From the NCBI GenBank assembly GCA_963281255.1, contig OY725488.1:9211524-9275523 (forward strand): a stretch of DNA of 64,000 nt, given 5' to 3'. Positions 1 to 64,000 of this stretch are shown in pieces (position 1 is the first letter of the stretch; every line of letters starts with the position of its first letter). Source of the stretch: Aphrocallistes beatrix. Taxonomy: Eukaryota; Porifera; Hexactinellida; Sceptrulophora; Aphrocallistidae. The translations under genes were made by a program, and so were the position numbers. Under the pieces are notes generated by a model, which worked only from the letters and a program-made list of their open reading frames with translations, searched no databases and was not told the DNA's origin.

Positions 1-58
1 GGGCAAGGACTGTGAAACTGGTATCAGATGAAGATGAAAGCTCGCTACAAGGTGAAAC

Positions 59-3034
59 GTGGTAAACCAGGACCTCACACCGCACCAGGAGAGAAAGCTT
101 AAAGAAGTTATCAAAGAACACGAATTAGTTTTTGACGAAAAACCAGGACGAACAGACAAATGCAAACACTCAATTCAAGTTGGGGATGCACTACCTATTA
201 AGAATAGACCACGCAGACTGCCTCCTCGATGGGAAGAGGATATCAATCGACAGTTGGATGAGTTGCTGGCGCAAAACCTATGTAGGCCTTCAAGCTCGCC
301 TTGGGCCAGCAATGTCGTGCTGGTGGCGAAGAAAGATGGACGGCAGCGATTCACGATTGACTATAGGAAACTCAACCAAGTGACTAAAAAGGATGCATAT
401 AACATTCCACAAATCCAAACCATCCTTGATAGATTGCACGGGTACCGATACTTTTCAGTCATCGACATCACCTCAGCATACTGGTGTGTGCCCGTCAGCG
501 AAAACGATGTGGAGAAGACGGCATTCAATACACCAAGGGGACTTTACGAAATGACTGTGATGCCTTTCGGATTGGTAAATTCCCAAGCTACATTTCAGCG
601 ACTGATGGACAACACCCTAAAGGGTCTAGATCGCGTTGAGTCGTATATTGATGACTGCATAATATTCTCAACTAGCTTCGAGGAGCACCTAACCGACCTC
701 CGAGATGTCTTTGAGCGTCTAGAGCAGGCAAACATTCGTGTGAAATATCGTAAATGCCAGTTTGGATTTGATGAGGTCGAGTTCTTAGGACATCTGGTGT
801 CAGAGAGAGGAAGGAGACCAACTCCCACTGCTGCTCAGAAGCTAGCCAAGTTCCCAACCCCAAAATCAGTTGGTGAACTCCAAAGGTTCCTTGGTAGCAT
901 CAATTTCTATCGCTCGTATATTCCTAACCTGGCAGGAATAGCAAAACCTCTGTACGATTTGATGAAGAAAGGAAGGTCATGGGAATGGACTGAACAGCGA
1001 GATGACGCGTTTCAGCAGCTTCGATCGAGGTTAGCAGAAGAACCAGTTCTATTAGCGTTCCCAAACTGGAGCAGAGAGTTTGTAGTGGAGACTGATGCCA
1101 GTTCCAATGCAGTGGCTGGAGTCCTATCTCAACGGGATCCGTTGTCAGGCGATTTACGTCCAATTAACTACTTCTCATCCTCACTTACGTCATCACAAAG
1201 GAACTACTCGGCCGGACAACTAGAAGCTTGGGGTCTAATAGCAGCATGCAGAAAATGGCGCACATATCTGAGGGGATCAGACAAGGTAGAGTTACTGACT
1301 GATCACAACCCACTACGCTGGCTGCGCAGTCAAAAGGACCCGCGACACACCTTTGCCCGCTGGATAATGGAGTTGGAAGAATATGACTACGTGATATCCT
1401 ATAGGCCGGGCAGAGAAAATGCCCTCCCTGACTACCTAAGTAGGGTTCCAGGGCAACGCATCGACCTAGATATCCAGGACGAGAATTCTTTCGAGGATAA
1501 AGTGTTCAACGTGCGAAACCGAAGTAGACAATCAGACATAATAAAGCTTCAGAAACGGGACCCAGTAACACGCGGCGCCATAGAATGTATTGGAGCTGGA
1601 GAGGATATTACCTCAGGACAGCTCAAAAGAGTTGCGTCCCATCTGAACCTTCGCGATGGGGTGTTATACTTCGACCAGCGCCTGGTGGTTCCAAAAGCAT
1701 TGCAGCACGCCGTGGTTGAGGAGGTACATCGCGCAGGGCACTTTGGCCAGGCAAGAACATCACAAATGATAAGGAGGACCTATTTCTGGATCGGGATGAC
1801 GCGAGACATAAAGGAATACTGTAGGGATTGCCTAACCTGCCATCGGGGGAAGCCATCCAATACTCCAAAGGAACCAGTAGGTACATTTAATACCTCTGGC
1901 ATCGGTCCAGGTGATCTCATCGCCATGGACGTGGCCACGCTTCCATGGTCAGATGATACATATAGATACTTCCTCTGTATGGTGGATGTGTTTACAAGAT
2001 ACATTGAAGCAGTGCCACTCAAGGACCAGAAAGCGGAGTCACTCGTCCGGGAATTCGAAAACGGCTGGATTTATCGCGGTCATGGGGTACCTAAAGGCGT
2101 TCTCTCAGATCAGGCACATAATATCGATGGTGGAGAAGTAAGAGAAATGTGCAGAAAGTTCGGAATTGAAAAGCGACACACTTCCCCCTACCATCCACAG
2201 GCGGATGGATTAGCTGAGAGGAGTATTGGGATAGTGAAGCAGGTGGCTAGATGCTTAACTTTGGATAGGAATCTCAGTAAAGGATCTTGGCCTAGTCTAC
2301 TACCTGAGATTACATTCTATTGTAATAATATCGAGAATTCGTCCACAAAGTTTTCAGCACAGTTACTGATGACAGGGAGACAGCCCATTTCTCCAGTCGA
2401 CGCGATGCTCGCAACGTACGGTAAGGGTAAGACTGAGTCCTATGAACAACACCTGCACAGCTTAACAATCTTGAAAAATGAGCTTCATGATATTGCTAGG
2501 AGTAATGACGAGACAAGCAAAGACAAGAGGCAGGAACGAACCTGCGTGAATAGGAAACAAACTCAAATATGCCCAGGTGACTACGTTCTGGAGCGCAATG
2601 AAATGCGTACGGACTCTCTAGACCTGAGATATAAGGGTCCTTTTCAGGTGATCGATTGTAGAGGCCATAATATCAAGATCAATCGGCAGAGAGGTTCTAA
2701 ATGGGTTCACAAAGATAGATGCAAATTGTATAAGAGGGGAGGTGGTGAAGTTGTAAGTATACCCATACAGGAGAAATCAGCACCCGAGTACATCCAAAAC
2801 GATGCACTCCCCGAACTTGACATCACCCTCGAGTCGGAGAGTGAAGAACAACCTGCAGCAGAGGAAAATCCCAGGAATGATCCGGCGAATGGAGGCCAGC
2901 CGGAAGAGCCACCAAATGAGAGCACTGGTAACATAGCTCCTTCTGTGACCACGAACTCACAGATCCCAAACCAGCAACGTAGATACCCACTGAGAATTAG
3001 GAAAGCGAAAGAGTATCGCGATTACCTGACCTAG
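59..3034 (+). CDS. Ty3/gypsy pol polyprotein (RT-RNase H-integrase)
   Basis: A 991-codon open frame. Reverse transcriptase occupies roughly residues 30-260, with the active-site YIDD near residue 197. RNase H follows at roughly 320-460, with ETDAS at its start. Next come the integrase HHCC zinc finger (about 560-605), the integrase core with HTSPYHPQADG near its end, and a short basic and acidic tail. The first codon of the frame is GTG, so translation probably begins upstream or through a gag-pol fusion, as is usual for this family. Its job is reverse transcription and integration of the element, not a host function. Confidence 0.9.
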   Translation: MVNQDLTPHQERKLKEVIKEHELVFDEKPGRTDKCKHSIQVGDALPIKNRPRRLPPRWEEDINRQLDELLAQNLCRPSSSPWASNVVLVAKKDGRQRFTIDYRKLNQVTKKDAYNIPQIQTILDRLHGYRYFSVIDITSAYWCVPVSENDVEKTAFNTPRGLYEMTVMPFGLVNSQATFQRLMDNTLKGLDRVESYIDDCIIFSTSFEEHLTDLRDVFERLEQANIRVKYRKCQFGFDEVEFLGHLVSERGRRPTPTAAQKLAKFPTPKSVGELQRFLGSINFYRSYIPNLAGIAKPLYDLMKKGRSWEWTEQRDDAFQQLRSRLAEEPVLLAFPNWSREFVVETDASSNAVAGVLSQRDPLSGDLRPINYFSSSLTSSQRNYSAGQLEAWGLIAACRKWRTYLRGSDKVELLTDHNPLRWLRSQKDPRHTFARWIMELEEYDYVISYRPGRENALPDYLSRVPGQRIDLDIQDENSFEDKVFNVRNRSRQSDIIKLQKRDPVTRGAIECIGAGEDITSGQLKRVASHLNLRDGVLYFDQRLVVPKALQHAVVEEVHRAGHFGQARTSQMIRRTYFWIGMTRDIKEYCRDCLTCHRGKPSNTPKEPVGTFNTSGIGPGDLIAMDVATLPWSDDTYRYFLCMVDVFTRYIEAVPLKDQKAESLVREFENGWIYRGHGVPKGVLSDQAHNIDGGEVREMCRKFGIEKRHTSPYHPQADGLAERSIGIVKQVARCLTLDRNLSKGSWPSLLPEITFYCNNIENSSTKFSAQLLMTGRQPISPVDAMLATYGKGKTESYEQHLHSLTILKNELHDIARSNDETSKDKRQERTCVNRKQTQICPGDYVLERNEMRTDSLDLRYKGPFQVIDCRGHNIKINRQRGSKWVHKDRCKLYKRGGGEVVSIPIQEKSAPEYIQNDALPELDITLESESEEQPAAEENPRNDPANGGQPEEPPNESTGNIAPSVTTNSQIPNQQRRYPLRIRKAKEYRDYLT

Positions 3035-3107
3035 TACATCGACGGAGATGGCCTGCAAATGACCGAACTTCCCATTTGGACATGTAGCGTTTTCAAAAGG
3101 GGGGTAA

Positions 3108-3295
3108 TGTTAGAGGCAGTCACCTAGTATGTATTTAGATAGTTGCTAGGATACCTTAGATAGCTAGGATATAGGCTGTAGGATACTCTATTTATATTCC
3201 GCTTAGGTTAACTCGTTTAGTCTACCATTCTCTATCTTAATTTGTTATTCTTATAATCTATTGATTAAACACTGGTCATTCATAGACTCGTCACA
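3108..3295 (+). repeat. Candidate 3' LTR
   Basis: It starts TGTTAGAG just after a purine-rich run and ends GTCACA, so it has TG...CA-type ends and is about 188 bp, short for the family. The 5' LTR is outside the window, so the pair cannot be compared. The flank to the right begins with TA-rich sequence of another repeat. Confidence 0.55.
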
Positions 3296-3420
3296 ATATA
3301 TAAATAAACATTAATCGAGTTTTAATAGTAAAGATATATCTCTCTCTAACGAATTGATTGAAGAAATTGCCAGCCTCATAAAGCTGATTTTTGGTGTGTG
3401 GGAGTCTTTTGGCTATGGCT
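3296..3420 (+). repeat. Helentron-like repeat, 5' part only (copy a)
   Basis: It contains the block TAACGAATTGATTGAAG and the following AAGCTGATTTTTGG/GGGAGTCTTTTGGC motifs seen at 9055-9125. Just before these lies the start block in reverse orientation (CGAGTTTTAATAGTAAAG). The copy stops abruptly at a GC-rich segment near 3420, and the rest of the repeat is missing. Confidence 0.7.
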
Positions 3421-3600
3421 CGAAGTGTCGGAGGCCACCAAGCGACAGATGGCCATCATCATAGACTACGGGAAGAAGGGCCATCCGTCCGGACTCCCGG
3501 GGGGCGCCTGGGGGCAGCGCGGGAAAGCTACTGCGGGGGCTGAGACGGGGAGAGGAGGGGACAGGTCCTAGCAAGACGGAGTCCTCTTCCAAGTGAGGAG
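3415..3600 (+). other. GC-rich coding-like fragment, unidentified
   Basis: This island is far richer in G+C than its flanks. One plus frame reads about 50 codons (from about 3421) with a plausible protein texture, including MAIIIDYGKKGHPSG, before a stop near 3570. A candidate donor (AA|GTGAGG) lies near 3593. I do not recognise the protein. It resembles the other displaced GC-rich exon fragments at 14680-14915 and 43631-43919. Confidence 0.3.
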
Positions 3601-3642
3601 TGAGTGTATCTAGCACAAGTAATTGAGGGGTGTGGACCTACC

Positions 3643-3693
3643 ATGGCGCTTCTTGGCATGACCTCTGTGGATTTCAAATCGAATAATGAGACG
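3643..3693 (+). other. Possible short first coding exon
   Basis: ATG in a good context (accATGg) opens 17 codons (MALLGMTSVDF...) ending exactly at ACG|GTGAGT, a strong splice donor. It could be the first exon of the formin downstream: an AG at 4475-4476 would join it in frame nine bases before the ATG at 4486, but that acceptor lacks a pyrimidine tract. It may instead be the start of an unrelated or dead gene. The 790 bp from 3694 to 4485 show nothing else that I can support. Confidence 0.25.
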
Positions 3694-4485
3694 GTGAGTT
3701 CGTTCATTTCCATAATTATCTATTTTACTGCGTTAAAGGACCTGTTTAAAGAAGGAGGATTTATTTTAAATTATTTGCTATAGCATATAATAGAGTGAGC
3801 CTCGAATATTTCTAATCTGTGTTAGCAATCACTGGACATGGCATATGCGTTCGGATAATCGAAAAACGTATAACTGGTTGTAACATAGCATTAAGTTGAC
3901 AGCGTTACAGTTATTTAGATAATTGGACTCTTGCACTGTGAACCATATGCTACTTATCATCTCCAATATTTAACAAGAGGATGCTAGAGATGGCGAACAA
4001 AGTGCATATCCAGCTGTAGGTCTGATCGCAGATGTGATGAAGGATGTCATTAATAGAGTAATCAATTGATCGATTGAAAGATTTTGCAGAATGATATTCT
4101 AGCATGGTTGTATGAAGTAGGAATAATTATGTAACTAAAAGGATTGCGTAGCTTAACTTTTAATATGGTTTGATGTACATCTAAAAAATGATGGGTATTT
4201 GATAAAATGATGCAGTCAATAATATTATTTAAGAAATTGATTCTAGGCAAAATAACCACAAATTAAATATAACACATAAGATTTGCTTGCAACCATCAAA
4301 ATACGTCGAGCTGTAAAATAATCTCTAACAAAAGTCTTAGAATTGAGTAGATACCAATCGCAATGGCAGGGAAGATGTGCTTGCGTAGCAGAGGCTACTG
4401 GTATAAAGAAACTAATCCATCGAGGCTTGTAGTTCATAAGATCAAGAATTAACAACACCAGAATTGAAGTAAAAAGGAATCAAAC

Positions 4486-5871
4486 ATGACCACGGGAATA
4501 TCAAGATTGCGCTCATTCACGAGTTATAATAAGATAAATCGAACAAAAGAACCCAAAAGAACTAGAAGATTGTCTGAAATCGATGATGGGATTCTCAGGT
4601 CCATGACTCAGAACGACCTAGCTATCCACTTCGGCTCTCTTGTGAAAAGGGGTCAAATTGACCAGGCCATGGTAAGAATCTCCCAGCTGTCACAATCGCT
4701 TCCAGTGTTCCAAAAGCCTTATATGGCCCCCGACGACCTAGCAGACGTTTCATATCAAGTCAAGCTAAAAAACATCAGTCGCAAATACACACTCAAGTTC
4801 GATCTCAAGAATAAAGGCATAAATCTGTATGTTTGCGGAAAATGCATTAAGCAGATTCTGTATGATGAAGACGTGAAGAGCGTTGAAGCGGAAGAAGACA
4901 ACAACTTCATTCTCAGGACAGCCAGCCTCGACCTGATGGAATTCGAAGCGGAGGGGTTGGAAGAAAAGAACGCTATTCTTGAGGTGCTAGGGAGGTTTGA
5001 ACAGCAAAGGAGATCAGTAGAAGATGCGAAAAATCAATCCCAACTCGAAGAGAATAGTGGATCCGAAGTGGAAACAGAACTAGATACATTGGGTTCCTTA
5101 CCACGATCAGAGAGATACAACAGAGAGGACCCCAAGATAGACATAGAACAGTCCTTGAGGGTTCCCGTTTTTAAGCCAGTACTCAAAAAAGGAGAATTAG
5201 AAAGAGAAGTTCTTGGAAATTGTGATTTTCCCTGGTCAATACGTTACGTCGAAATCAAACCAGGACAGTTGTTTTACTACGACGTCCCAAGAACAAAGCA
5301 ACCGTTGAACATTCTCACTCTAGACCACACTGTAGCAATTGAAACGTATCGCAATGGATTTGAGATTAAGTTGCGTCCCAAGCGAGAACAGAATAGCACT
5401 GGTCGCAGCTACAAATTCCGTGTCCCTAAGGGCTCCAATGATGTTGAAAAGGAATTGGGAGAGTGGATCAATGCTTTAGAATTAGCAGTCAAGGGGACGA
5501 ACGCGAAGGAAATAATGATGTCATTACGCACTGTACAGTCTCGAGTTTCCCCGACTAGAACAATCCCGAATATAATGCGACAGAAGAGTACAAGTGAATT
5601 TGATAAACAGAAACGGAGATCCCGAGTTTTCTCAAAACAAAAAATTAATGAAAAGCGAATAAGAGAGCCTGTTCCACCTGTGGAACTGGAAGAACCAAAC
5701 ACTGTGATACTTCTCACTCAGTTAAAGGAGCAAATAAATTTTCTACGCCTGCACTCAGAAGAATTTCCAAATGAAAAAGTTAAGGCGGTTTCGGAGAACT
5801 TGTTACAAATTTGTAAAACCATGGAAGACCAGATACGAGCTAACCCAGACGACGGCGATCTTCCATGCTAG
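4486..5871 (+). CDS. PH-domain formin, N-terminal half
   Basis: A 461-codon frame starting MTTGISRLRSF. Residues about 88-178 form a compact beta-rich PH/PTB-like region. Residues about 222-335 look like a PH domain (LKKGELE at its start, WINALELAV in the C-terminal helix). Residues 415-450 are helical. The frame closes with TAG at 5869-5871, but the next frame continues in the same phase without another stop into an FH2 domain. The two halves are thus almost certainly one gene, joined by a small intron (GT at 5813, AG at 5893 or 5902; 81 or 90 nt, both preserving frame), by readthrough, or broken by a recent mutation. A formin with N-terminal PH domain matches the PH-domain-containing formin class described for invertebrates. 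Likely role: actin nucleation at membranes. Confidence 0.75.
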   Translation: MTTGISRLRSFTSYNKINRTKEPKRTRRLSEIDDGILRSMTQNDLAIHFGSLVKRGQIDQAMVRISQLSQSLPVFQKPYMAPDDLADVSYQVKLKNISRKYTLKFDLKNKGINLYVCGKCIKQILYDEDVKSVEAEEDNNFILRTASLDLMEFEAEGLEEKNAILEVLGRFEQQRRSVEDAKNQSQLEENSGSEVETELDTLGSLPRSERYNREDPKIDIEQSLRVPVFKPVLKKGELEREVLGNCDFPWSIRYVEIKPGQLFYYDVPRTKQPLNILTLDHTVAIETYRNGFEIKLRPKREQNSTGRSYKFRVPKGSNDVEKELGEWINALELAVKGTNAKEIMMSLRTVQSRVSPTRTIPNIMRQKSTSEFDKQKRRSRVFSKQKINEKRIREPVPPVELEEPNTVILLTQLKEQINFLRLHSEEFPNEKVKAVSENLLQICKTMEDQIRANPDDGDLPC

Positions 5872-5893
5872 TCTATCATCAGGATAGGCTCAG

Positions 5894-8136
5894 TCTCCTC
5901 AGTGTTTTCTGCTCCGGGGACTCCGATCAGTCCAAAGAAGAGTGAGGGTCAGTTTGCAGCAATTCACTCTCCTCATGACAGTGTATCTGCAGATCCAGAT
6001 GATGCAGGTCCGGGAGACATTGAGGGTGATTTGGGGGAAAGTAGTTTCGATCTAACTGAGATAACAACGCTAGATCAGGCAATGCACGACTATTCTAACC
6101 ACAAAAACCGACCGTTGGGAGATGTCGAGACGGATATCAAACAGGTGGATAAAGTAGGTCCTAGATCTCCTGTTAAATCCCATCCAGGTTCTCCGATCAA
6201 ATCTCCAACAAAATCTTTACGATCTCCAAAACACACTTTAGTTCCGAAGTTTGAAGGAGTACCCATGGACACTTCATTGCTGAAAAATATTCCAGACCCC
6301 CCGCCTAATATGCCAAAATGTCCCCTGAACATGCTTTTAATAAGAAAACCCGACATTCCTTCCCCTCAGCCGAATCTCACCGAAGTAGCTAAGAAGCTGG
6401 GAGTTGATAGCCTTACTGGAGGGAGGGATCTTGAAGCAAGTGTCGGGAAAGGGAAGATGAAACCTCTTTTCTGGACTAAGATAAGAGCTCAGCAAGTGAA
6501 GAAAAATAGCATTTGGGACAAGGCAATGGAAGGCAATGATTTGGACCTAGACGAACTTGAGCATTGTTTCAAGGATGAAAAGAAATATCAACAAATCGAG
6601 CGCATAAAGACGGAAGTGAGACCGAAACAATGCTCGCTTCTTGATTACAAGCGTGTAATAGGAATTGAACTCTTCCTTAAAACATTGAATTTCAATATTG
6701 AGGATTTGGACCAACTTTTGAATAATGCAGTGGAGAGTACGACTGAAAACGGTGAGAAAGTAGTTGGAAAGGACTATCTCCAGTTGGAGGAACTGGAAGT
6801 ATTGAGCCGCTATCCTACCGAGAAGGATAACGACCTGTTCAAAGTGGTCAAGGTTAAACCAGAGGATATGGGGAGGGTGGACAGATTCATCCATACTGTC
6901 TGTCACATCCAATATTACAAAGAGAGAGTAGAAGTTCTGTCGCTAATCCAACAGATACCAAAAACCTTGGCAAAGTTACTGGAGCTCATAGGGATGCTGC
7001 ACAAGGCTTGTAATGAATTGAAAAACGATGAGAAGTTAGGGAAGATCCTGGCGCTGGTTCTAACGGTCGGGAATCGCATCAACTCAGGGAGTATGCGCGG
7101 AAATGCAAGCGGGTTTCTGCTTTCTTTTCTCCCCGAACTTGTTAGTTACAAAGGTGTCGATTCCAAATTCAGTCTCTTACATTTCATTCTACAGCATATC
7201 ATGGATAAGCAGGAGGAATTGCTTGACTTCCACAAGGGCTTGTCAACGGTGGAGAAGGCAACTAAAGCTTCGGTTGAGGGAGTTCTTGCTGAAATCAACT
7301 TGACGAAAACACATCTCAACAAAATGAAGAAGAATCGGGATATGATCGCGGAGAGTCCAGATGCAAAGAAGTATAGCGAATTAATCAAAAGTGTGAGTAC
7401 CTTTCTGGAAATTTACGATGCCAAAATTAAAGACTTGATTGCCACTCACAATGAATTAAGGAATATTTACGCGGAAGTGCTCGCTAAATTCGGTGAAACT
7501 GAGGGTGCAGAATCAGACAAGTTTATAGGGCACATAAATGCCTTTATTCACGATTTTAAGAGGGTGTCAGAGGAAATGACAAAGAAAAGCACGCAGAAAG
7601 CACGCAAAAACACAATTAAGAATGCTGGTTCAAGTAATACAGTAGCTAAAGGTAAATCTGGAAAAGGTGACAAACCAACAAGTATTAAATCTACATTGGC
7701 GCCGACCCAATCCCCTTCCCCCACTAATAGTAGCAATGAGAAAAACCTCAAAGATAATCCATCAACTAATGAAGAAGGTGCAGGAAGCAACCTACAGGAA
7801 GGAGCCTGTAAAATGGATTGGATGAAGAATCGAGCTCCTATCAAGAAAGAATATGACGGCTTACAGATAGAAAAGAAATCTCTTTTCAAAATGGAATGGA
7901 AAGATAAAAAATTTATTTTGAATGACAAACAGCTGAGACGCCTCTCGGTTAAGAACGAGGATGAAGATAAAGTGTATTTGGGAAAGGAAACACAGATATT
8001 CCGAGATAAACAAGATGATACTGTGATAGAAATACAATGTAAAGTGAACGGCAAGGACAAGAGAATGAGAATAAAATGTCCTTCTCAAAAACGCGCGGAA
8101 GATCTACTTAATGACTTCAAACAAGCTCAGTCCTGA
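5894..8136 (+). CDS. PH-domain formin, FH2 and C-terminal PH-like half
   Basis: About 740 codons in the same phase as 4486-5871. The first 120 residues are low-complexity with SP-rich repeats. The proline segment (DPPPNMPKCP, IPSPQPN) is a very weak FH1. FH2 spans roughly residues 170-580 and has the actin-binding start MKPLFWTKIRAQQ and the hallmark GNRINSGSMRGNASGF (near residue 395). A lysine-rich linker follows. The last 100 residues, from MEWKDKKFILNDKQLRR to the end, are PH-like. FH2 dimers nucleate and processively cap actin filaments. With so little FH1, profilin-actin delivery may be poor. No intron is needed within the 2.2 kb. The start shown is a candidate splice acceptor, not a start codon. 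Confidence 0.85.
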
Positions 8137-8996
8137 TGTCTATCGGTGATACTCATCAGGAAAGTACGCAGCAAGGATTATGCTCTGCTCATTTTGTTCA
8201 TAATGTTGTGTTAATATACTATTTTAGTATTTCAGTTGTTTTATTTTAATTGGTTGTTTAGATAGATTTGATTTTGTTTCTTAGGTCTGTTAGCTGACTT
8301 AGCTCATTATTCATACATTTGTGAGATCAATTCATTGGTAATTTGGAATTTTTTAATATCTGTTTCTTATAAAATAACTACACACTATGTATCCTAGAGC
8401 TTAACAGTTTTAGTTAGCTTCTAGAAATCTAGAGATCTACAATTCGGTCAAATATAACAGTATGCTTAGCATTGAATAGGGAAAACAGGATCTATTCAGT
8501 TTTATGTCGTAAGTGAGCAAATATACGTACACTATTCGTACATCCTAATATTCTCCATTCAAATGTTACCATACTGATCTTTTTTATGGACTGAATAACA
8601 TTTAATCTGGAAGAGATACACTAAATTAGGCTTCAAATTCGTTTTCTCCACATTCAAATCACTTTTTTCTAATATTTCAACTCCATAAAAGTTGAATATT
8701 ATCAACCTGTGTCACTAACGCCATCATATACGTATAATGTTAGTGATTCGTGACATGTGGCACAAGATAACAAATGTTGAAATATTTAACATTGATGTAG
8801 GTAAAATAAATCGAAAGCATATAGGGTGAGTAATTGTAATTTTGAAATCAAGAAAATTTAGTGTTTCTGGTCATGATAATACTTTCTTGATTTAATAAAA
8901 AGATTTGTATATATATTGTTTAAACGGAAATATTTGGGTGCACGAATACTTTCGGTGGAGAGTGTATAACTTCGAAAATACGATATTCTGAATATA
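8137..8996. other. Formin 3' flank / intergenic
   Basis: About 860 bp of AT-rich sequence without a supported gene. AATAAA-type signals occur near 8807 and 8895 and could end the formin transcript. Confidence 0.4.
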
Positions 8997-9547
8997 TCCT
9001 TACTATTAAAACTCAATTATTGTATATTTATATCTATATATATATATATATCTGTAACGAATTGATTGAAGAAACTGCCGGACGCAGAAGGCTGATTTTT
9101 GGCATGTGGGAGTCTTTTGGCTATGGCTCCAGTAAGTTCTGAGTTCAGAGCAAAATGTCGACTCATCATGGAATTTTGACGTCATTGTCACATTTTTAAA
9201 AGTTAAGCAACACAGTTATTCGGGCATAACTCAGCCATTATACGAGATAGAAGGCTGAAATTTTAATAGAATCTGTATCCTAACACGTCTCACATATGAT
9301 GCAACTATCATCAAAAAATGATGACTCATCACTTTGTTATGACGTCATCATTACACATCAAAAATTTTAAAATTGACAAATTTGGTGATTTTTCGAGTGA
9401 TATCGATTTTAAAACTAATATGGACATATTTAGAGATGATATATCCCGTTTAATTAACCAATGTCACCTCCAGGCGACCGAAGGGAGCCTCCGGCGGACA
9501 CGAAGTGTCTGCCAGCCGCGCAGCACAAGCAAGCGAAGCGCGCTTGT
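8997..9547 (+). mobile_element. Helentron-like (HINE-type) repeat, copy b
   Basis: Full-length layout: start block TCCTTACTATTAAAACTC, a short TA microsatellite, the block TGTAACGAATTGATTGAAG, a body of about 430 bp, and a GC-rich end AGCGAAGCGCGCTTGT that can pair with itself. No coding capacity. The modular structure (5' block, microsatellite, body, 3' hairpin) is that of non-autonomous Helentron-associated elements. The family assignment is inference from layout. Confidence 0.7.
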
Positions 9548-10380
9548 ACCTCTAAAAACCCCAGGTCAACAGTGGAAAGATAATCTCCATCACGAGTGTG
9601 AATAGATAGCAGCGAATTAGCAGTGAGAAACCGAGCACACTATAAGATGTAATAATTCTGGAACTAGTTGATGAGCAATTGGGATAGCATTTTGAATGCA
9701 TTGCTACTAGCCTTGGTGGTTTCTGTCATTTTGATAATAGCCTAATCAGACTCTTATATGGCTCCTAATGGTATAGCTAATTCTCACAAATTTCGGCATT
9801 TTAATCGAAGCTCTGTTCTACATATATTGGATTGTACAAGTTTCAAGGATGTGTGGAATGGAATAAAACAGAATATGATCTCGGCGTATTTCTTCACACC
9901 ATTAAAGGAGAATGAGATGACACACTCAAATGGCCTATCAAGTACAGATACTCCATTACACTTGTCAATCAACTTGATGCTAAAAATAACTACGAAATGA
10001 ATGATGAAATTACAGATGAAACTTTGGAGAAGTTTTCTGTGTGCTTTCGTAAACCAACCAAGAGGTGAATGATGGTTTTGGTCCCTTTGATTTTTTTCGA
10101 ATGCTGATCTATTAGAGGAGTATTTTCAAAACGACGAAATCACTCTCAACATTTCAGTGGAACTAATCCTAAATACATAGCAATGAATACAATCGTGGAT
10201 ATGTCCTATATTATTCTATTATTACTTGTACATACTTGTCTTATTTCATTATTCCAATCATTTGTGTTGCATACTGGATGAACCTTTCTGGTATTAATCT
10301 GGGAAAATATTCTTATTTTATTATGTTCCTACGTATGTTCCAAAATTTCAACTTTAAAAAAAATTGCCACTATGGTATGG
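9548..10380. other. Intergenic, no gene seen
   Basis: AT-rich, with only short chance frames. The first 50 bp (aaaaaccccaggtcaac...) resemble the tandem repeat at 61158-61420 and may be flanking repeat sequence. Confidence 0.4.
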
Positions 10381-11436
10381 CCGGCCATAGCCTACTGTAT
10401 ATAAGGCCTCACAGTAACTTGCGGATTTGGGACTAGGGATGCGGTAGAAGATGGTTGAACTAATACATAAGCGGCCTTAAATCATTAACAAAGCACAATA
10501 GAGCTTAGGAATGTATTACCAGCATATATAAATATGGTGTCAAAGTACCCATCTCCGTTGTTAAAATTTAGATTAGTCACCACATGGTTGCGCAATAGGG
10601 TATATTTGTAGCAAATTTGGTGATTTTCAGAGGCCGTGTTTTTATTATAAAATTTTCGCATATAACTGAGATGTGAATGGGTTAATACGAAAAATTTGGA
10701 ATTTTTTCATGGAATATTGCTACATTCCAGTGTTGCTATGGAAACGTGTTTTGGTCAGTTGGGGTTATATCTTGAAAACCGTGTTAGCGAGACATTCAAA
10801 TTTAATTCCATTTAATAGCCAATAGACTATTTCTTATTAAGTGATAATATAATTATTTGTCTAAATTCAATGGTTTACGAGATATTCGACAAATTACCAA
10901 ATGTGACCAATATGATACATTGCCGAATATCTCGTAAACTATTGAATTTAGAGGTCGAAATTATATTATCGCTTAATAGGAAGTAGTATATTCGCTATCA
11001 AATGGAATTACATTTGAATGTGTAGCTATTGCAGTTTTCAAGATATAACCCCAACTGACCAAAACACTTTTCCATAGCAACATTCCATGAAAAAATTCCA
11101 AATTTTTCGTATTAACCCATTCACATCTCAGTTCTATGCGAAACAATTTATGATAAAATCATTTAGAAGTGCCCCTAAACGGCCTCTGAAAATCACTAAA
11201 TTTGTGACAAATACACCCTATTGCGCAACCATATGGTGACTAATTTAAATTTTAACAACGGAGATGGGTACTTTGACACCATATTTATATATGCTGGTAA
11301 TACATTCCTAAGCTCTATTGTGCTTTGTTAATAATTTAAGGCAGCTCATGTATTAGTTCAACTATCTTCTACCGCATCCCTAGTCCCAAATCCGCAAATT
11401 ACTGTGAGGCCTTATATACAGTAGGCTATGGGCCGG
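10381..11436. mobile_element. Giant foldback (palindromic) MITE
   Basis: The two halves are inverted copies of about 500 bp each around a centre near 10900. The ends read CCGGCCATAGCCTACTGTA and its complement. Arms include GATTAGTCACC, GCGCAATAGGG and TTACCAGCATATATAAATA motifs. No coding frame. Shorter relatives lie at 19995-20481 and arm fragments near 19185, 22995, 24500 and 55925. Most arm positions still match, with scattered changes, so the copy is moderately old. Confidence 0.85.
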
Positions 11437-11928
11437 CGTTTGTATATTATATTTGTACATCCTTACGCACGCTCCTACGAAATCAAGCAATTCCTAACTT
11501 AACACATTTTTATTGTTTTTATTTATATTGTGTATTTTGAGATCATTCATATGAACTATTTATAGACGTAATTATGTATTTGAGTGCATAATTAGGCTAT
11601 CACCTAAATAATGTTGAGAATTTAAGGACTACTAATCGAGTCATTTCTTGTAGTCGATTTCAAAAATACTACTGAATATTTCAAAAATAATTAGCTTAGA
11701 GTGGACATTCCTTTAAAGCATTTATATAACTTCCTTCTTTCAAGCCCCAGGGTTTGACTCTTGTCTATTTAGAGAAATGTGGTGAATATGATTAATCCTG
11801 ACACCTCATCAAAACCCCTATGGAAACAGTCATTCATATTCCCACTCAATCCTGTTAAGAATACAGGGACAATGTAGTATAATCTCTAATATAATAGTAC
11901 AATACGCATACTCTACAACAGCGGTTCC
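11437..11928. other. Intergenic, no gene seen
   Basis: About 490 bp of AT-rich sequence between two mobile elements. I see no coding frame or repeat end in it. Confidence 0.4.
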
Positions 11929-12499
11929 CAACCTTATTATTGTTATTACCCCGTTGCTCGACACTGTTAACCCTACTACCCCGAATTGAGGAGGCACTGT
12001 ATCAGAAATTCTTTATTAATTTAAATTAATTATTTATAATTATATAATCTAAATATGGAAATTAAATTTGAATATTATATGTTCAATGGGAAACTTGTTT
12101 CTGTTTTTTCCACTAATCTGTCAAATGAGGTTCCATTTTGCTCAATACACATCGCAGATCCCCCTCGCAATCTAATTTATTGCGTTGCTTGGTTTTTATG
12201 GCGAGCAAAGACGAAAATCCGGCGGAAAGTTTTTCTGTAGGTAATATATAATAATAACCAATATAAATTTATCACAGGAATACCTTCAAACACGTTTAGT
12301 CAATATTAGTTTATAATTCACAGTATGAAGCCAATTAGAAACCATTAATATCCTGCAAAACGAATAACAGAAAATTTATGCTGAAGTAATAATAACAAAT
12401 TCTGACCTGAATTATAAAGATAAAGAAGCACTCCATTACCCCTCGAAAATCTTCAAATTACCCCACTTGGGGTAATTACCCCGGGGTTGGGAACCACTG
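11929..12499. mobile_element. hAT-type MITE
   Basis: Terminal inverted repeats CAGCGGTTCCCAACC and GGTTGGGAACCACTG, flanked by the 8-bp duplication CTCTACAA at 11921-11928 and 12500-12507. No transposase frame remains. Internal TTACCCC runs mirror each other at both ends. Confidence 0.9.
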
Positions 12500-13165
12500 C
12501 TCTACAAGTATATAAGGCCATGCAGTAAAAGTACCATGGATGAAATAGTAAGTGGACTATTTGGATATTACAATACAATCAATATTATATTTAAAGTTAT
12601 TTGCCTCAGTCCATCACCCTATGAACATGTATGATAGCATTTATCCCTTATTGAGAACGACTGGACATCTTTAATCATAGTACGTAATTTAGATGTAAGT
12701 AACTGTAATGTGACTGTAACTGTAAAGTGTCGTATATGACATATGCCACTAATTTTCTGTCGACTAATTTCCATGCTGGGGCGGAGGGAAGTTTGTATCA
12801 CATTGACTAATAATGTCTAGGCTCATGCCCATATACGTAGGATGTCTCCAACATGTGTTTAATACTGATAATCTAAGTTTAGTTATATCAATCGGAAATT
12901 ATAGTTTGGAGAAATTACACTTTCAAACATTTGACAACACTGAAACAACATTGTCTCATTTTGAAACTTATTCCAGCTAAATTGGAACTGAATCTAACAA
13001 TAATAAAGGGAACTACATACCACATGTGTAATGGGATAGCTAATGAGATTTTAATCCTATATTTATCTATGTTAGTTCCATTACTGATCTAAGAGAAATG
13101 TATAAATAAACTCACAAACTCACTAATTTATCTAACAAACACTCTCCAACGAACAAAAGAAAAGA
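12500..13165. other. Intergenic upstream of NHL pseudogene
   Basis: No gene seen. The last 65 bp hold the promoter of the gene that follows. Confidence 0.4.
13101..13110 (+). promoter_or_regulatory. TATA box of 13166 gene
   Basis: TATAAATAAA lies about 60 bp upstream of the ATG at 13166, with an A-rich untranslated leader between. The spacing is typical of a short-leader polymerase II promoter. Confidence 0.5.
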
Positions 13166-14459
13166 ATGGCAGCAATGCACCCACAAGCACCAGTAGCAAC
13201 CATACAAAATCTCCGACACGTCTCCATCACAGAATTGGAAAGAGCTCTAGAAGATCTGACTCTACAAGTGGCAGAGAAGAAGAGACAACTCTGCGACACT
13301 TTCAGACAGATTCACCAACTTGTGGCACAAAGAGAAGTGACACTCTTAGCAGAGCTGGATGCCATCCCAGCTGAAATCAAAGCTAAAATCCAAGATCGAA
13401 GAGCTAGCTTGGAACAACTGACAAAGAACAGAGATGATACAGAGAAGGAACTGAATGCCAACAAACTGAACGAGTTCCTACAGAAACAGCTCAAGAATAT
13501 TGAAGAAGATATGGAGAAGATCAATTCCGAGCAGATTTCGTTCCCTCACGTATCGATCAACTCTCAGATGGAAGAGATAGAGAGGACACTGGAAGAGCAG
13601 TGTCAGATTATGAAAATCTCCAATCCATACGCTGGCAGGACTCTGCCTATTTGGAATGGAGAAAAAGGAGATATGTACTACTCAACAGCAATCTGTATAG
13701 ATCCCACTAGCCAGCTGATTTACATATGTAGCAGAGGATTCTGAGGTTCTTGTATTACAAGTCTTCACGAGTGAGGGCAATCACCACTCAACTCGACGCA
13801 ATCGACTAATGAGATACTGCCACAACATGAAGATCCATAAAGACCACATCTATCTGACCACCACGAACCACATCTATCTGACTACCACGAACCACATCTT
13901 TCTACCAATCCCGCATTTTCTCAAAGTAAACAAGAAAGGAGAAACAGTTAAAAATTTGGAACTTAACACTCCATTGTGTGGGATATTTATAGAAGGATCG
14001 AATATCTACACTTGTCTCGAGAAGTCTCTAACAGTACAGATATTTGATCTCAACCTCAAACCTACCAAGAAGATTTTTCTGAATGCTATCTCGTTTAATG
14101 AAGATACAACTCCTCGAGACATCATCCTACACAAACAACAAATGTTTGTTCTATTCAGCTACTATTCCAATCTCTATCATCCAAATCCAATCCAAGCATT
14201 CAAACTAGATGGTACCCTCATGCGCTCCCTAGTAACAGGAAACGACATCAACAATGCTTGTTACTTCTGTCTAGATTCCTATGAGAATATTCTAGTGAGT
14301 GATTGTCATGCTGACTGTATCAGAATATCCTCTCCAGAAGGAATCCTGATACAGAAGATTGGTGGGGAGGATGGGGAGTTACGGCGCCCTATGGGTATAA
14401 CAGTGGACTCCAAACAAAGAATTATTATAGTGGATAACTTAAGACTCCATGCCTTCTAA
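13166..14459 (+). pseudogene. Coiled-coil/NHL-repeat protein, frameshifted
   Basis: The first frame (13166-13744) starts MAAMHPQAPVATIQ and is a long coiled coil (residues about 15-155) leading into the first propeller strand (STAICIDPTSQLIYIC). Around 13725-13740 the frame shifts by one base. The neighbouring frame continues the propeller through an IYLTTTNH duplication to 14459, ending within a blade (GITVDSKQRIIIVDNLR). NHL propellers with coiled coils are typical of TRIM2/3/71-like proteins, but there is no RING or B-box here. It is a divergent cousin of the four minus-strand genes at 28834-52374 and lacks the final blades. A sequencing error could mimic the shift, but the truncated end favours a pseudogene. 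Confidence 0.7.
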
Positions 14460-14679
14460 GCTGCAACTAATAATAAATGTGTTGATTCATTATTGTTTGT
14501 GTCTTATTAGTCTGTCTATCAATTGTACTCAATCAGTGTTTAGTAGTGACATTATTTGGTATCCTGGAGATTCATAACATTCTAGAAAGTAATTAAATTA
14601 TACAAGACAAACCAATGAGAATCAGTATTTGCCTGAATTGGCACTCATGTGCCTCTGTCTCTGCACCTCGTGTCCCTAC

Positions 14680-14915
14680 CTGTTCTCCGGGGCAGAGAGA
14701 GCAGCTGAGGTGGACGGGAGACGAGACAGAAGTGTTCAGCTCCTGGAGTTCCGTGGGGACGTGTTCCCCAGCTGTCCAGGTGTGGAGTGGTGAGGTCGGA
14801 GTCTGTTCCAACCAGGAGTGCCACCTGAGAGGGAATGTGTTTGTGGAGTTCACACCTCTGAGGAGGCACAGAAGTGTCGGACAGACTGGACGGACGCTGG
14901 TACTACCGTAGACTG
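14680..14915 (+). pseudogene. U2AF35/ZRSR-like UHM exon fragment
   Basis: A GC-rich island in AT-rich DNA. In three plus frames it shows pieces that line up in order with the UHM domain of U2AF1/ZRSR splicing factors: LLEFRGDVFPS, then CHLRGNVFVEF, then LDGRWYYRRL, where the family has LNGRWYxGRQL. At least two frame changes separate them, so it is dead. The last piece stops at a donor-like CTG|GTGAGT (14915/14916). No other exon of such a gene is nearby, so it looks like a displaced fragment. The assignment rests on my memory of the family motifs. Confidence 0.5.
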
Positions 14916-15782
14916 GTGAGTGAGAATTGAGCGGAGTCAGGACTCCGGACAGACATCTGTCAGCTGGAGACAGCTCGCCTGTCTCAGTCGAAGAAATTAA
15001 ATCTGTTTGAAAGGAAAGAATTGCAACTTCTGGCATGTCTCTAGGAAACTGATTACTAGTTCTATGTAGTAGATTTAATTAACGGAGAAGCGTATTTGTA
15101 TTCGATCAGATCATTCCCATTTCCCCAATTCTTCCAAAAACTATAAAATTTTGATTTATGATTATTTGAGTGGCATTTGCCCCTGGAACCACTCTAGGAG
15201 TCATGATATTTCAAGGACAAGTTCTCATTAATTAATATTTACCGTAACTGGGATACTGTTATATGAGAATGGAATGTTGTATTTATGGCAGGATTAATTC
15301 ATCCGCGCCCGAGAAATTTGAAAGTTTGTGATTGTCGTCTAAGTTCCAATTCTTGTATCTTCCTCTCTAACCTCATTCCTACTCTATCTCTGATGGAGGA
15401 CTTTTTATGTCGAGGAATGAACTCCAGATATAACTCTATTAATGTTCTCCAACACACAGCTGATTTATATTCTGTTGGACTGTAGTATGTATAGTTTTAA
15501 ATATTAGCTATTCTGTGCTTATAAGAATACTTAAGGTGCAGTTCTGAAACTTCAACTAACTCCATAGTTACATCTAATAATATCCTGAATCTAACAGCAA
15601 CCGCATAATCTATCAGATAAACTCGTCCTTAGTTTGCTACATAATATGGTTGTAAAATATTTAAGGATTTAGTTTTAAAATTAGACTAAACTTAATTTAA
15701 AGTAGTCACACTCATCGAGTAATTATACTCAGTTTTGTAGAGTTTTGACGAACTAATTCTGTTCGAGTTAGGCTAGTGAATA
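14916..15782. other. Intergenic, no gene seen
   Basis: The GC-rich character fades by about 15000. The remainder is AT-rich and has no supported gene. A 66-codon chance frame at 15285 has no homology that I can see. Confidence 0.35.
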
Positions 15783-16103
15783 ATGGCAGAGAAAACCTCT
15801 GTACCAGAACCTAACTCGGAAATACACGAGTTAGTGTATGTGTTACGAGATGATGGTAGTTACGGAGGATGGAAAACAGAATTGTTAGTGGAAGAGATAA
15901 CAGGAAAAGGAGAAGGGAAGTTTCTACTCTGCAACTACTGCAGAGGAGTGTCGAGAAATGCGTGTTTGTTTGATAAATACGATAAACAAGAACTCAGGTG
16001 CTCTGGTTGTATTCAGAAAGATGTAAATAAGCAAATAGCTCAATTGAATCGAGAAGCAGTCGGCGAAAAACAAGTGAGCTTATATAATTACTATGTATTT
16101 TAA
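15783..16103 (+). CDS. RING-like zinc-binding exon (TRAF/TRIM-type N-terminus)
   Basis: ATG opens 106 codons. Residues about 25-50 (WKTELLVEEITGKGEGKFLL) lead into a zinc-binding core CNYCRGVSRNACL...LRCSGC, with two CxxC pairs 28 residues apart, as in atypical RING-like domains at the start of TRAF-type proteins. A good splice donor, CAA|GTGAGC (16073/16074), falls in phase 0, so this is probably a first exon of 97 codons; the last nine codons would be intron. No later exon follows, because the sequence from 16464 on is nested repeats. The gene is either cut off by insertions or spans them. The zinc-domain call is from cysteine spacing only. Confidence 0.45.
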   Translation: MAEKTSVPEPNSEIHELVYVLRDDGSYGGWKTELLVEEITGKGEGKFLLCNYCRGVSRNACLFDKYDKQELRCSGCIQKDVNKQIAQLNREAVGEKQVSLYNYYVF

Positions 16104-16463
16104 TCCTTACTATTAAACTCCATTAATGTATGTATATACATATATATACACCAACCGGGCAAATGTATTTAATACTTGATTCTTTCCCCTAAAAATAATA
16201 CTAAAATGGGTCTATTCATGAAGAGGGTTACTTCTAAACGGTATGGGATACAGCTAATCGGGTTCCAGATTCGAATAATATGCATTCGAATTCACAGGTT
16301 AATTATTCTAATTAATCATTAATTCCTAACTTTTTGTAAATATCAATCAGTGCCACCTTATGCCACATACACCCATTTTAACCAATAAACATGATGGCAA
16401 TGAATTACCTATGGTGGCTCAGGCTGATAAGATTGTTCATTGAGTTGAGTAATTTATTAGTTA

Positions 16464-16969
16464 CAAGCGCGCTTCGCTTGCTTGCGCTGCGCGGCTGGCG
16501 GACACTTTGTGTCCGTCGGAGGCGCCCTACGGGCGCCTGTGGTCACCATTTTTTAGTTATACGGGAGATAACATCTCTAAATACGTCTGTCCTACTGTTA
16601 TAATCGATATCGCACGAAAAATCCCCAAATTTGTCAATTTATAAATTTTTGATGAGTAATGATGACGTCTTAGCAAAGTGATGAGTCATCATTTTTTGAT
16701 GATAGTTGCATCATATGTGAGACGTGTTAGTATGCAGATTCTATTAAAATTTCAGCCTTCTATCTCCAATAATGGCTGAGTTATGCCCGAATAACTGTGT
16801 TGCTTAACTTTTAAAAATGTGACAATGACGTCATAATTCCATGATGAGCCGACATTTTGCTCTGAGCTCAGAACTTACTGGAGCCATAGCCAAAATACTC
16901 CCACATGCCAAAAATTAGCTTTCTATAACCGGCAGTTTCTTCAATCAATTCGTTACAGAGATATATATA
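16464..16969 (-). mobile_element. Helentron-like repeat, copy c
   Basis: Minus-orientation copy: it begins CAAGCGCGCTTCGCTTGC and ends with the complement of TGTAACGAATTGATTGAAG plus a short TA run. The start block that should follow is present in the opposite orientation (16970-17011). Confidence 0.75.
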
Positions 16970-17011
16970 TCCTTACTATTAAAACTCGATTATTGTTTGT
17001 TTATATATATA
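16970..17011 (+). repeat. Helentron-like start block, inverted relative to copies c and d
   Basis: TCCTTACTATTAAAACTCG plus a short AT run. It sits between two minus-orientation bodies but reads plus. Confidence 0.7.
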
Positions 17012-17557
17012 CAAGCGCGCTTCGCTTGCTTGCGCTGCGCGGCTGGCGGACACTTCGTGTCCACCGGAGGCTCCCTTCGGTCGCCTGGAGGTGCCATTGG
17101 TTAATTAAACGGGATATATCATCTCTAAATATGTCCATCTTAGTTTTAAAATCGATATCACTCGAAAAAACACCAAATTTGTCAATTTTTAAAATTTTGA
17201 TCAGTAATGATTACATCATAGCAAAGTGATGAGTCATCATTTTTTGATGATAGTTGCATCATATGTGAGACGTGTTAGGATACAGATTCTATTAAAATTT
17301 CAGCCTTCTATCTCCTATAATGGCTGAGTTATGCCCGAATAACTGTGTTGCTTAACTTTTAAAAATGTGACAATGACGTCATAATTCTATGATGAGTCGA
17401 CATTTTGGTCTGAGCTCAGAACTTACTGGAGCCATAGCCAAAAGACTCCCACATGCCAAAAATCAGCTTTCTGTGCCGAGCAGTTTCTTCAATCAATTCG
17501 TTACAGAGATATATATATATATATAAACAAACAATAATCGAGTTTTAATAGTAAGGA
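17012..17557 (-). mobile_element. Helentron-like repeat, copy d
   Basis: Complete minus-orientation copy: GC-rich hairpin end, body, TA microsatellite, and start block CGAGTTTTAATAGTAAGGA at its right end. It is adjacent to copy c, giving a tandem pair. Confidence 0.8.
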
Positions 17558-17724
17558 TGTTCAACTATGACTAATTCGAATGTGTAGATTTCGAATCTGA
17601 AATCAGATTTTCAGTATCTCTTTGAATTTGAACATATTGCCCTTCATGAAATACTCCGATTTAGTATTATTTGTATGCGAAAGAATCAAGTGTTGAAATA
17701 CTTTTGTCCGCTCAGTGTATAGGT

Positions 17725-19260
17725 ACATGCCAGCTTGTCACATTTTCATAAATTATGCAAACAAAATTATGTTGGATTGTATCATAAGAATAATCTTCAA
17801 AATGACTACATGGTAGAATGCTTTCAGTCTTACTGGAGAATGCGTGGCCATCACGTAAGCTATTATGAAGCATTAGTGCAGAACTCCCAAAGGAAGGGAA
17901 GTTCCAACCAAGGAAAATGCTGAATAATCAATTTGAGTATTTTCTCAATGGTTTAAAACTTTTCTAGTTCAGTGGATTCCAGACGTGGCTATTTCCCTGA
18001 GGTGATCTTGAGCACTTTTAGTTTCCTCTTCAATATCGTGATCGGACCAATCACTGGAATAAATCCAGTGTTACCAACTCTCGACTTTTCTCCCAACTGT
18101 GTGACTGTAGAGCAGCAATATGTCGCCTGTTGGAGTTGAGAGGCGTGTTTACACATTTGTTGTTGTTTTGAGAACATAAAAAGTCTTGCCTATCGTTTCT
18201 AAATGATGATTGAGGCGCCTGGAATTGATTGAAAAAAGCCCTGCAATTGATCGAAAACTCATAGGTTTGCAATTGATCAAAAAATATTATTCTGCAATTG
18301 ATCGAAAAATCAAGGTTTGCAATTGATCGAGTTCGGTAGGTTTGCAATTGATCAACTAAGGAATGTCTGAACTTTCGTCTATTGAATTTTCGTCCCCTGA
18401 AATACCCCTTTCGCACATACTGATTTCTCAATCAAAACGCCTCATTTTCACCCTTTTTTTTCAAACATACTCCATTCCAAAAGCCTCACTTTCCGTTCTT
18501 TACATATTAGTGCCCGTTTTTTAGTCTCTTATGGGACAAAAATTCCGGGGATGAAAATTCCAGGGACAAAAGTTCCGCTTACCGTTAATCAAATGCGAAC
18601 CTTAGTTGATCAATTGCAAACCTACCGAAATCGATCAATTGCAAACCTCCAAATTCGATCAATTGCAAACCTCCAAATTCGATCAATTGCAACACCCTCT
18701 GATGATTATCTGACCATCATTGCATTTACCTGGAAACATTGAATTGATGAAACCTAATTGTGAAAATGACACGCATGTGACCATAGAAAGTATATAATAT
18801 ATCAAATAGAACGTTTATAGTCTAGAAATTAGTTAAACTAAGGATAAGTCAAGGCAGGTCTAATTCTAGTAACAATCATAGATTTCTATAACTCAACATG
18901 AGCATGATAAAGAAACCTAGAAATCAACAAATTTTCCAAAACTAAATCAGACATGACGATTCAAAATATCATTAGCATATAGTGTTAGATACGTTTAAGT
19001 TAAGCAATGATCTAAGGTTTCAAACACTCGTAAATAGTGCATATGCCATCGTAACCTAAGTTACAATAAGGATACCATGGAATTTGAAAATAGAAAAATT
19101 ACCTAAATTGAAGTAGGATTTTAAATCTTTGGAGCCGTATTCTGCACCTAAAATACTCCATGGGTTCCTGGGTAAAATATAATGGTATCAAAGTATACAT
19201 ATCCGTTCCCAAAATATTAATTAGTCGTCATATTAAAATGTGTATATATAAATGTTAATA
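17725..19260. repeat. Segmental repeat unit A1
   Basis: The same sequence recurs at 22022-23526 (A2), 23527-25031 (A3) and 25032-25640 (A4, truncated). Pieces lie at 48425-48490, 53775-53910 and 55625-56010. It begins GGTACATGCCAGCTTGTCA, the sequence upstream of the UBE2Q-like gene Q1, so it is probably the flank of a UBE2Q-like locus. A1 is interrupted by the foldback element at 18212-18699. No intact gene inside. Confidence 0.75.
18212..18699. mobile_element. Foldback element with CAATTGATC subterminal repeats
   Basis: Flanked by the 8-bp duplication TGATGATT (18204-18211 and 18700-18707). The undisrupted site is seen at 22519-22526 and 24025-24032 in paralogous units. Ends start GAGG. 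Each arm carries several copies of TTTGCAATTGATCRA in opposite orientation on the two sides. The centre (about 18366-18585) is a small MITE also found at 20660-20875. No coding frame. Confidence 0.8.
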
Positions 19261-19379
19261 GTCCATTACAACGTCGATTGTTAGCGGAAGTGGAACGAAA
19301 TTTTTAAAGGACTTGTGGTTCAAGCTAACGAACCACAGAGCTTGACAGATTTACATTGTACCAAGTCAGCTACAGAAAA

Positions 19380-19936
19380 ACTAAACAACGTTAATGAAAC
19401 CAAACAAAAAATCCAAGCATTTAATTGAAAGTTCGATTTTACATAGTGAAATAGCCTGTATTAGATATAGAATAAACAGCCTATCCTATTCAGAATCTAC
19501 TCAGATAGTAAAGTCAGAGTAAAGTGGGATATATGCATATATTAGAGTTTAGGAAATATTAGCGCCTGTTTTAAATTTACGCGCTGCATACGCCTGAATG
19601 AAACCCAGAAGTAAATTCTTTTGGAAAATCCTCGGATTTCTGTTCCAAAGTTTGGCGTCTCTGAGGTTTTAGTTATACAAAATTCAGTGAATATGATAAT
19701 TAATCAAAACTACAGAACACACTTACTGTTCTGAGACAAAACAATATAGATAGCTCATTGTTAGAGAGACTGACCATTAAGCTGAGTTCTGCCATGTGTT
19801 GCTGTGCTCTGAGCAACTCTTCCAGAGCTTCAATCCGAGTCTTCTCTTTGTTCAGGAACTCCTCTCGCATCTGGACTACCTCCTGGAGGAGGGCGTCCTT
19901 CCCCTGGATCAGCTGTTCGATCAGCTGATTGAATAT
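19380..19936 (-). pseudogene. Truncated NHL gene: exon 1 fragment and intron (N5)
   Basis: The minus strand of 19775-19936 encodes FNQLIEQLIQGKDALLQEV and the rest of the coiled coil, ending at a donor (LSLM|gtcagt), as in exon 1 of genes N1-N4. About 390 bp of matching intron sequence follow. The first 25 codons are lost where the foldback MITE region begins, and exon 2 (the propeller) is absent. It lies downstream of UBE2Q-like gene Q1 on the same strand, as N3 and N4 do behind Q2 and Q4. Confidence 0.8.
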
Positions 19937-19994
19937 TGAACGCAAAATTTGGGCTATATTATTTATGACTATGGATATTCAATTTTTTATATAG

Positions 19995-20481
19995 TCATAG
20001 CCTACTCTAATATTGCCTCACAGTAAAATAACCAAGGATGCGGTAATAGCCGAATGGATCAATACATGATTAGCCTAAAATCGTTAACAATGCAGGATAG
20101 GCATTAAGAATGTATTACCAGCATATATAAACATGGCATCAAAGTACATATATCCGTTGTTAAAATTTCGATTAGTCATCATATCATTGCGCGCAACAGG
20201 TCATTCTAAGTCGATTTTGGCAATTTTCTAAGCTGTTTTAAGCCTATTTCTAAATGTTATATAATGACTTGTTGAACAATGATATGATGACTAATCGAAA
20301 TTTTTCCAACGGATATATGTACTTTGATACCATGTTTATATATGCTGGTAATACATTCTTAATGCCTATTCCGCATGGTTAACGATTTTAGGCTAATCGT
20401 GTATTAATCCATTCGGCTACTACTTCATCCCTAGTCCATAATTTTCGGTCTACTGTGAGGCATTATTAGAGGAGACTATGA
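19995..20481. mobile_element. Foldback MITE, short relative of 10381-11436
   Basis: Inverted arms of about 230 bp with ends TCATAGCCTACTCTAATATT and GGAGACTATGA. Inner motifs TTACCAGCATATATAAACA and GATTAGTCATCATATC are shared with the larger palindrome. No coding frame. Confidence 0.75.
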
Positions 20482-20659
20482 AGTAATTATTTGTCAATAA
20501 TAAATTAATAATATTTTGTCAAATCTATATATAATCAATATTCTACTCGTTAATATAAAAAAGGAATCCCGGAAATTTCGTCCCCTTTTCTACATAAATA
20601 TTCCATAAGTTAGATACACTAAATTCCTGGATATTTAGTGAAACCAAACTAGTCTCGCA

Positions 20660-20875
20660 GGAATGGCGGAACTTTCGTCCCTGGAATTTTCGTCCCCTGA
20701 AATGTCCCTTTCGCACTTACTGATTTCTCAATCAAAATGCCTCATTTTCACCATTTTTTCAAACATACTCCACTCCAAAAGCCTCACTTTCCGTTCCTTA
20801 CATGTTAGTGCCTGTTTATTTTAGGCTCTAATGAGACAAAAGTTCGGAGACTTTGAAATTTCCGTTTACCATAAA
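20660..20875. mobile_element. Small MITE with GGAACTTTCGTCCC ends
   Basis: The left end reads GGCGGAACTTTCGTCCC. The right end is a decayed complement (ACAAAAGTTCGGAG). A better-preserved copy is the core of the foldback at 18366-18585, where both ends read GAACTTT...TCCC in inverted orientation. Non-coding. Confidence 0.5.
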
Positions 20876-21155
20876 AAAGACATCCTTTTTCGAAACTCAT
20901 ACGCTCTATTATCGATCTAAAGCTATTTTGTAACACATAGAGCAAATCTATTATAGGAATGCATACATTGCATAATTTTAATAATAAAAAGCACTTGTGA
21001 AACAAAAATTGAGATGAACAAAGATGGTATATTACATAAGGCCACTCTTATACATGGAGCTGCACTTAAAATCACAAATGAGTTTATCATATCAGCGGAT
21101 ATAGGTATATAGATAGTAAATTAAAACACAATTAAATTATGGGGAAAGATGCAAA

Positions 21156-21947
21156 TCATCTACCTTGTGAAAGAAAAGATGGGATCATAAAATCGGAACG
21201 CTTGTCAGCGCTGAAGTCATCAAACACTGCATTCCAATCTAAATCCATTAGACCTAGGTTTGAGTCGTGCATGAACTTGGCTCTTTCGAAGGAATAACCA
21301 TCTACTGCGTCAGTGGCAGTATCAACTCGAGCATTTCCATCCACCATGGATTGGGCCAGCTGGAAAAACAGCTGAAGCAGTTCTATCGCAGGGGAGTAGG
21401 TTTGTGTGCTGCACATAATTTCACACTTCTTGGGCAACAGAACATCTAGGAAGATAGCACCTCCGAGGATCACATGTCCCGCTTGGATGGCTGGAGATAC
21501 AACTCGGAGAAAAGGGGGAACGACAGGGTACTCGGGTGGGAACTTTAGCTCAATAGTCACGTTCTCATTGCTCGGATAATGCATGGCTAGTTCCCTATTC
21601 AGATGACAAGGTTCTGGGAATTCTTTGATCTTCAGATGCCATATATGGATGTCGTTGTCTATCAGTCTCAAGTGATAGGAGCTCGTGGCTGTATTCACTA
21701 AATCAGATTTGTATATTTTCACTAACTCATTAAAGAGTCGATTTTCACATAACTGATTGGTAGAGATTTCTCTAGCTGTTTCAGTATCCATCCCGAATCC
21801 ACTCAACACATCTACCTTATTTAATTGGTTTGCATTGGTCAGCTGGTCTTCATCAATGTTATCAGAATGGTATTTTGCAAGTATTAATGAATCCGAATAT
21901 GCATTTGCTTCATCAGAGTATTTCTCATCTTCTCCATGACTGTCCAT
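21156..21947 (-). CDS. UBE2Q-like protein without catalytic Cys (Q1)
   Basis: 263 codons in one exon. The acidic N-terminus (MDSHGEDEKYSDE) is followed by a UBC-type fold at residues about 65-230. HIWHLKIKEFPEP, FPPEYPVVPPFLRVVSP and VILGGAIFLDVLLP align with the UBE2Q family. Where UBE2Q1 and UBE2QL1 have the active Cys (GGALCMELL), this protein has Phe (GGAIFLDVL), so it should not form a ubiquitin thioester. It may be a ubiquitin-binding or scaffold variant, like UEV proteins. ATG at 21947 is preceded by a TATA box at 22010-22018. The C-terminus differs from Q4 in its last 20 residues. Intact. Confidence 0.8.
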   Translation of the reverse strand: MDSHGEDEKYSDEANAYSDSLILAKYHSDNIDEDQLTNANQLNKVDVLSGFGMDTETAREISTNQLCENRLFNELVKIYKSDLVNTATSSYHLRLIDNDIHIWHLKIKEFPEPCHLNRELAMHYPSNENVTIELKFPPEYPVVPPFLRVVSPAIQAGHVILGGAIFLDVLLPKKCEIMCSTQTYSPAIELLQLFFQLAQSMVDGNARVDTATDAVDGYSFERAKFMHDSNLGLMDLDWNAVFDDFSADKRSDFMIPSFLSQGR

Positions 21948-22007
21948 AACTACTGCTCTATAAGTATTGATAGTTTGAGTTTATTGGTTTACTATCTCAT
22001 ATCAGTG

Positions 22008-22019
22008 CTTTATATATAG
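22008..22019 (-). promoter_or_regulatory. TATA box of Q1
   Basis: Minus-strand TATATATAAAG about 65 bp upstream of the ATG at 21947. Q2 and Q4 have similar TATATATA runs 55-70 bp upstream (about 45716-45727 and 53716-53726). Confidence 0.45.
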
Positions 22020-23224
22020 GTACATGCCAGCTTGTCATGTTTATGTATGGTCCAAAAAATTTATGTTGCATTGTATCATAAGAAAAATCTTCGAAATGAC
22101 TACATGGTAGAATGCTTTCAGTCTTACTGGAGAATGCGTGGCCATCACGTAAGCTATTATGAAGCATTAGTGCAGAACTCCCAAAGGAAGGGAAGTTCCA
22201 ACCAAGGAAAATGCTGAATAATCAATTTCAGTATTTTCTCAATGGTTTAACTCTTTTCTAGTTCAGTGGATTCCAGACGCGGCTATTTCCCTGAGGTGAT
22301 CTTGAGCACTTTTAGTTTCTTCTTCAATATCGTGATCGGACCAATCACTGGAATAAATCCAGTACTACCAACTCTCGACTTTTCTCCCAACTGTGTGACT
22401 GTAGAGCAGCAATCTGTCGTTTGTTGGAGTTGAGAAGCGTGTTTACACATTTGTTGTTGTTGTTGTTGTTGTTATTGTTGTTTTGAGAACATAAAAAGTC
22501 TTGCTTATCGTTTCCAAATGATGATTATCTGACCATCATTGCATTTACCTGGAAACATTGAATTGATGAAACCTAATTGTGAAAATGACACACATGTGAC
22601 CATAGAAAGTATATCATATATCGAATAGAACGTTTATAGTCTAGAAATTAGTTAAACTAAGGATAAGTCAAGGCAGGTCTAATTCTAGTAACAATCATAG
22701 ATTTCTATAACTCAACATGAGCATGATAAAGAAACCTAGAAATCAACAAATTTTCCAAAACTAAATCAGACATGACGATTCAAAATATCATTAGCATATA
22801 GTGTTAGATACGTTTTAAGTTAAGCAATGATCTAAGGTTTCAAACACTCGTAAATAGTGCATATGCCATCGTAACCTAGGTAATAATACGGATACCATGG
22901 AATTTGACCTAAAGAAATTAATTAAGTATAAAAATTACCTAAATTGAAGTAGGATTTTAGGTATTTGGGACCGTATTCTGCGGCTAATACTCCATGGGTT
23001 CTTAGGTCAAATAAAATCGTATCAAAGTATACATATCCGTAGGCAAATTATTCATTAGTCGTCTTATGATTGCGCAATAGGCCATATTTAGAGCATATTT
23101 AGCGATTTTCTGACCTGTTTAAAGTCTACATTTAAGCGAAGTTAGATGATTCTCAGGTATACCCAAGCAGTAGTAATTGGGAATATTGCCATTTGCCTGA
23201 ATCGTAATTTGGAATATTAGATTT

Positions 23225-23300
23225 ATCCAACTTGAATATACTTATTTGATTGGTTAGCATTGCACAGCTGATCTTCATTGCAATCAGAATCGATTCGTTT
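23225..23300 (-). pseudogene. UBE2Q-like N-terminal relic in A2
   Basis: Plus-strand TTGGTTAGCATTGCACAGCT followed by GATCTTCATTGCAATCAGAA lines up with the region of Q1 and Q4 encoding the acidic N-terminus (about residues 25-45). It is very short and not translatable. It suggests that unit A is the remains of a UBE2Q-like locus. Confidence 0.45.
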
Positions 23301-24729
23301 CGGGTTTTCAGTCATATATAATATGATCACGAATCCAGCAAAAAATAACTTTATAGGCATAAATATTGGACTTAAGTATATATCTGTTACAAATGCTACA
23401 AGATTTTATCTTTTTTATTGCTAGAGGTTTGTTAGTAAGCGCTCGGTAGATACTCCATCTAATCCCCAAAATGGGAGTATGATTGTATGGAGAATGTCCC
23501 CTGGATTCACACACATGATATCAGTGCTATAGGTACCAGGTTTTCACATTTTCATAAATGATGCAACCAAAATTATGTTGGATTGTGTTATAAGAAAAAT
23601 CTGCAAAATGACTACATGGTAGAACTCTTTCAGTCTTACTGGATAATGCGTGGCTATCGCGTAAGCTATTATGAAGCATTAGTACAGCACTCCAAAGGAA
23701 GGGAAGTTCCAACCAAGAGAAATACTGAAACATCAATTTGAGTATTTTCTCATCGGTTTAACTCTTTTCTAGTTCAGTGGATCCCAGACGTGGCTATTTC
23801 CCTGAGGTGATCTTGAGTACTTTAGTTTCTTCTTCAATATTGTGATTGAACCAATCACTGGAATAAATCCAGTGATAACAACTCTTGACTTTTCTCCCAA
23901 CTGTGTGACTGTAGAGCAGCAATATATCGTCGGTTGAAGTTGAGAGGCGTGTTTACACATTTGTTGTTTTGTTATTGTTATTGTTGTTTTGAGAACATAA
24001 AAAGTCTTGCCTATCGTTTCCAAATGATGATTATCTGACCATCATTGCATTTACCTGGAAACATTGAATTGATGAAACCTAATTGTGAAAATGACACACA
24101 TGTGACCATAGAAAGTATATCATATATCGAATAGAACGTTTATAGTCTAGAAATTAGTTAAACTAAGGATAAGTCAAGGCAGGTCTAATTCTAGTAACAA
24201 TCATAGATTTCTATAACTCAACATGAGCATGATAAAGAAACCTAGAAATCAACAAATTTTCCAAACTAAGCCAGACATGATGATTCAAAATATCATTAGC
24301 ATATAGTGTTAGATACGTTTTAAGTTAAGCAATGATCTAAGGTTTCAAACACTCGTAATTAGTGCATATGCCATCGTATCCTAAGTTACAATAAGGATAC
24401 CATGGAATTTGACCTAAAGAAATTAATTAAGTATAAAAATTACCTAAATTGAAGTAGGATTTTAGGTATTTGGGACCGTATTCTGCGGCTAATACTCCAT
24501 GGGTTCTTAGGTCAAATAAAATCGTATCAAAGTATACATATCCGTAGGCAAATTATTCATTAGTCGTCTTATGATTGCGCAATAGGCCATATTTAGAGCA
24601 TATTTAGCGATTTTCTGACCTGTTTTAAGTCCACATTCAAGCGTAGTTAGATGATTCTCAGGTATACCCAAGCAGTAGTAATTGGGAATATTGCCATTTG
24701 CCTGAATCGTAATTTGGAATATTAGATTT

Positions 24730-24805
24730 ATCCAACTTGAATATACTTATTTGATTGGTTAGCATTGCACAGCTGATCTTCATTGCAATCAGAATCGATT
24801 CGTTT
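24730..24805 (-). pseudogene. UBE2Q-like N-terminal relic in A3
   Basis: Same relic as at 23225-23300, carried in the next tandem unit 1505 bp downstream. Confidence 0.45.
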
Positions 24806-25561
24806 CGGGTTTTCAGTCATATATAATATGATCACGAATCCAGCAAAAAATAACTTTATAGGCATAAATATTGGACTTAAGTATATATCTGTTACAAATG
24901 CTACAAGATTTTATCTTTTTTATTGCTAGAGGTTTGTTAGTAAGCGCTCGGTAGATACTCCATCTAATCCCCAAAATGGGAGTATGATTGTATGGAGAAT
25001 GTCCCCTGGATTCACACACATGATATCAGTGCTATAGGTACCAGGTTGTCACATTTTCATAAATGATGCAAACAAAATTATGTTGGATTGTGTTATAAGA
25101 AAAATCTGCAAAATGATTACATGGTAGAACTCTTTCAGTCTTACTGGATAATGTGTGGCTATCGCGTAAGCTATTATGAAGCATTAGTAGTACAGTACTC
25201 CGAAAGGAAGGGAAGTTCCAACCAAGGGAAATACTGAAACATCAATTTAAGTATTTTCTCATCGGTTTAACTCTTTTCTAGTTCAGTGGATCCCAGACGT
25301 GATATTTCCCTGAGATGATCTTGAGCACTTTTAGTTTCCACTTCAATATTGATAGAACCAATCACTGGAATAAATTCAGTGCTACCAACTCTTGTTTTTT
25401 CTCCCAACAAGTGGAAGAAGAGCAGCTATGTGTCGTCTGTTGGAGTTGAGAGGCGTGTTTATTGTTGTTGTTGTTATTGTTTTGAGAACATAAAAAGTCT
25501 TGCCTATCGTTTCTAAATGATGACTATCTGACCATCATTATATTTATCTGGAAACATTGAA

Positions 25562-25642
25562 TATTGGCAAGGAGGAGTGCAAAATGAATGGATGGGGCAT
25601 TTTAAAAATCTTCAACAATGAAGCTGAAGAGGTGGAATGTAC
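25562..25642 (+). pseudogene. Coding-like fragment, copy of 49895-50068, left part
   Basis: Reads MDGWGILKIFNNEAEEVECT up to the insertion point of the foldback element. The right part resumes at 26529 and contains stops. See 49895-50068. Confidence 0.4.
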
Positions 25643-26520
25643 GGGGACGCTGCATTAGTTAGAATTTTAAGGTTGTTACAAGTTAGAATTTTATCAACTT
25701 TCACAAGTTAGAATTGTTTTTTGAGTCGATTGTCACAAGTTAGAATTGTTTTTAACTCGATTGTCACAAGTTAGAATTGTTTTTAACTCGATTGTCACAA
25801 GTTAGAATTGTTTTTAGCTCGATTGTCACAAGTTAGAATTGTTTTTTGAGTCGATTGTCACAAGTTAGAATTGTTTTTAGCTCGATTGTCACAAGTTAGA
25901 ATTGTTTTTTGAGTCGATTGTCACAAGTTAGAATTGTTTTTTGAGTCGATTGTCACAAGTTAGAATTGTTTTTAACTCGATTGTCACAAGTTAGAATTGT
26001 TTTTAACTTGACTGTCACAAGTTAGAATTGTTTTTAACTTGATTGATGAGGATGATGAAATTGACCCATCAGAAAATAAATGTGCCGTATGTTTATTGCC
26101 ACGAACAACTACTTGGGTATTTATGCCTTGTAGGCATGCTCATTGTTTTAAAGAATGTAGCGAAAGGCTGGAAGAATTGGGACAGCCTTCCGGTATGTCG
26201 CTCTAGTATTCACAGCATATTCCAAATTTTTAATTAGGATTTTTCCATTTTTTCATAATTTTACATTTTTCTTCATTATCTTCATTTTCTACTAATTTTA
26301 TTTATCATTTTGATTGTTCTACTTCTTTTATTTATTATTTTCTTTGTTTTCACATTTTATTTTAAATGTCCTTTCTTAAAAAACGATTCTAACTTGTGAC
26401 AATCAAGTTAAAAACGATTCTAACTTGTGACAATCGACTCAAAAAACAATTCTAACTTGTGACAGTTGATAAAATTCTAACTTGTGACAACCTTAAAATT
26501 CTAACTAATGAAGGCACCCC
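25643..26520 (+). mobile_element. Foldback element with ACAAGTTAGAATTG arrays and a RING fragment
   Basis: Flanked by the 8-bp duplication GAATGTAC (25635-25642 and 26521-26528). The empty site is intact at 49979-49986. Ends are GGGGACGCTGCATTAGTTAG and, inverted, GGGGTGCCTTCATTAGTTAG. The left arm holds about 13 tandem copies of CACAAGTTAGAATTGTTTTT; the right arm has about five in inverted orientation. A RING-finger fragment sits in the middle. Superfamily unresolved: the 8-bp duplication fits hAT, P or Merlin-type elements, and the arm architecture recalls Drosophila Galileo or FB. Confidence 0.85.
26039..26236 (+). pseudogene. RING-finger (IAP-type C3HC4) fragment in foldback element
   Basis: One plus frame reads ENKCAVCLLPRTTTW and then VFMPCRHAHCFKECSERL. 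After one frame change it continues LPVCRSSIHSIFQIFN to a stop. This is the cysteine-histidine pattern of a C3HC4 RING of the inhibitor-of-apoptosis or Mib type. The seventh metal ligand (first C of CPVCR) is replaced, and the frame is shifted near 26180-26190, so it is inactive as it stands. RING domains of this sort are E3 ubiquitin ligases. Its place between inverted arms implies capture, or descent from an autonomous element's own gene. Confidence 0.65.
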
Positions 26521-26528
26521 GAATGTAC

Positions 26529-26965
26529 CTTTTAACATCTAATCACAGAGGACATTGAAAATATAAGAGCTCACATCAAACATTAATTTGATTCAGACAT
26601 GCACTGGTGAGACATTAGCAGTGGATTCAATAGTCTCTGGGAACAAATCTCATCTCTGAGGATCAATTCCTTCCCGAAGAATGAAAAATTCCGGTTTTGT
26701 TTGTAATTATAATCATGCCTTCAGCTAAATATAATATACAAAAGTATGCTTCGCAGCTTGGGGACACTGTCTGTCCGCAGATTCGACCTGAGAGTGCCTG
26801 AGGATATAAATAAACGGTTGATTGCTTTCAATTCTCCACTAAAAATGTTATCTATCTACGGTTATGCTCATGAATTCAGAACTGGAAAAGAAAGATTAGG
26901 ATCATGATAAAAGTAATTTCTAAACATTAACAAACTAATCCTGAAATGATTAATCAATGAGAGCT
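26529..26965. other. Repeat-derived stretch, no gene
   Basis: The first 170 bp match 49987-50150. A degraded minus-orientation Helentron-like 3' end lies at about 26743-26810 (GCTTCGCAGCTTGGGGACAC). Nothing else supported. Confidence 0.45.
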
Positions 26966-27040
26966 TAGGCACCCAAAGAACGCCTCTGGTGGACGTAGTG
27001 TCAGCCATCCGCACAGCGCAAGCAAGCGAAGCGCGATTGT
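26966..27040 (+). repeat. Helentron-like 3' end fragment
   Basis: GCGCAAGCAAGCGAAGCGCG plus the upstream GGTGGACGTAGTGTCAGCC motif. The body is missing. Confidence 0.6.
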
Positions 27041-27654
27041 AGCAGATAAATCTGGAATAGACATAACTCAATATGCATAAACACATTAATTTGATTGGCT
27101 GAAATGACAAAAATGTTTACAAAACATAATTCTGGAGACCAATGAAATTACTGGTTTCGTGTAATTGTTACCCAGTTTCAAATTTCCACCATATAAGGAA
27201 TATATGCATATTAAAGGTAAGTAGATTTGGTGCAATTAGGACCGATTGAAATTTCAGGAGGGAGCATAAGGACGGACGTTCGACACCGATCATGACACAA
27301 GGCAACTCTTATAGTACTGTCACGAAAATTTTGGTCCGGGGGACCAAAATTTTCATGGAAAATTGGTCCTCCCCTGAAAATTTTGGTCCTACTATGGACC
27401 AATTTTCCATGGAATTTTGGTCCGGGGGGACCATTTTTTTCAGGGAAAATTGGTCCGGGGGGACCATTTTTTTCATGGAAAATTGGTCCTGGGGGGGACC
27501 ATTTCTTTCAGAAAAAATTGTCTGGGAGACTAATTCTTTCATGGAAAATTAGATTCTATCAATCATTTGACATCCTCGATTTTTATACTTTTAATTGTCG
27601 AAGTTGTTTGACCCCGGACTGACAATTCATATTTTAGTATTCAATACATTAGAT

Positions 27655-28014
27655 CAGTGTTTCTCAACCTTTTTCTTCTCGCGGCACCCTTTCTAAACTT
27701 ACACCTTTCAGCGGCACCCCTTAATTTGACTTAGGGGCAGGCCAATGAACAAATGATAGTAAAAGTGGAGATTGATTTGAATTATTACTACTTTATTATA
27801 GAATAACTAATTAATATACTAGGAAATTATTGTGAATATTGTATAATAAATTATTCCAGAGGATTGTCAGAGGACAATCATCAAATTCAACATTGGCAAT
27901 GGTATCAATAGAAAATAAAATAAAGCAGTATGTAAGTGTGGTAAGGCCTGCGGCAACCCTAGAGGAAGCAAATGGCACCCCAGGGTGCCGCGGCACCCCG
28001 GTTGAGAATCACTG
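27655..28014. mobile_element. hAT-type MITE (CAGTGTTTCTCAACC)
   Basis: Ends CAGTGTTTCTCAACC and GGTTGAGAATCACTG with an 8-bp duplication CATTAGAT (27647-27654, 28015-28022). Internal GGCACCCC motifs occur near both ends. Non-coding. Confidence 0.9.
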
Positions 28015-28250
28015 CATTAGATGGACAATACTCAGGCGTTCAAGATTCCTGAATATACTTATCCCCAATTGCATACTAATACTGTATTGTTATGGATTTG
28101 TTATATCACAGTATGATACCAAGAAGTAACTCATTCTAGTCATACCAACACTTAAACAATGGTTGTTACTAATATCCGGGACAGGACGGGACAGCTGCAG
28201 GATATCCCCGATTTTAACTAAAATATTGGACATGTCCCAATAGACCAGGG

Positions 28251-28372
28251 TTGCAGTGGGAATGGGAGTGATTTTTCCCCCGGCGGGGATCCCCATAGGA
28301 TTCCTATGGGGATTCCCACAGGAATTTTATGGGAATGTGAATTGAAATTTAATTCCCACGGAAACCCTGATA
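28251..28372. mobile_element. hAT-like MITE (CAGGGTTGC)
   Basis: Ends CAGGGTTGCAGTGGG and CACGGAAACCCTG, with GGGGATTCCCA palindromes inside. A relative is in the intron of N4 at 51754-51866. The target duplication is not clear. Confidence 0.5.
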
Positions 28373-28833
28373 CATATTTAGCTAATATCAAATCTAATAA
28401 GTGTATTTTATTTATTCTGTTCTCTAAAATCTGAACTCTCTTCCTATTGAGTGCCTATCTATTCCAACTATAATAACTAGACCTAATAACAGCTACCGCA
28501 GCGCCACTGGGGCTTGACATCCTTTCCAAATGGTGATGCATTTTTCATTGAAATATTGGTTATGGCGGACCAAAATTCCTTATGGAAAATTGGTCCCCGG
28601 ACCAAAATTCCCTGAAAAAAGTGGTCCCCCCGGACCAAAATTCCATGGAAAATTGGTCCACGTAGGACCAAAATTTTCAGGGGAGGACCAAAATTTTCGC
28701 GGACCATTTTTCCAGTGACAGTACTATGAGCTACACTAAAAATGGCATAATTCGTAATCTCAAACCTTTGTTAAAATTTGAAGTAAGAAATTTAATAAAA
28801 ATATAAAACACATGATCAGAAACTAGATACAGG

Positions 28834-30626
28834 TTAGTAACTTTGGAATGTAAAGTTAGGATTACATGACACAATACATATTGTCCCGGAATGAGACACA
28901 GCAATACCAAAGGGTTCAATGAGTTCTCCTCTTGACTTCCCTTTCTTCCCTAGAGTGTGTAGGAGCTCACCGGAATGTGTGAATATCTTGATAGTGTCAT
29001 GTCCATAGTCACTAATCAAGATATTCATATCTGGATCTAAACAGAAGAAGAATGGTCTATAAATCAAACAACTCCCTGCATATCCTTGAGAGACACAGGA
29101 AATGAGCAGGTTTCCACTCCTGGATAATATTCTCACGCAGTTAGGACTCTCGTCTAGTACCACCAGTGTATCTGGACTCAGTTTCACGTCTAGAGGGGAG
29201 TCAAGGATTCCTGTCCCAATACAGGATTTGAAACTGAGGTTACCTGAGAATACACTAACTCTGTAGTTCCACGAATCTGCTATGAACACATCTCCATTGC
29301 TGTCTATACATAATCCTCTAGGATACCTTAGTTCTCCTTCAGCTCCTCCTTTAGTTCCAGCTCTGTTGATTAGTTGGAGAGTGTCTTTATTGAATTGGAG
29401 TAGAGAGTGTTGTACAACGTCTGTAACGAAGATGAATTCTTCTGTTACTGCTATTCCATATGGTAGACTGAGTACTTCCTGTCCAAACTGAGTAAGGAAC
29501 TCTCCTTGGAAGGACAGTACCTTTGCACAGCTGTTACCTGAATCAGCTATGTAGACTTTCTGAATCATTTCGTCCAATTCTAATCCTCTGGGATTTTTAA
29601 GCTCGTTATTTCCTGTTCCTAGCTTCACAGTTGACATGACGGGTCTTTTCTTAGTGGTGTAATCGGGACATATCCAGGTGTCGACATCTCCAAACTCAGA
29701 GATTTGAGATTGGAGGGTTGCTAGGGACGGACAATGGAATGTTAAGGTAGGGAGTTTAGTTGTTGTCTCTAGCTCCTTCTGTCCCTGTTGGTACAGCTGT
29801 CCTGCTTGCTGGTGCAAGGGGATATTCACGTTAGCCTAAAATGGAGAGAATCGGAATATATTCAAACAAATAGAAAAGATTCGAAAATGTTGATTTTACT
29901 TAGTGACATAACTTGTATTAGTTGTTAAGACTTTGTACATAATTTGAGTATAATTTCGAGTAAAGATGTATGATGAAGAGCCTCTACTATGATCATTCAG
30001 AATCTACTCAGGTAGTAGAGTCAGAGTAAAGTGGGATATATGCATATAGGAGTTTACGAAATAATAGCGCCAGTTCTAAATTTACGCGCTACATACACCT
30101 GAATGAAACCCAGATGCTAATTCTTTTGGAAAATCCTTGAATATCTGTTCCATAAGTTTTGCATCTCAACGTTTAAAACATTTAATTATATAAAATTCGG
30201 GGAATATGATAATTGAACAAAACAAAAGACACATTCACTGTTCTGAGACAAAACAGTGAATGTGCGAATCGCGAAATAAAAGCGAATAAGCTACGGTCTC
30301 CAGAATCTATTTCAATCGGAATGGAGACAACTGCTAATCATCACAACTTTATAAGCTAAATACGCAGTCATGAATAGTTCATTGTTAGAGAGACTGACCT
30401 TTAAGCTGAGTTCTGCCATGTGTCGCTGTGCTCTGAGCAATTCTTCCAGAGCTCCAATGCGAGTCTTCTCTTTGTTCAGGAACTCCTCTCGCATCTGGAC
30501 TACCTTCTGGAGGAGGGCGTCCTTCCTCTGGATCAGCTGATTGAACATGCGTTCTATCTGCTCTGCGACACGGTTGAAGTGTGCCATGGTGTCACTGGGA
30601 GCAGGTGGTGGCATATTAGTGGCCAT
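28834..30626 (-). CDS. Coiled-coil/NHL-propeller protein N1
   Basis: Two exons, joined 30626-30399 and 29835-28834, phase 0 (SLK|ANVNIPLHQ). The donor is AAG|GTCAGT, and the acceptor is an AG after a TCTCTCCATTTT tract. Exon 1 gives MATNMPPPAPSDTM and a coiled coil. Exon 2 finishes the coil (to about residue 110), then a six-bladed NHL propeller (about 145-409) ending NPNFTFQSY. No RING or B-box, so it is not itself a classical TRIM ligase. NHL propellers bind RNA or protein on one face. N1 has a 76-codon exon 1, four codons shorter than its paralogs (one LIEQ-type repeat missing). Intact, about 409 aa. No UBE2Q-like partner is directly upstream. Confidence 0.85.
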
Positions 30627-31340
30627 TTTTGTCTTCAGTTTTGCTGAGTTGAATTGAGTAGAAAGAATATAGTTTATCCTAGAAACTTTCTCTAATATAT
30701 GTAATCTGAGAATGCCATAATACGTCAATGGTTGCTATGGTAACCTGGGAATGTTATCTTATTTGCGTAAGTAGAAGCAACTCAGATTTCTCATTTGCTA
30801 TCTTTACAAGTGCTGACATCATCTTACTACGAGACAATATGTTCTAACATTGATTATATGCAGTGTAACATTGATTTAGTAATGTTGACGCGGAACGACA
30901 TGAATTATTACCCAAATTAGGGGCTTGATCATCGGCATCCTAATATCTTCATCTTCCAACTTGCACACAGTTAATCAGCTAGATCTTATAGTTGAACAAT
31001 AAGGAAGTCTAGACTAGAACATATACATACCATGGATGCATGAAGCAAGCGAATAGCTAACATTCTGTTATTTAGGGGCAATGTAAATGTATTATTTGTA
31101 TGGAAGTTGGTTGATTGATAAATTTGCTATGACTCATCTAACTATAAATCTCAGCCATTATTTAACCTTAAAACTTATCATAACCAATTGTTATTATAAG
31201 TTTCGCTATCTTAAATCTCTATCATAAGAAAGTAGGTCAGTTTAGGTAGAATTTAATTTGAAAGGTACAGTTGAGTTAGATCAAGAATACAGCAATAAGC
31301 TTCTAACTACTCTAGAATGAGCTGAACTAGTGACAAGGTG

Positions 31341-31979
31341 TTAGTGAGTTAGTTAGTTGGGTGGAGCTGTCATCTAACCTCCTCCGACAGGTAAATCGAA
31401 AGGGGCAACCGGCAGATCGATACGTCCGATCGGTAGATCGATAGGGGTGAGCACATCGAGGTGTGTGGAGAGAACTTCCTTCCGAGAAGAGTTCTTGTTG
31501 GTAGAGCTGAGCTGTTTGCCAATCATCTTACTGCTGAGTTAGTAGTTGAGAAGAGAGAGTAAAGTTGAGTAGAGTGGAGAGATGATTGGAGTGTATTCTT
31601 GATCGAACTGATCTCACTCAGAATCCGTTCTTATTTATACTCGTGTGCGTTGCTAAGGGGTTGATTGAGGTATGTCGAGTGGCAGGTTGAATATAATGCT
31701 GCATTGTAGAACGTATGTACAGTTGAATACCAATGGAGTAGCTTGACAACGAAACGGTTAAGCAATAAATTACAGAGAGTATAAATAAGACACATATTTG
31801 ACAGTTGAACAAGCACTCTCTCTCCTCTGCTCCACTATTCAACGGTCTTTGTGTATGACTGTGGAAGAGTGGAACAGCATTCCAATCTCTCCATCACTCT
31901 CTCTACATTCCAGTGTAGCAGTAGCGTTGCTGTGTTGTTACAGCAGTGTTTTCATTGGCTTATGAGACATTCCTGCAAC
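31341..31979 (-). repeat. LTR-like sequence (possible solo LTR fossil)
   Basis: On the minus strand it starts TGTTGCAGG, carries TATAAATAAG about 330 bp in, and ends ...CTAACA, so it resembles a solo LTR. I could not find a convincing target duplication, and it may instead be a promoter or other repeat. A second copy lies at about 38960-39600 within the segmental duplication. Confidence 0.25.
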
Positions 31980-32490
31980 AAATTACTCCACCTAATCTGC
32001 TTGAATTATCTATAAACTAAACGTACAATAAGCTCATAAGTCCATACCATTAACTGCAATATAGTGAGATCTATCCATAATGATGCAACACTCAATGATA
32101 GCATTAACTAGTTCCTAGTCAAGTTTAAGATGAATAGACATGTATACTATAAGTGGAGTAGACCAACTGGGAGGTTTCTCGACAAACTGGACATTCCTGG
32201 ATCGTAGTTAATAAAAAAACTGGACATCTTTTAAATTGAAATTATATTAAAGAAATATTGCAATATGCATAATAGTAACTAACTGGAATAGAAGTATTGT
32301 CAAATGCAATATAAGTACGTACGCATACTATAGTATGCTAGAGAAATGCCTCATCTTTCTGTACAGTGTACATTCAAATACATAATTACATCTACGGCAG
32401 TGTTATGACGGCGGAGGTAGTGAATATGACAACCAATTTGAAATTTGCATGAGAGGATTAAAATTCAATGGCACTAGATTTGCTCCAAGG

Positions 32491-33088
32491 CAGGGGTGCT
32501 CAAACTTTTAAATCTACGGGCCACTTTAAAAATTAGGCTCCGCCTTACGGGCCACAAATCATAGATCGCCTCTGGCTTTAGTTTAATCATTTTTCAAGCT
32601 ATACTATTTGACCTCATATTGCATTAACAATGGATTCTACTTGTAAATTCAGGTTATTGACTTAAATTATAATCTTTTGAATGGATTCGAATCTTTTGAT
32701 GTCTCTTTTGAACTCAGCTTGTTTTCTAGCAAGTGGACAATAGTACTAAACCTAGATTTGGGTATGCTATGTACTCTTCATAGTAGAATAACATTGCAGA
32801 AAAATCTACCTAAACTACGAAATTTAGCTAATAAGAGTGATGATGTTGCTTGGATTTAACTAATAAATCAATATCTGCTTCTATATCAGTCGTTGCTAGA
32901 CGAAGACACTGCTCCAAATGTGAATCAGTGATGGTTGATCTAATATCTATAATAGTATCTATAATTATTTCTATATGGTGTTTAGAAAAAACAATCATTA
33001 TCTGACGATTGAAGCACGTCAATCTACTGTATAATATGAATAATGAAAACAAGCGAATTATCCGCGGGCCACCGTTTGAGCACCCTTG
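32491..33088 (-). mobile_element. hAT element with transposase C-terminal relic
   Basis: Ends CAGGGGTGCTCAAAC and GTTTGAGCACCCTTG, target duplication CTCCAAGG (32483-32490, 33089-33096). The minus strand retains the C-terminal hAT dimerisation motif TDSHLEQCLRLATT-(x)4-ADIDLLVKSKQ, like ZBED5- or GTF2IRD2-type hAT proteins. Internally deleted. Confidence 0.9.
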
Positions 33089-33254
33089 CTCCAAGGAATT
33101 ATACAGAGACGGAAACATTCAATCCGACCAGAGGGAATGGAAGGTTCACGAGCAAACATATCATTGAACTTGAACTGAACGAACTGAATGCAAAGTTTTT
33201 AAAGAATTTACACTGAACGAATGCTAATGGTTGCCGAACGGTAGTTAACTAACT

Positions 33255-33848
33255 CAGTGGTGGGGAACCTGGGACCGCGACTCTTTCCAAACACTCTATT
33301 ATGGATCTCGCTTGTTAGTGATTGCACAGTACAACCTCGCTAATCCGGACAGCTCTGTTCCAATGTTCGAAAAAATCGTTCGGATTAGTGAAATAACACT
33401 AATTCAATAGGGCATTAATTATAATAAATTTGTATTGTTAGACTATTAAGGATATTATTTCGCTATGATTGCCTATTTAACGATGTTTTTCAATCTTATT
33501 GATAGATTTACGTTTTTAACCTTTATTCAAAGCATGGGAGAGAATAATAATATATTTTGGGGGTTCGGATTGGCGAGGTTCGGACTATCGAGGGTGTACT
33601 GTATTACAAAATGGGCCCGCCTAATGTTGGTGTGAAATTGATGCTGAATATCAATATATTTTCTATAATCATTATATAATGATTCAATTTATTTACTTAG
33701 TTATTTTACTTTTTATAATTATAATTTTGTAGTTACGTTGCTTCCATATAAGTTTCTAATGTCAGTTCTTGCTATGGCCATGGTGGCGTGACCTAACAAG
33801 AACTGACAGATTTGTGGCCCACTTAAGGATTAAGGTTGCCCGCCACTG
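33255..33848. mobile_element. hAT MITE with nested pogo/Tigger-like MITE
   Basis: Outer ends CAGTGGTGGGGAACC and GGTTGCCCGCCACTG, target duplication AACTAACT (33247-33254, 33849-33856). Inside, 33327-33601 has ends CAGTACAACCTCGCTAATCC and ATCGAGGGTGTACTG followed by TA, typical of pogo/Tigger MITEs. Non-coding. Confidence 0.85.
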
Positions 33849-34430
33849 AACTAACTAAACGAACAGACGATTAATCCGTAACATTTGAAAGTGAACTGAA
33901 CGAACTGAACTGAATAAAGATAAATATTGATTCATAAAATAGAAATAGATCACTAAGAGTGTTAATTCCAGACATCCCTCACGGAATCATGTCTGCTTGC
34001 TGTACTTAAACAAAACCAGGGCCTCAAGAAGATCTGCCGACATCTTTGTGCGGGCGGGGCGACACAGTCTAGAGGTGAACGAACAGAACAAAATAAACAA
34101 ATTGGACGCTAGTGGAGTTGAAGTTAGGAAGTGAACGTGAAAAAACTGAACGTGCGTCAATTTGAAATGAAATGAATTGCGTTTATTCAGTCCGTTCATG
34201 AACCTTTCATTCCCTGAATCCGACCTGTCCTGCAAGGTGTTTAGTGGTATCCATGGTTGCATCTAGCCACTCCCTCAGGGGTCTGAACATATTTTGGACC
34301 TCCTTCACCCCCTCTGAGATTCAGAAGTCTAGCCAGCCCTGCAGGAGCCACCCCTCAAGGGGGCTAGCACCCTGAAAGGATGTCCACCTTCTTAACAACC
34401 CTCTGAGATTAAAGGATGAATCCAACCCTG

Positions 34431-35253
34431 GTGGTATGCCGTACGGTACTGGCAGGTCATTGTGTGCTATAGCTAGTAATGTAGTTGTGCTCTACAGAAG
34501 TCCTCAGTCAATCATTGAATAATACTTGCACAAACTCGATAACAAATTGTACAAACAAAGAGCACTAACATCTCATTAACATTTTCATTCTAGCGGATTT
34601 ACATACGTAACTATCTCTATAGAACAGAAGCAGAACAACTTAAAACTTGAATCAAATTCCATACTTTACAAGTACAGGTCACTGTTTAATCGGGCTACCT
34701 TTGGCAGGACCGCAATAGCTCTCACACATAGAAGTTAATACAAATTATTTTCGGTTTATAGGGTTCACTGCTTAATCGGGCCAAAATGTCCTCTTTTTGA
34801 GTATTTGTTTGTCCGAATTAATTGAAGAATTGGAAAGTAGAGATATGTAATTGGCATGGAGGTCTCAAATGATGAGTTTATGATATATTGCGGAGATCTA
34901 AAGACGAAATTTTCACACCTCTGGGACAAAAAGACAAATTTTCACACCTATTTTATACAATGCATTCAAACTTTGACTGCAAGGATGTGTATCAAGTGGA
35001 TAGATAGTATTGATATCTCAGAGGTAAATGTTAGGAGTTCGCTTACAGTTTTGGCACTTAAATAATCAGCATAGACTGAAATATTGATATTTCACACCTC
35101 TGGTTAGTATGTTAATAGAGCTGCACATATCGGCCAAACAGCGATAAATACTGCCCACTTCAATAATAAATGAATTTCAAATTTTCAAATGAAATTAAGT
35201 GCATTCGCAATAATTTCAGGGAATTTGGGGAAAAAGCAACACTATTGCAGAAC
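34431..35253. other. Intergenic, weak MITE traces
   Basis: Two stretches (34678-34710 and 34760-34830, CACTGCTTAATCGGG...) resemble a decayed pogo-like MITE also seen near 57560-57690. No gene supported. Confidence 0.35.
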
Positions 35254-36420
35254 GGATCGCCGGAATTTGTCCTAAAAAAGTACTGGAATTTGTCCTAAAA
35301 TTCTGTATACTGGAATTTGTCCTAAAGAAAATCGAATATTGGAATTTGTCCTAAAGAAAATCGAATATTGGAATTTGTCCTAAACTTTAAAAACTGGAAT
35401 TTGTCCTAAACTTTAAATACTGGAATTTGTCCTAAACTTTAAATACTGAAATTTGTCCTAAACTTTAAATACTGAAATTTGTCCTAAACTTTAAATACTG
35501 GAATTTGTCCTAAACTTTAAATACTGAAATTTGTCCTAAACTTTAAATACTGAAATTTGTCCTAAACTTTAAATACTGGAATTTGTCCTAAACTTTAAAT
35601 ACTGAAATTTGTCCTAAACTTTAAATACTGAAATTTGTCCTAAACTTTAAATACTGAAATTTGTCCTAAACTTTAAATACTGGAATTTGTCCTAAACTTT
35701 AAATATTGGAATTTGTCCTAAACACTAAGTTGTTATTAAATTGTACTACCTAATGCTTGGAAATATTGGTGTTTAATATGACAATTATAATATCAGAAAT
35801 GAGACTAAAAGATAGTAGGATTATGATAAAAAATAATGAAAATATAACTCTTGATTTTTGGAAATTAACTCGAATAGATTCGTAATTTTATCGATTTTGG
35901 CAATGGATGGGCAGGAATGCTTTCTAAATAATGCACATCTTAGATAAATACTATTTTCACATTCTCTAGATTTTACATAGCGAAAACCTTCGCATTCATA
36001 GTTGATTGAATTTAGCTTTTTACCTTCGACCACTGAATATTCCATTATATGATTGAAAGAAATATAAATAATATTGATAACTACGAAATATCACTAGTTT
36101 ATATACGTATATAAGTACATATATTGTATGTATTGTTTAGATTTGACAGAATCAATACGAGACACAACGTCTTTGAAAGCTTTTTGGAATTAATTAATGG
36201 AATCACTAATATAATTTGTGTAAAGCATTCAACAGACATGGAAGTGTCATATCAAAACCGCTCTATTAATGTTTAAGATTATCCAGTACTTTGAATTTAG
36301 GACAAATTCCAATGTTGAATTTTATTTAGCACAAATTCCGGGATTCCATTTTAGGACAAATTCCAGTACTTAGAGTTTAGGACAAATTCCAATGTCAGTT
36401 AAGGCAAATTACGGTTTCCC
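35254..36420 (-). mobile_element. Foldback element with GGAATTTGTCCTAAA array and a FLYWCH fragment
   Basis: Flanked by TGCAGAAC (35246-35253, 36421-36428). The empty site is at 42144-42151 in the paralogous flank of N3. The left arm (35263-35730) is 18 copies of a unit of about 26 bp with core GGAATTTGTCCTAAAC. The right arm (36290-36410) has about five inverted copies. The outer ends are only loosely inverted (GGATCGCCGGAATTTG against GGGAAACCGTAATTTG). The middle carries a FLYWCH-like reading frame. Confidence 0.85.
35821..36045 (-). pseudogene. FLYWCH-like zinc-finger fragment in foldback element
   Basis: 74 codons starting MEYSVVEGKKLNSINYECEG. The order GF-RYV, then SIYLRCALFRKHSCPSIAKI fits the FLYWCH fold, with Tyr-Leu-Arg-Cys at the usual W-R-C and a C after eight residues; the final H-x-H is not evident. 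FLYWCH domains are common in Mutator-like transposases and in host proteins that bind DNA. The remaining parts of either are absent. It may be functional as a small protein, or a decayed capture. Confidence 0.5.
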
Positions 36421-36531
36421 TGCAGAACCATTCAAACTGTATTACATGACTTAATTCAAAATTAGGTTGAAATTTGAGGTAAAGAAATTTAATAGAAATA
36501 AACGAACACATGACTAGACAATAGATACAGG

Positions 36532-38250
36532 TTAGTAACTTTGGAATGTAAAGTTAGGATTTTTTGACACAATAAATATTGTCCCTGAATGGGACACAGC
36601 AATGCCACGCGGTTCAATGAATTCTCCGCTTGACTTCCCTTTCTTCCCTAGCGAGTGTATTAGCTCTCCGGAATGTGTGAATATTTTGATAGTGTCATTT
36701 CCCCAGTCACTAATCAAGATATTCATATCTGGATCCAAACAGAAGAAGAATGGTGTATTAACCAAACAGTTCGGTTCATATCCTTGAGAGACACAGGAAG
36801 TGAGCATATTTCCACTCCTGGAGAATATTCTCACGCAGTTTGGACTCCAGTCTAGTACCACCAGTGTATCTGGAATCAGTTTCACGTCTTGAGGGACGCG
36901 AAGGATTCCTGTCCCAATACAGGATTTGAAACAGAGGTTACCTGAGAATACACTCACTCTGTTGTTCCACGAATCTGCTATGAACACATCTCCATTCCTG
37001 TCTACACATAATCCTTTAGGAGCATTTAGCTCTCCTTCAGCTCCTCCTTCAGTTCCAGCTCTGTTGATTAGTTGGAGAGTGTCTTTATTGATTTGGAATA
37101 GAGAGTTGTGTCCCCAGTCTGTAACGAAGATGAATTCTTCTGTTACTGCTATTCCATATGGTCCACTGAGTACTTCCTGTCCAAACTGAGTAAGGAACTC
37201 TCCTTGGAAGGACAGTACCTTTACACAGATGTTACCTAAATCAGCTATGTAGACTTTCTGATTTATTTCGTCCAATGCTAATCCTCTGGGAAATTTGAGT
37301 TCGTTATTTCCTGTTCCTAGCTTCACAGCTGACACGACGGGTTTCTTCTTAGCGGTGTAATCGGGACATTTACAGGTGACGACATCTCCAAACTCAAAGA
37401 TTTGAGATTGGAGGGTTGCTAGGGACGGACATTGGAATGTTATTGGAGGGAGTTTAGTTGTTGTCTCTAGCTCCTTCTGTCCCTGTTGGTACAGCTGTCC
37501 TGCTTGCTGGTGCAAGGGGAGATTCAAGTTAGCCTAAAATGGAGAGAATTGGAATATATTCAGACAAGAAGAAAAAGATTGGGAAATTTGAATAATAAAT
37601 TGCATTGATAAATCTCTGCGGACAAATGACACTGCAACTGTATTCAAATACTAACCAAAAGTGTGAAAATGTGTATATATATATAAAAGCTAATAATCCA
37701 TAGTTAGACTCAAGCCTATTTTAAAGCAGAAATCAGTGGATATTTTTGAAAATCCACGGATTTCTGGTTTCTTCTCTGAGGTAAAGAATTTCAGAAAAAT
37801 ATAACATTTAATGCTACAGAATTCAGAAGTGACAATTGTTAAAGTTAAAGTTCACTGTTTAGAGACATACAGTGAATGTGCGAACCGAGAAATGAAAGCG
37901 AATAAGCTACTCCAGAATCTATTTCAATCGGAATGGAGACAACTGCTAATCATCACAACTTTCTAAGCTAAATACGCAGTCTTAAATAGTTCATTGCTAG
38001 AGAGACTGACCTTTAAGCTGAGTTCTGCCATGTGTCGCTGTGCTCTGAGCAACTCTTCCAGAGCTTCAATGCGAGTCTTCTCTTTGTTCAGGAACTCCTC
38101 TCGCATCTGGACTACCTTCTGGAGGAGGGCGTCCTTCCTCTGGATCAGCTGTTTGATCAGCTGATTGAACATGCGTTCTATCTGCTCTGCGACACGGTTG
38201 AAGTGTGCCATGGTGTCACTGGGAGCAGGTGGTGGCATATTAGTGGCCAT
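36532..38250 (-). CDS. Coiled-coil/NHL-propeller protein N2
   Basis: Exons 38250-38011 (80 codons, MATNM... to SLK) and 37533-36532 (333 codons, ANLNLPLHQ to TFQSY), phase 0. About 413 aa, intact. It differs from N1, N3 and N4 mainly at in-register blade positions: ELKFPRG, LSGPYG, TDWGHNSL, ELNAPKG, ADSWNNRV, ILRVPQD, LDWSPN, SDWGND, EPRG. The upstream 4.2 kb is a duplicate of that upstream of N1. The foldback element at 35254-36420 sits 110 bp past its stop. Confidence 0.85.
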
Positions 38251-40113
38251 TTTTGTCTTCAGTTTTGTTAGATTCAATTGAATAGAAAGAATATAGTTTA
38301 TCCTAGAAACTTTCTCTAATATATGTAATCTGAGAATGCCATAATACGTCAATGGTTGCTATGGTAACCTGGGAATGCTATCTTATTTGCGTAAGTAGAA
38401 GCAACTCAGATTTCTCATTTGCTATCTTTACAAGTGCTGACATCATCTTACTACGAGACAATATGTTCTAACATTGATTATATGCAGTGTAACATTGATT
38501 TAGTAATGTTGACGCGGAACGACATGAATTATTACTAAATTAGGGGCTTGATCATTGGCATCCTAATATCTTCATCTTCCAACTTGCACACAGTTCATCA
38601 GCTAGATCTTATAGTTGAACAATAAGGAAGTCTAGACTAGAACATATACATACCATGGATGCATGAAGCAAGCGAATAGCTAACATTCTGTTATTTAGGG
38701 GCAATGTAAATGTATTATTTGTATGGAAGTTGGTTGATTGATAAATTTGCTATGACTCATCTAACTATAAATCTCAGCCATTATTTAACCTTAAAACTTA
38801 TCATAACCAATTGTTATTATAAGTTTCACTATCTTAAATCTCTATCATAAGAAAGTAGGTCAGTTTAGGTAGAATTTAATTTGAAAGGTACAGTTGAGTT
38901 AGATCAAGAATACAGCAATAAGCTTCTAACTACTCTAGAATGAGCTGAACTAGTGACAAGGTGTTAGTGAGTTAGTTAGTTGGGTGGAGCTGTCATCTAA
39001 CCTCCGATAGGTAAATCGAAAGGGGCAACCGGCAGATCGATACGTCCGATCGGTAGATCGAGAGGGGTGAGCACATCGAGGTGTGTGGAGAGAACTTCCT
39101 TCCGAGAAGAGTTCTTGTTGGAAGAGCTGAGCTGTTTGCCAATCATCTTACTGCTGAGTTAGTAGTTGAGAAGAGAGAGTAAAGTTGAGTGGAGTAGAGA
39201 GATGATTGGAGTGTATTCTTGATCGAACTGATCTCACTCAGAATCCGTTCTTATTTATACTCGTGTGCGTTGCTAAGGGGTTGATTGAGGTATGTCGAGT
39301 GGCAGGTTGAATATAATGCTGCATTGTAGAACGTATGTACAGTTGAATACCAATGGAGTAGCTTGACAACGAAACGGTTAAGTAACAGACCACAGAGAGT
39401 ATAAATAAGACACATATTTGACAGTTGAACAAGCACTCTCTCTCCTCTGCTCCACTATTCAACGGTCTTTGTGTATGACTGTGGAAGAGTGGAACAGCAT
39501 TCCAATCTCTACATCAAACTCTCTCTACATTCCAGTGTAGCAGTAGCGTTGCTGTGTTGCTACAGCAGTGTTTTCATTGGCTTATGAGACATTCCTGCAA
39601 CAAAATACTCCACCTAATCTGCTTGAATTATCTAAACTCATCGTACAATAAGCTCATAAGTCCATACCATTAACTGCAATATAGTGAGATCTATCCATAG
39701 TGATGCAACACTGAATTTAGCATTAACTAGTTCCTAGTCAAGTTTAAGATGAATAGACATGTATCCTATAAGCTGAGTGGACCAACTGGAAGTTTTACGA
39801 CAAACTGGACATTCCTGGACAGTAGTTAATAAAAAAACTGGACATCTTTTAAATTGAAATTATATTACGTATAGAAATAGTGTAACATGAATAATAGTAA
39901 CTAACTGGAATAGAAGTATTGTCAAATGCAATATAAGTACGTACGCATACTATATTATGCTAGAGAAATGCCTCATCTTTCTGTACAGTGTACATCCAAA
40001 TACATAATGACATCTACAGCAGTGTTATGACGGCGGAGGTAGTGAATATGACAACCAATTTGAAATTTGCATGAGAGGATTAAAATTCAATGGCACTACG
40101 ATTTGCTCCAAGG

Positions 40114-40700
40114 CAGGGGTGCTCAAACTTTTAAATCTACGGGCCACTTTAAAAATTAGGCTCCGCCTTACGGGCCACAAATCATAGATCGCCTCTGGCT
40201 TTAGTTTAATCAATTTTCAAGCTATACTATTTGACCTCATATCGCATTAACAATGGATTATACTTGTAAATTCAGGTTATTGACTTAAATTATAATCTTT
40301 TGAATGGATTCGAATCATTTGATGTCTCTTTTGAACTCAGCTTGTTTTCTAGCAAGTGGACAATAGTACTAAACCTAGATTTGGGGTGTACTATGTATTG
40401 TACATAGTAGAATAACATTGCAGAAAAATCTACCTAAACTACGAAATTTAGCTAATGAGAGTGATGATGTTGCTTGGATTTAACTAATAAATCAATATCT
40501 GCTTCTATATCAGTCGTTGCTAGACGAAGACACTGCTCCAAATGTGAATCAGTGATGGTTGATCTAATATCTATAATTATTTCTATATGGTGTTTAGAAA
40601 AAACAATTATTATCTGACGATTGAAGCACGTCAATCTACTGTATAATATGAATAATGAAAACAAGCGAATTATCCGCGGGCCACCGTTTGAGCACCCTTG
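40114..40700 (-). mobile_element. hAT element, duplicated copy of 32491-33088
   Basis: Same ends, same CTCCAAGG duplication (40106-40113, 40701-40708) and same transposase C-terminal relic (92-codon frame at 40452-40730). One original insertion copied by the segmental duplication. Confidence 0.9.
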
Positions 40701-40866
40701 CTCCAAGGAATTATACAGAGACGGAAACATTCAATCCGACCAGAGGGAATGGAAGGTTCACGAGCAAACATATCATTGAACTTGAACTGAACGAACTGAA
40801 TGCAAAGTTTTTAAAGAATTTACACTGAACGAATGCTAATGGTTGCCGAACGGTAGTTAACTAACT

Positions 40867-41478
40867 CAGTGGTGGGGAACCTGGGACCGCGACTCTTTCC
40901 AAACACTCTATTATGGATCCCGCTTCTTAGTGATTGCACAGTACAACCTCGCTAATCCGGACAGCTCTGTTCCAATGTTCGAAAAAATCGTTCGGATTAG
41001 TGAATTTGTTCCGATTAGTGAAATAACACTAATTCAATAGGGCATTAATTATAATAAATTTGTATTGTTAGATTATTAAGGATATTATTTCGCTATGATT
41101 GCCTATTTAACGATGTTTTTCAATCTTATTGATAGATTTACGTTTTTAACCTTTATTCAAAGCATGGGAGAGAATAATAATATATTTTGGGGGTTCGGAT
41201 TGGCGAGGTTCGGACTATCGAGGGTGTACTGTATTACAAAATGGGCCCGCCTAATTTTGGTGTGAAATTGATGCTGAATATCAATATATTTTCTATAATC
41301 ATTATATAATGATTCAATTTATTTACTTAGTTATTTTACTTTTTATAATTATAATTTTGTAGTTACGTTGCTTCCATATAAGTTTCTAATGTCAGTTCTT
41401 GCTATGGCCATGGTGGCGTGACCTAACAAGAACTGACAGATTTGTGGCCCACTTAAGGATTAAGGTTGCCCGCCACTG
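40867..41478. mobile_element. hAT MITE with nested Tigger-like MITE, duplicated copy
   Basis: Counterpart of 33255-33848; the inner element is at 40939-41231. This copy carries a short extra repeat (TTCGGATTAGTGAATTTG region) near 40990-41015. Confidence 0.85.
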
Positions 41479-42254
41479 AACTAACTAAACGAACAGACGA
41501 TTAATCCGTAACATTTGAAAGTGAACTGAACGAACTGAACTGAATAAAGATAAATATTGATTCATAAAATAGAAATAGATCACTAAGAGTGATAATTCCA
41601 TACATCCCTCACGGAATCATGTCTGCTTGCTGTACTTAAACAAAACCAGGGCCTCAAGAAGATCTGCCGACATCTTTGTGCGGGCGGGGCGACACAGTCT
41701 AGAGGTGAACGAACAGAACAAAATAAACAAATTGGACGCTAGTGGAGTTGAAGTTAGGAAGTGAACGTGAAAAAACTGAACGTGCGTCAATTTGAAATGA
41801 AATGAATTGCGTTTATTCAGTCCGTTCATGAACCTTTCATTCCCTGAATCCGACCTGTCCTGCAAGGTGTTTAGTGGTATCCATGGTTGCATCTAGCCAC
41901 TCCCTCAGGAGTGTGAACATATTTTGGACCACCTTTACCCCTTCTGAGATTCAGAAGTCTAGCCAGGCCTGCAAGAGCCACCCCTCAAGGGGGCTAGCAC
42001 CCTAAAAGAATGTCCACCATCTTAACAACCCTCAGAGATTTAAAAACTGCCCCACTTCAATAATAAATGAATTTCAAAATTTCAGATGAAATTAAGTGCA
42101 TTCGCAAAAATTTCAGGGAATTTGGCGAAAAAAGTAATACTATTGCAGAACCATTCAAACTGTAATAAATGACTTAATTCAAAATTAGGTTGAAATTTGA
42201 GGTAAAGAAATTTAATAGAAATAAAAGAACACATGACTAGACGCTAGATACAGG

Positions 42255-44351
42255 TTAGTAACATTGGAATGTAAAGTTAGGATTTTTTGACACAATAAAT
42301 ATAGTCCCGGAATGGGATACAGCAATGCCACAGGGTTCAATGAGTTCTCCTCTTGACTTCCCTTTCTTCCCTAGCGCGTGTATAAGCTCTCCGGAATGTG
42401 TGAATATCTTGATAGTGTCATGTCCCCAGTCACTAATCAAGATATTCATGTCTGGATCTAAACAGAAGAAGGATGGTCTATAAACCAAACATTTCTGTTC
42501 ATATCCTTGAGAGACACAGGAAGTGAGCAGGTCTCCACTCCTGGAGAAAATTCTCACGCAGTTAGGACTCCAGTCTAGTACCACCAGTGCATCTGGACTC
42601 AGTTTTACGTCTAGAGGTAAGTTAAAGATTCCTGTCCCAATACATGATTTGAAAAGGAGGTTACCTGAGAATACACTCACTCTGTTGTTCCAACAATCTG
42701 CTATGAACACATCTCCATTCCTGTCTACACATAATCCTTTAGGAGCATTTAGCTCTCCTTCAGCTCCTCCTTCAGTTCCAGCTCTGTTGATTGGTTGGAG
42801 AGTGTCTTTATTGAATTGGAATAGAGAGTGGTGTGTATAGTCTGTAACGAAGATGAATTCTTCTGTTACTGCTATCCCATATGGTCTCCTGAGTACATCC
42901 TGTCCAAACTGAGTAAGAAACTCTCCTTGGAAGGATAGTACCTTTACACAGATGTTACCTAAATCAGCTATGTAGACTTTCCGAGTTATTTCGTCCAATG
43001 CTAATCCTCTGGGTATTTGAAGCTCGTTATTTCCTGTTCCTAGCTTCACAGCTGACGCAACGGGTTTCTTCTTAGTGGTGTAATCGGGACATTTCCAGGT
43101 GACGACATCTCCAAACTGAGAGATTTGAGATTGGAGGGTTGCTAGGGACGGACATTGGAATGCAATGGTAGGGAGTTTAGTTGTTGTCTCTAGCTCCTTC
43201 TGTCCCTGTTGGTACAGCTGTCCTGCTTGCTGGTGCAAGGGGAGATTCACGTTAGCCTAAATTGGAGAGAATCGGAATATATTCAGACAAATATAAAAAA
43301 GTTTAGAAAATTTTGATTAATGCATTGATAAATTTCTCTAGACAAATGAGAGTGCAACTGTATTAAAATACTAACTAAAGGTGTGAAAATGTGTATATAT
43401 AAATGCCAATAATGCATAGTTAGACTCTAGCCTATTTTAAAGCACAATGTTCTTGGAGATTCGTCCCAGTTAATCGGAATGGATGTTATTTTTTTCCCTC
43501 TTCTTATCCATAATACAAAATCCTCGAATTTGTAGACTCCATTATGAGAACAAATATTGTCATGTTCCATTCCTCAATTGATGAGTCCTGCATTCTGATT
43601 GGTGGCATGATATGGGTGTGTTTCATTGCAGGCGCTGGACGGGCTGACAAGAGACACAGAGCGCCGTGTGAAGGACTCCGCCCTCCTCATCCTCCCGTGC
43701 GTCACCTGCTTCATCCACACCTCCCGCTTCCGGCAGGCCCGCCTCCAGACGCTGGAGATGCTGCGCCTCATCTCGGACGGTCCCATCCTGGAGCGCGTGG
43801 TGCCGCACATCATCTACTTCCTGCGGGAGGACAGGCTTGGGGGGGAGGAGGCTGTGGTGAGGACGCTGGCCGTGGAGACACTCTCGCACTGTGTCTCCCG
43901 GACCAGGACAAGCAAATGAAGGAACTGACAATTGCTAAGGTTACAAAACATGTTCTGAGAGTAAAACAGTGAATGTGCGAACCGTGAAACGAAAGCGAAT
44001 AAGCTATGGTCTCCAGAATCTATTTCAATCGGAATGGAGACAACTGCTAATCATCACAACTTTCTAAGCTAAATACGCAGTCACAAATAATACATTGTTA
44101 GAGAGACTGACCTTCAAGCTGAGTTCTGCCATGTGTCGCTGTGCTCTGAGCAACTCTTCCAGAGCTTCAATCCGAGTCTTCTCTTTGTTCAGGAACTCCT
44201 CTCGCATCTGGACTACCTCCTGGAGGAGGGCGTCCTTCCTCTGGATCAGCTGTTCGATCAGCTGATTGAACATGCGTTCTATCTGCTCTGCGACACGGTT
44301 GAAGTGTGCCATGGTGTCACTGGGAGCAGGTGGTGGCATATTGGTGGCCAT
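42255..44351 (-). CDS. Coiled-coil/NHL-propeller protein N3
   Basis: Exons 44351-44112 (80 codons) and 43256-42255 (333 codons), phase 0, donor AAG|GTCAGT. About 413 aa, intact. Blade variants: ELQIPRG, LRRPYG, TDYTHHSL, ELNAPKG, ADCWNNRV, IFNLPLD, LDWSPN, SDWGHD, EPCG. The intron (43257-44111) has had part of its ancestral sequence replaced by a foreign GC-rich gene fragment on the opposite strand. UBE2Q-like gene Q2 ends about 610 bp upstream on the same strand. Confidence 0.85.
43631..43919 (+). pseudogene. HEAT-repeat exon fragment resembling VPS15/PIK3R4, inside N3 intron
   Basis: A GC-rich island preceded by a splice acceptor (GTTTCATTGCAG, AG at 43630-43631 region) reads about 96 codons in one plus frame: ALDGLTRDTERRVKDSALLI, then ARLQTLEMLRLISD, ILERVVPHIIYFLRE, VRTLAVETLSHCV. 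This matches the HEAT region of VPS15 (IALDRIVPYL... VRxxAxRTLTxC pattern from memory), the regulatory subunit of the VPS34 lipid kinase. Some flanking intron came with it (from about 43445). No other exon is present. It replaces about 100 bp of the intron found in N2. Likely inserted during repair or carried by a transposon. Confidence 0.55.
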
Positions 44352-44959
44352 TTCTGTGTTCAGTTTTGTTAGGTTGAATTGAATAGAAAGAATATATTTG
44401 ATCCAAGAAACTCTCTCTAATATATGTAATCTGAGAATGCCATAGTCAATGGTTGCTATGGTAACCTGGGAATGTTATATTGTTGCATGAGTGGAATGAG
44501 TTCAGATATCCCAGTTTCTACATTACAAATGCTGACATCATCTTACTTAGAGATATTCTGTTCTAACACTGGCATTATTTCTGAATTTATTTTTATGTTA
44601 TGTGAATAAAATATTTCTGAGAAAAATTATGCATTGTTTCAAAAAAATGTTCTTCACAGAGATTCTGTGCTGTGTCACAGGCTAGGAATGTGGAGTAACT
44701 CCCATTAATTTTATATTTTTAAATGTTTTTTAATGTCTATGAGGGGGTTTTCATCACTAATTTGTTGTGTTAACAAACTTGGAATATTTGTGCATATATT
44801 AAACTGACTGACAATAAATTTAATATAACTAAAACAAAATACAAACAAATACAAAATTGAATTCTGGAAAGAAAACAATTAAATTGCAAATCATCTAATT
44901 TGTGCAGGAAGGCGTGAGTTGCAATTTTGGAAGAGAGCTCCTATCTACGCTGAAGTCAT
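44352..44959. other. Spacer between Q2 and N3
   Basis: Matches 52375-52877 between Q4 and N4 over most of its length, apart from indels. It must hold the N3 promoter and the Q2 3' region. No separate gene. Confidence 0.5.
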
Positions 44960-45658
44960 CTACACTGCATTCCAATCTATATCCATTAGACCCAGGATTG
45001 AGTCGTGCATGAACTTGGCTCTTTCGAAGGAATAACCATCTACTGCGTCAGTGCCAGTATCAACTCGAGCATTTCCATCCACCATGGATTGGGCCAGCTG
45101 GAAAAACAGCTGAAGCAGTTCTATCGCAGGGGAGTAGGTTTGTGTGCTGCACAGAATTTCACATTTCTTGGGCAACAGAACATCTAGGAAGATAGCACCT
45201 CCGAGGATCACATGTCCCGCTTGGATGGCTGGAGATACAACTCGGAGAAAAGGGGGAACGACAGGGTACTCGGGTGGGAACTTTAGCTCAATAGTCACGT
45301 TATTATTGCTTGGATAATGCATGGCTAGTTCCCTATTCAGATGACAAGGTTCTGGGAATTCCTTGATCTTCAGATGCCATATATGGATGTCGTTGTCTAT
45401 CAGTCTCAAGTGATAGGAGCTCGTGGATGTATTCACTAATCCAGATAGATATATAAACTTTAACTCATGAAAGAGTCGATTTTCGCATAAATGATTGATA
45501 GGAATGTCTCTAGCTGTGATAAGATTCATCCCGAAACCACTTAACACATTCACCTTATTAACCAAGTTGGCATTGCTATCAGAATCGTAATTTATTAATG
45601 GATCGAAGCAAGTAGTGTCTTCATTATCAGAGTAGTTTTCTTCATCACTACTGTCCAT
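44960..45658 (-). CDS. UBE2Q-like protein Q2, C-terminally truncated
   Basis: 232 codons. The acidic N-terminus MDSSDEENYSDNEDT is 30 residues shorter than in Q1. The UBC-type core is nearly identical to the other copies, with GGAIFLDVL (Phe at the catalytic Cys position). Compared with Q4, two bases are missing just after the Val codon of DWNAV, so the frame stops at once and loses the last 28 residues. The core is complete, so the shorter protein might still fold. Confidence 0.75.
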   Translation of the reverse strand: MDSSDEENYSDNEDTTCFDPLINYDSDSNANLVNKVNVLSGFGMNLITARDIPINHLCENRLFHELKFIYLSGLVNTSTSSYHLRLIDNDIHIWHLKIKEFPEPCHLNRELAMHYPSNNNVTIELKFPPEYPVVPPFLRVVSPAIQAGHVILGGAIFLDVLLPKKCEILCSTQTYSPAIELLQLFFQLAQSMVDGNARVDTGTDAVDGYSFERAKFMHDSILGLMDIDWNAV

Positions 45659-45908
45659 AACTATCGTTAGTTGCTATTGAAGGATGGAGTATATTGGTTC
45701 TATAGCTATATCAATCCTATATATATACTTGATGCTATAGAATATGATGTGAATAATATTATGCAACATTGTGCCATTATACTAATTGGTAAAAAGACTT
45801 CACATTATTATTATGTGAGAGCGTTTAGTTAAGAAATTTAGTTATACAAAGTATTAATTAAGCCAGGGATAATTTATAGATTTCTACAACCACTGAGGGT
45901 TAATATAA
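45659..45908. other. Q2 upstream region
   Basis: The minus-strand TATATATATA near 45716-45727 is the likely TATA box of Q2. The rest is the upstream flank. Confidence 0.4.
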
Positions 45909-46337
45909 AGTCCACTTCCGAAAATCGGGGCTCCCTCAAACCGGGGGATACCGCAAACCGCGGCGCATCCGGGAAATACGGTTGTGTTAAATACAAATTA
46001 CACTCGGAAACCGGGGCGAGTTTGGATGATATTTTTCTTTGCAAAATTATGTTTTTAGATTTAAAACATTCCATTTGTATATGCTTAATGTATGAAGAGT
46101 TGTTACACAGCATTTATGGGTGTGGGTGCCATGACGAATTAGAGTCAAAGTACAAATGTTTACTGTCATCAATGTAATACCTATGAGACAGACTGATTGT
46201 GTAGCATGTACATGCGTATGTTCTATACAAGGGCGAAACAATAGGTTCGGCGGGTATGTGAGAGCCCTGTCACTTTTTGGAGTGGTCTTACTATAGCATA
46301 ATGATTGAGGGTGCTAGTTTACACGGACCCAAAATTA

Positions 46338-46980
<643 letters not shown>

Positions 46981-47599
46981 TTCTCTTAAAATGCTTAGTT
47001 TTTGTCACGGCTATACAAACTTGATACAGCACATCTAATCACTCGTAAACCGCGGCGCCCAGCTCTGGTCCCGAGGTGCCCCGGTTTTCGGAAGTGGACT
47101 GCATTAGATAAGATTTGATGTAAGGATTATTATGTAACATTGTGTCATAAACCTAATTTTCAAGATGACTACATATGAAGATTGGTGGTCCGAGGCGTAG
47201 AGAGGTTGCGGCACATGACACTACAATAACATGTGGTGCCAAAGGTACTTCATTGGAACAACTTACATGCATAGGAATGTGGATTTCCTCATAGCATTAT
47301 TACACGGACCCACATCTTGTGACAATTTTTTAAAATAGCCTTCAACTGTTTTTATCGTAATGGAGCGGCATAGCTGCCATTTTGGCATGAATTGTCCATT
47401 TTTTGATACAAGCATGGAAATTGGCAGTTAAAGATAAATATATTATAAAAAGATGTGGATATGGAGGCATCGCGAATTTTGAGTCTTTTCAAAGATGGCG
47501 GGCATTTTTATTGAAGCATGTCCGCCGTTTTGGCCGGTCTTTTGCATGTATTAATTTCGTATTAGGCAATATCAGAAGCTTTGAAATGACATGATAGAC

Positions 47600-47945
47600 C
47601 TACTCTACTATAAAATAGAGAGCCCGACTAAAAAGAGTAAGAAAATTTCCTGTGGGGGTTGCAGGGAAAAATTCTATTTTGCCCCGAATAAAATTAAAAA
47701 ATAAACTTTACACATATGGTCATGTGACTCATATAATTACTGGACACCCAACAACCGGAAGTGATGACATTTTGCGAAAAAAATGTTGACGGCGCACATC
47801 TACACCATAAAGAGATCCTACATGCGAAATTTGGTAAAAATCGGACTGTTAGATTTCGCAGAGTAGCGCGCGTACGGACATACATACATACATACATACA
47901 TACATACATACATACATACATACATACATACATACATACATACAT
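47600..47945. repeat. Repeat ending in (CATA)n microsatellite
   Basis: 47600-47875 has the look of a mobile-element tail (GCGAAATTTGGTAAAAATCG, AGTAGCGCGCGTACGGAC) running directly into about 16 CATA units (47879-47944). The single-sided microsatellite end resembles the 3' end of a SINE- or Helentron-type element. The 500 bp before it (47101-47599) show nothing clear. Confidence 0.5.
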
Positions 47946-48026
47946 TTAATTTAAATAGCAGTAGAACTAAATACAAACAAATACAAAATTGAATTCTGGA
48001 AAGAAAACAATTAAATTGCAAATCAT

Positions 48027-48424
48027 CTAATTTGTGCAGGAAGGATTGAGTTGTAATTTTGGAAAAGAACTCCTATCTACGTTGAAGTCATCAAACACTG
48101 CATTCCAATCTATATCCATTAGACCCAGGATTGAGTCGTGCATGAACTCCACCATGGATTGGGCCAGCTGGAAGAACAGCTGAAGCAGTTCTATCGCAGG
48201 GGAGTAGGTTTGTGTGCTGCACAGAATTTCACACTTCTTGGGCAACAGAACATCTAGAAAGATAGCACCTCCGAGGATCACATGTCCTGCTTGGATGGCT
48301 GGAGATACAACTCGGAGAAAAGGGGGAACGACAGGGTACTCGGGTGGGAACTTTAGCTCAATAGTCACGTTATTATTGCTCGGATAATGCATGGCTAGTT
48401 CTCTATTCAGATGACAAGGTTCGA
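48027..48424 (-). pseudogene. UBE2Q-like relic Q3
   Basis: Begins in the middle of the UBC-type core (EPCHLNRELAMHYPS) and retains GGAIFLDVLLPKKCEI with the same Phe. An internal stretch of about 22 codons between LAQSMV and EFMHDS is deleted in frame, and it ends like Q4 (LQLNPSCTN). The N-terminal half is replaced by unit A sequence (48425-48490, TTGTTGTTATTGTTTGAGAA). A recombinant fragment of a UBE2Q-like gene and its flank. Confidence 0.85.
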
Positions 48425-48719
48425 ATGTGTTGTTGTTATTGTTTGAGAACAAAAAAGGTTTTGACAAATCATTTCCAAATAATGATTTTCTGGGCAAAGT
48501 TGCATATTTATGATATTTTTTTAATTGTTAACAAGTCACTTCAAGGTAGATACACCACAATATTTGAAAGCTTTGAATAATTTCATTCAGAGTTGCACGC
48601 GGGGCGGGCTGGCCGAGTTTTATTTTATCAACGACGAGTTTTATCAGTCCGCGGGCTTTGCGGGATGATTTTTTTGTCGCGGGCCAATGGCCCTCAGTAG
48701 GCCCACACGATACCTACTA

Positions 48720-49397
48720 CTGTATTTCTCACTCGATTATCCGAGATAGTCAATCAATTATCCGAGATAGTCAATCAATTATCCGAGATAGTCAATTGAT
48801 TATCCGATAAAATTTGATCCAGTTAATTTAGTGTAGATTTTATTTTTCACAATTATATGTATTCAGATAAATATTATATCCGCTCGGGATTCAATTAAAT
48901 TTATAAGATAACCTAATGTTTCTTGGTTTATCTTTCTCCCCTTTGAACCACCTCGCGGTTTGGTTGTATACTGCCTAAAACTGCAAATGCGATATACAGT
49001 AACCTTTTTAACATCATAGAGTTCGGATATTTGCCCATAACTAAGTCCTGTTTCATGAGCTTTGATCAACCTTGAGCGGATTTCATCACTGATTGCTTTA
49101 CCTCCTCTTCTGACAGGAGTAGATTCAGAAATATTTGATGTGTTACTTGCCATATGAAATTAAGTTAACAACGATTTGATTCCAAAATAATTCTCCATTT
49201 CGCATTTTATATTTAATCAATTATGTAAATACATACAATACCCTTTCATTGTGTGCAGAATCAGGCGAACTGATTGGTACATAAATATTCGGATAATTGA
49301 TTGGCCATCTCGGATAATTGATTGGCTAGCTCGGATAATTGATTGACTATCTCGGATAATTGATTGACTATCTCGGATAATCGAGTGAGAAATACAG
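48720..49397 (-). mobile_element. Tc1/mariner-type element with iterated CGGATAATTGATTGA arms
   Basis: Flanked by TA on both sides (48718-48719, 49398-49399). Ends CTGTATTTCTCACTCG and complement. Three or four copies of CTATCTCGGATAATTGATTG follow in each arm, in opposite orientation. The centre encodes the N-terminal DNA-binding part of a transposase. The catalytic part is gone, so this is an internally deleted derivative. Confidence 0.8.
48863..49153 (-). CDS. Transposase N-terminal paired-type HTH protein (truncated)
   Basis: 96 codons starting MASNTSNISESTPVRRGGK. Residues 20-57 (DEIRSRLIKAHETGLSYGQI, then LYDVKKVTVYRI) form the first helix-turn-helix of a paired-like DNA-binding domain. 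RGGSKGRK is the usual basic linker, and INQETLGYLINLIES starts the second HTH. The DDE catalytic domain is absent. ATG and frame are intact, so the product could bind the terminal repeats without cutting, as a repressor of related elements; that is inference. Confidence 0.65.
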   Translation of the reverse strand: MASNTSNISESTPVRRGGKAISDEIRSRLIKAHETGLSYGQISELYDVKKVTVYRICSFRQYTTKPRGGSKGRKINQETLGYLINLIESRADIIFI

Positions 49398-49894
49398 TAG
49401 TACTACAGTACTATTCAATGAATGTCAGGTAAGTCATAAATACTTAATTTAACTGACCATCTTGTACTTTATGTCAGTGGTTTTCAACCCGATTATTCTC
49501 CAGATACTTATCGCCCATCTCAACGCTAGTGTAACTACACAATTTGCGTAATCAATGAAAGTGATTAAACTTATATGTTTTGAAGAATTGACTAATCTTA
49601 ACGTTGTGCTGATGACCCTTAAATTTTCACATACCGGACTTATAATGACTGCTAGGAGAACTCTTCTTTCGCCGAATTATGTGTCGGCATTATAATTTAT
49701 TGCTTCACGCATCGAACTGGATTCTGCTAGAATTCAATCATTAGTTTATTAAAATACTTATGGGCTTTGTCAATACGTACTCTCTATGAGGTACAAAGGT
49801 TTGTATGGGAAAACAAACGTTCTGGATTCTTACGGGCTGCGGGCTTTATTAAAATTGCGGGCCGCGTGCAACTCTGATTTCATTGCATTCTCTG

Positions 49895-50068
49895 GAAATA
49901 TTGAATATTGGCAAGGAGGAGTGGAACATGGATGGATGGGGCATTTTAAAAATCTTCAACAATGAAGCTGAAGAGATGGAATGTACGTTTCAACATCTAA
50001 TCACAGAGGACATTGAAAATATAAGAACTCACATCAAATATTACTTTGATGAAGACATGTACTGGTGA
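49895..50068 (+). other. Coding-like fragment of unknown protein
   Basis: Frame EEWNMDGWGILKIFNNEAEE, then HLITEDIENIRTHI to a TGA at 50066-50068. A second, interrupted copy spans 25562-25642 and 26529-26600. Protein-like composition (acidic, amphipathic) and preservation of frame between copies suggest it was once an exon. I do not recognise it. Confidence 0.35.
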
Positions 50069-50204
50069 GACATTAGCAGTGGATTCAATAGTCTCTGGGA
50101 ACAAATCTGGAGTTTCATCTCTGAGGATCAATTCCTTCTGAAAGAGGAATGTAATATTTCCAGTTTTGTTTGTAATTATATTCATGCCCGCATCTCAATA
50201 TAAT

Positions 50205-50275
50205 ATACATAAGTGCGCTTCGCTGCTTACGGATACAAAGTGTCCGTAGATTCGCCCTGCGAGTGCCTGGGGATA
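50205..50275 (-). repeat. Helentron-like 3' end fragment, degraded
   Basis: GTGCGCTTCGCTGC, GGATACAAAGTGTCCG and GCGAGTGCCTGG keep the pattern of the GC-rich end; the body is absent. A similar relic is at 26743-26810. Confidence 0.5.
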
Positions 50276-50559
50276 CAAAAAAGGTTGATTGCTTTAATTC
50301 TCTACTAAAAAGTATAATTTCCAACATGCTAGTATAAGGAATATATATATGGTCCAGATTTGGTGCAATTATGACCGATTGAATTTTCAGGAGGGAGCAG
50401 ACGAACGGACGTTTGACAACGATCATGACAAAAGGCATCTCTTATAGTACTATGAGCTGCACTAAAAATGACTTAATTCGTAATCTAAAACTTTTTTGAA
50501 ATTTTAAGCAAGAAAATATAATAAAAATATAAAACACATGACTGGAATCTAGATACAGG

Positions 50560-52374
50560 TTAGTAACTTTGGAATGTAAAGTTAGGGTTACATGACACAA
50601 TAAATATTGTCCCGGAATGGGACACAGCAATGCCATAGGGTTCAATGAGTTCTCCTCTTGACTTCCCTTTCTTCCCTAGTGTGTGTATAAGCTCTCCGGA
50701 ATGTGTGAATATCTTGATAGTGTCATGTCCATAGTCACTAATCAAGATATTCATATCTGGATCTATACAGAAGAAGAATGGTCTATTAACCAAGCAGTTC
50801 GGTTCAGATCCTTGAGAGACACAGGAAGTGAGCAGGTCTCCACCCTTGGAGAAAATTCTCACGCAGTTAGGACTCCTGTCTAGCACCACCAGTGTATCTG
50901 GACTCAGTTTCACGTCTAGAGGTAAGGATAGGATTCCTGTCCCAATACATGATTTGAAACTGAGGTTACCTGATAACACAATCACTCTGTAGTTCCTACA
51001 ATCTGCTATGAACACATCTCCATTCCTGTCTACACATAATCCTTGAGGACTATTTAGCTCTTCTTTAGTTCCAGCTCTGTTGATTAGTTGGAGAGTGTCT
51101 TTATTGAATTGGAGTAGAGAGTTGTGGTTCAAGTCTGTAACGAAGATGAATTCTTCTGTTACTGCTATTCCCCATGGTCCACTGAGTACTTCCTGTCCAA
51201 ACTGAGTAAGGAACTCTCCTTGGAAGGATAGTACCTTTACAGACCTGTTACCTGAATCAACTATGTAGACCTTCTGACTTATCTCGTCCAATGCTAATCC
51301 TGTAGGATATCTAAGCTCGTTATTTCCTGTTCCTAGCTTCACAGCTGACACGACGGGTTTCTTCTTAGCGGTGTAATCAGGACATTTCCAGGTGATGACA
51401 TCTCCAAACTCAGAGATTTGAGATTGGAGGGTTGCTAGGGACGGACATTGGAATGTTATTGGAGGGAGTTTAGTTATTGTCTCTAGCTCCTTCTGTCCCT
51501 GTTGGTACAGCTGTCCTGCTTGCTGGTGCAAGGGGAGATTCAAGTTAGCCTAAAATGGAGAGAATCGGAATATATTCAAACAAATAGAAAACGACTCGAA
51601 AATTTTGATGATAAATTGCATTGATAAATCTCTGTGGACAAATGCGAGTGCAACTGTATTTAAATACTAACCAAAGGTGTGAAAATATGTATGTATAGAT
51701 GCTAATAATCCATTTATCTCATTAAAAGTTCGATTTTACAAAGTGAAATAACCAGGGTTGCCGTGAGAATGGAATTTCAATTCCCAATCTCACAGAAACT
51801 CACAGAATCCCACATGTGGGAATTCCCATAGCCTTAAAGTAATTCTCATTCCCATCCTGGCAACACACAGTTCAAAACAAATTGGAAACTAATCAATTGA
51901 ACGTGGAGTGGTTCTACAACAGTTTCAGTCTGAAAATGTTTTCGACATAGCAGTAATTTAATACGCTATTTTGATAGTCTCAAAATAAATGAACAAATAA
52001 AAACCAAAAAAAGTGGGGGAACCAGAGCCCCCCCAGACCCCCCTGTTCCGACGCTCCTGGAGACAACTGCTAATCATCACAACTTTCTAAGCTAAATACG
52101 CAGTCATAAATAGTACATTGTTAGAGAGACTGACCTTCAAGCTGAGTTCTGCCATGTGTCGCTGTGCTCTGAGCAACTCTTCCAGAGCTTCAATGCGAGT
52201 CTTCTCTTTGTTCAGGAACTCCTCTCGCATCTGGACTACCTTCTGGAGGAGGGCGTCCTTCCTCTGGATCAGCTGTTCGATCAGCTGATTGAACATGCGT
52301 TCTATCTGCTCTGCGACACGGTTGAAGTGTGCCATGGTGTCACTGTGAGCAGGTGGTGGCATATTAGTGGCCAT
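50560..52374 (-). CDS. Coiled-coil/NHL-propeller protein N4
   Basis: Exons 52374-52135 (80 codons; PPPAHSD where others have PPPAPSD) and 51549-50560 (329 codons), phase 0. About 409 aa, intact. A four-residue deletion in blade 3 (RAGTKEELNS where others have RAGTEGGAEGEL). Blade variants: ELRYPTG, LSGPWG, TDLNHNSL, ELNSPQG, ADCRNYRV, ILSLPLD, LDRSPN, SDYGHD, EPYG. Its intron holds a hAT-like MITE. Q4 ends about 500 bp upstream on the same strand. Confidence 0.85.
51754..51866. mobile_element. hAT-like MITE in N4 intron
   Basis: CAGGGTTGCCGTGAG ... CCATCCTGGCAACAC, related to 28251-28372. After it, 52005-52062 is a C-rich piece (AGCCCCCCCAGACCCCCC) not found in the other NHL introns. Confidence 0.5.
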
Positions 52375-52877
52375 TTCTGTGTTTAGTTTTGTTTGGTTGA
52401 ATTGAATAGAAAGAATATAGTTTACTCAAGAAACTCTCTCTAATATATGTAATCTGAGAATGCCATAAACGTAAATGGTTGCTATGGTTACCTGGGAATG
52501 TTATCTTGTTGCATGAGTGGAATGAATTCAGATATCCCAGTTGTTGCATTACAAGTGCTGACATCATCTTATTTAGAGATATTCTGTTCTAACATGGCAC
52601 TATGTCTGCACTTATTCTAATGTTGTGTGAATAAAATATTTCTGAAAAATATTATGCATTGTTTCATAAAAATGTTCCTCACAGAGATTCTGTGCTGTGT
52701 CACAGGCTAGGAATGCCTATGAGGGGTTTTAACCACTAATTTGTTGTGTTAACAAACTTGGAATATTTGTGCATATATTAAACTGACTGACAACAATTTT
52801 AATATACTTAACTAGAACAAAATACAAACAAATACAAAATTGAATTCTAGAAAGAAAACAATTAAATTGCAAATCAT

Positions 52878-53663
52878 CTAATTTGTGCAGGAAGGCGTGA
52901 GTTGCAATTTTGGAAAAGAGCTCCTATCTACGTTGAAGTCATTAAACACTGCATTCCAATCTAAATCCATTAGACCCAGGATTGAGTCATGCATGAACTT
53001 GGCTCTTTCGAAGGAATAACCATCTACTGCGTCAGTGGCAGTATCAACGCGAGCATTTCCATCCACCATGGATTGGGCCAGCTGGAAAAACAGCTGAAGC
53101 AGTTCTATCGCAGGGGAGTAGGTTTGTGTGCTGCACAGAATTTCACACTTCTTGGGCAACAGAACATCTAGGAAGATAGCACCTCCGAGGATCACATGTC
53201 CTGCTTGGATGGCTGGAGATACAACTCGGAGAAAAGGGGGAACGACAGGGTACTCGGGTGGGAACTTTAGCTCAATAGTCACGTTATTATTGCTTGGATA
53301 ATGCATGGCTAGTTCCCTATTCAGATGACAAGGTTCTGGGAATTCTTTGATCTTCAGATGCCATATATGGATGTCGTTGTCTATCAGTCTCAAGTGATAG
53401 GAGCTCGTGGCTGTATTCACTAATTCAGATAGATATATAATCTTTAACTCATCAAAGAGTCGTTTTTCACATAACTGATTGGTAGAGATGTCTCTAGCTG
53501 TGATGATATTCATCCCGAATCCACTCAACACATCCACCTTATTAACCAAGTTGGCATTGCTTCGCTGGTCTTCATCATTGCTATCAGAATCGTCTTCCAT
53601 GAATTGATCCAAATACGAAGTGTCTTCATCATCAGAGTAATTTTCTTCATCATGACTGTCCAT
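52878..53663 (-). CDS. UBE2Q-like protein Q4, intact
   Basis: 261 codons: acidic N-terminus MDSHDEENYSDDEDTSYLDQ, linker, UBC-type core (about 65-230) and tail ending TPSCTN. The core has IWHLKIKEFPEP, FPPEYPVVPPFLRVV and GGAIFLDVLLPKKCEI with Phe at the catalytic position; nearby cysteines (KKC, ILC) are not in the active-site register. Probably a non-catalytic ubiquitin-pathway adaptor in nucleus or cytosol. A TATA run at about 53716-53726 lies some 55 bp upstream of ATG. Gene N4 follows downstream. Confidence 0.8.
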   Translation of the reverse strand: MDSHDEENYSDDEDTSYLDQFMEDDSDSNDEDQRSNANLVNKVDVLSGFGMNIITARDISTNQLCEKRLFDELKIIYLSELVNTATSSYHLRLIDNDIHIWHLKIKEFPEPCHLNRELAMHYPSNNNVTIELKFPPEYPVVPPFLRVVSPAIQAGHVILGGAIFLDVLLPKKCEILCSTQTYSPAIELLQLFFQLAQSMVDGNARVDTATDAVDGYSFERAKFMHDSILGLMDLDWNAVFNDFNVDRSSFPKLQLTPSCTN

Positions 53664-53910
53664 TACTATCTTTATTTGCTATTGCAGGATGGGTATACTG
53701 GTCCTATAGCTAGATCAATCATATATATACTCAATGTTTATAAATATGATGTAAATAATATTATGTAGCATTATGCCATAAACCTAATTGTGAAAATGAC
53801 ACACATGTGATCATAGAAAGTATATCATATATCTAATAGAACGTTTATAGTGTCTAGAAATTAGTTATACTAAGGATAGGTCAATGCAGATCTAATTTCA
53901 GTAACAATCA

Positions 53911-55235
53911 TCCTTACTATTAAAACTCGATTAATATTTATTTGTGTATATATACAGGGTGGCCCATAAGTTCTGTCCCAAGCTTGATTAGGTATAAATT
54001 TTTTATACTCAAACAGTCTTAGTTATTATGGTCTTTAGAGATTGTAATTCAAATATTCTCAATGATTTTATAAGATTTTTCGAGTCTAAGAACTGGAACT
54101 GTGTTTTGCATGGTGAGTTTTGTGGAAAAAATATGTGTCCTGGCTCGCAGCGAAATTCGAGAATCAGGGTCACTGCTTCTGTAAAAAATGTCTCTATAAT
54201 CGATGTTCCATGACGATTTAGCACCAGATACCTTTCATTCATCATGGAAATATTTCACAAATCCATTGAATGCTTTATCAGAAACGAGATAAAGTTATTA
54301 TTTAACGAGTTCAAATTAGGTACATTTTGCAAAATCACCAAAAATGGCACTTTTTTTCACATCACTAAAAATCTGATCCAAATGGTTCTCAATATACACT
54401 GATCTAAACGTCCTATATTTCTTCAAATTTAGAGTGTTCGAGGAAAATGTGAGAGCTAATTTGTCCTAGAATTTAGAGACTCTAGAAAGATAATTTGAAA
54501 AGCAGTGGGCCCTGATTCTCGTTTTTCACTGCGAGTCAGGACACATATTTTCTCGACAAAACTCACCATACAAAACGCAGTTCCTGGTCTTAGACTCGAA
54601 AAATCTTTTGAAGTCATTGAGAATATTCGAATTACAATCTCTAAAGACAATAATAACTAATATTGTTTGAGTATAAGAAATTTTATACCTAATAAAGCTT
54701 GGGACAGAACTTATGGGCCACCCTGTATACGTATATATATATATATCTGTAACGAATTGATTGAAGAAACTGCCAGGCGCAGAAAGCTGATTTTTGGCAT
54801 GTGAGAGCTTTTTGGCTATGGCTCCAGTAAATTCTGAGCTCAGACGAAAATGTCGACTCATCATGGAATTATGACGTCATTGTCACATTTTTAAAAGTTA
54901 AGCAATACAGTTATTCGAGCATAACTCAGTCATTATAGGAGATAGAAGGCTGAAATTTTAATAGAATGTGTATACTAACATGCCTCACATATGATGCAAC
55001 TATTAAAATGATGACTCATCACTTTGTTATGACGTCATCATTACTCATTAAAATTTTAAAAATTGACAAATTTGGTGATTTTTCGTGCGATATAGATTAT
55101 AACAGTAGGACAGACGTATTTAGAGATGTTATCTCCCTTATAATTAACCAATGTGCCCCCAGGCGACCGAAGGGAGCCTCCGACGGACACAAAGTGTCCG
55201 CCAGCCGCGCAGCGCAAGCAATCGAAGCGCGCTTG
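53911..55235 (+). mobile_element. Helentron-like repeat, copy f, with nested MITE
   Basis: Start block at 53911, end GCGCGCTTG at 55235. Comparison with the uninterrupted paralogous sequence (AACAATCATAGATTTC at 18891-18906) shows it sits precisely between A and T with no target duplication. Its microsatellite is split by a 771-bp palindromic MITE. Confidence 0.85.
53955..54725. mobile_element. Palindromic Tc1/mariner-type MITE
   Basis: Ends CAGGGTGGCCCATAAGTTC and complement, flanked by TA on both sides. Inverted arms of about 225 bp (CTTTAGAGATTGTAATTC, GACTCGAAAAATC and others). The centre (about 54200-54480) is unpaired and has no coding frame. Confidence 0.85.
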
Positions 55236-55255
55236 TATATTTCTATAACTCAACA

Positions 55256-55624
55256 CAGGAGTGGGCACAAAAGTTAGCTTTCGGGCCACAGTGAAACTTT
55301 GAGTCGACTTGGCGGGCCACAAAATTTGAGAATGTTTTTGCTACCATGAAAAACGAACAAATACATACAAGTACACACGTCTATAGAATTTAGGTGTGGA
55401 ATAATAATTCAAGAGTATTTGCAATTAAATATGTACTTGGAGTACAATACATACCATTATAGAATTATAGAAAGGGATTTATGAATGGAAAAATAAAATC
55501 TACTCCTCTCAAGGCAGGGATAAAAGTGTCCTAGAAAATTATTCGGGCTGCATTCATGCCCTTTCCAAACAAACCCCGCGGGCCGCATAAACTTAGCGAG
55601 CGGGCGGCACTTTGCCTACATATT
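55256..55624. mobile_element. hAT-like element (CAGGAGTGGGCA)
   Basis: Target duplication ACTCAACA/ACTTAACA (55248-55255, 55625-55632), confirmed by the uninterrupted ATAACTCAACATGAGC at 18888-18912. Left end CAGGAGTGGGCACAAAA, GCGGGCCAC motifs inside; the right end is decayed. Non-coding. Confidence 0.65.
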
Positions 55625-56045
55625 ACTTAACATGAGCATGTTAAAGATACTTAGAAATTTTCCAAAACTAAATCAGACATGACGATTCAAAATATCATTA
55701 GCATATAGTGTTAGATACGTTTAAGTTAAGCAATGATCTAAGGTTTCAAACACTCGTAATTAGTGCATATACCATCGTAACCTAAGTTACAATAAGGATA
55801 CCATGGAATTTAACCTTAAGAAATGTAGGAAGTATAAAAATGATCTAAATTGAAGTAGGATTTTAAGTATTTGGAGCCGTATTCTGCACCTAAAATGCCC
55901 CATGGGTTCCTGGATAAAATACAATGGTATCAAAGTATACATATCCAGTGTCAAAAATTGATTAGTCCTCTTATTATTGCGCAATAGGACATATTTAGGA
56001 CAGATTTAGCGATTTTCAGCTTCAAACTTGCACCATATGAGGAAA
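55625..56045. repeat. Unit A remnant
   Basis: Matches 18905-19260 and 22720-23110 (TAGTGTTAGATACGTTTAAG, ATGATCTAAGGTTTC). No gene. Confidence 0.7.
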
Positions 56046-56194
56046 TTATTCGTTAACCTTTGTTCACAATATTTATATAAAGTAAAAAAATCCAAAAATA
56101 GGTTAGATTGAGTAACTCCAGGCGCCCGCAGGGCGACTCTGCGGACACATAGTGTCCGCAAGCCGCGGCAGCGCAAGCAAGCGAAGCGCGCTTG
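56046..56194 (+). repeat. Helentron-like 3' end, second subfamily
   Basis: AGGTTAGATTGAGTAACTCC leads to GGCGCCCGCAGGGCG and GCGAAGCGCGCTTGT. Its complement is at 60984-61150. The body before the GC-rich part differs from copies a-f. Confidence 0.65.
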
Positions 56195-56416
56195 TTAAAT
56201 ATAATAATTGTACCTGAGTAAACAAAAGTGTGATATTCCGTAACATATATGTACATTCAAATGTTTGTGTATCCACGATATTGAAAAATTGATAATAAGA
56301 AATTGTGTATTTTTCATTAATCCCAACAAATTAACAAAAGATAGAAATTTAAATTATTCGGATTCGGCTGCATCTTGTCAGAACTCATATCCCAGACTGT
56401 AGAATGAAATATTGAA
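56195..56416. other. FDX2 3' flank
   Basis: No separate gene. A polyadenylation-like signal on the minus strand is possible near 56340. Confidence 0.3.
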
Positions 56417-56995
<579 letters not shown>

Positions 56996-57280
56996 CTAGC
57001 CAATAAAAATACGCATTTTCAAAAGAAATTGTCTAATTTAGGTGTTAGGTTGTTCATTCGTTATTAATATTATTAGTCAAATTTTAAACCAATCAAATTA
57101 GCATGATTAACCTATAACTAGGTATATATAACATTGCAACATACATATTATGTGTAAGTAATCAAATGGAGTGTATATATTATAATACTCAGCATATCTT
57201 CTATGAGAAGAAGGGAATAGTAACTCTATTTCAAAATAGGGGTTTTCTTTCACAAAATTTTTTATTCTCCATGCAAGTTA

Positions 57281-57452
57281 CATATATTACAAAACCATTA
57301 AAGATAACTTCATAATGTTTACCATATTTTAGACACAAATCATGTTTACATGTGAGGTGTTGTAACAAACTGATGCAATGAACTAACATAATTGTTATTG
57401 CGCCATTTCCGGGAAATAATATAATTAAGTAATAGTAAGATCCTAACAACAT
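57281..57452. repeat. Segmental duplication, part 1 (matches 63545-63757)
   Basis: From TTACATATATTACAAAACCA to CCTAACAACATG it matches the end of the window, where a 34-bp palindrome is inserted. A diverged inverted relative is at about 62400-62555. Between 57000 and 57280 I see no gene. Confidence 0.8.
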
Positions 57453-58436
57453 GAAGGCATGAGAGCATTGTTCAAATTTCAGATTTACTCGGTTTTATTC
57501 AGAAAAAAAGTCAGCCGACAGACTGTGAGTGCATCGACTCGTAGGACACGAATGGTGATACAGTCAACTCCACTTAATTGGGACAAGTCTTCAGGAACGG
57601 AATGGTTCCCATACATAGAAGCTAATACTAAATTTCATCGGTAAATGGGGAACTCCAGGACCAAAGTGTCCTGATTAGAGTCCTTGTATTTGAAATCAAC
57701 ATAATGAATACCATATAGTAATCATGGAGATCTCGCTTGATTACTTTATTTACAGAAAATAGTATTGCTATACCTGCGCTGTAAACATATTTTTCAATGT
57801 CAACCAATCAGATTTCAAGTTTAGAGTATTATTATTTATTATATGCATTGAGTTAATTTAATCCTTAATGGTCAATAAAATAAAAGCCAACTGTAACCTT
57901 TAAATCCTGCAATTTCATTGGTCAGCAGAATAATGTCTTGTAAACATTTTTCATTTCAGCCAATCAAATTTCAAGTTTAGAGAGTTGTTTATGTGTATTG
58001 AGTCAGGTCTATTCCATATTAACTAATTATATTAAATTCTGCTGTTAGATAAAACCTTGCAATTTTATTTCACCACATTTGTCACATTTTGAGGCAAGGT
58101 GTGAAATTATGAATAATAGTTACATTAGGCTAGATAGTGATTCTAACTTGTATATGTTCATTGAGTTACGTATAATCCATAATAATCAATAGAATCAAAT
58201 CCAATTGAATCCTTTTTGTGTAAAGGTGTGAAATTTTTTAAGAATCTTGGAGAATAAAGAGGTTTAACAAGTTCCCTGCGCAAAACAAGGTTCATCTTGA
58301 AATTTGCAAAATGTACCCATTTACCGAATGCTATCTGAGAGAATGAGAGAATTTCAGTAAATCTAGAAATTACAGCAATCTGCCACCATCTTTCATGCGG
58401 TTACCATCATTCCACATTCCATAAATATGTTAGGAC
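57453..58436. other. Intergenic, MITE traces
   Basis: 57560-57690 (CAGTCAACTCCACTTAATTG ... GACCAAAGTGTCCTGATTAG) looks like a decayed pogo-like MITE. The rest is AT-rich and has several CCAATCAAATTTCAAGTTTA repeats (57802, 57960). No gene. Confidence 0.4.
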
Positions 58437-58558
58437 AGTGTTTTTATCCCAAGCGTACCCCCATACAGTTTTTAAACTTTCTGTGTACTCTTCAACAGTT
58501 AACTCATAATATGTTGAGATATAAAATTTTGAGGAGCACCTCAGTTTGAATACCACTG
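58437..58558. mobile_element. Short hAT-like MITE
   Basis: Ends CAGTGTTTTTATCCCAAGCG and GTTTGAATACCACTG. Candidate 8-bp flanks TGTTAGGA and TGCAATGA agree poorly. Non-coding. Confidence 0.5.
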
Positions 58559-58640
58559 TGCAATGATACCAAGTGAGTGGAGTCTGGTATACTTTTGGTA
58601 GTACAGCAAGGTGGGCCATGGCAATAAGAGGTTGATAATC

Positions 58641-58716
58641 CCTGTAGGCTGAAAGAAGCGAGATAGAATATGTTGACAATCCCTGTAGGCTGAAGAAGTG
58701 AGATAGAATAAGTTGA
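58641..58716. repeat. Two-copy tandem repeat
   Basis: AATCCCTGTAGGCTGAA...GTGAGATAGAATAxGTTGA occurs twice in succession, with about 45 bp per unit. Confidence 0.7.
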
Positions 58717-58734
58717 ACCAGATTTAACCACTAG

Positions 58735-58975
58735 CTACTGTTTACACAATATATGCTTACTAGTAGGTATATATATAGATAGTAAGCTTATACAGTGCAT
58801 CTCATCACAATTTTTACATTATTAAATGAATGTCATTTTTATGCATAAATCGTTCATTACGCAAGAATCTTTCTTAAATGCCAGTATATGTACCTAATGG
58901 TTATTAATACACGTTCATCAAGTAGATTCAACAGGGAAAAATACAATACACTGAATGCGGAGTCGCTTATTAATG
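58735..58975. repeat. Segmental duplication, part 2 (matches 63758-64000)
   Basis: TTTACACAATATATGCTTAC to GAATGCGGAGTC recurs at the window end. In that copy parts 1 and 2 are contiguous; here about 1.28 kb separates them. Confidence 0.85.
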
Positions 58976-59115
58976 ATGGTTAGCTTCAGAGTTTCGTGAG
59001 CTGAGCTGAGGAATAAAATCTGAATTTATAACTACAGATGATAAAAATAATTTTTAAAATGCAAATAAAATAAATTGGCTGTCAACCCAAATACGTCACG
59101 TCGAAATTAAAAAAG

Positions 59116-59124
59116 TATATAAAG
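59116..59124 (+). promoter_or_regulatory. TATA box of 59174 gene
   Basis: TATATAAAG about 58 bp before the ATG, followed by a short A-rich leader. Confidence 0.5.
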
Positions 59125-59173
59125 AGGTGTGATTCCGTAAAATAACAAATAAACATAACAACAAATAAACAAG

Positions 59174-59551
59174 ATGAACCAAGGAAATGAAAAAGAAACA
59201 GAAATTAAGCAACTAGAGATAATCTCTGAATTGCTATTGCCTGATTGGAAGAAACGTTTATCAGAAGGAAAGAAATTAAGAGACCTTGTTGATCCTGATG
59301 AGTTATGCGGTGTTAAGAATAGCAAACTTGAGATGAAAAGTAAGTTTCTCTCTGAAGAACATTTCGCAGATTTGAAAAATAGGAGATTATATTGGAAAAC
59401 TAAATTTTCGGTACAAAAAAGGAAAGATGAGCCAATCAGACTTGAGAGAGAAGTAACCGCATTAAAACGTGAGAAACAGAGATTGATAAAAGACAGAGAC
59501 GAATCGATCAAAGAGATCAAAGTACTGAGGCAAAAAATGGGAATCCAGTAA
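59174..59551 (+). CDS. Small charged coiled-coil protein, unknown
   Basis: 125 codons, MNQGNEKETEIKQLEII to LRQKMGIQ, one exon. About 40 percent charged residues. Heptad-like helices lie at about 8-60 (ISELLLPDWKKRLSEGKKLR) and 80-122 (REVTALKREKQRLIKDRDES). No signal peptide, membrane segment or known domain. ATG context (AAGATGA) and an upstream TATA box support a real gene. It could be an orphan gene or the first part of a longer one, though no donor is evident at its end. Function unknown. Confidence 0.55.
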   Translation: MNQGNEKETEIKQLEIISELLLPDWKKRLSEGKKLRDLVDPDELCGVKNSKLEMKSKFLSEEHFADLKNRRLYWKTKFSVQKRKDEPIRLEREVTALKREKQRLIKDRDESIKEIKVLRQKMGIQ

Positions 59552-60123
59552 GGCTCTTCTACTTAGCTAAATGCAATGCTGAATCCAATAATTGCACCAA
59601 CTCTAAGCTCCCTGCTGCGACGCATGCATTTATTTGTGTTGTTTGTGTATGAATTTGTCCAATTGTTTGTGTATGAATGTGTGAGCATACTTTTCCATGG
59701 CACATTATATATTTTTGATTACTATACTTGTATGAATTATATATACTATAACATGAGTATTCTTTAACATCAGAAAATGCTTGGTTTCGCTTTGTCTAAA
59801 CAGACATTTCTCCTAAAAAGCTACAAAATCCTAGGATTAAAATATATTCCCTGACTAAAATGCTCCAATGCTACAAAGAATTAACCTTAGTACATATTGT
59901 ATCGTAGGCATTGTGGTGTCTAGTCATAGTGCAGTATAGTCACGATAGGAATGCAGATTAAGCTTAATAAAGCATGCGTGGGCGTTTTGGCTGTAGGTAA
60001 TCACATAGTATTTTAGCTGATTCTAAAGAAACAGTTGTCGTTTGTAAATCATTTATACTGTCGCATATTAATATTTTAGTCTAGGTCGAATCATTAATTT
60101 AATAACATTAAAACGACCTAAAT
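59552..60123. other. Intergenic, no gene seen
   Basis: AT-rich. Only short chance frames, such as one at 59576. Confidence 0.4.
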
Positions 60124-60276
60124 ATGGCTAACCTTTTGGAAACTTTTCAACATTGCAAGCAGGGAAATGTATCAGATTGGGAAGTTTGTTCAAGGCAGCA
60201 GTCCCCCGTTATTGGTCAGAAAGACGGAGATAATTTAAGCCTATTACATTTGATAGCAAATGAGCGTGGTGGCTAG
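60124..60276 (+). CDS. Ankyrin-like N-terminal exon or fragment
   Basis: ATG opens 50 codons, MANLLETFQHCKQGNVSDWE, then GQKDGDNLSLLHLIANERGG and a stop. This is the arrangement of the start of an ankyrin-repeat protein (helix, loop, KDGxNxxLLHLIA). Too short to be a whole protein. A splice donor could lie at GCGTG|GTGGCT just before the stop, but no following ankyrin exon is seen, and a repeat-rich region begins at 60510. Likely a first exon or a relic. Confidence 0.4.
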   Translation: MANLLETFQHCKQGNVSDWEVCSRQQSPVIGQKDGDNLSLLHLIANERGG

Positions 60277-60509
60277 CTAAGCAACCAAATTATATGAAGT
60301 ATGGTCTATATATATCGCGTATATAGAATCTGATGGCGCATATATAGAAGTTTGTGTGAAGTCCTGCCATACCACAGCTTCCACCACTGCTCCGCTGCCC
60401 CACCCCAGGTACCCACACTCGGCGCTTATGCTTAAGATACCCACCACCAAATTTTGAGTCGAACACAGTTATCCAGATTGCATCAAGAAATGAGACTAAC
60501 CTGAATGAG

Positions 60510-60933
60510 CAGGGTTGGGTTTTGTCCGTCCAAAACAGGTTTTGGACAGGGCAGTGGACAAAACCTGGTTTTAACCGGTTAAAACGGACAAAATTGGACA
60601 AAACCGAATGGAAACTGTAAATCATTGCAGTGGGTACGAAACAGTTTAGGATGGAAAGAGAGCGAGGACAATGAATGGATTTTCTTGCTAACTCCTGTTT
60701 ATTTCCATAACTATATTTTGTATTCGATTTATCATGGAAGACACGAACAACACTTGGACAAAACCTGGACAAAACTTGAACAAAACTTGGATATAACGGT
60801 TATATCCAAGTTTTGTCCAAGTTTTGCCCAGATTTTGTCCAGTTTTGTCCACCCAAGAGGTTTTGGACAGGACGGTTTTAACCTGGTTAAAACCACTAGG
60901 TTTTGTCCAAGTGGACAAAACCTGCCAACCCTG
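60510..60933. mobile_element. hAT MITE rich in GGACAAAACC repeats
   Basis: Ends CAGGGTTGGGTTTTGTCC and GGACAAAACCTGCCAACCC(TG), target duplication TGAATGAG (60502-60509, 60934-60941). Each arm carries many TTTTGTCC units in inverted orientation, and a near-palindrome is centred near 60797. The middle (60605-60750) is unrelated. Non-coding. Confidence 0.85.
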
Positions 60934-60983
60934 TGAATGAGGCATTCAATTGGCTAGTGCGTTTGAAATAGGATATTAAAGAT

Positions 60984-61150
60984 AAAAGCGCGCTCCGCTT
61001 ACATGCGCTGCAAGGCTTCGGACACTGCGTGTTCGCAGAGTCGCGCTGCGGGCGCCTGGAGTTACTTAATCTAACCTATTATGGGATCTTTTTTACTCTA
61101 TATGTATACTGTAAACAAAAGTTAACGAATAATTCATCAACTGAAAATAT
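60984..61150 (-). repeat. Helentron-like 3' end, second subfamily, minus copy
   Basis: AAGCGCGCTCCGCTTAC, GGCGCCTGGAGTTACTTAAT and TCTAACCTATT complement 56046-56194. Confidence 0.65.
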
Positions 61151-61157
61151 AATATTC

Positions 61158-61420
61158 GAAATCTACACCCCTAAAAACCCCATGTCAACGGTTGGAAGCT
61201 AGTCTCTAGCCTATTTTTGAGATTTGTTTACTTTATGTATCTATTGTAAACAAAAGTAAACAATTATTATCATATTTACTCGAAAATACGATATTCGAAA
61301 TCTACAGCCCTGAAAACCCTATGTCAATCGTTGGAAGCTAGTCTCTAGCTTATTTTTGAGACTTTATGTACGTATCTATTGCAAACAAAGTAAACAAAGA
61401 ATTTATGATGTAGACCTAAA
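61158..61420. repeat. Two-copy tandem repeat, unit about 138 bp
   Basis: CGAAATCTACACCCCTAAAA...GGAAGCTAGTCTCTAGC recurs from 61296. The same opening words flank the Helentron-like copy b at 9548. Confidence 0.75.
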
Positions 61421-63032
61421 ATATTTTTTTATTAAAAAGAATCGTGTGAATCGCATTATAAAAGTTTGATAATTGATTATTTCTCATATTAGCCAATGAA
61501 TTTCAATCACACATAGTCCTTTTGATTGTATGCATAAGTTGGATTATAATGTATTTACAATATACTAGTAAAAGAAACGAATTTCATTGGTCAGCACAAT
61601 TTGTTACCTATCTCGGCGAGGTGTGAAGTTTTCGCTTAGATCTTCGAACTTAATCATAGACTCATTATTATTTACCTTTGTGCCAAATTTTACATTTCTA
61701 GCACTTCCCAGTTCCTCAATCAATTCTGGACAAACAAACAAACAAAAAAACCATTGCGTTTTAATATACAAGCTAATTAACCGTTAACCAAGATTGACGG
61801 CGGTTAGCCGGTTAACCGCATCCAGCCTTGTCTTAGATAAAACCATGGTACAGGTATTACTCTACAATGGTTTTGGACGATATAGCTATGCTGAGATAGT
61901 CCAGCACAGTGGAATATTTCTGTTAAAAAAACTGTAGCAGACTATACTCACTGGAATAATAGTACACTGTGGAATGTAATGATGCCACTGCATGAAAACC
62001 AGAAGCAAACTACTGTAATTTCATGACTGAAATTGTATTAAAAGTTCCATCATTACAAAAACTAGTAATTGTCTAGTAGTAAACACTATAATTAAATAAA
62101 ATTATATAATATAGCCTCAGATTACTTCGAAATCAATTAGGTACAAATACAACTGCTTAAATTGTAGTATTTTAATTTAGGCTAAAAGACTACATCTTTT
62201 GCTGTTGTTTTTTATTTGGATATTATACAACCAATTATTGCGCAAAACACGATTTCATTTGATAATCGGGACTAGAGAGTTGCCACATTGTAGGGACAGA
62301 TCATAATAAACATCATTTTAAGTAACTTGATTAAATCTTACATTATTTTCTTATTTTGTTTTTGATAAAACGGGTATATCTCTAAATTCTGATCAATGCT
62401 TTCATTACTACATAATGTTAGGATCTTACTACGTATAATTTTTAATGGCAATGCTGCTATGTACGTTAATTGATTGCATCAGCTTGTTACATGTAAACAT
62501 GATTTTTAGATAAACATTATTTGAAGTTATCTTTAATGGTTTTGTAATAATGTAACTTTCTATATCTGCTTAATGTTCAAATTATTATTAACTTACAGGG
62601 AGAATAATCAATTTTACTACGTGTAGTATTACTATATGAATTTCTTCATCAGGGATTTGTATGATGGACACACAAGAATAGCCATCAACCTAATACATTG
62701 AAAATTATCTGAAAATTATCATTTTTTCAATATCAGGTTAAAGCTTAGTCCAAAAATCCATGCTTCAACCAATTAATACTGGCATCGGTTAACCGGTTAA
62801 CCGCCCTGTAGGAAACCAAAATAATCGAACCAAACATCGGTTAACCAACCCCAGCACTGTCTAAGATTTTCTAGTCCCGCACTTTTTTTGAGGTGATAAG
62901 AGTTGTATGGCACCCAAACAGTGGTTTATCTTGTAATTCCAGGGGTGATGGCAACCCGACGCCAAAATCGAATCACACTGCAAGCACCTTGGCTCCCCCG
63001 ACGATACCAGACTGGCACCTATGTGACCTGTA
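61421..63032. other. Intergenic with GGTTAACCG-type repeat ends
   Basis: Clusters of GGTTAACCGGTTAACCG at 61790-61832 and 62786-62858, each ending CCAGCCTTG or CCAGCACTG followed by TCT(T/A)AGAT, look like right ends of one hAT-like family; matching left ends were not found. 62400-62555 is an inverted relative of 57281-57452. No gene. Confidence 0.4.
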
Positions 63033-63298
63033 CAGTACACCGTTACTAACCTGAACAACTCGTGCCAAAGATCGAAGAATCGTTCAGATTAGTGAAATAA
63101 CACTAATTCAATGGAGCAAATGTGTATTGTTAGAAAATTAAGGATATTATTTGTTATGAATGCTTTTTTAATGCGGTTTCTCAATCTAATTAAAGATATA
63201 AGATCATTAAAGTTGATTCGAAGCATTGAAGCTAATATGATAATATTTAGGGTTTTGGATTGTAAGAGTGAAGTGTTCGGATTAGCGAGGGTGTACTC
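63033..63298. mobile_element. pogo/Tigger-like MITE
   Basis: Ends CAGTACACCGTTACTAACC and GGATTAGCGAGGGTGTACT, flanked by TA on each side. Internal sequence matches the nested element at 33327-33601 (AGTGAAATAACACTAATTCA). Non-coding. Confidence 0.75.
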
Positions 63299-63544
63299 TA
63301 CTTGGATAAACTCACTTGGAATTTATTTCACGCTATTTTCTATGAATATTATGACTAATCAAAATACGTTATGTGCTATAGCCAATCAATTTGATCTATA
63401 ACCTTCAACAACCAAATAAGAACCCAATATAGTTCTATTTAAACTATTAATTTTGATTACTGTGTTAGATTTAGTTAGTTGGCTAGTTTGTATCTCATCA
63501 ACATTTTTGTATACCGGTAATCGAATTAATTTCATTCAAAAAAT

Positions 63545-64000
63545 CTCATTATATTACAAAACCATTAAAGATAACTTAATAATGTTTATCCATAGCCTAC
63601 TCTAATATTAGAGTAGGCTATGGTTTACCATATTTTAGATACAAATCATGTTTACAAGTGAGGTGTTGCAACAAACTGATGCAATGAACTAACATAATTG
63701 TTATAACGGCATTTCGGGGAAATAAAATAATGAAGTAATAGTAAGATCCTAACAACATGTAGCTGCAGTTTACACAATATATGCTTACTAGTAGTATATA
63801 TAGATAGGAAGCTTATACAGCATATCTCATCACAATTTTTGCATTATTGAATGAATGTCATTTTTATGCATAAATCGTTCATTACGCAAGAATCTTTCTT
63901 AAATGCCAGTATATGTACCTAATGGTTATTAATACACCTACATAGGAAGTTCATCAAGTAGATTCAACAGGGAAAATACAATACACTGAATGCGGAGTCA
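63545..64000. repeat. Segmental duplication copy running off the window
   Basis: Joins the sequences of 57281-57452 and 58735-58975 directly. It contains a 34-bp perfect palindrome at 63590-63623 that is absent from the other copy. Confidence 0.85.
63590..63623. mobile_element. Minimal 34-bp palindromic insertion
   Basis: CCATAGCCTACTCTAAT followed by its exact complement. The paralogous site at about 57325 lacks it, and TTTA appears on both sides (63585-63588, 63624-63627). The half-sequence is the terminal repeat of the foldback MITEs at 19995-20481 and 10381-11436. Confidence 0.75.

Follow-up and report, generated by a model that had tools for sequence, protein, structure and literature searches.

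Four closely related genes, N1 to N4, lie on the minus strand of the stretch of Aphrocallistes beatrix DNA that was analysed (the window, 64,000 nucleotides). Each has two exons, the first for a predicted coiled coil and the second for a six-bladed NHL propeller (Table 1), and all four pass the Pfam cut-off for NHL (4/4). The original prediction had placed the propeller genes between positions 28834 and 52374. These coordinates are correct, and 52374 is the first base of the N4 start codon on the minus strand; the coiled-coil exon upstream of each propeller exon adds to that gene picture. Exon 2 of N3 serves as the reference for site numbering. Exon 2 of N4 is four residues shorter, and in the alignment the gap falls within a top D-A loop.

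Table 1. Exons, introns and propeller of the four NHL genes (positions in the window)
Feature	Position	Strand	Support
N1 exon 2, NHL propeller	28834..29835	-	open frame; Pfam NHL E 2.3e-17
N1 intron, GT..AG	29836-30398 (563 nt)	-	splicing gives an open 409-aa protein
N1 exon 1, predicted coiled coil, ATG start	30399..30626	-	splice model
N2 exon 2, NHL propeller	36532..37533	-	open frame; Pfam NHL E 1.1e-20
N2 intron, GT..AG	37534-38010 (477 nt)	-	splicing gives an open 413-aa protein
N2 exon 1, predicted coiled coil	38011..38250	-	splice model
N3 exon 2, NHL propeller (locus L009)	42255..43256	-	open frame; Pfam NHL E 5e-21; AlphaFold2 pLDDT 90.4
N3 six-bladed propeller, exon 2 residues 67-332	42261..43058	-	AlphaFold2 model and site-wise dN/dS
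N3 intron, GT..AG	43257-44111 (855 nt)	-	splicing gives an open 413-aa protein
N3 exon 1, predicted coiled coil	44112..44351	-	splice model
N4 exon 2, NHL propeller	50560..51549	-	open frame; Pfam NHL E 3.6e-23
N4 intron, GT..AG	51550-52134 (585 nt)	-	splicing gives an open 409-aa protein
N4 exon 1, predicted coiled coil	52135..52374	-	splice model

The AlphaFold2 model of N3 exon 2 is a six-bladed propeller, and Foldseek agrees with the NHL fold. The top matches among solved structures are the NHL domains of Thin, Lin41 with RNA, TRIM71 and TRIM2. A structure prediction for the full-length paralog L025 has long helices at 13-80 and 85-102 in addition to the propeller. Pfam scans of the first exons of N1, N3 and N4 and of six further full-length members found no RING, no B-box and no NACHT or effector domain in these proteins; only NHL and other propeller-type models scored above the cut-off. 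The whole genome has 24 B-box matches, compared with at least 403 NHL loci.

The NHL family and its variable positions

The genes belong to a large and clustered family. At least 403 distinct NHL loci are found in the 100.5 Mb genome, an approximate count that was made from match start positions after removal of presumed repeat rows and that includes fragments and the copies that carry stops. Another family locus lies within 20 kb of 294 of them. Ubiquitin-conjugating-like genes near the NHL genes were rejected as a general partner, with close copies present only at 9.19-9.27 Mb of contig C1. The genome also has two matches to nuclear-receptor zinc fingers, as against none in 14 control genomes, of which those named are prokaryotes; two nuclear receptors are also known from demosponges, and NHL proteins from sponges.

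Codon analysis covered 64 paralogs in four groups. Group A, the N3 subfamily, comprises 14 of 16 near-full-length copies; L018 and L024 were dropped for stops, and four fragments were omitted. Group C6 has 25 loci (22 on contig C6 and three on C4), group C2 has nine (eight on C2 and one on C17), and group C3 has 16 of 103 matches (14 on C3, one each on C1 and C10). Loci L001-L008, L018, L024, L049, L060-L084 and L101-L104 are outside every group.

The four genes of the window differ at recurring, in-register positions of the blades (slots). The slot residues quoted for them in the original prediction all agree with the translated exons, and 22 of the 25 quoted positions vary among N1-N4, the other three being constant letters within the quoted motifs. 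The slots are not a chance pattern, as positive selection is found at them in three other groups of the genome as well (with only five sites in group C3). A second set, of 50 proteins about 54% identical, also has its highest variability there: all 30 of the most variable propeller sites are on the top face and 27 of the 30 are slots. The further claim that variation is limited to one face holds as an enrichment and not as a confinement. Among N1-N4, 71 of 266 propeller positions vary, including 37 of 92 in the top loops and 34 of 174 elsewhere (Fisher p 3e-4), and the quoted slots make up 22 of the 71. Across the four groups, each of the 64 genes has a distinct combination of slot residues.

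Selection on the propeller

The framework of the propeller is under purifying selection, while diversifying selection acts on one face, in its D-A and B-C loops. Propeller codons with a posterior of at least 0.9 for dN>dS were placed on the AlphaFold2 model. The 64 paralogs yield 80 such codons, 69 of them in D-A or B-C loops. The expectation that sites of elevated dN would cluster on the top face is borne out by 79 of the 80, which lie in the top half, including all 23 from group A. By group they number 23 of 266 codons (A), 28 of 265 (C6), 24 of 265 (C2) and 5 of 255 (C3). Allowing omega>1 raises 2lnL by 325 in A, 958 in C6 and 278 in C2. Group C3 (16 genes) is weak, with only five positive sites and a top-loop bias that is not significant (p 0.19).

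A held-out comparison, in which slots were set from three groups and dN/dS was measured in the fourth, gave slot values of 2.83 (A), 1.59 (C6), 3.66 (C2) and 1.09 (C3). Values for the rest of the propeller were 0.47, 0.23, 0.49 and 0.33, respectively. The slots were above the rest of the propeller as predicted, exceeding 1 in three groups and being close to 1 in the fourth. With sequence-disjoint pairs, the p values were 4.5e-4 (A), 0.010 (C6), 8.8e-4 (C2) and 0.54 (C3). Top-loop codons other than slots have dN/dS of 0.45-0.84. Residues enriched at the slots are Trp (29.6-fold), Tyr (7.8-fold) and Arg (3.2-fold), and the acidic residues Glu (6.0%) and Asp (5.6%) are also frequent there.

An artefact of the tree or of recombination was rejected by simulated nulls for groups A and C6 together with tree-free pairwise counts. 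The simulations used one and two trees with five replicates each; omega was set at 0.1, 0.3, 0.6 or 1, and branches were made 1.5-fold longer. The false sites numbered 0,0,0,0,0; 0,0,1,0,0; 0,0,1,0,0; and 0,0,4,0,0, so that the nulls give zero to four where 23 (A) and 29 (C6) were observed. A PHI-like recombination test was positive in C6 and C3, and not in A (p 0.13) or C2 (p 0.90, with only 34 sites). Recombination in C6 and C3 may inflate tree-based site tests but not pairwise ones.

Silent rates in the top loops and in the rest of the propeller are 1.23/0.95, 1.44/1.18, 0.94/0.86 and 1.94/1.21 in the four groups, and pairwise pS is high in the B-C loops (0.232 in A, 0.313 in C6). Because these values are somewhat raised in the top loops, mutation may be modestly higher there. 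Fourfold silent diversity near and far from slots is 0.123/0.076 (A), 0.114/0.116 (C6), 0.038/0.028 (C2) and 0.088/0.109 (C3), and there is no consistent rise next to slots across the four groups. Together with slot dN/dS, this disfavours local hypermutation as the main cause.

Possible roles of the variable face

N1-N4 probably belong to a repertoire of small recognition proteins that is encoded in the germline. Selection on the face agrees with the original proposal of diversifying binding specificity; binding and a receptor role are inferred. The top face may be the ligand-binding face, as in RNA-binding TRIM-NHL relatives and the WD40 protein HET-E, and each paralog may have its own specificity. 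The proteins would act inside the cell, and the coiled coil may dimerise, so that each molecule would carry two faces. Microbial or viral molecules are the probable ligands, with self or allogeneic ones less likely. Duplication and point mutation, joined in some groups by exchange of tracts between copies, would generate the variety on which selection then acts, and a mutator would not be the main source. Since RING and B-box are missing in the scanned members, output would need a partner or occur by binding and sequestration. A wider proposal, on which we are more evenly divided and lean slightly against, is that NHL propellers with a hypervariable face, several hundred of them and germline-encoded, are antibody-like or VLR-like modules of a previously undescribed recognition system. 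A coiled-coil scaffold would present a combinatorial binding face made of six blades, and the system would apparently occur in two or more lineages, having arisen in parallel to the fungal WD40 HET receptors.

Several observations count against a repertoire. These are the weakness of group C3, the somewhat raised silent rates of the top loops, the recombination in C6 and C3, the spread of variation beyond the face in N1-N4, the lack of a visible effector domain in the scanned proteins, and the few slot differences in putative allele pairs (see below).

The paralogs might instead have diversified in their RNA targets, each binding a different RNA, such as that of a transposon or virus, in a sequence-specific set for silencing or restriction like Brat/TRIM71. 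The RNA-bound Lin41 and Trim71 NHL domains among the top fold matches and the enrichment of Arg at the slots point in this direction. However, Glu and Asp are also common and Trp and Tyr lead the enrichment, so that protein binding fits at least equally well, and RNA targets seem rather unlikely.

Allorecognition, in which individuals would be highly polymorphic at these loci and a mismatch of top faces would signal non-self as in fungal het-d/het-e, is consistent with a clustered, fast-changing family and with selection in the same loops of HET-E (PMC1805685). It is judged improbable on a small comparison between assemblies, which lends little support to the self/non-self role suggested originally. 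Of 40 proteins from the same species (P0001-P0040), 24 are 100% identical to an examined locus of the genome. Five differing putative allele pairs, which match this genome to proteins of another assembly and are not proven alleles, differ mainly off the slots (11 of 67 differences at slots), compared with 24/45, 21/38, 24/41 and 24/50 in four pairs of closest paralogs. The sum excludes P0014/L053 (8/25 at slots), which is likely a mosaic. On the other hand, slots make up some 9% of the protein (39 of about 412 residues), and 11/67 (16%) is not below chance. Both assemblies may derive from one individual, and for this reason the allele pairs are weak evidence against allorecognition.

An arms race, in which the propellers bind one host partner and the slots record escape from a fast-evolving antagonist rather than many specificities, would also produce dN>dS restricted to one face, but it is very unlikely given that hundreds of loci are kept and 64 of 64 slot sets are distinct, beyond what escape at one interface requires. 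Relaxed constraint or local loop hypermutation after duplication, without selection for change, would suit the copies with stops, the C3 slot value, the silent rates raised in four of four groups and the fourfold diversity near slots in A and C2, but it is scarcely credible against held-out slot dN/dS that exceeds 1 in C6 and does so by a wide margin in A and C2, lower values at other top-loop codons, and the inconsistent fourfold pattern.

Comparison with known systems

The nearest relatives are the TRIM-NHL proteins (TRIM2, TRIM3, TRIM71/LIN-41, Brat and Thin), which likewise have a coiled coil followed by NHL and are the top fold and sequence matches. RNA binding by the Lin41, Trim71 and Brat NHL domains takes place on this top face; the titles of the matched structures state the binding itself. 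The scanned family members have the predicted coiled coil of class VII TRIM proteins but appear to lack the RING and B-box. TRIM-NHL proteins are also encoded by few conserved genes, whereas this family is large and fast-changing. If the proposed role is right, a propeller otherwise known from conserved developmental RNA regulators has become the basis of a large germline recognition repertoire.

Animal immunity offers examples of large, clustered families whose recognition surfaces vary, including sponge and sea-urchin SRCR proteins, NLRs, primate TRIM5, fish TRIM PRYSPRY proteins and lamprey VLRs; the SRCR family is reportedly expanded. Here the recognition module would be an NHL propeller, with no sign of somatic assembly or of a known signalling domain. 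An open-access literature search turned up no account of NHL propeller faces under diversifying selection, nor of such an NHL expansion. The family is relevant to the way in which animals that lack antibody-type immunity distinguish friend from foe, and the exact codons make a ligand search, population genetics and structural work directly testable. In N3 exon 2 numbering, the positions predicted to contact a ligand are 80-83, 99-102, 124-126, 140-143, 171-173, 188-191, 212-215, 229, 259-262, 277-278, 307-309 and 324.

The closest precedent is the HNWD family of the fungus Podospora anserina. HNWD proteins carry a NACHT and an effector domain, while the scanned NHL members have only a coiled coil besides the propeller. 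The HNWD proteins (HET-E, HET-D and HET-R) are a WD40 propeller family of ten members that functions in allorecognition, and diversifying selection acts on a small number of positions in each blade, which lie on the top platform in the D-A loop and the B-C turn (PMC1805685). The WD40 repeats evolve in concert, while the sponge propeller has six distinct blades, and ten fungal members compare with at least 403 loci in an animal. The sponge family is selected in the same two loops (69 of 80 positive sites, with C3 weak). If the role is right, NHL and WD40 propellers have each become diversified recognition faces by way of these two loops.

Selection on the propeller

Sites of positive selection in the NHL family cluster on the top half of the propeller. 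AlphaFold2 with a 52-sequence alignment models the NHL exon of N3, one of four NHL paralogs in the window (N1-N4), as a six-bladed propeller (mean pLDDT 90.4, pTM 0.83). The best solved folds are the NHL domains of Thin, Lin41 with RNA, Trim71, and TRIM2 (TM 0.71-0.76 by query length). In this model the strand limits place the D-A and B-C loops at the top and the A-B and C-D loops at the bottom, and divide each strand into a top and a bottom half; the faces are thus a topological assignment from strand order, not from surface exposure. Codons were aligned in four paralog groups, A (the window subfamily, 14 genes), C6 (25), C2 (9), and C3 (16), and a site was called positive at a posterior of at least 0.9 in a FUBAR-like grid model written for this analysis. 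Positive codons in the propeller number 23/266 in A, 28/265 in C6, 24/265 in C2, and 5/255 in C3, and outside it 0/67, 1/146, 3/153, and 0/160. As originally predicted, the sites with elevated dN lie on the top face: the top half, strands counted, holds 23/23, 28/28, 23/24, and 5/5 of them. The top loops themselves contain 19, 26, 21, and 3 (Fisher p for enrichment 1e-6, 1e-11, 3e-8, and 0.19). All 10 strand sites are the residue following the proline where strand A begins (positions 83, 126, 173, and 262, N3 numbering), and only one propeller site lies away from the top half, position 268 of C2, in a bottom loop. In the three groups where it was run, a model with omega free to exceed 1 gained 325 (A), 958 (C6), and 278 (C2) in 2lnL.

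A further test, free of any tree, defined the recurring variable positions, or slots, in three groups and counted pairwise changes at them in the group left out. Held-out slot dN/dS over all pairs is 2.83 in A, 1.59 in C6, 3.66 in C2, and 1.09 in C3. It is 0.45-0.84 at non-slot top-loop codons and 0.47, 0.23, 0.49, and 0.33 in the rest of the propeller. Sequence-disjoint pairs give slot values of 2.42 (p 4.5e-4), 1.60 (p 0.010), 3.29 (p 8.8e-4), and 1.02 (p 0.54). Simulations with no positive selection (20 alignments in total, A and C6) produced 0-4 false sites per alignment, versus 23 real sites in A and 29 in C6. A PHI-like test detected recombination in C6 and C3, and did not detect it in A (p 0.13) or C2 (p 0.90, only 34 sites).

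A modest local mutator may contribute to the top-loop variation, as every one of the four groups has a somewhat higher modelled silent rate in its top loops than outside them. However, 4-fold silent diversity (next to slots/distant from them) is 0.123/0.076 in A, 0.114/0.116 in C6, 0.038/0.028 in C2, and 0.088/0.109 in C3. Since it is raised in A and C2 but not in C6 and C3, there is no consistent rise beside slots. The data can be explained without a strong local mutator.

Compared with the framework, slots in A, C6, and C2 hold more Trp (29.6x), Tyr (7.8x), Arg (3.2x), and Cys (2.3x), and Val, Pro, Leu, and Ala are scarce there. Such a composition recalls binding surfaces, for example antibody paratopes. 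The slot combination is distinct in every gene (14 in A, 25 in C6, 9 in C2, 16 in C3). Paralogs share on average 0.34-0.48 of their slot residues, although a single C3 pair has 0.92.

Gene structure and family size

N1-N4 are two-exon genes according to a splice model built from the sequence, with the NHL frame as second exon and introns of the form GTCAGT...TTTAG. The predicted coiled coil of the first exons starts MATN, and the second exons match the Pfam NHL repeat. Neither RING nor B-box turned up in a Pfam scan of the N1, N3, and N4 first exons and of six other full-length family members. The model of L025, a full-length relative, has a long helix (13-80) and a second helix (85-102) followed by the same propeller (pLDDT 89.8, pTM 0.70). 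Many other relatives have a single open frame of about 400-450 codons, coiled coil included, and further ones have frames of about 300 codons. An excerpt of a TRIM survey (PMC3503706) describes malin as a RING and NHL protein without B-boxes, and traces malin and other TRIM-like genes back to typical TRIMs that underwent duplication and deletion.

Features of the window
Feature	Position	Strand	Remarks
N1 exon 2, NHL reading frame	28834-29835	minus	
N1 exon 1, coiled coil	30399-30626	minus	intron 563 nt; open protein 409 residues
N2 exon 2, NHL reading frame	36532-37533	minus	
N2 exon 1, coiled coil	38011-38250	minus	intron 477 nt; open protein 413 residues
N3 exon 2, NHL reading frame	42255-43256	minus	
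N3 exon 1, coiled coil	44112-44351	minus	intron 855 nt; open protein 413 residues
N4 exon 2, NHL reading frame	50560-51549	minus	
N4 exon 1, coiled coil	52135-52374	minus	intron 585 nt; open protein 409 residues
Ubiquitin-conjugating-like/RWD-like gene	21156-21947	minus	
Ubiquitin-conjugating-like/RWD-like gene	44960-45673	minus	
Ubiquitin-conjugating-like/RWD-like gene	48027-48527	minus	partial
Ubiquitin-conjugating-like/RWD-like gene	52878-53678	minus	
GC-rich open stretch	43611-43919	plus	within N3 intron, opposite strand
Reverse transcriptase, RNase H, and integrase domains	59-3034	plus	long frame
Formin FH2 domain, nearly complete	5902-8136	plus	open frame, single exon

The genome (100.5 Mb, 28 contigs) has at least 403 distinct NHL loci, merged from searches with protein queries from several subfamilies and including fragments and copies with stops. 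More are likely, as scoring stopped after the top 101-121 of the 2012-2174 first-look candidates. Two matches to the nuclear-receptor zinc finger, a domain specific to animals, mark the genome as that of an animal. Another NHL locus lies within 20 kb of 294 of them, and B-box matches number 24 genome-wide. In the window subfamily 16 copies are near full length, and those besides N3 are 80-88% identical to it. At G000:C12:4250346-4265110 there are five NHL copies at an exact spacing of 3380 bp, four with identical scores, which would be either a tandem array of very recent origin or a repeat in the assembly.

The ubiquitin-conjugating-like genes form a small local array interspersed with the NHL genes. 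UQ_con scores of the three non-partial copies (24.2-25.3 bits) are just below the 27-bit cut-off, and close copies occur at C1:9.19-9.27 Mb only. The stretch in the N3 intron looks HEAT-like by eye and may be an exon inserted from another gene; it has no match in PDB or Pfam. The frame with reverse transcriptase we take to be a Ty3-like retrotransposon polyprotein.

Protein relatives and putative alleles

A protein search returned 886 relatives, of which 120 were listed (P0001-P0120). The first 40 are mostly from the same species as the window, and 24 are identical to a fetched locus. P0041-P0120 are mostly not from this species: P0049, the one searched genome-wide, has no match above 55%, and only P0057 (70%) and P0095 (78%) of the 80 exceed 65% identity to a fetched locus. 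Without these two, both short, mean protein-level entropy in the other 78 is 2.42 bits at slots versus 0.67 in the rest of the propeller. In the 50 with at least 70% likeness to P0049 it is 1.99 versus 0.36, and the 30 most variable propeller sites are all top-face, 27 of them slots.

In putative allele pairs, 11 of 67 differences fall at slots. This share is far under that of four paralog pairs (24/45, 21/38, 24/41, and 24/50) but not under the slots' share of the protein (about 9%), and if the pairs are allelic it speaks against strong allelic polymorphism. The sum excludes P0014/L053 (8 of 25 differences at slots) as a likely mosaic. All 25 differing residues of this near-identical pair lie within residues 122-220, which may reflect gene conversion (tract exchange) or an assembly mosaic.

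A candidate binding repertoire

We read the NHL family as a germline-encoded repertoire whose binding proteins have diversified in specificity, because its selection pattern is like that of HET-D/HET-E and NHL relatives bind RNA, as the titles of solved structures show. The ligands would probably be non-self molecules. The weak signal in group C3 and the somewhat higher silent rates in top loops count against the repertoire reading. So does the variation among N1-N4 alone, with 34 of 71 variable propeller positions outside the top loops; variation limited to one face, as first proposed, holds for nearly all positive sites but not for these four genes. Searches of an open-access literature library listed no description of such an NHL propeller repertoire. 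NHL is among the domains drawn in a sponge paper, according to its immune-receptor figure legend (PMC8242945).

The closest parallel is with HET-D/HET-E of Podospora. There, according to an excerpt of PMC1805685, diversifying selection acts on four residues in each WD40 repeat; two belong to the D-A loop, the other two to the B-C turn, and all sit on the interaction platform. The A. beatrix family has the same selection pattern but a different propeller, NHL instead of WD40.
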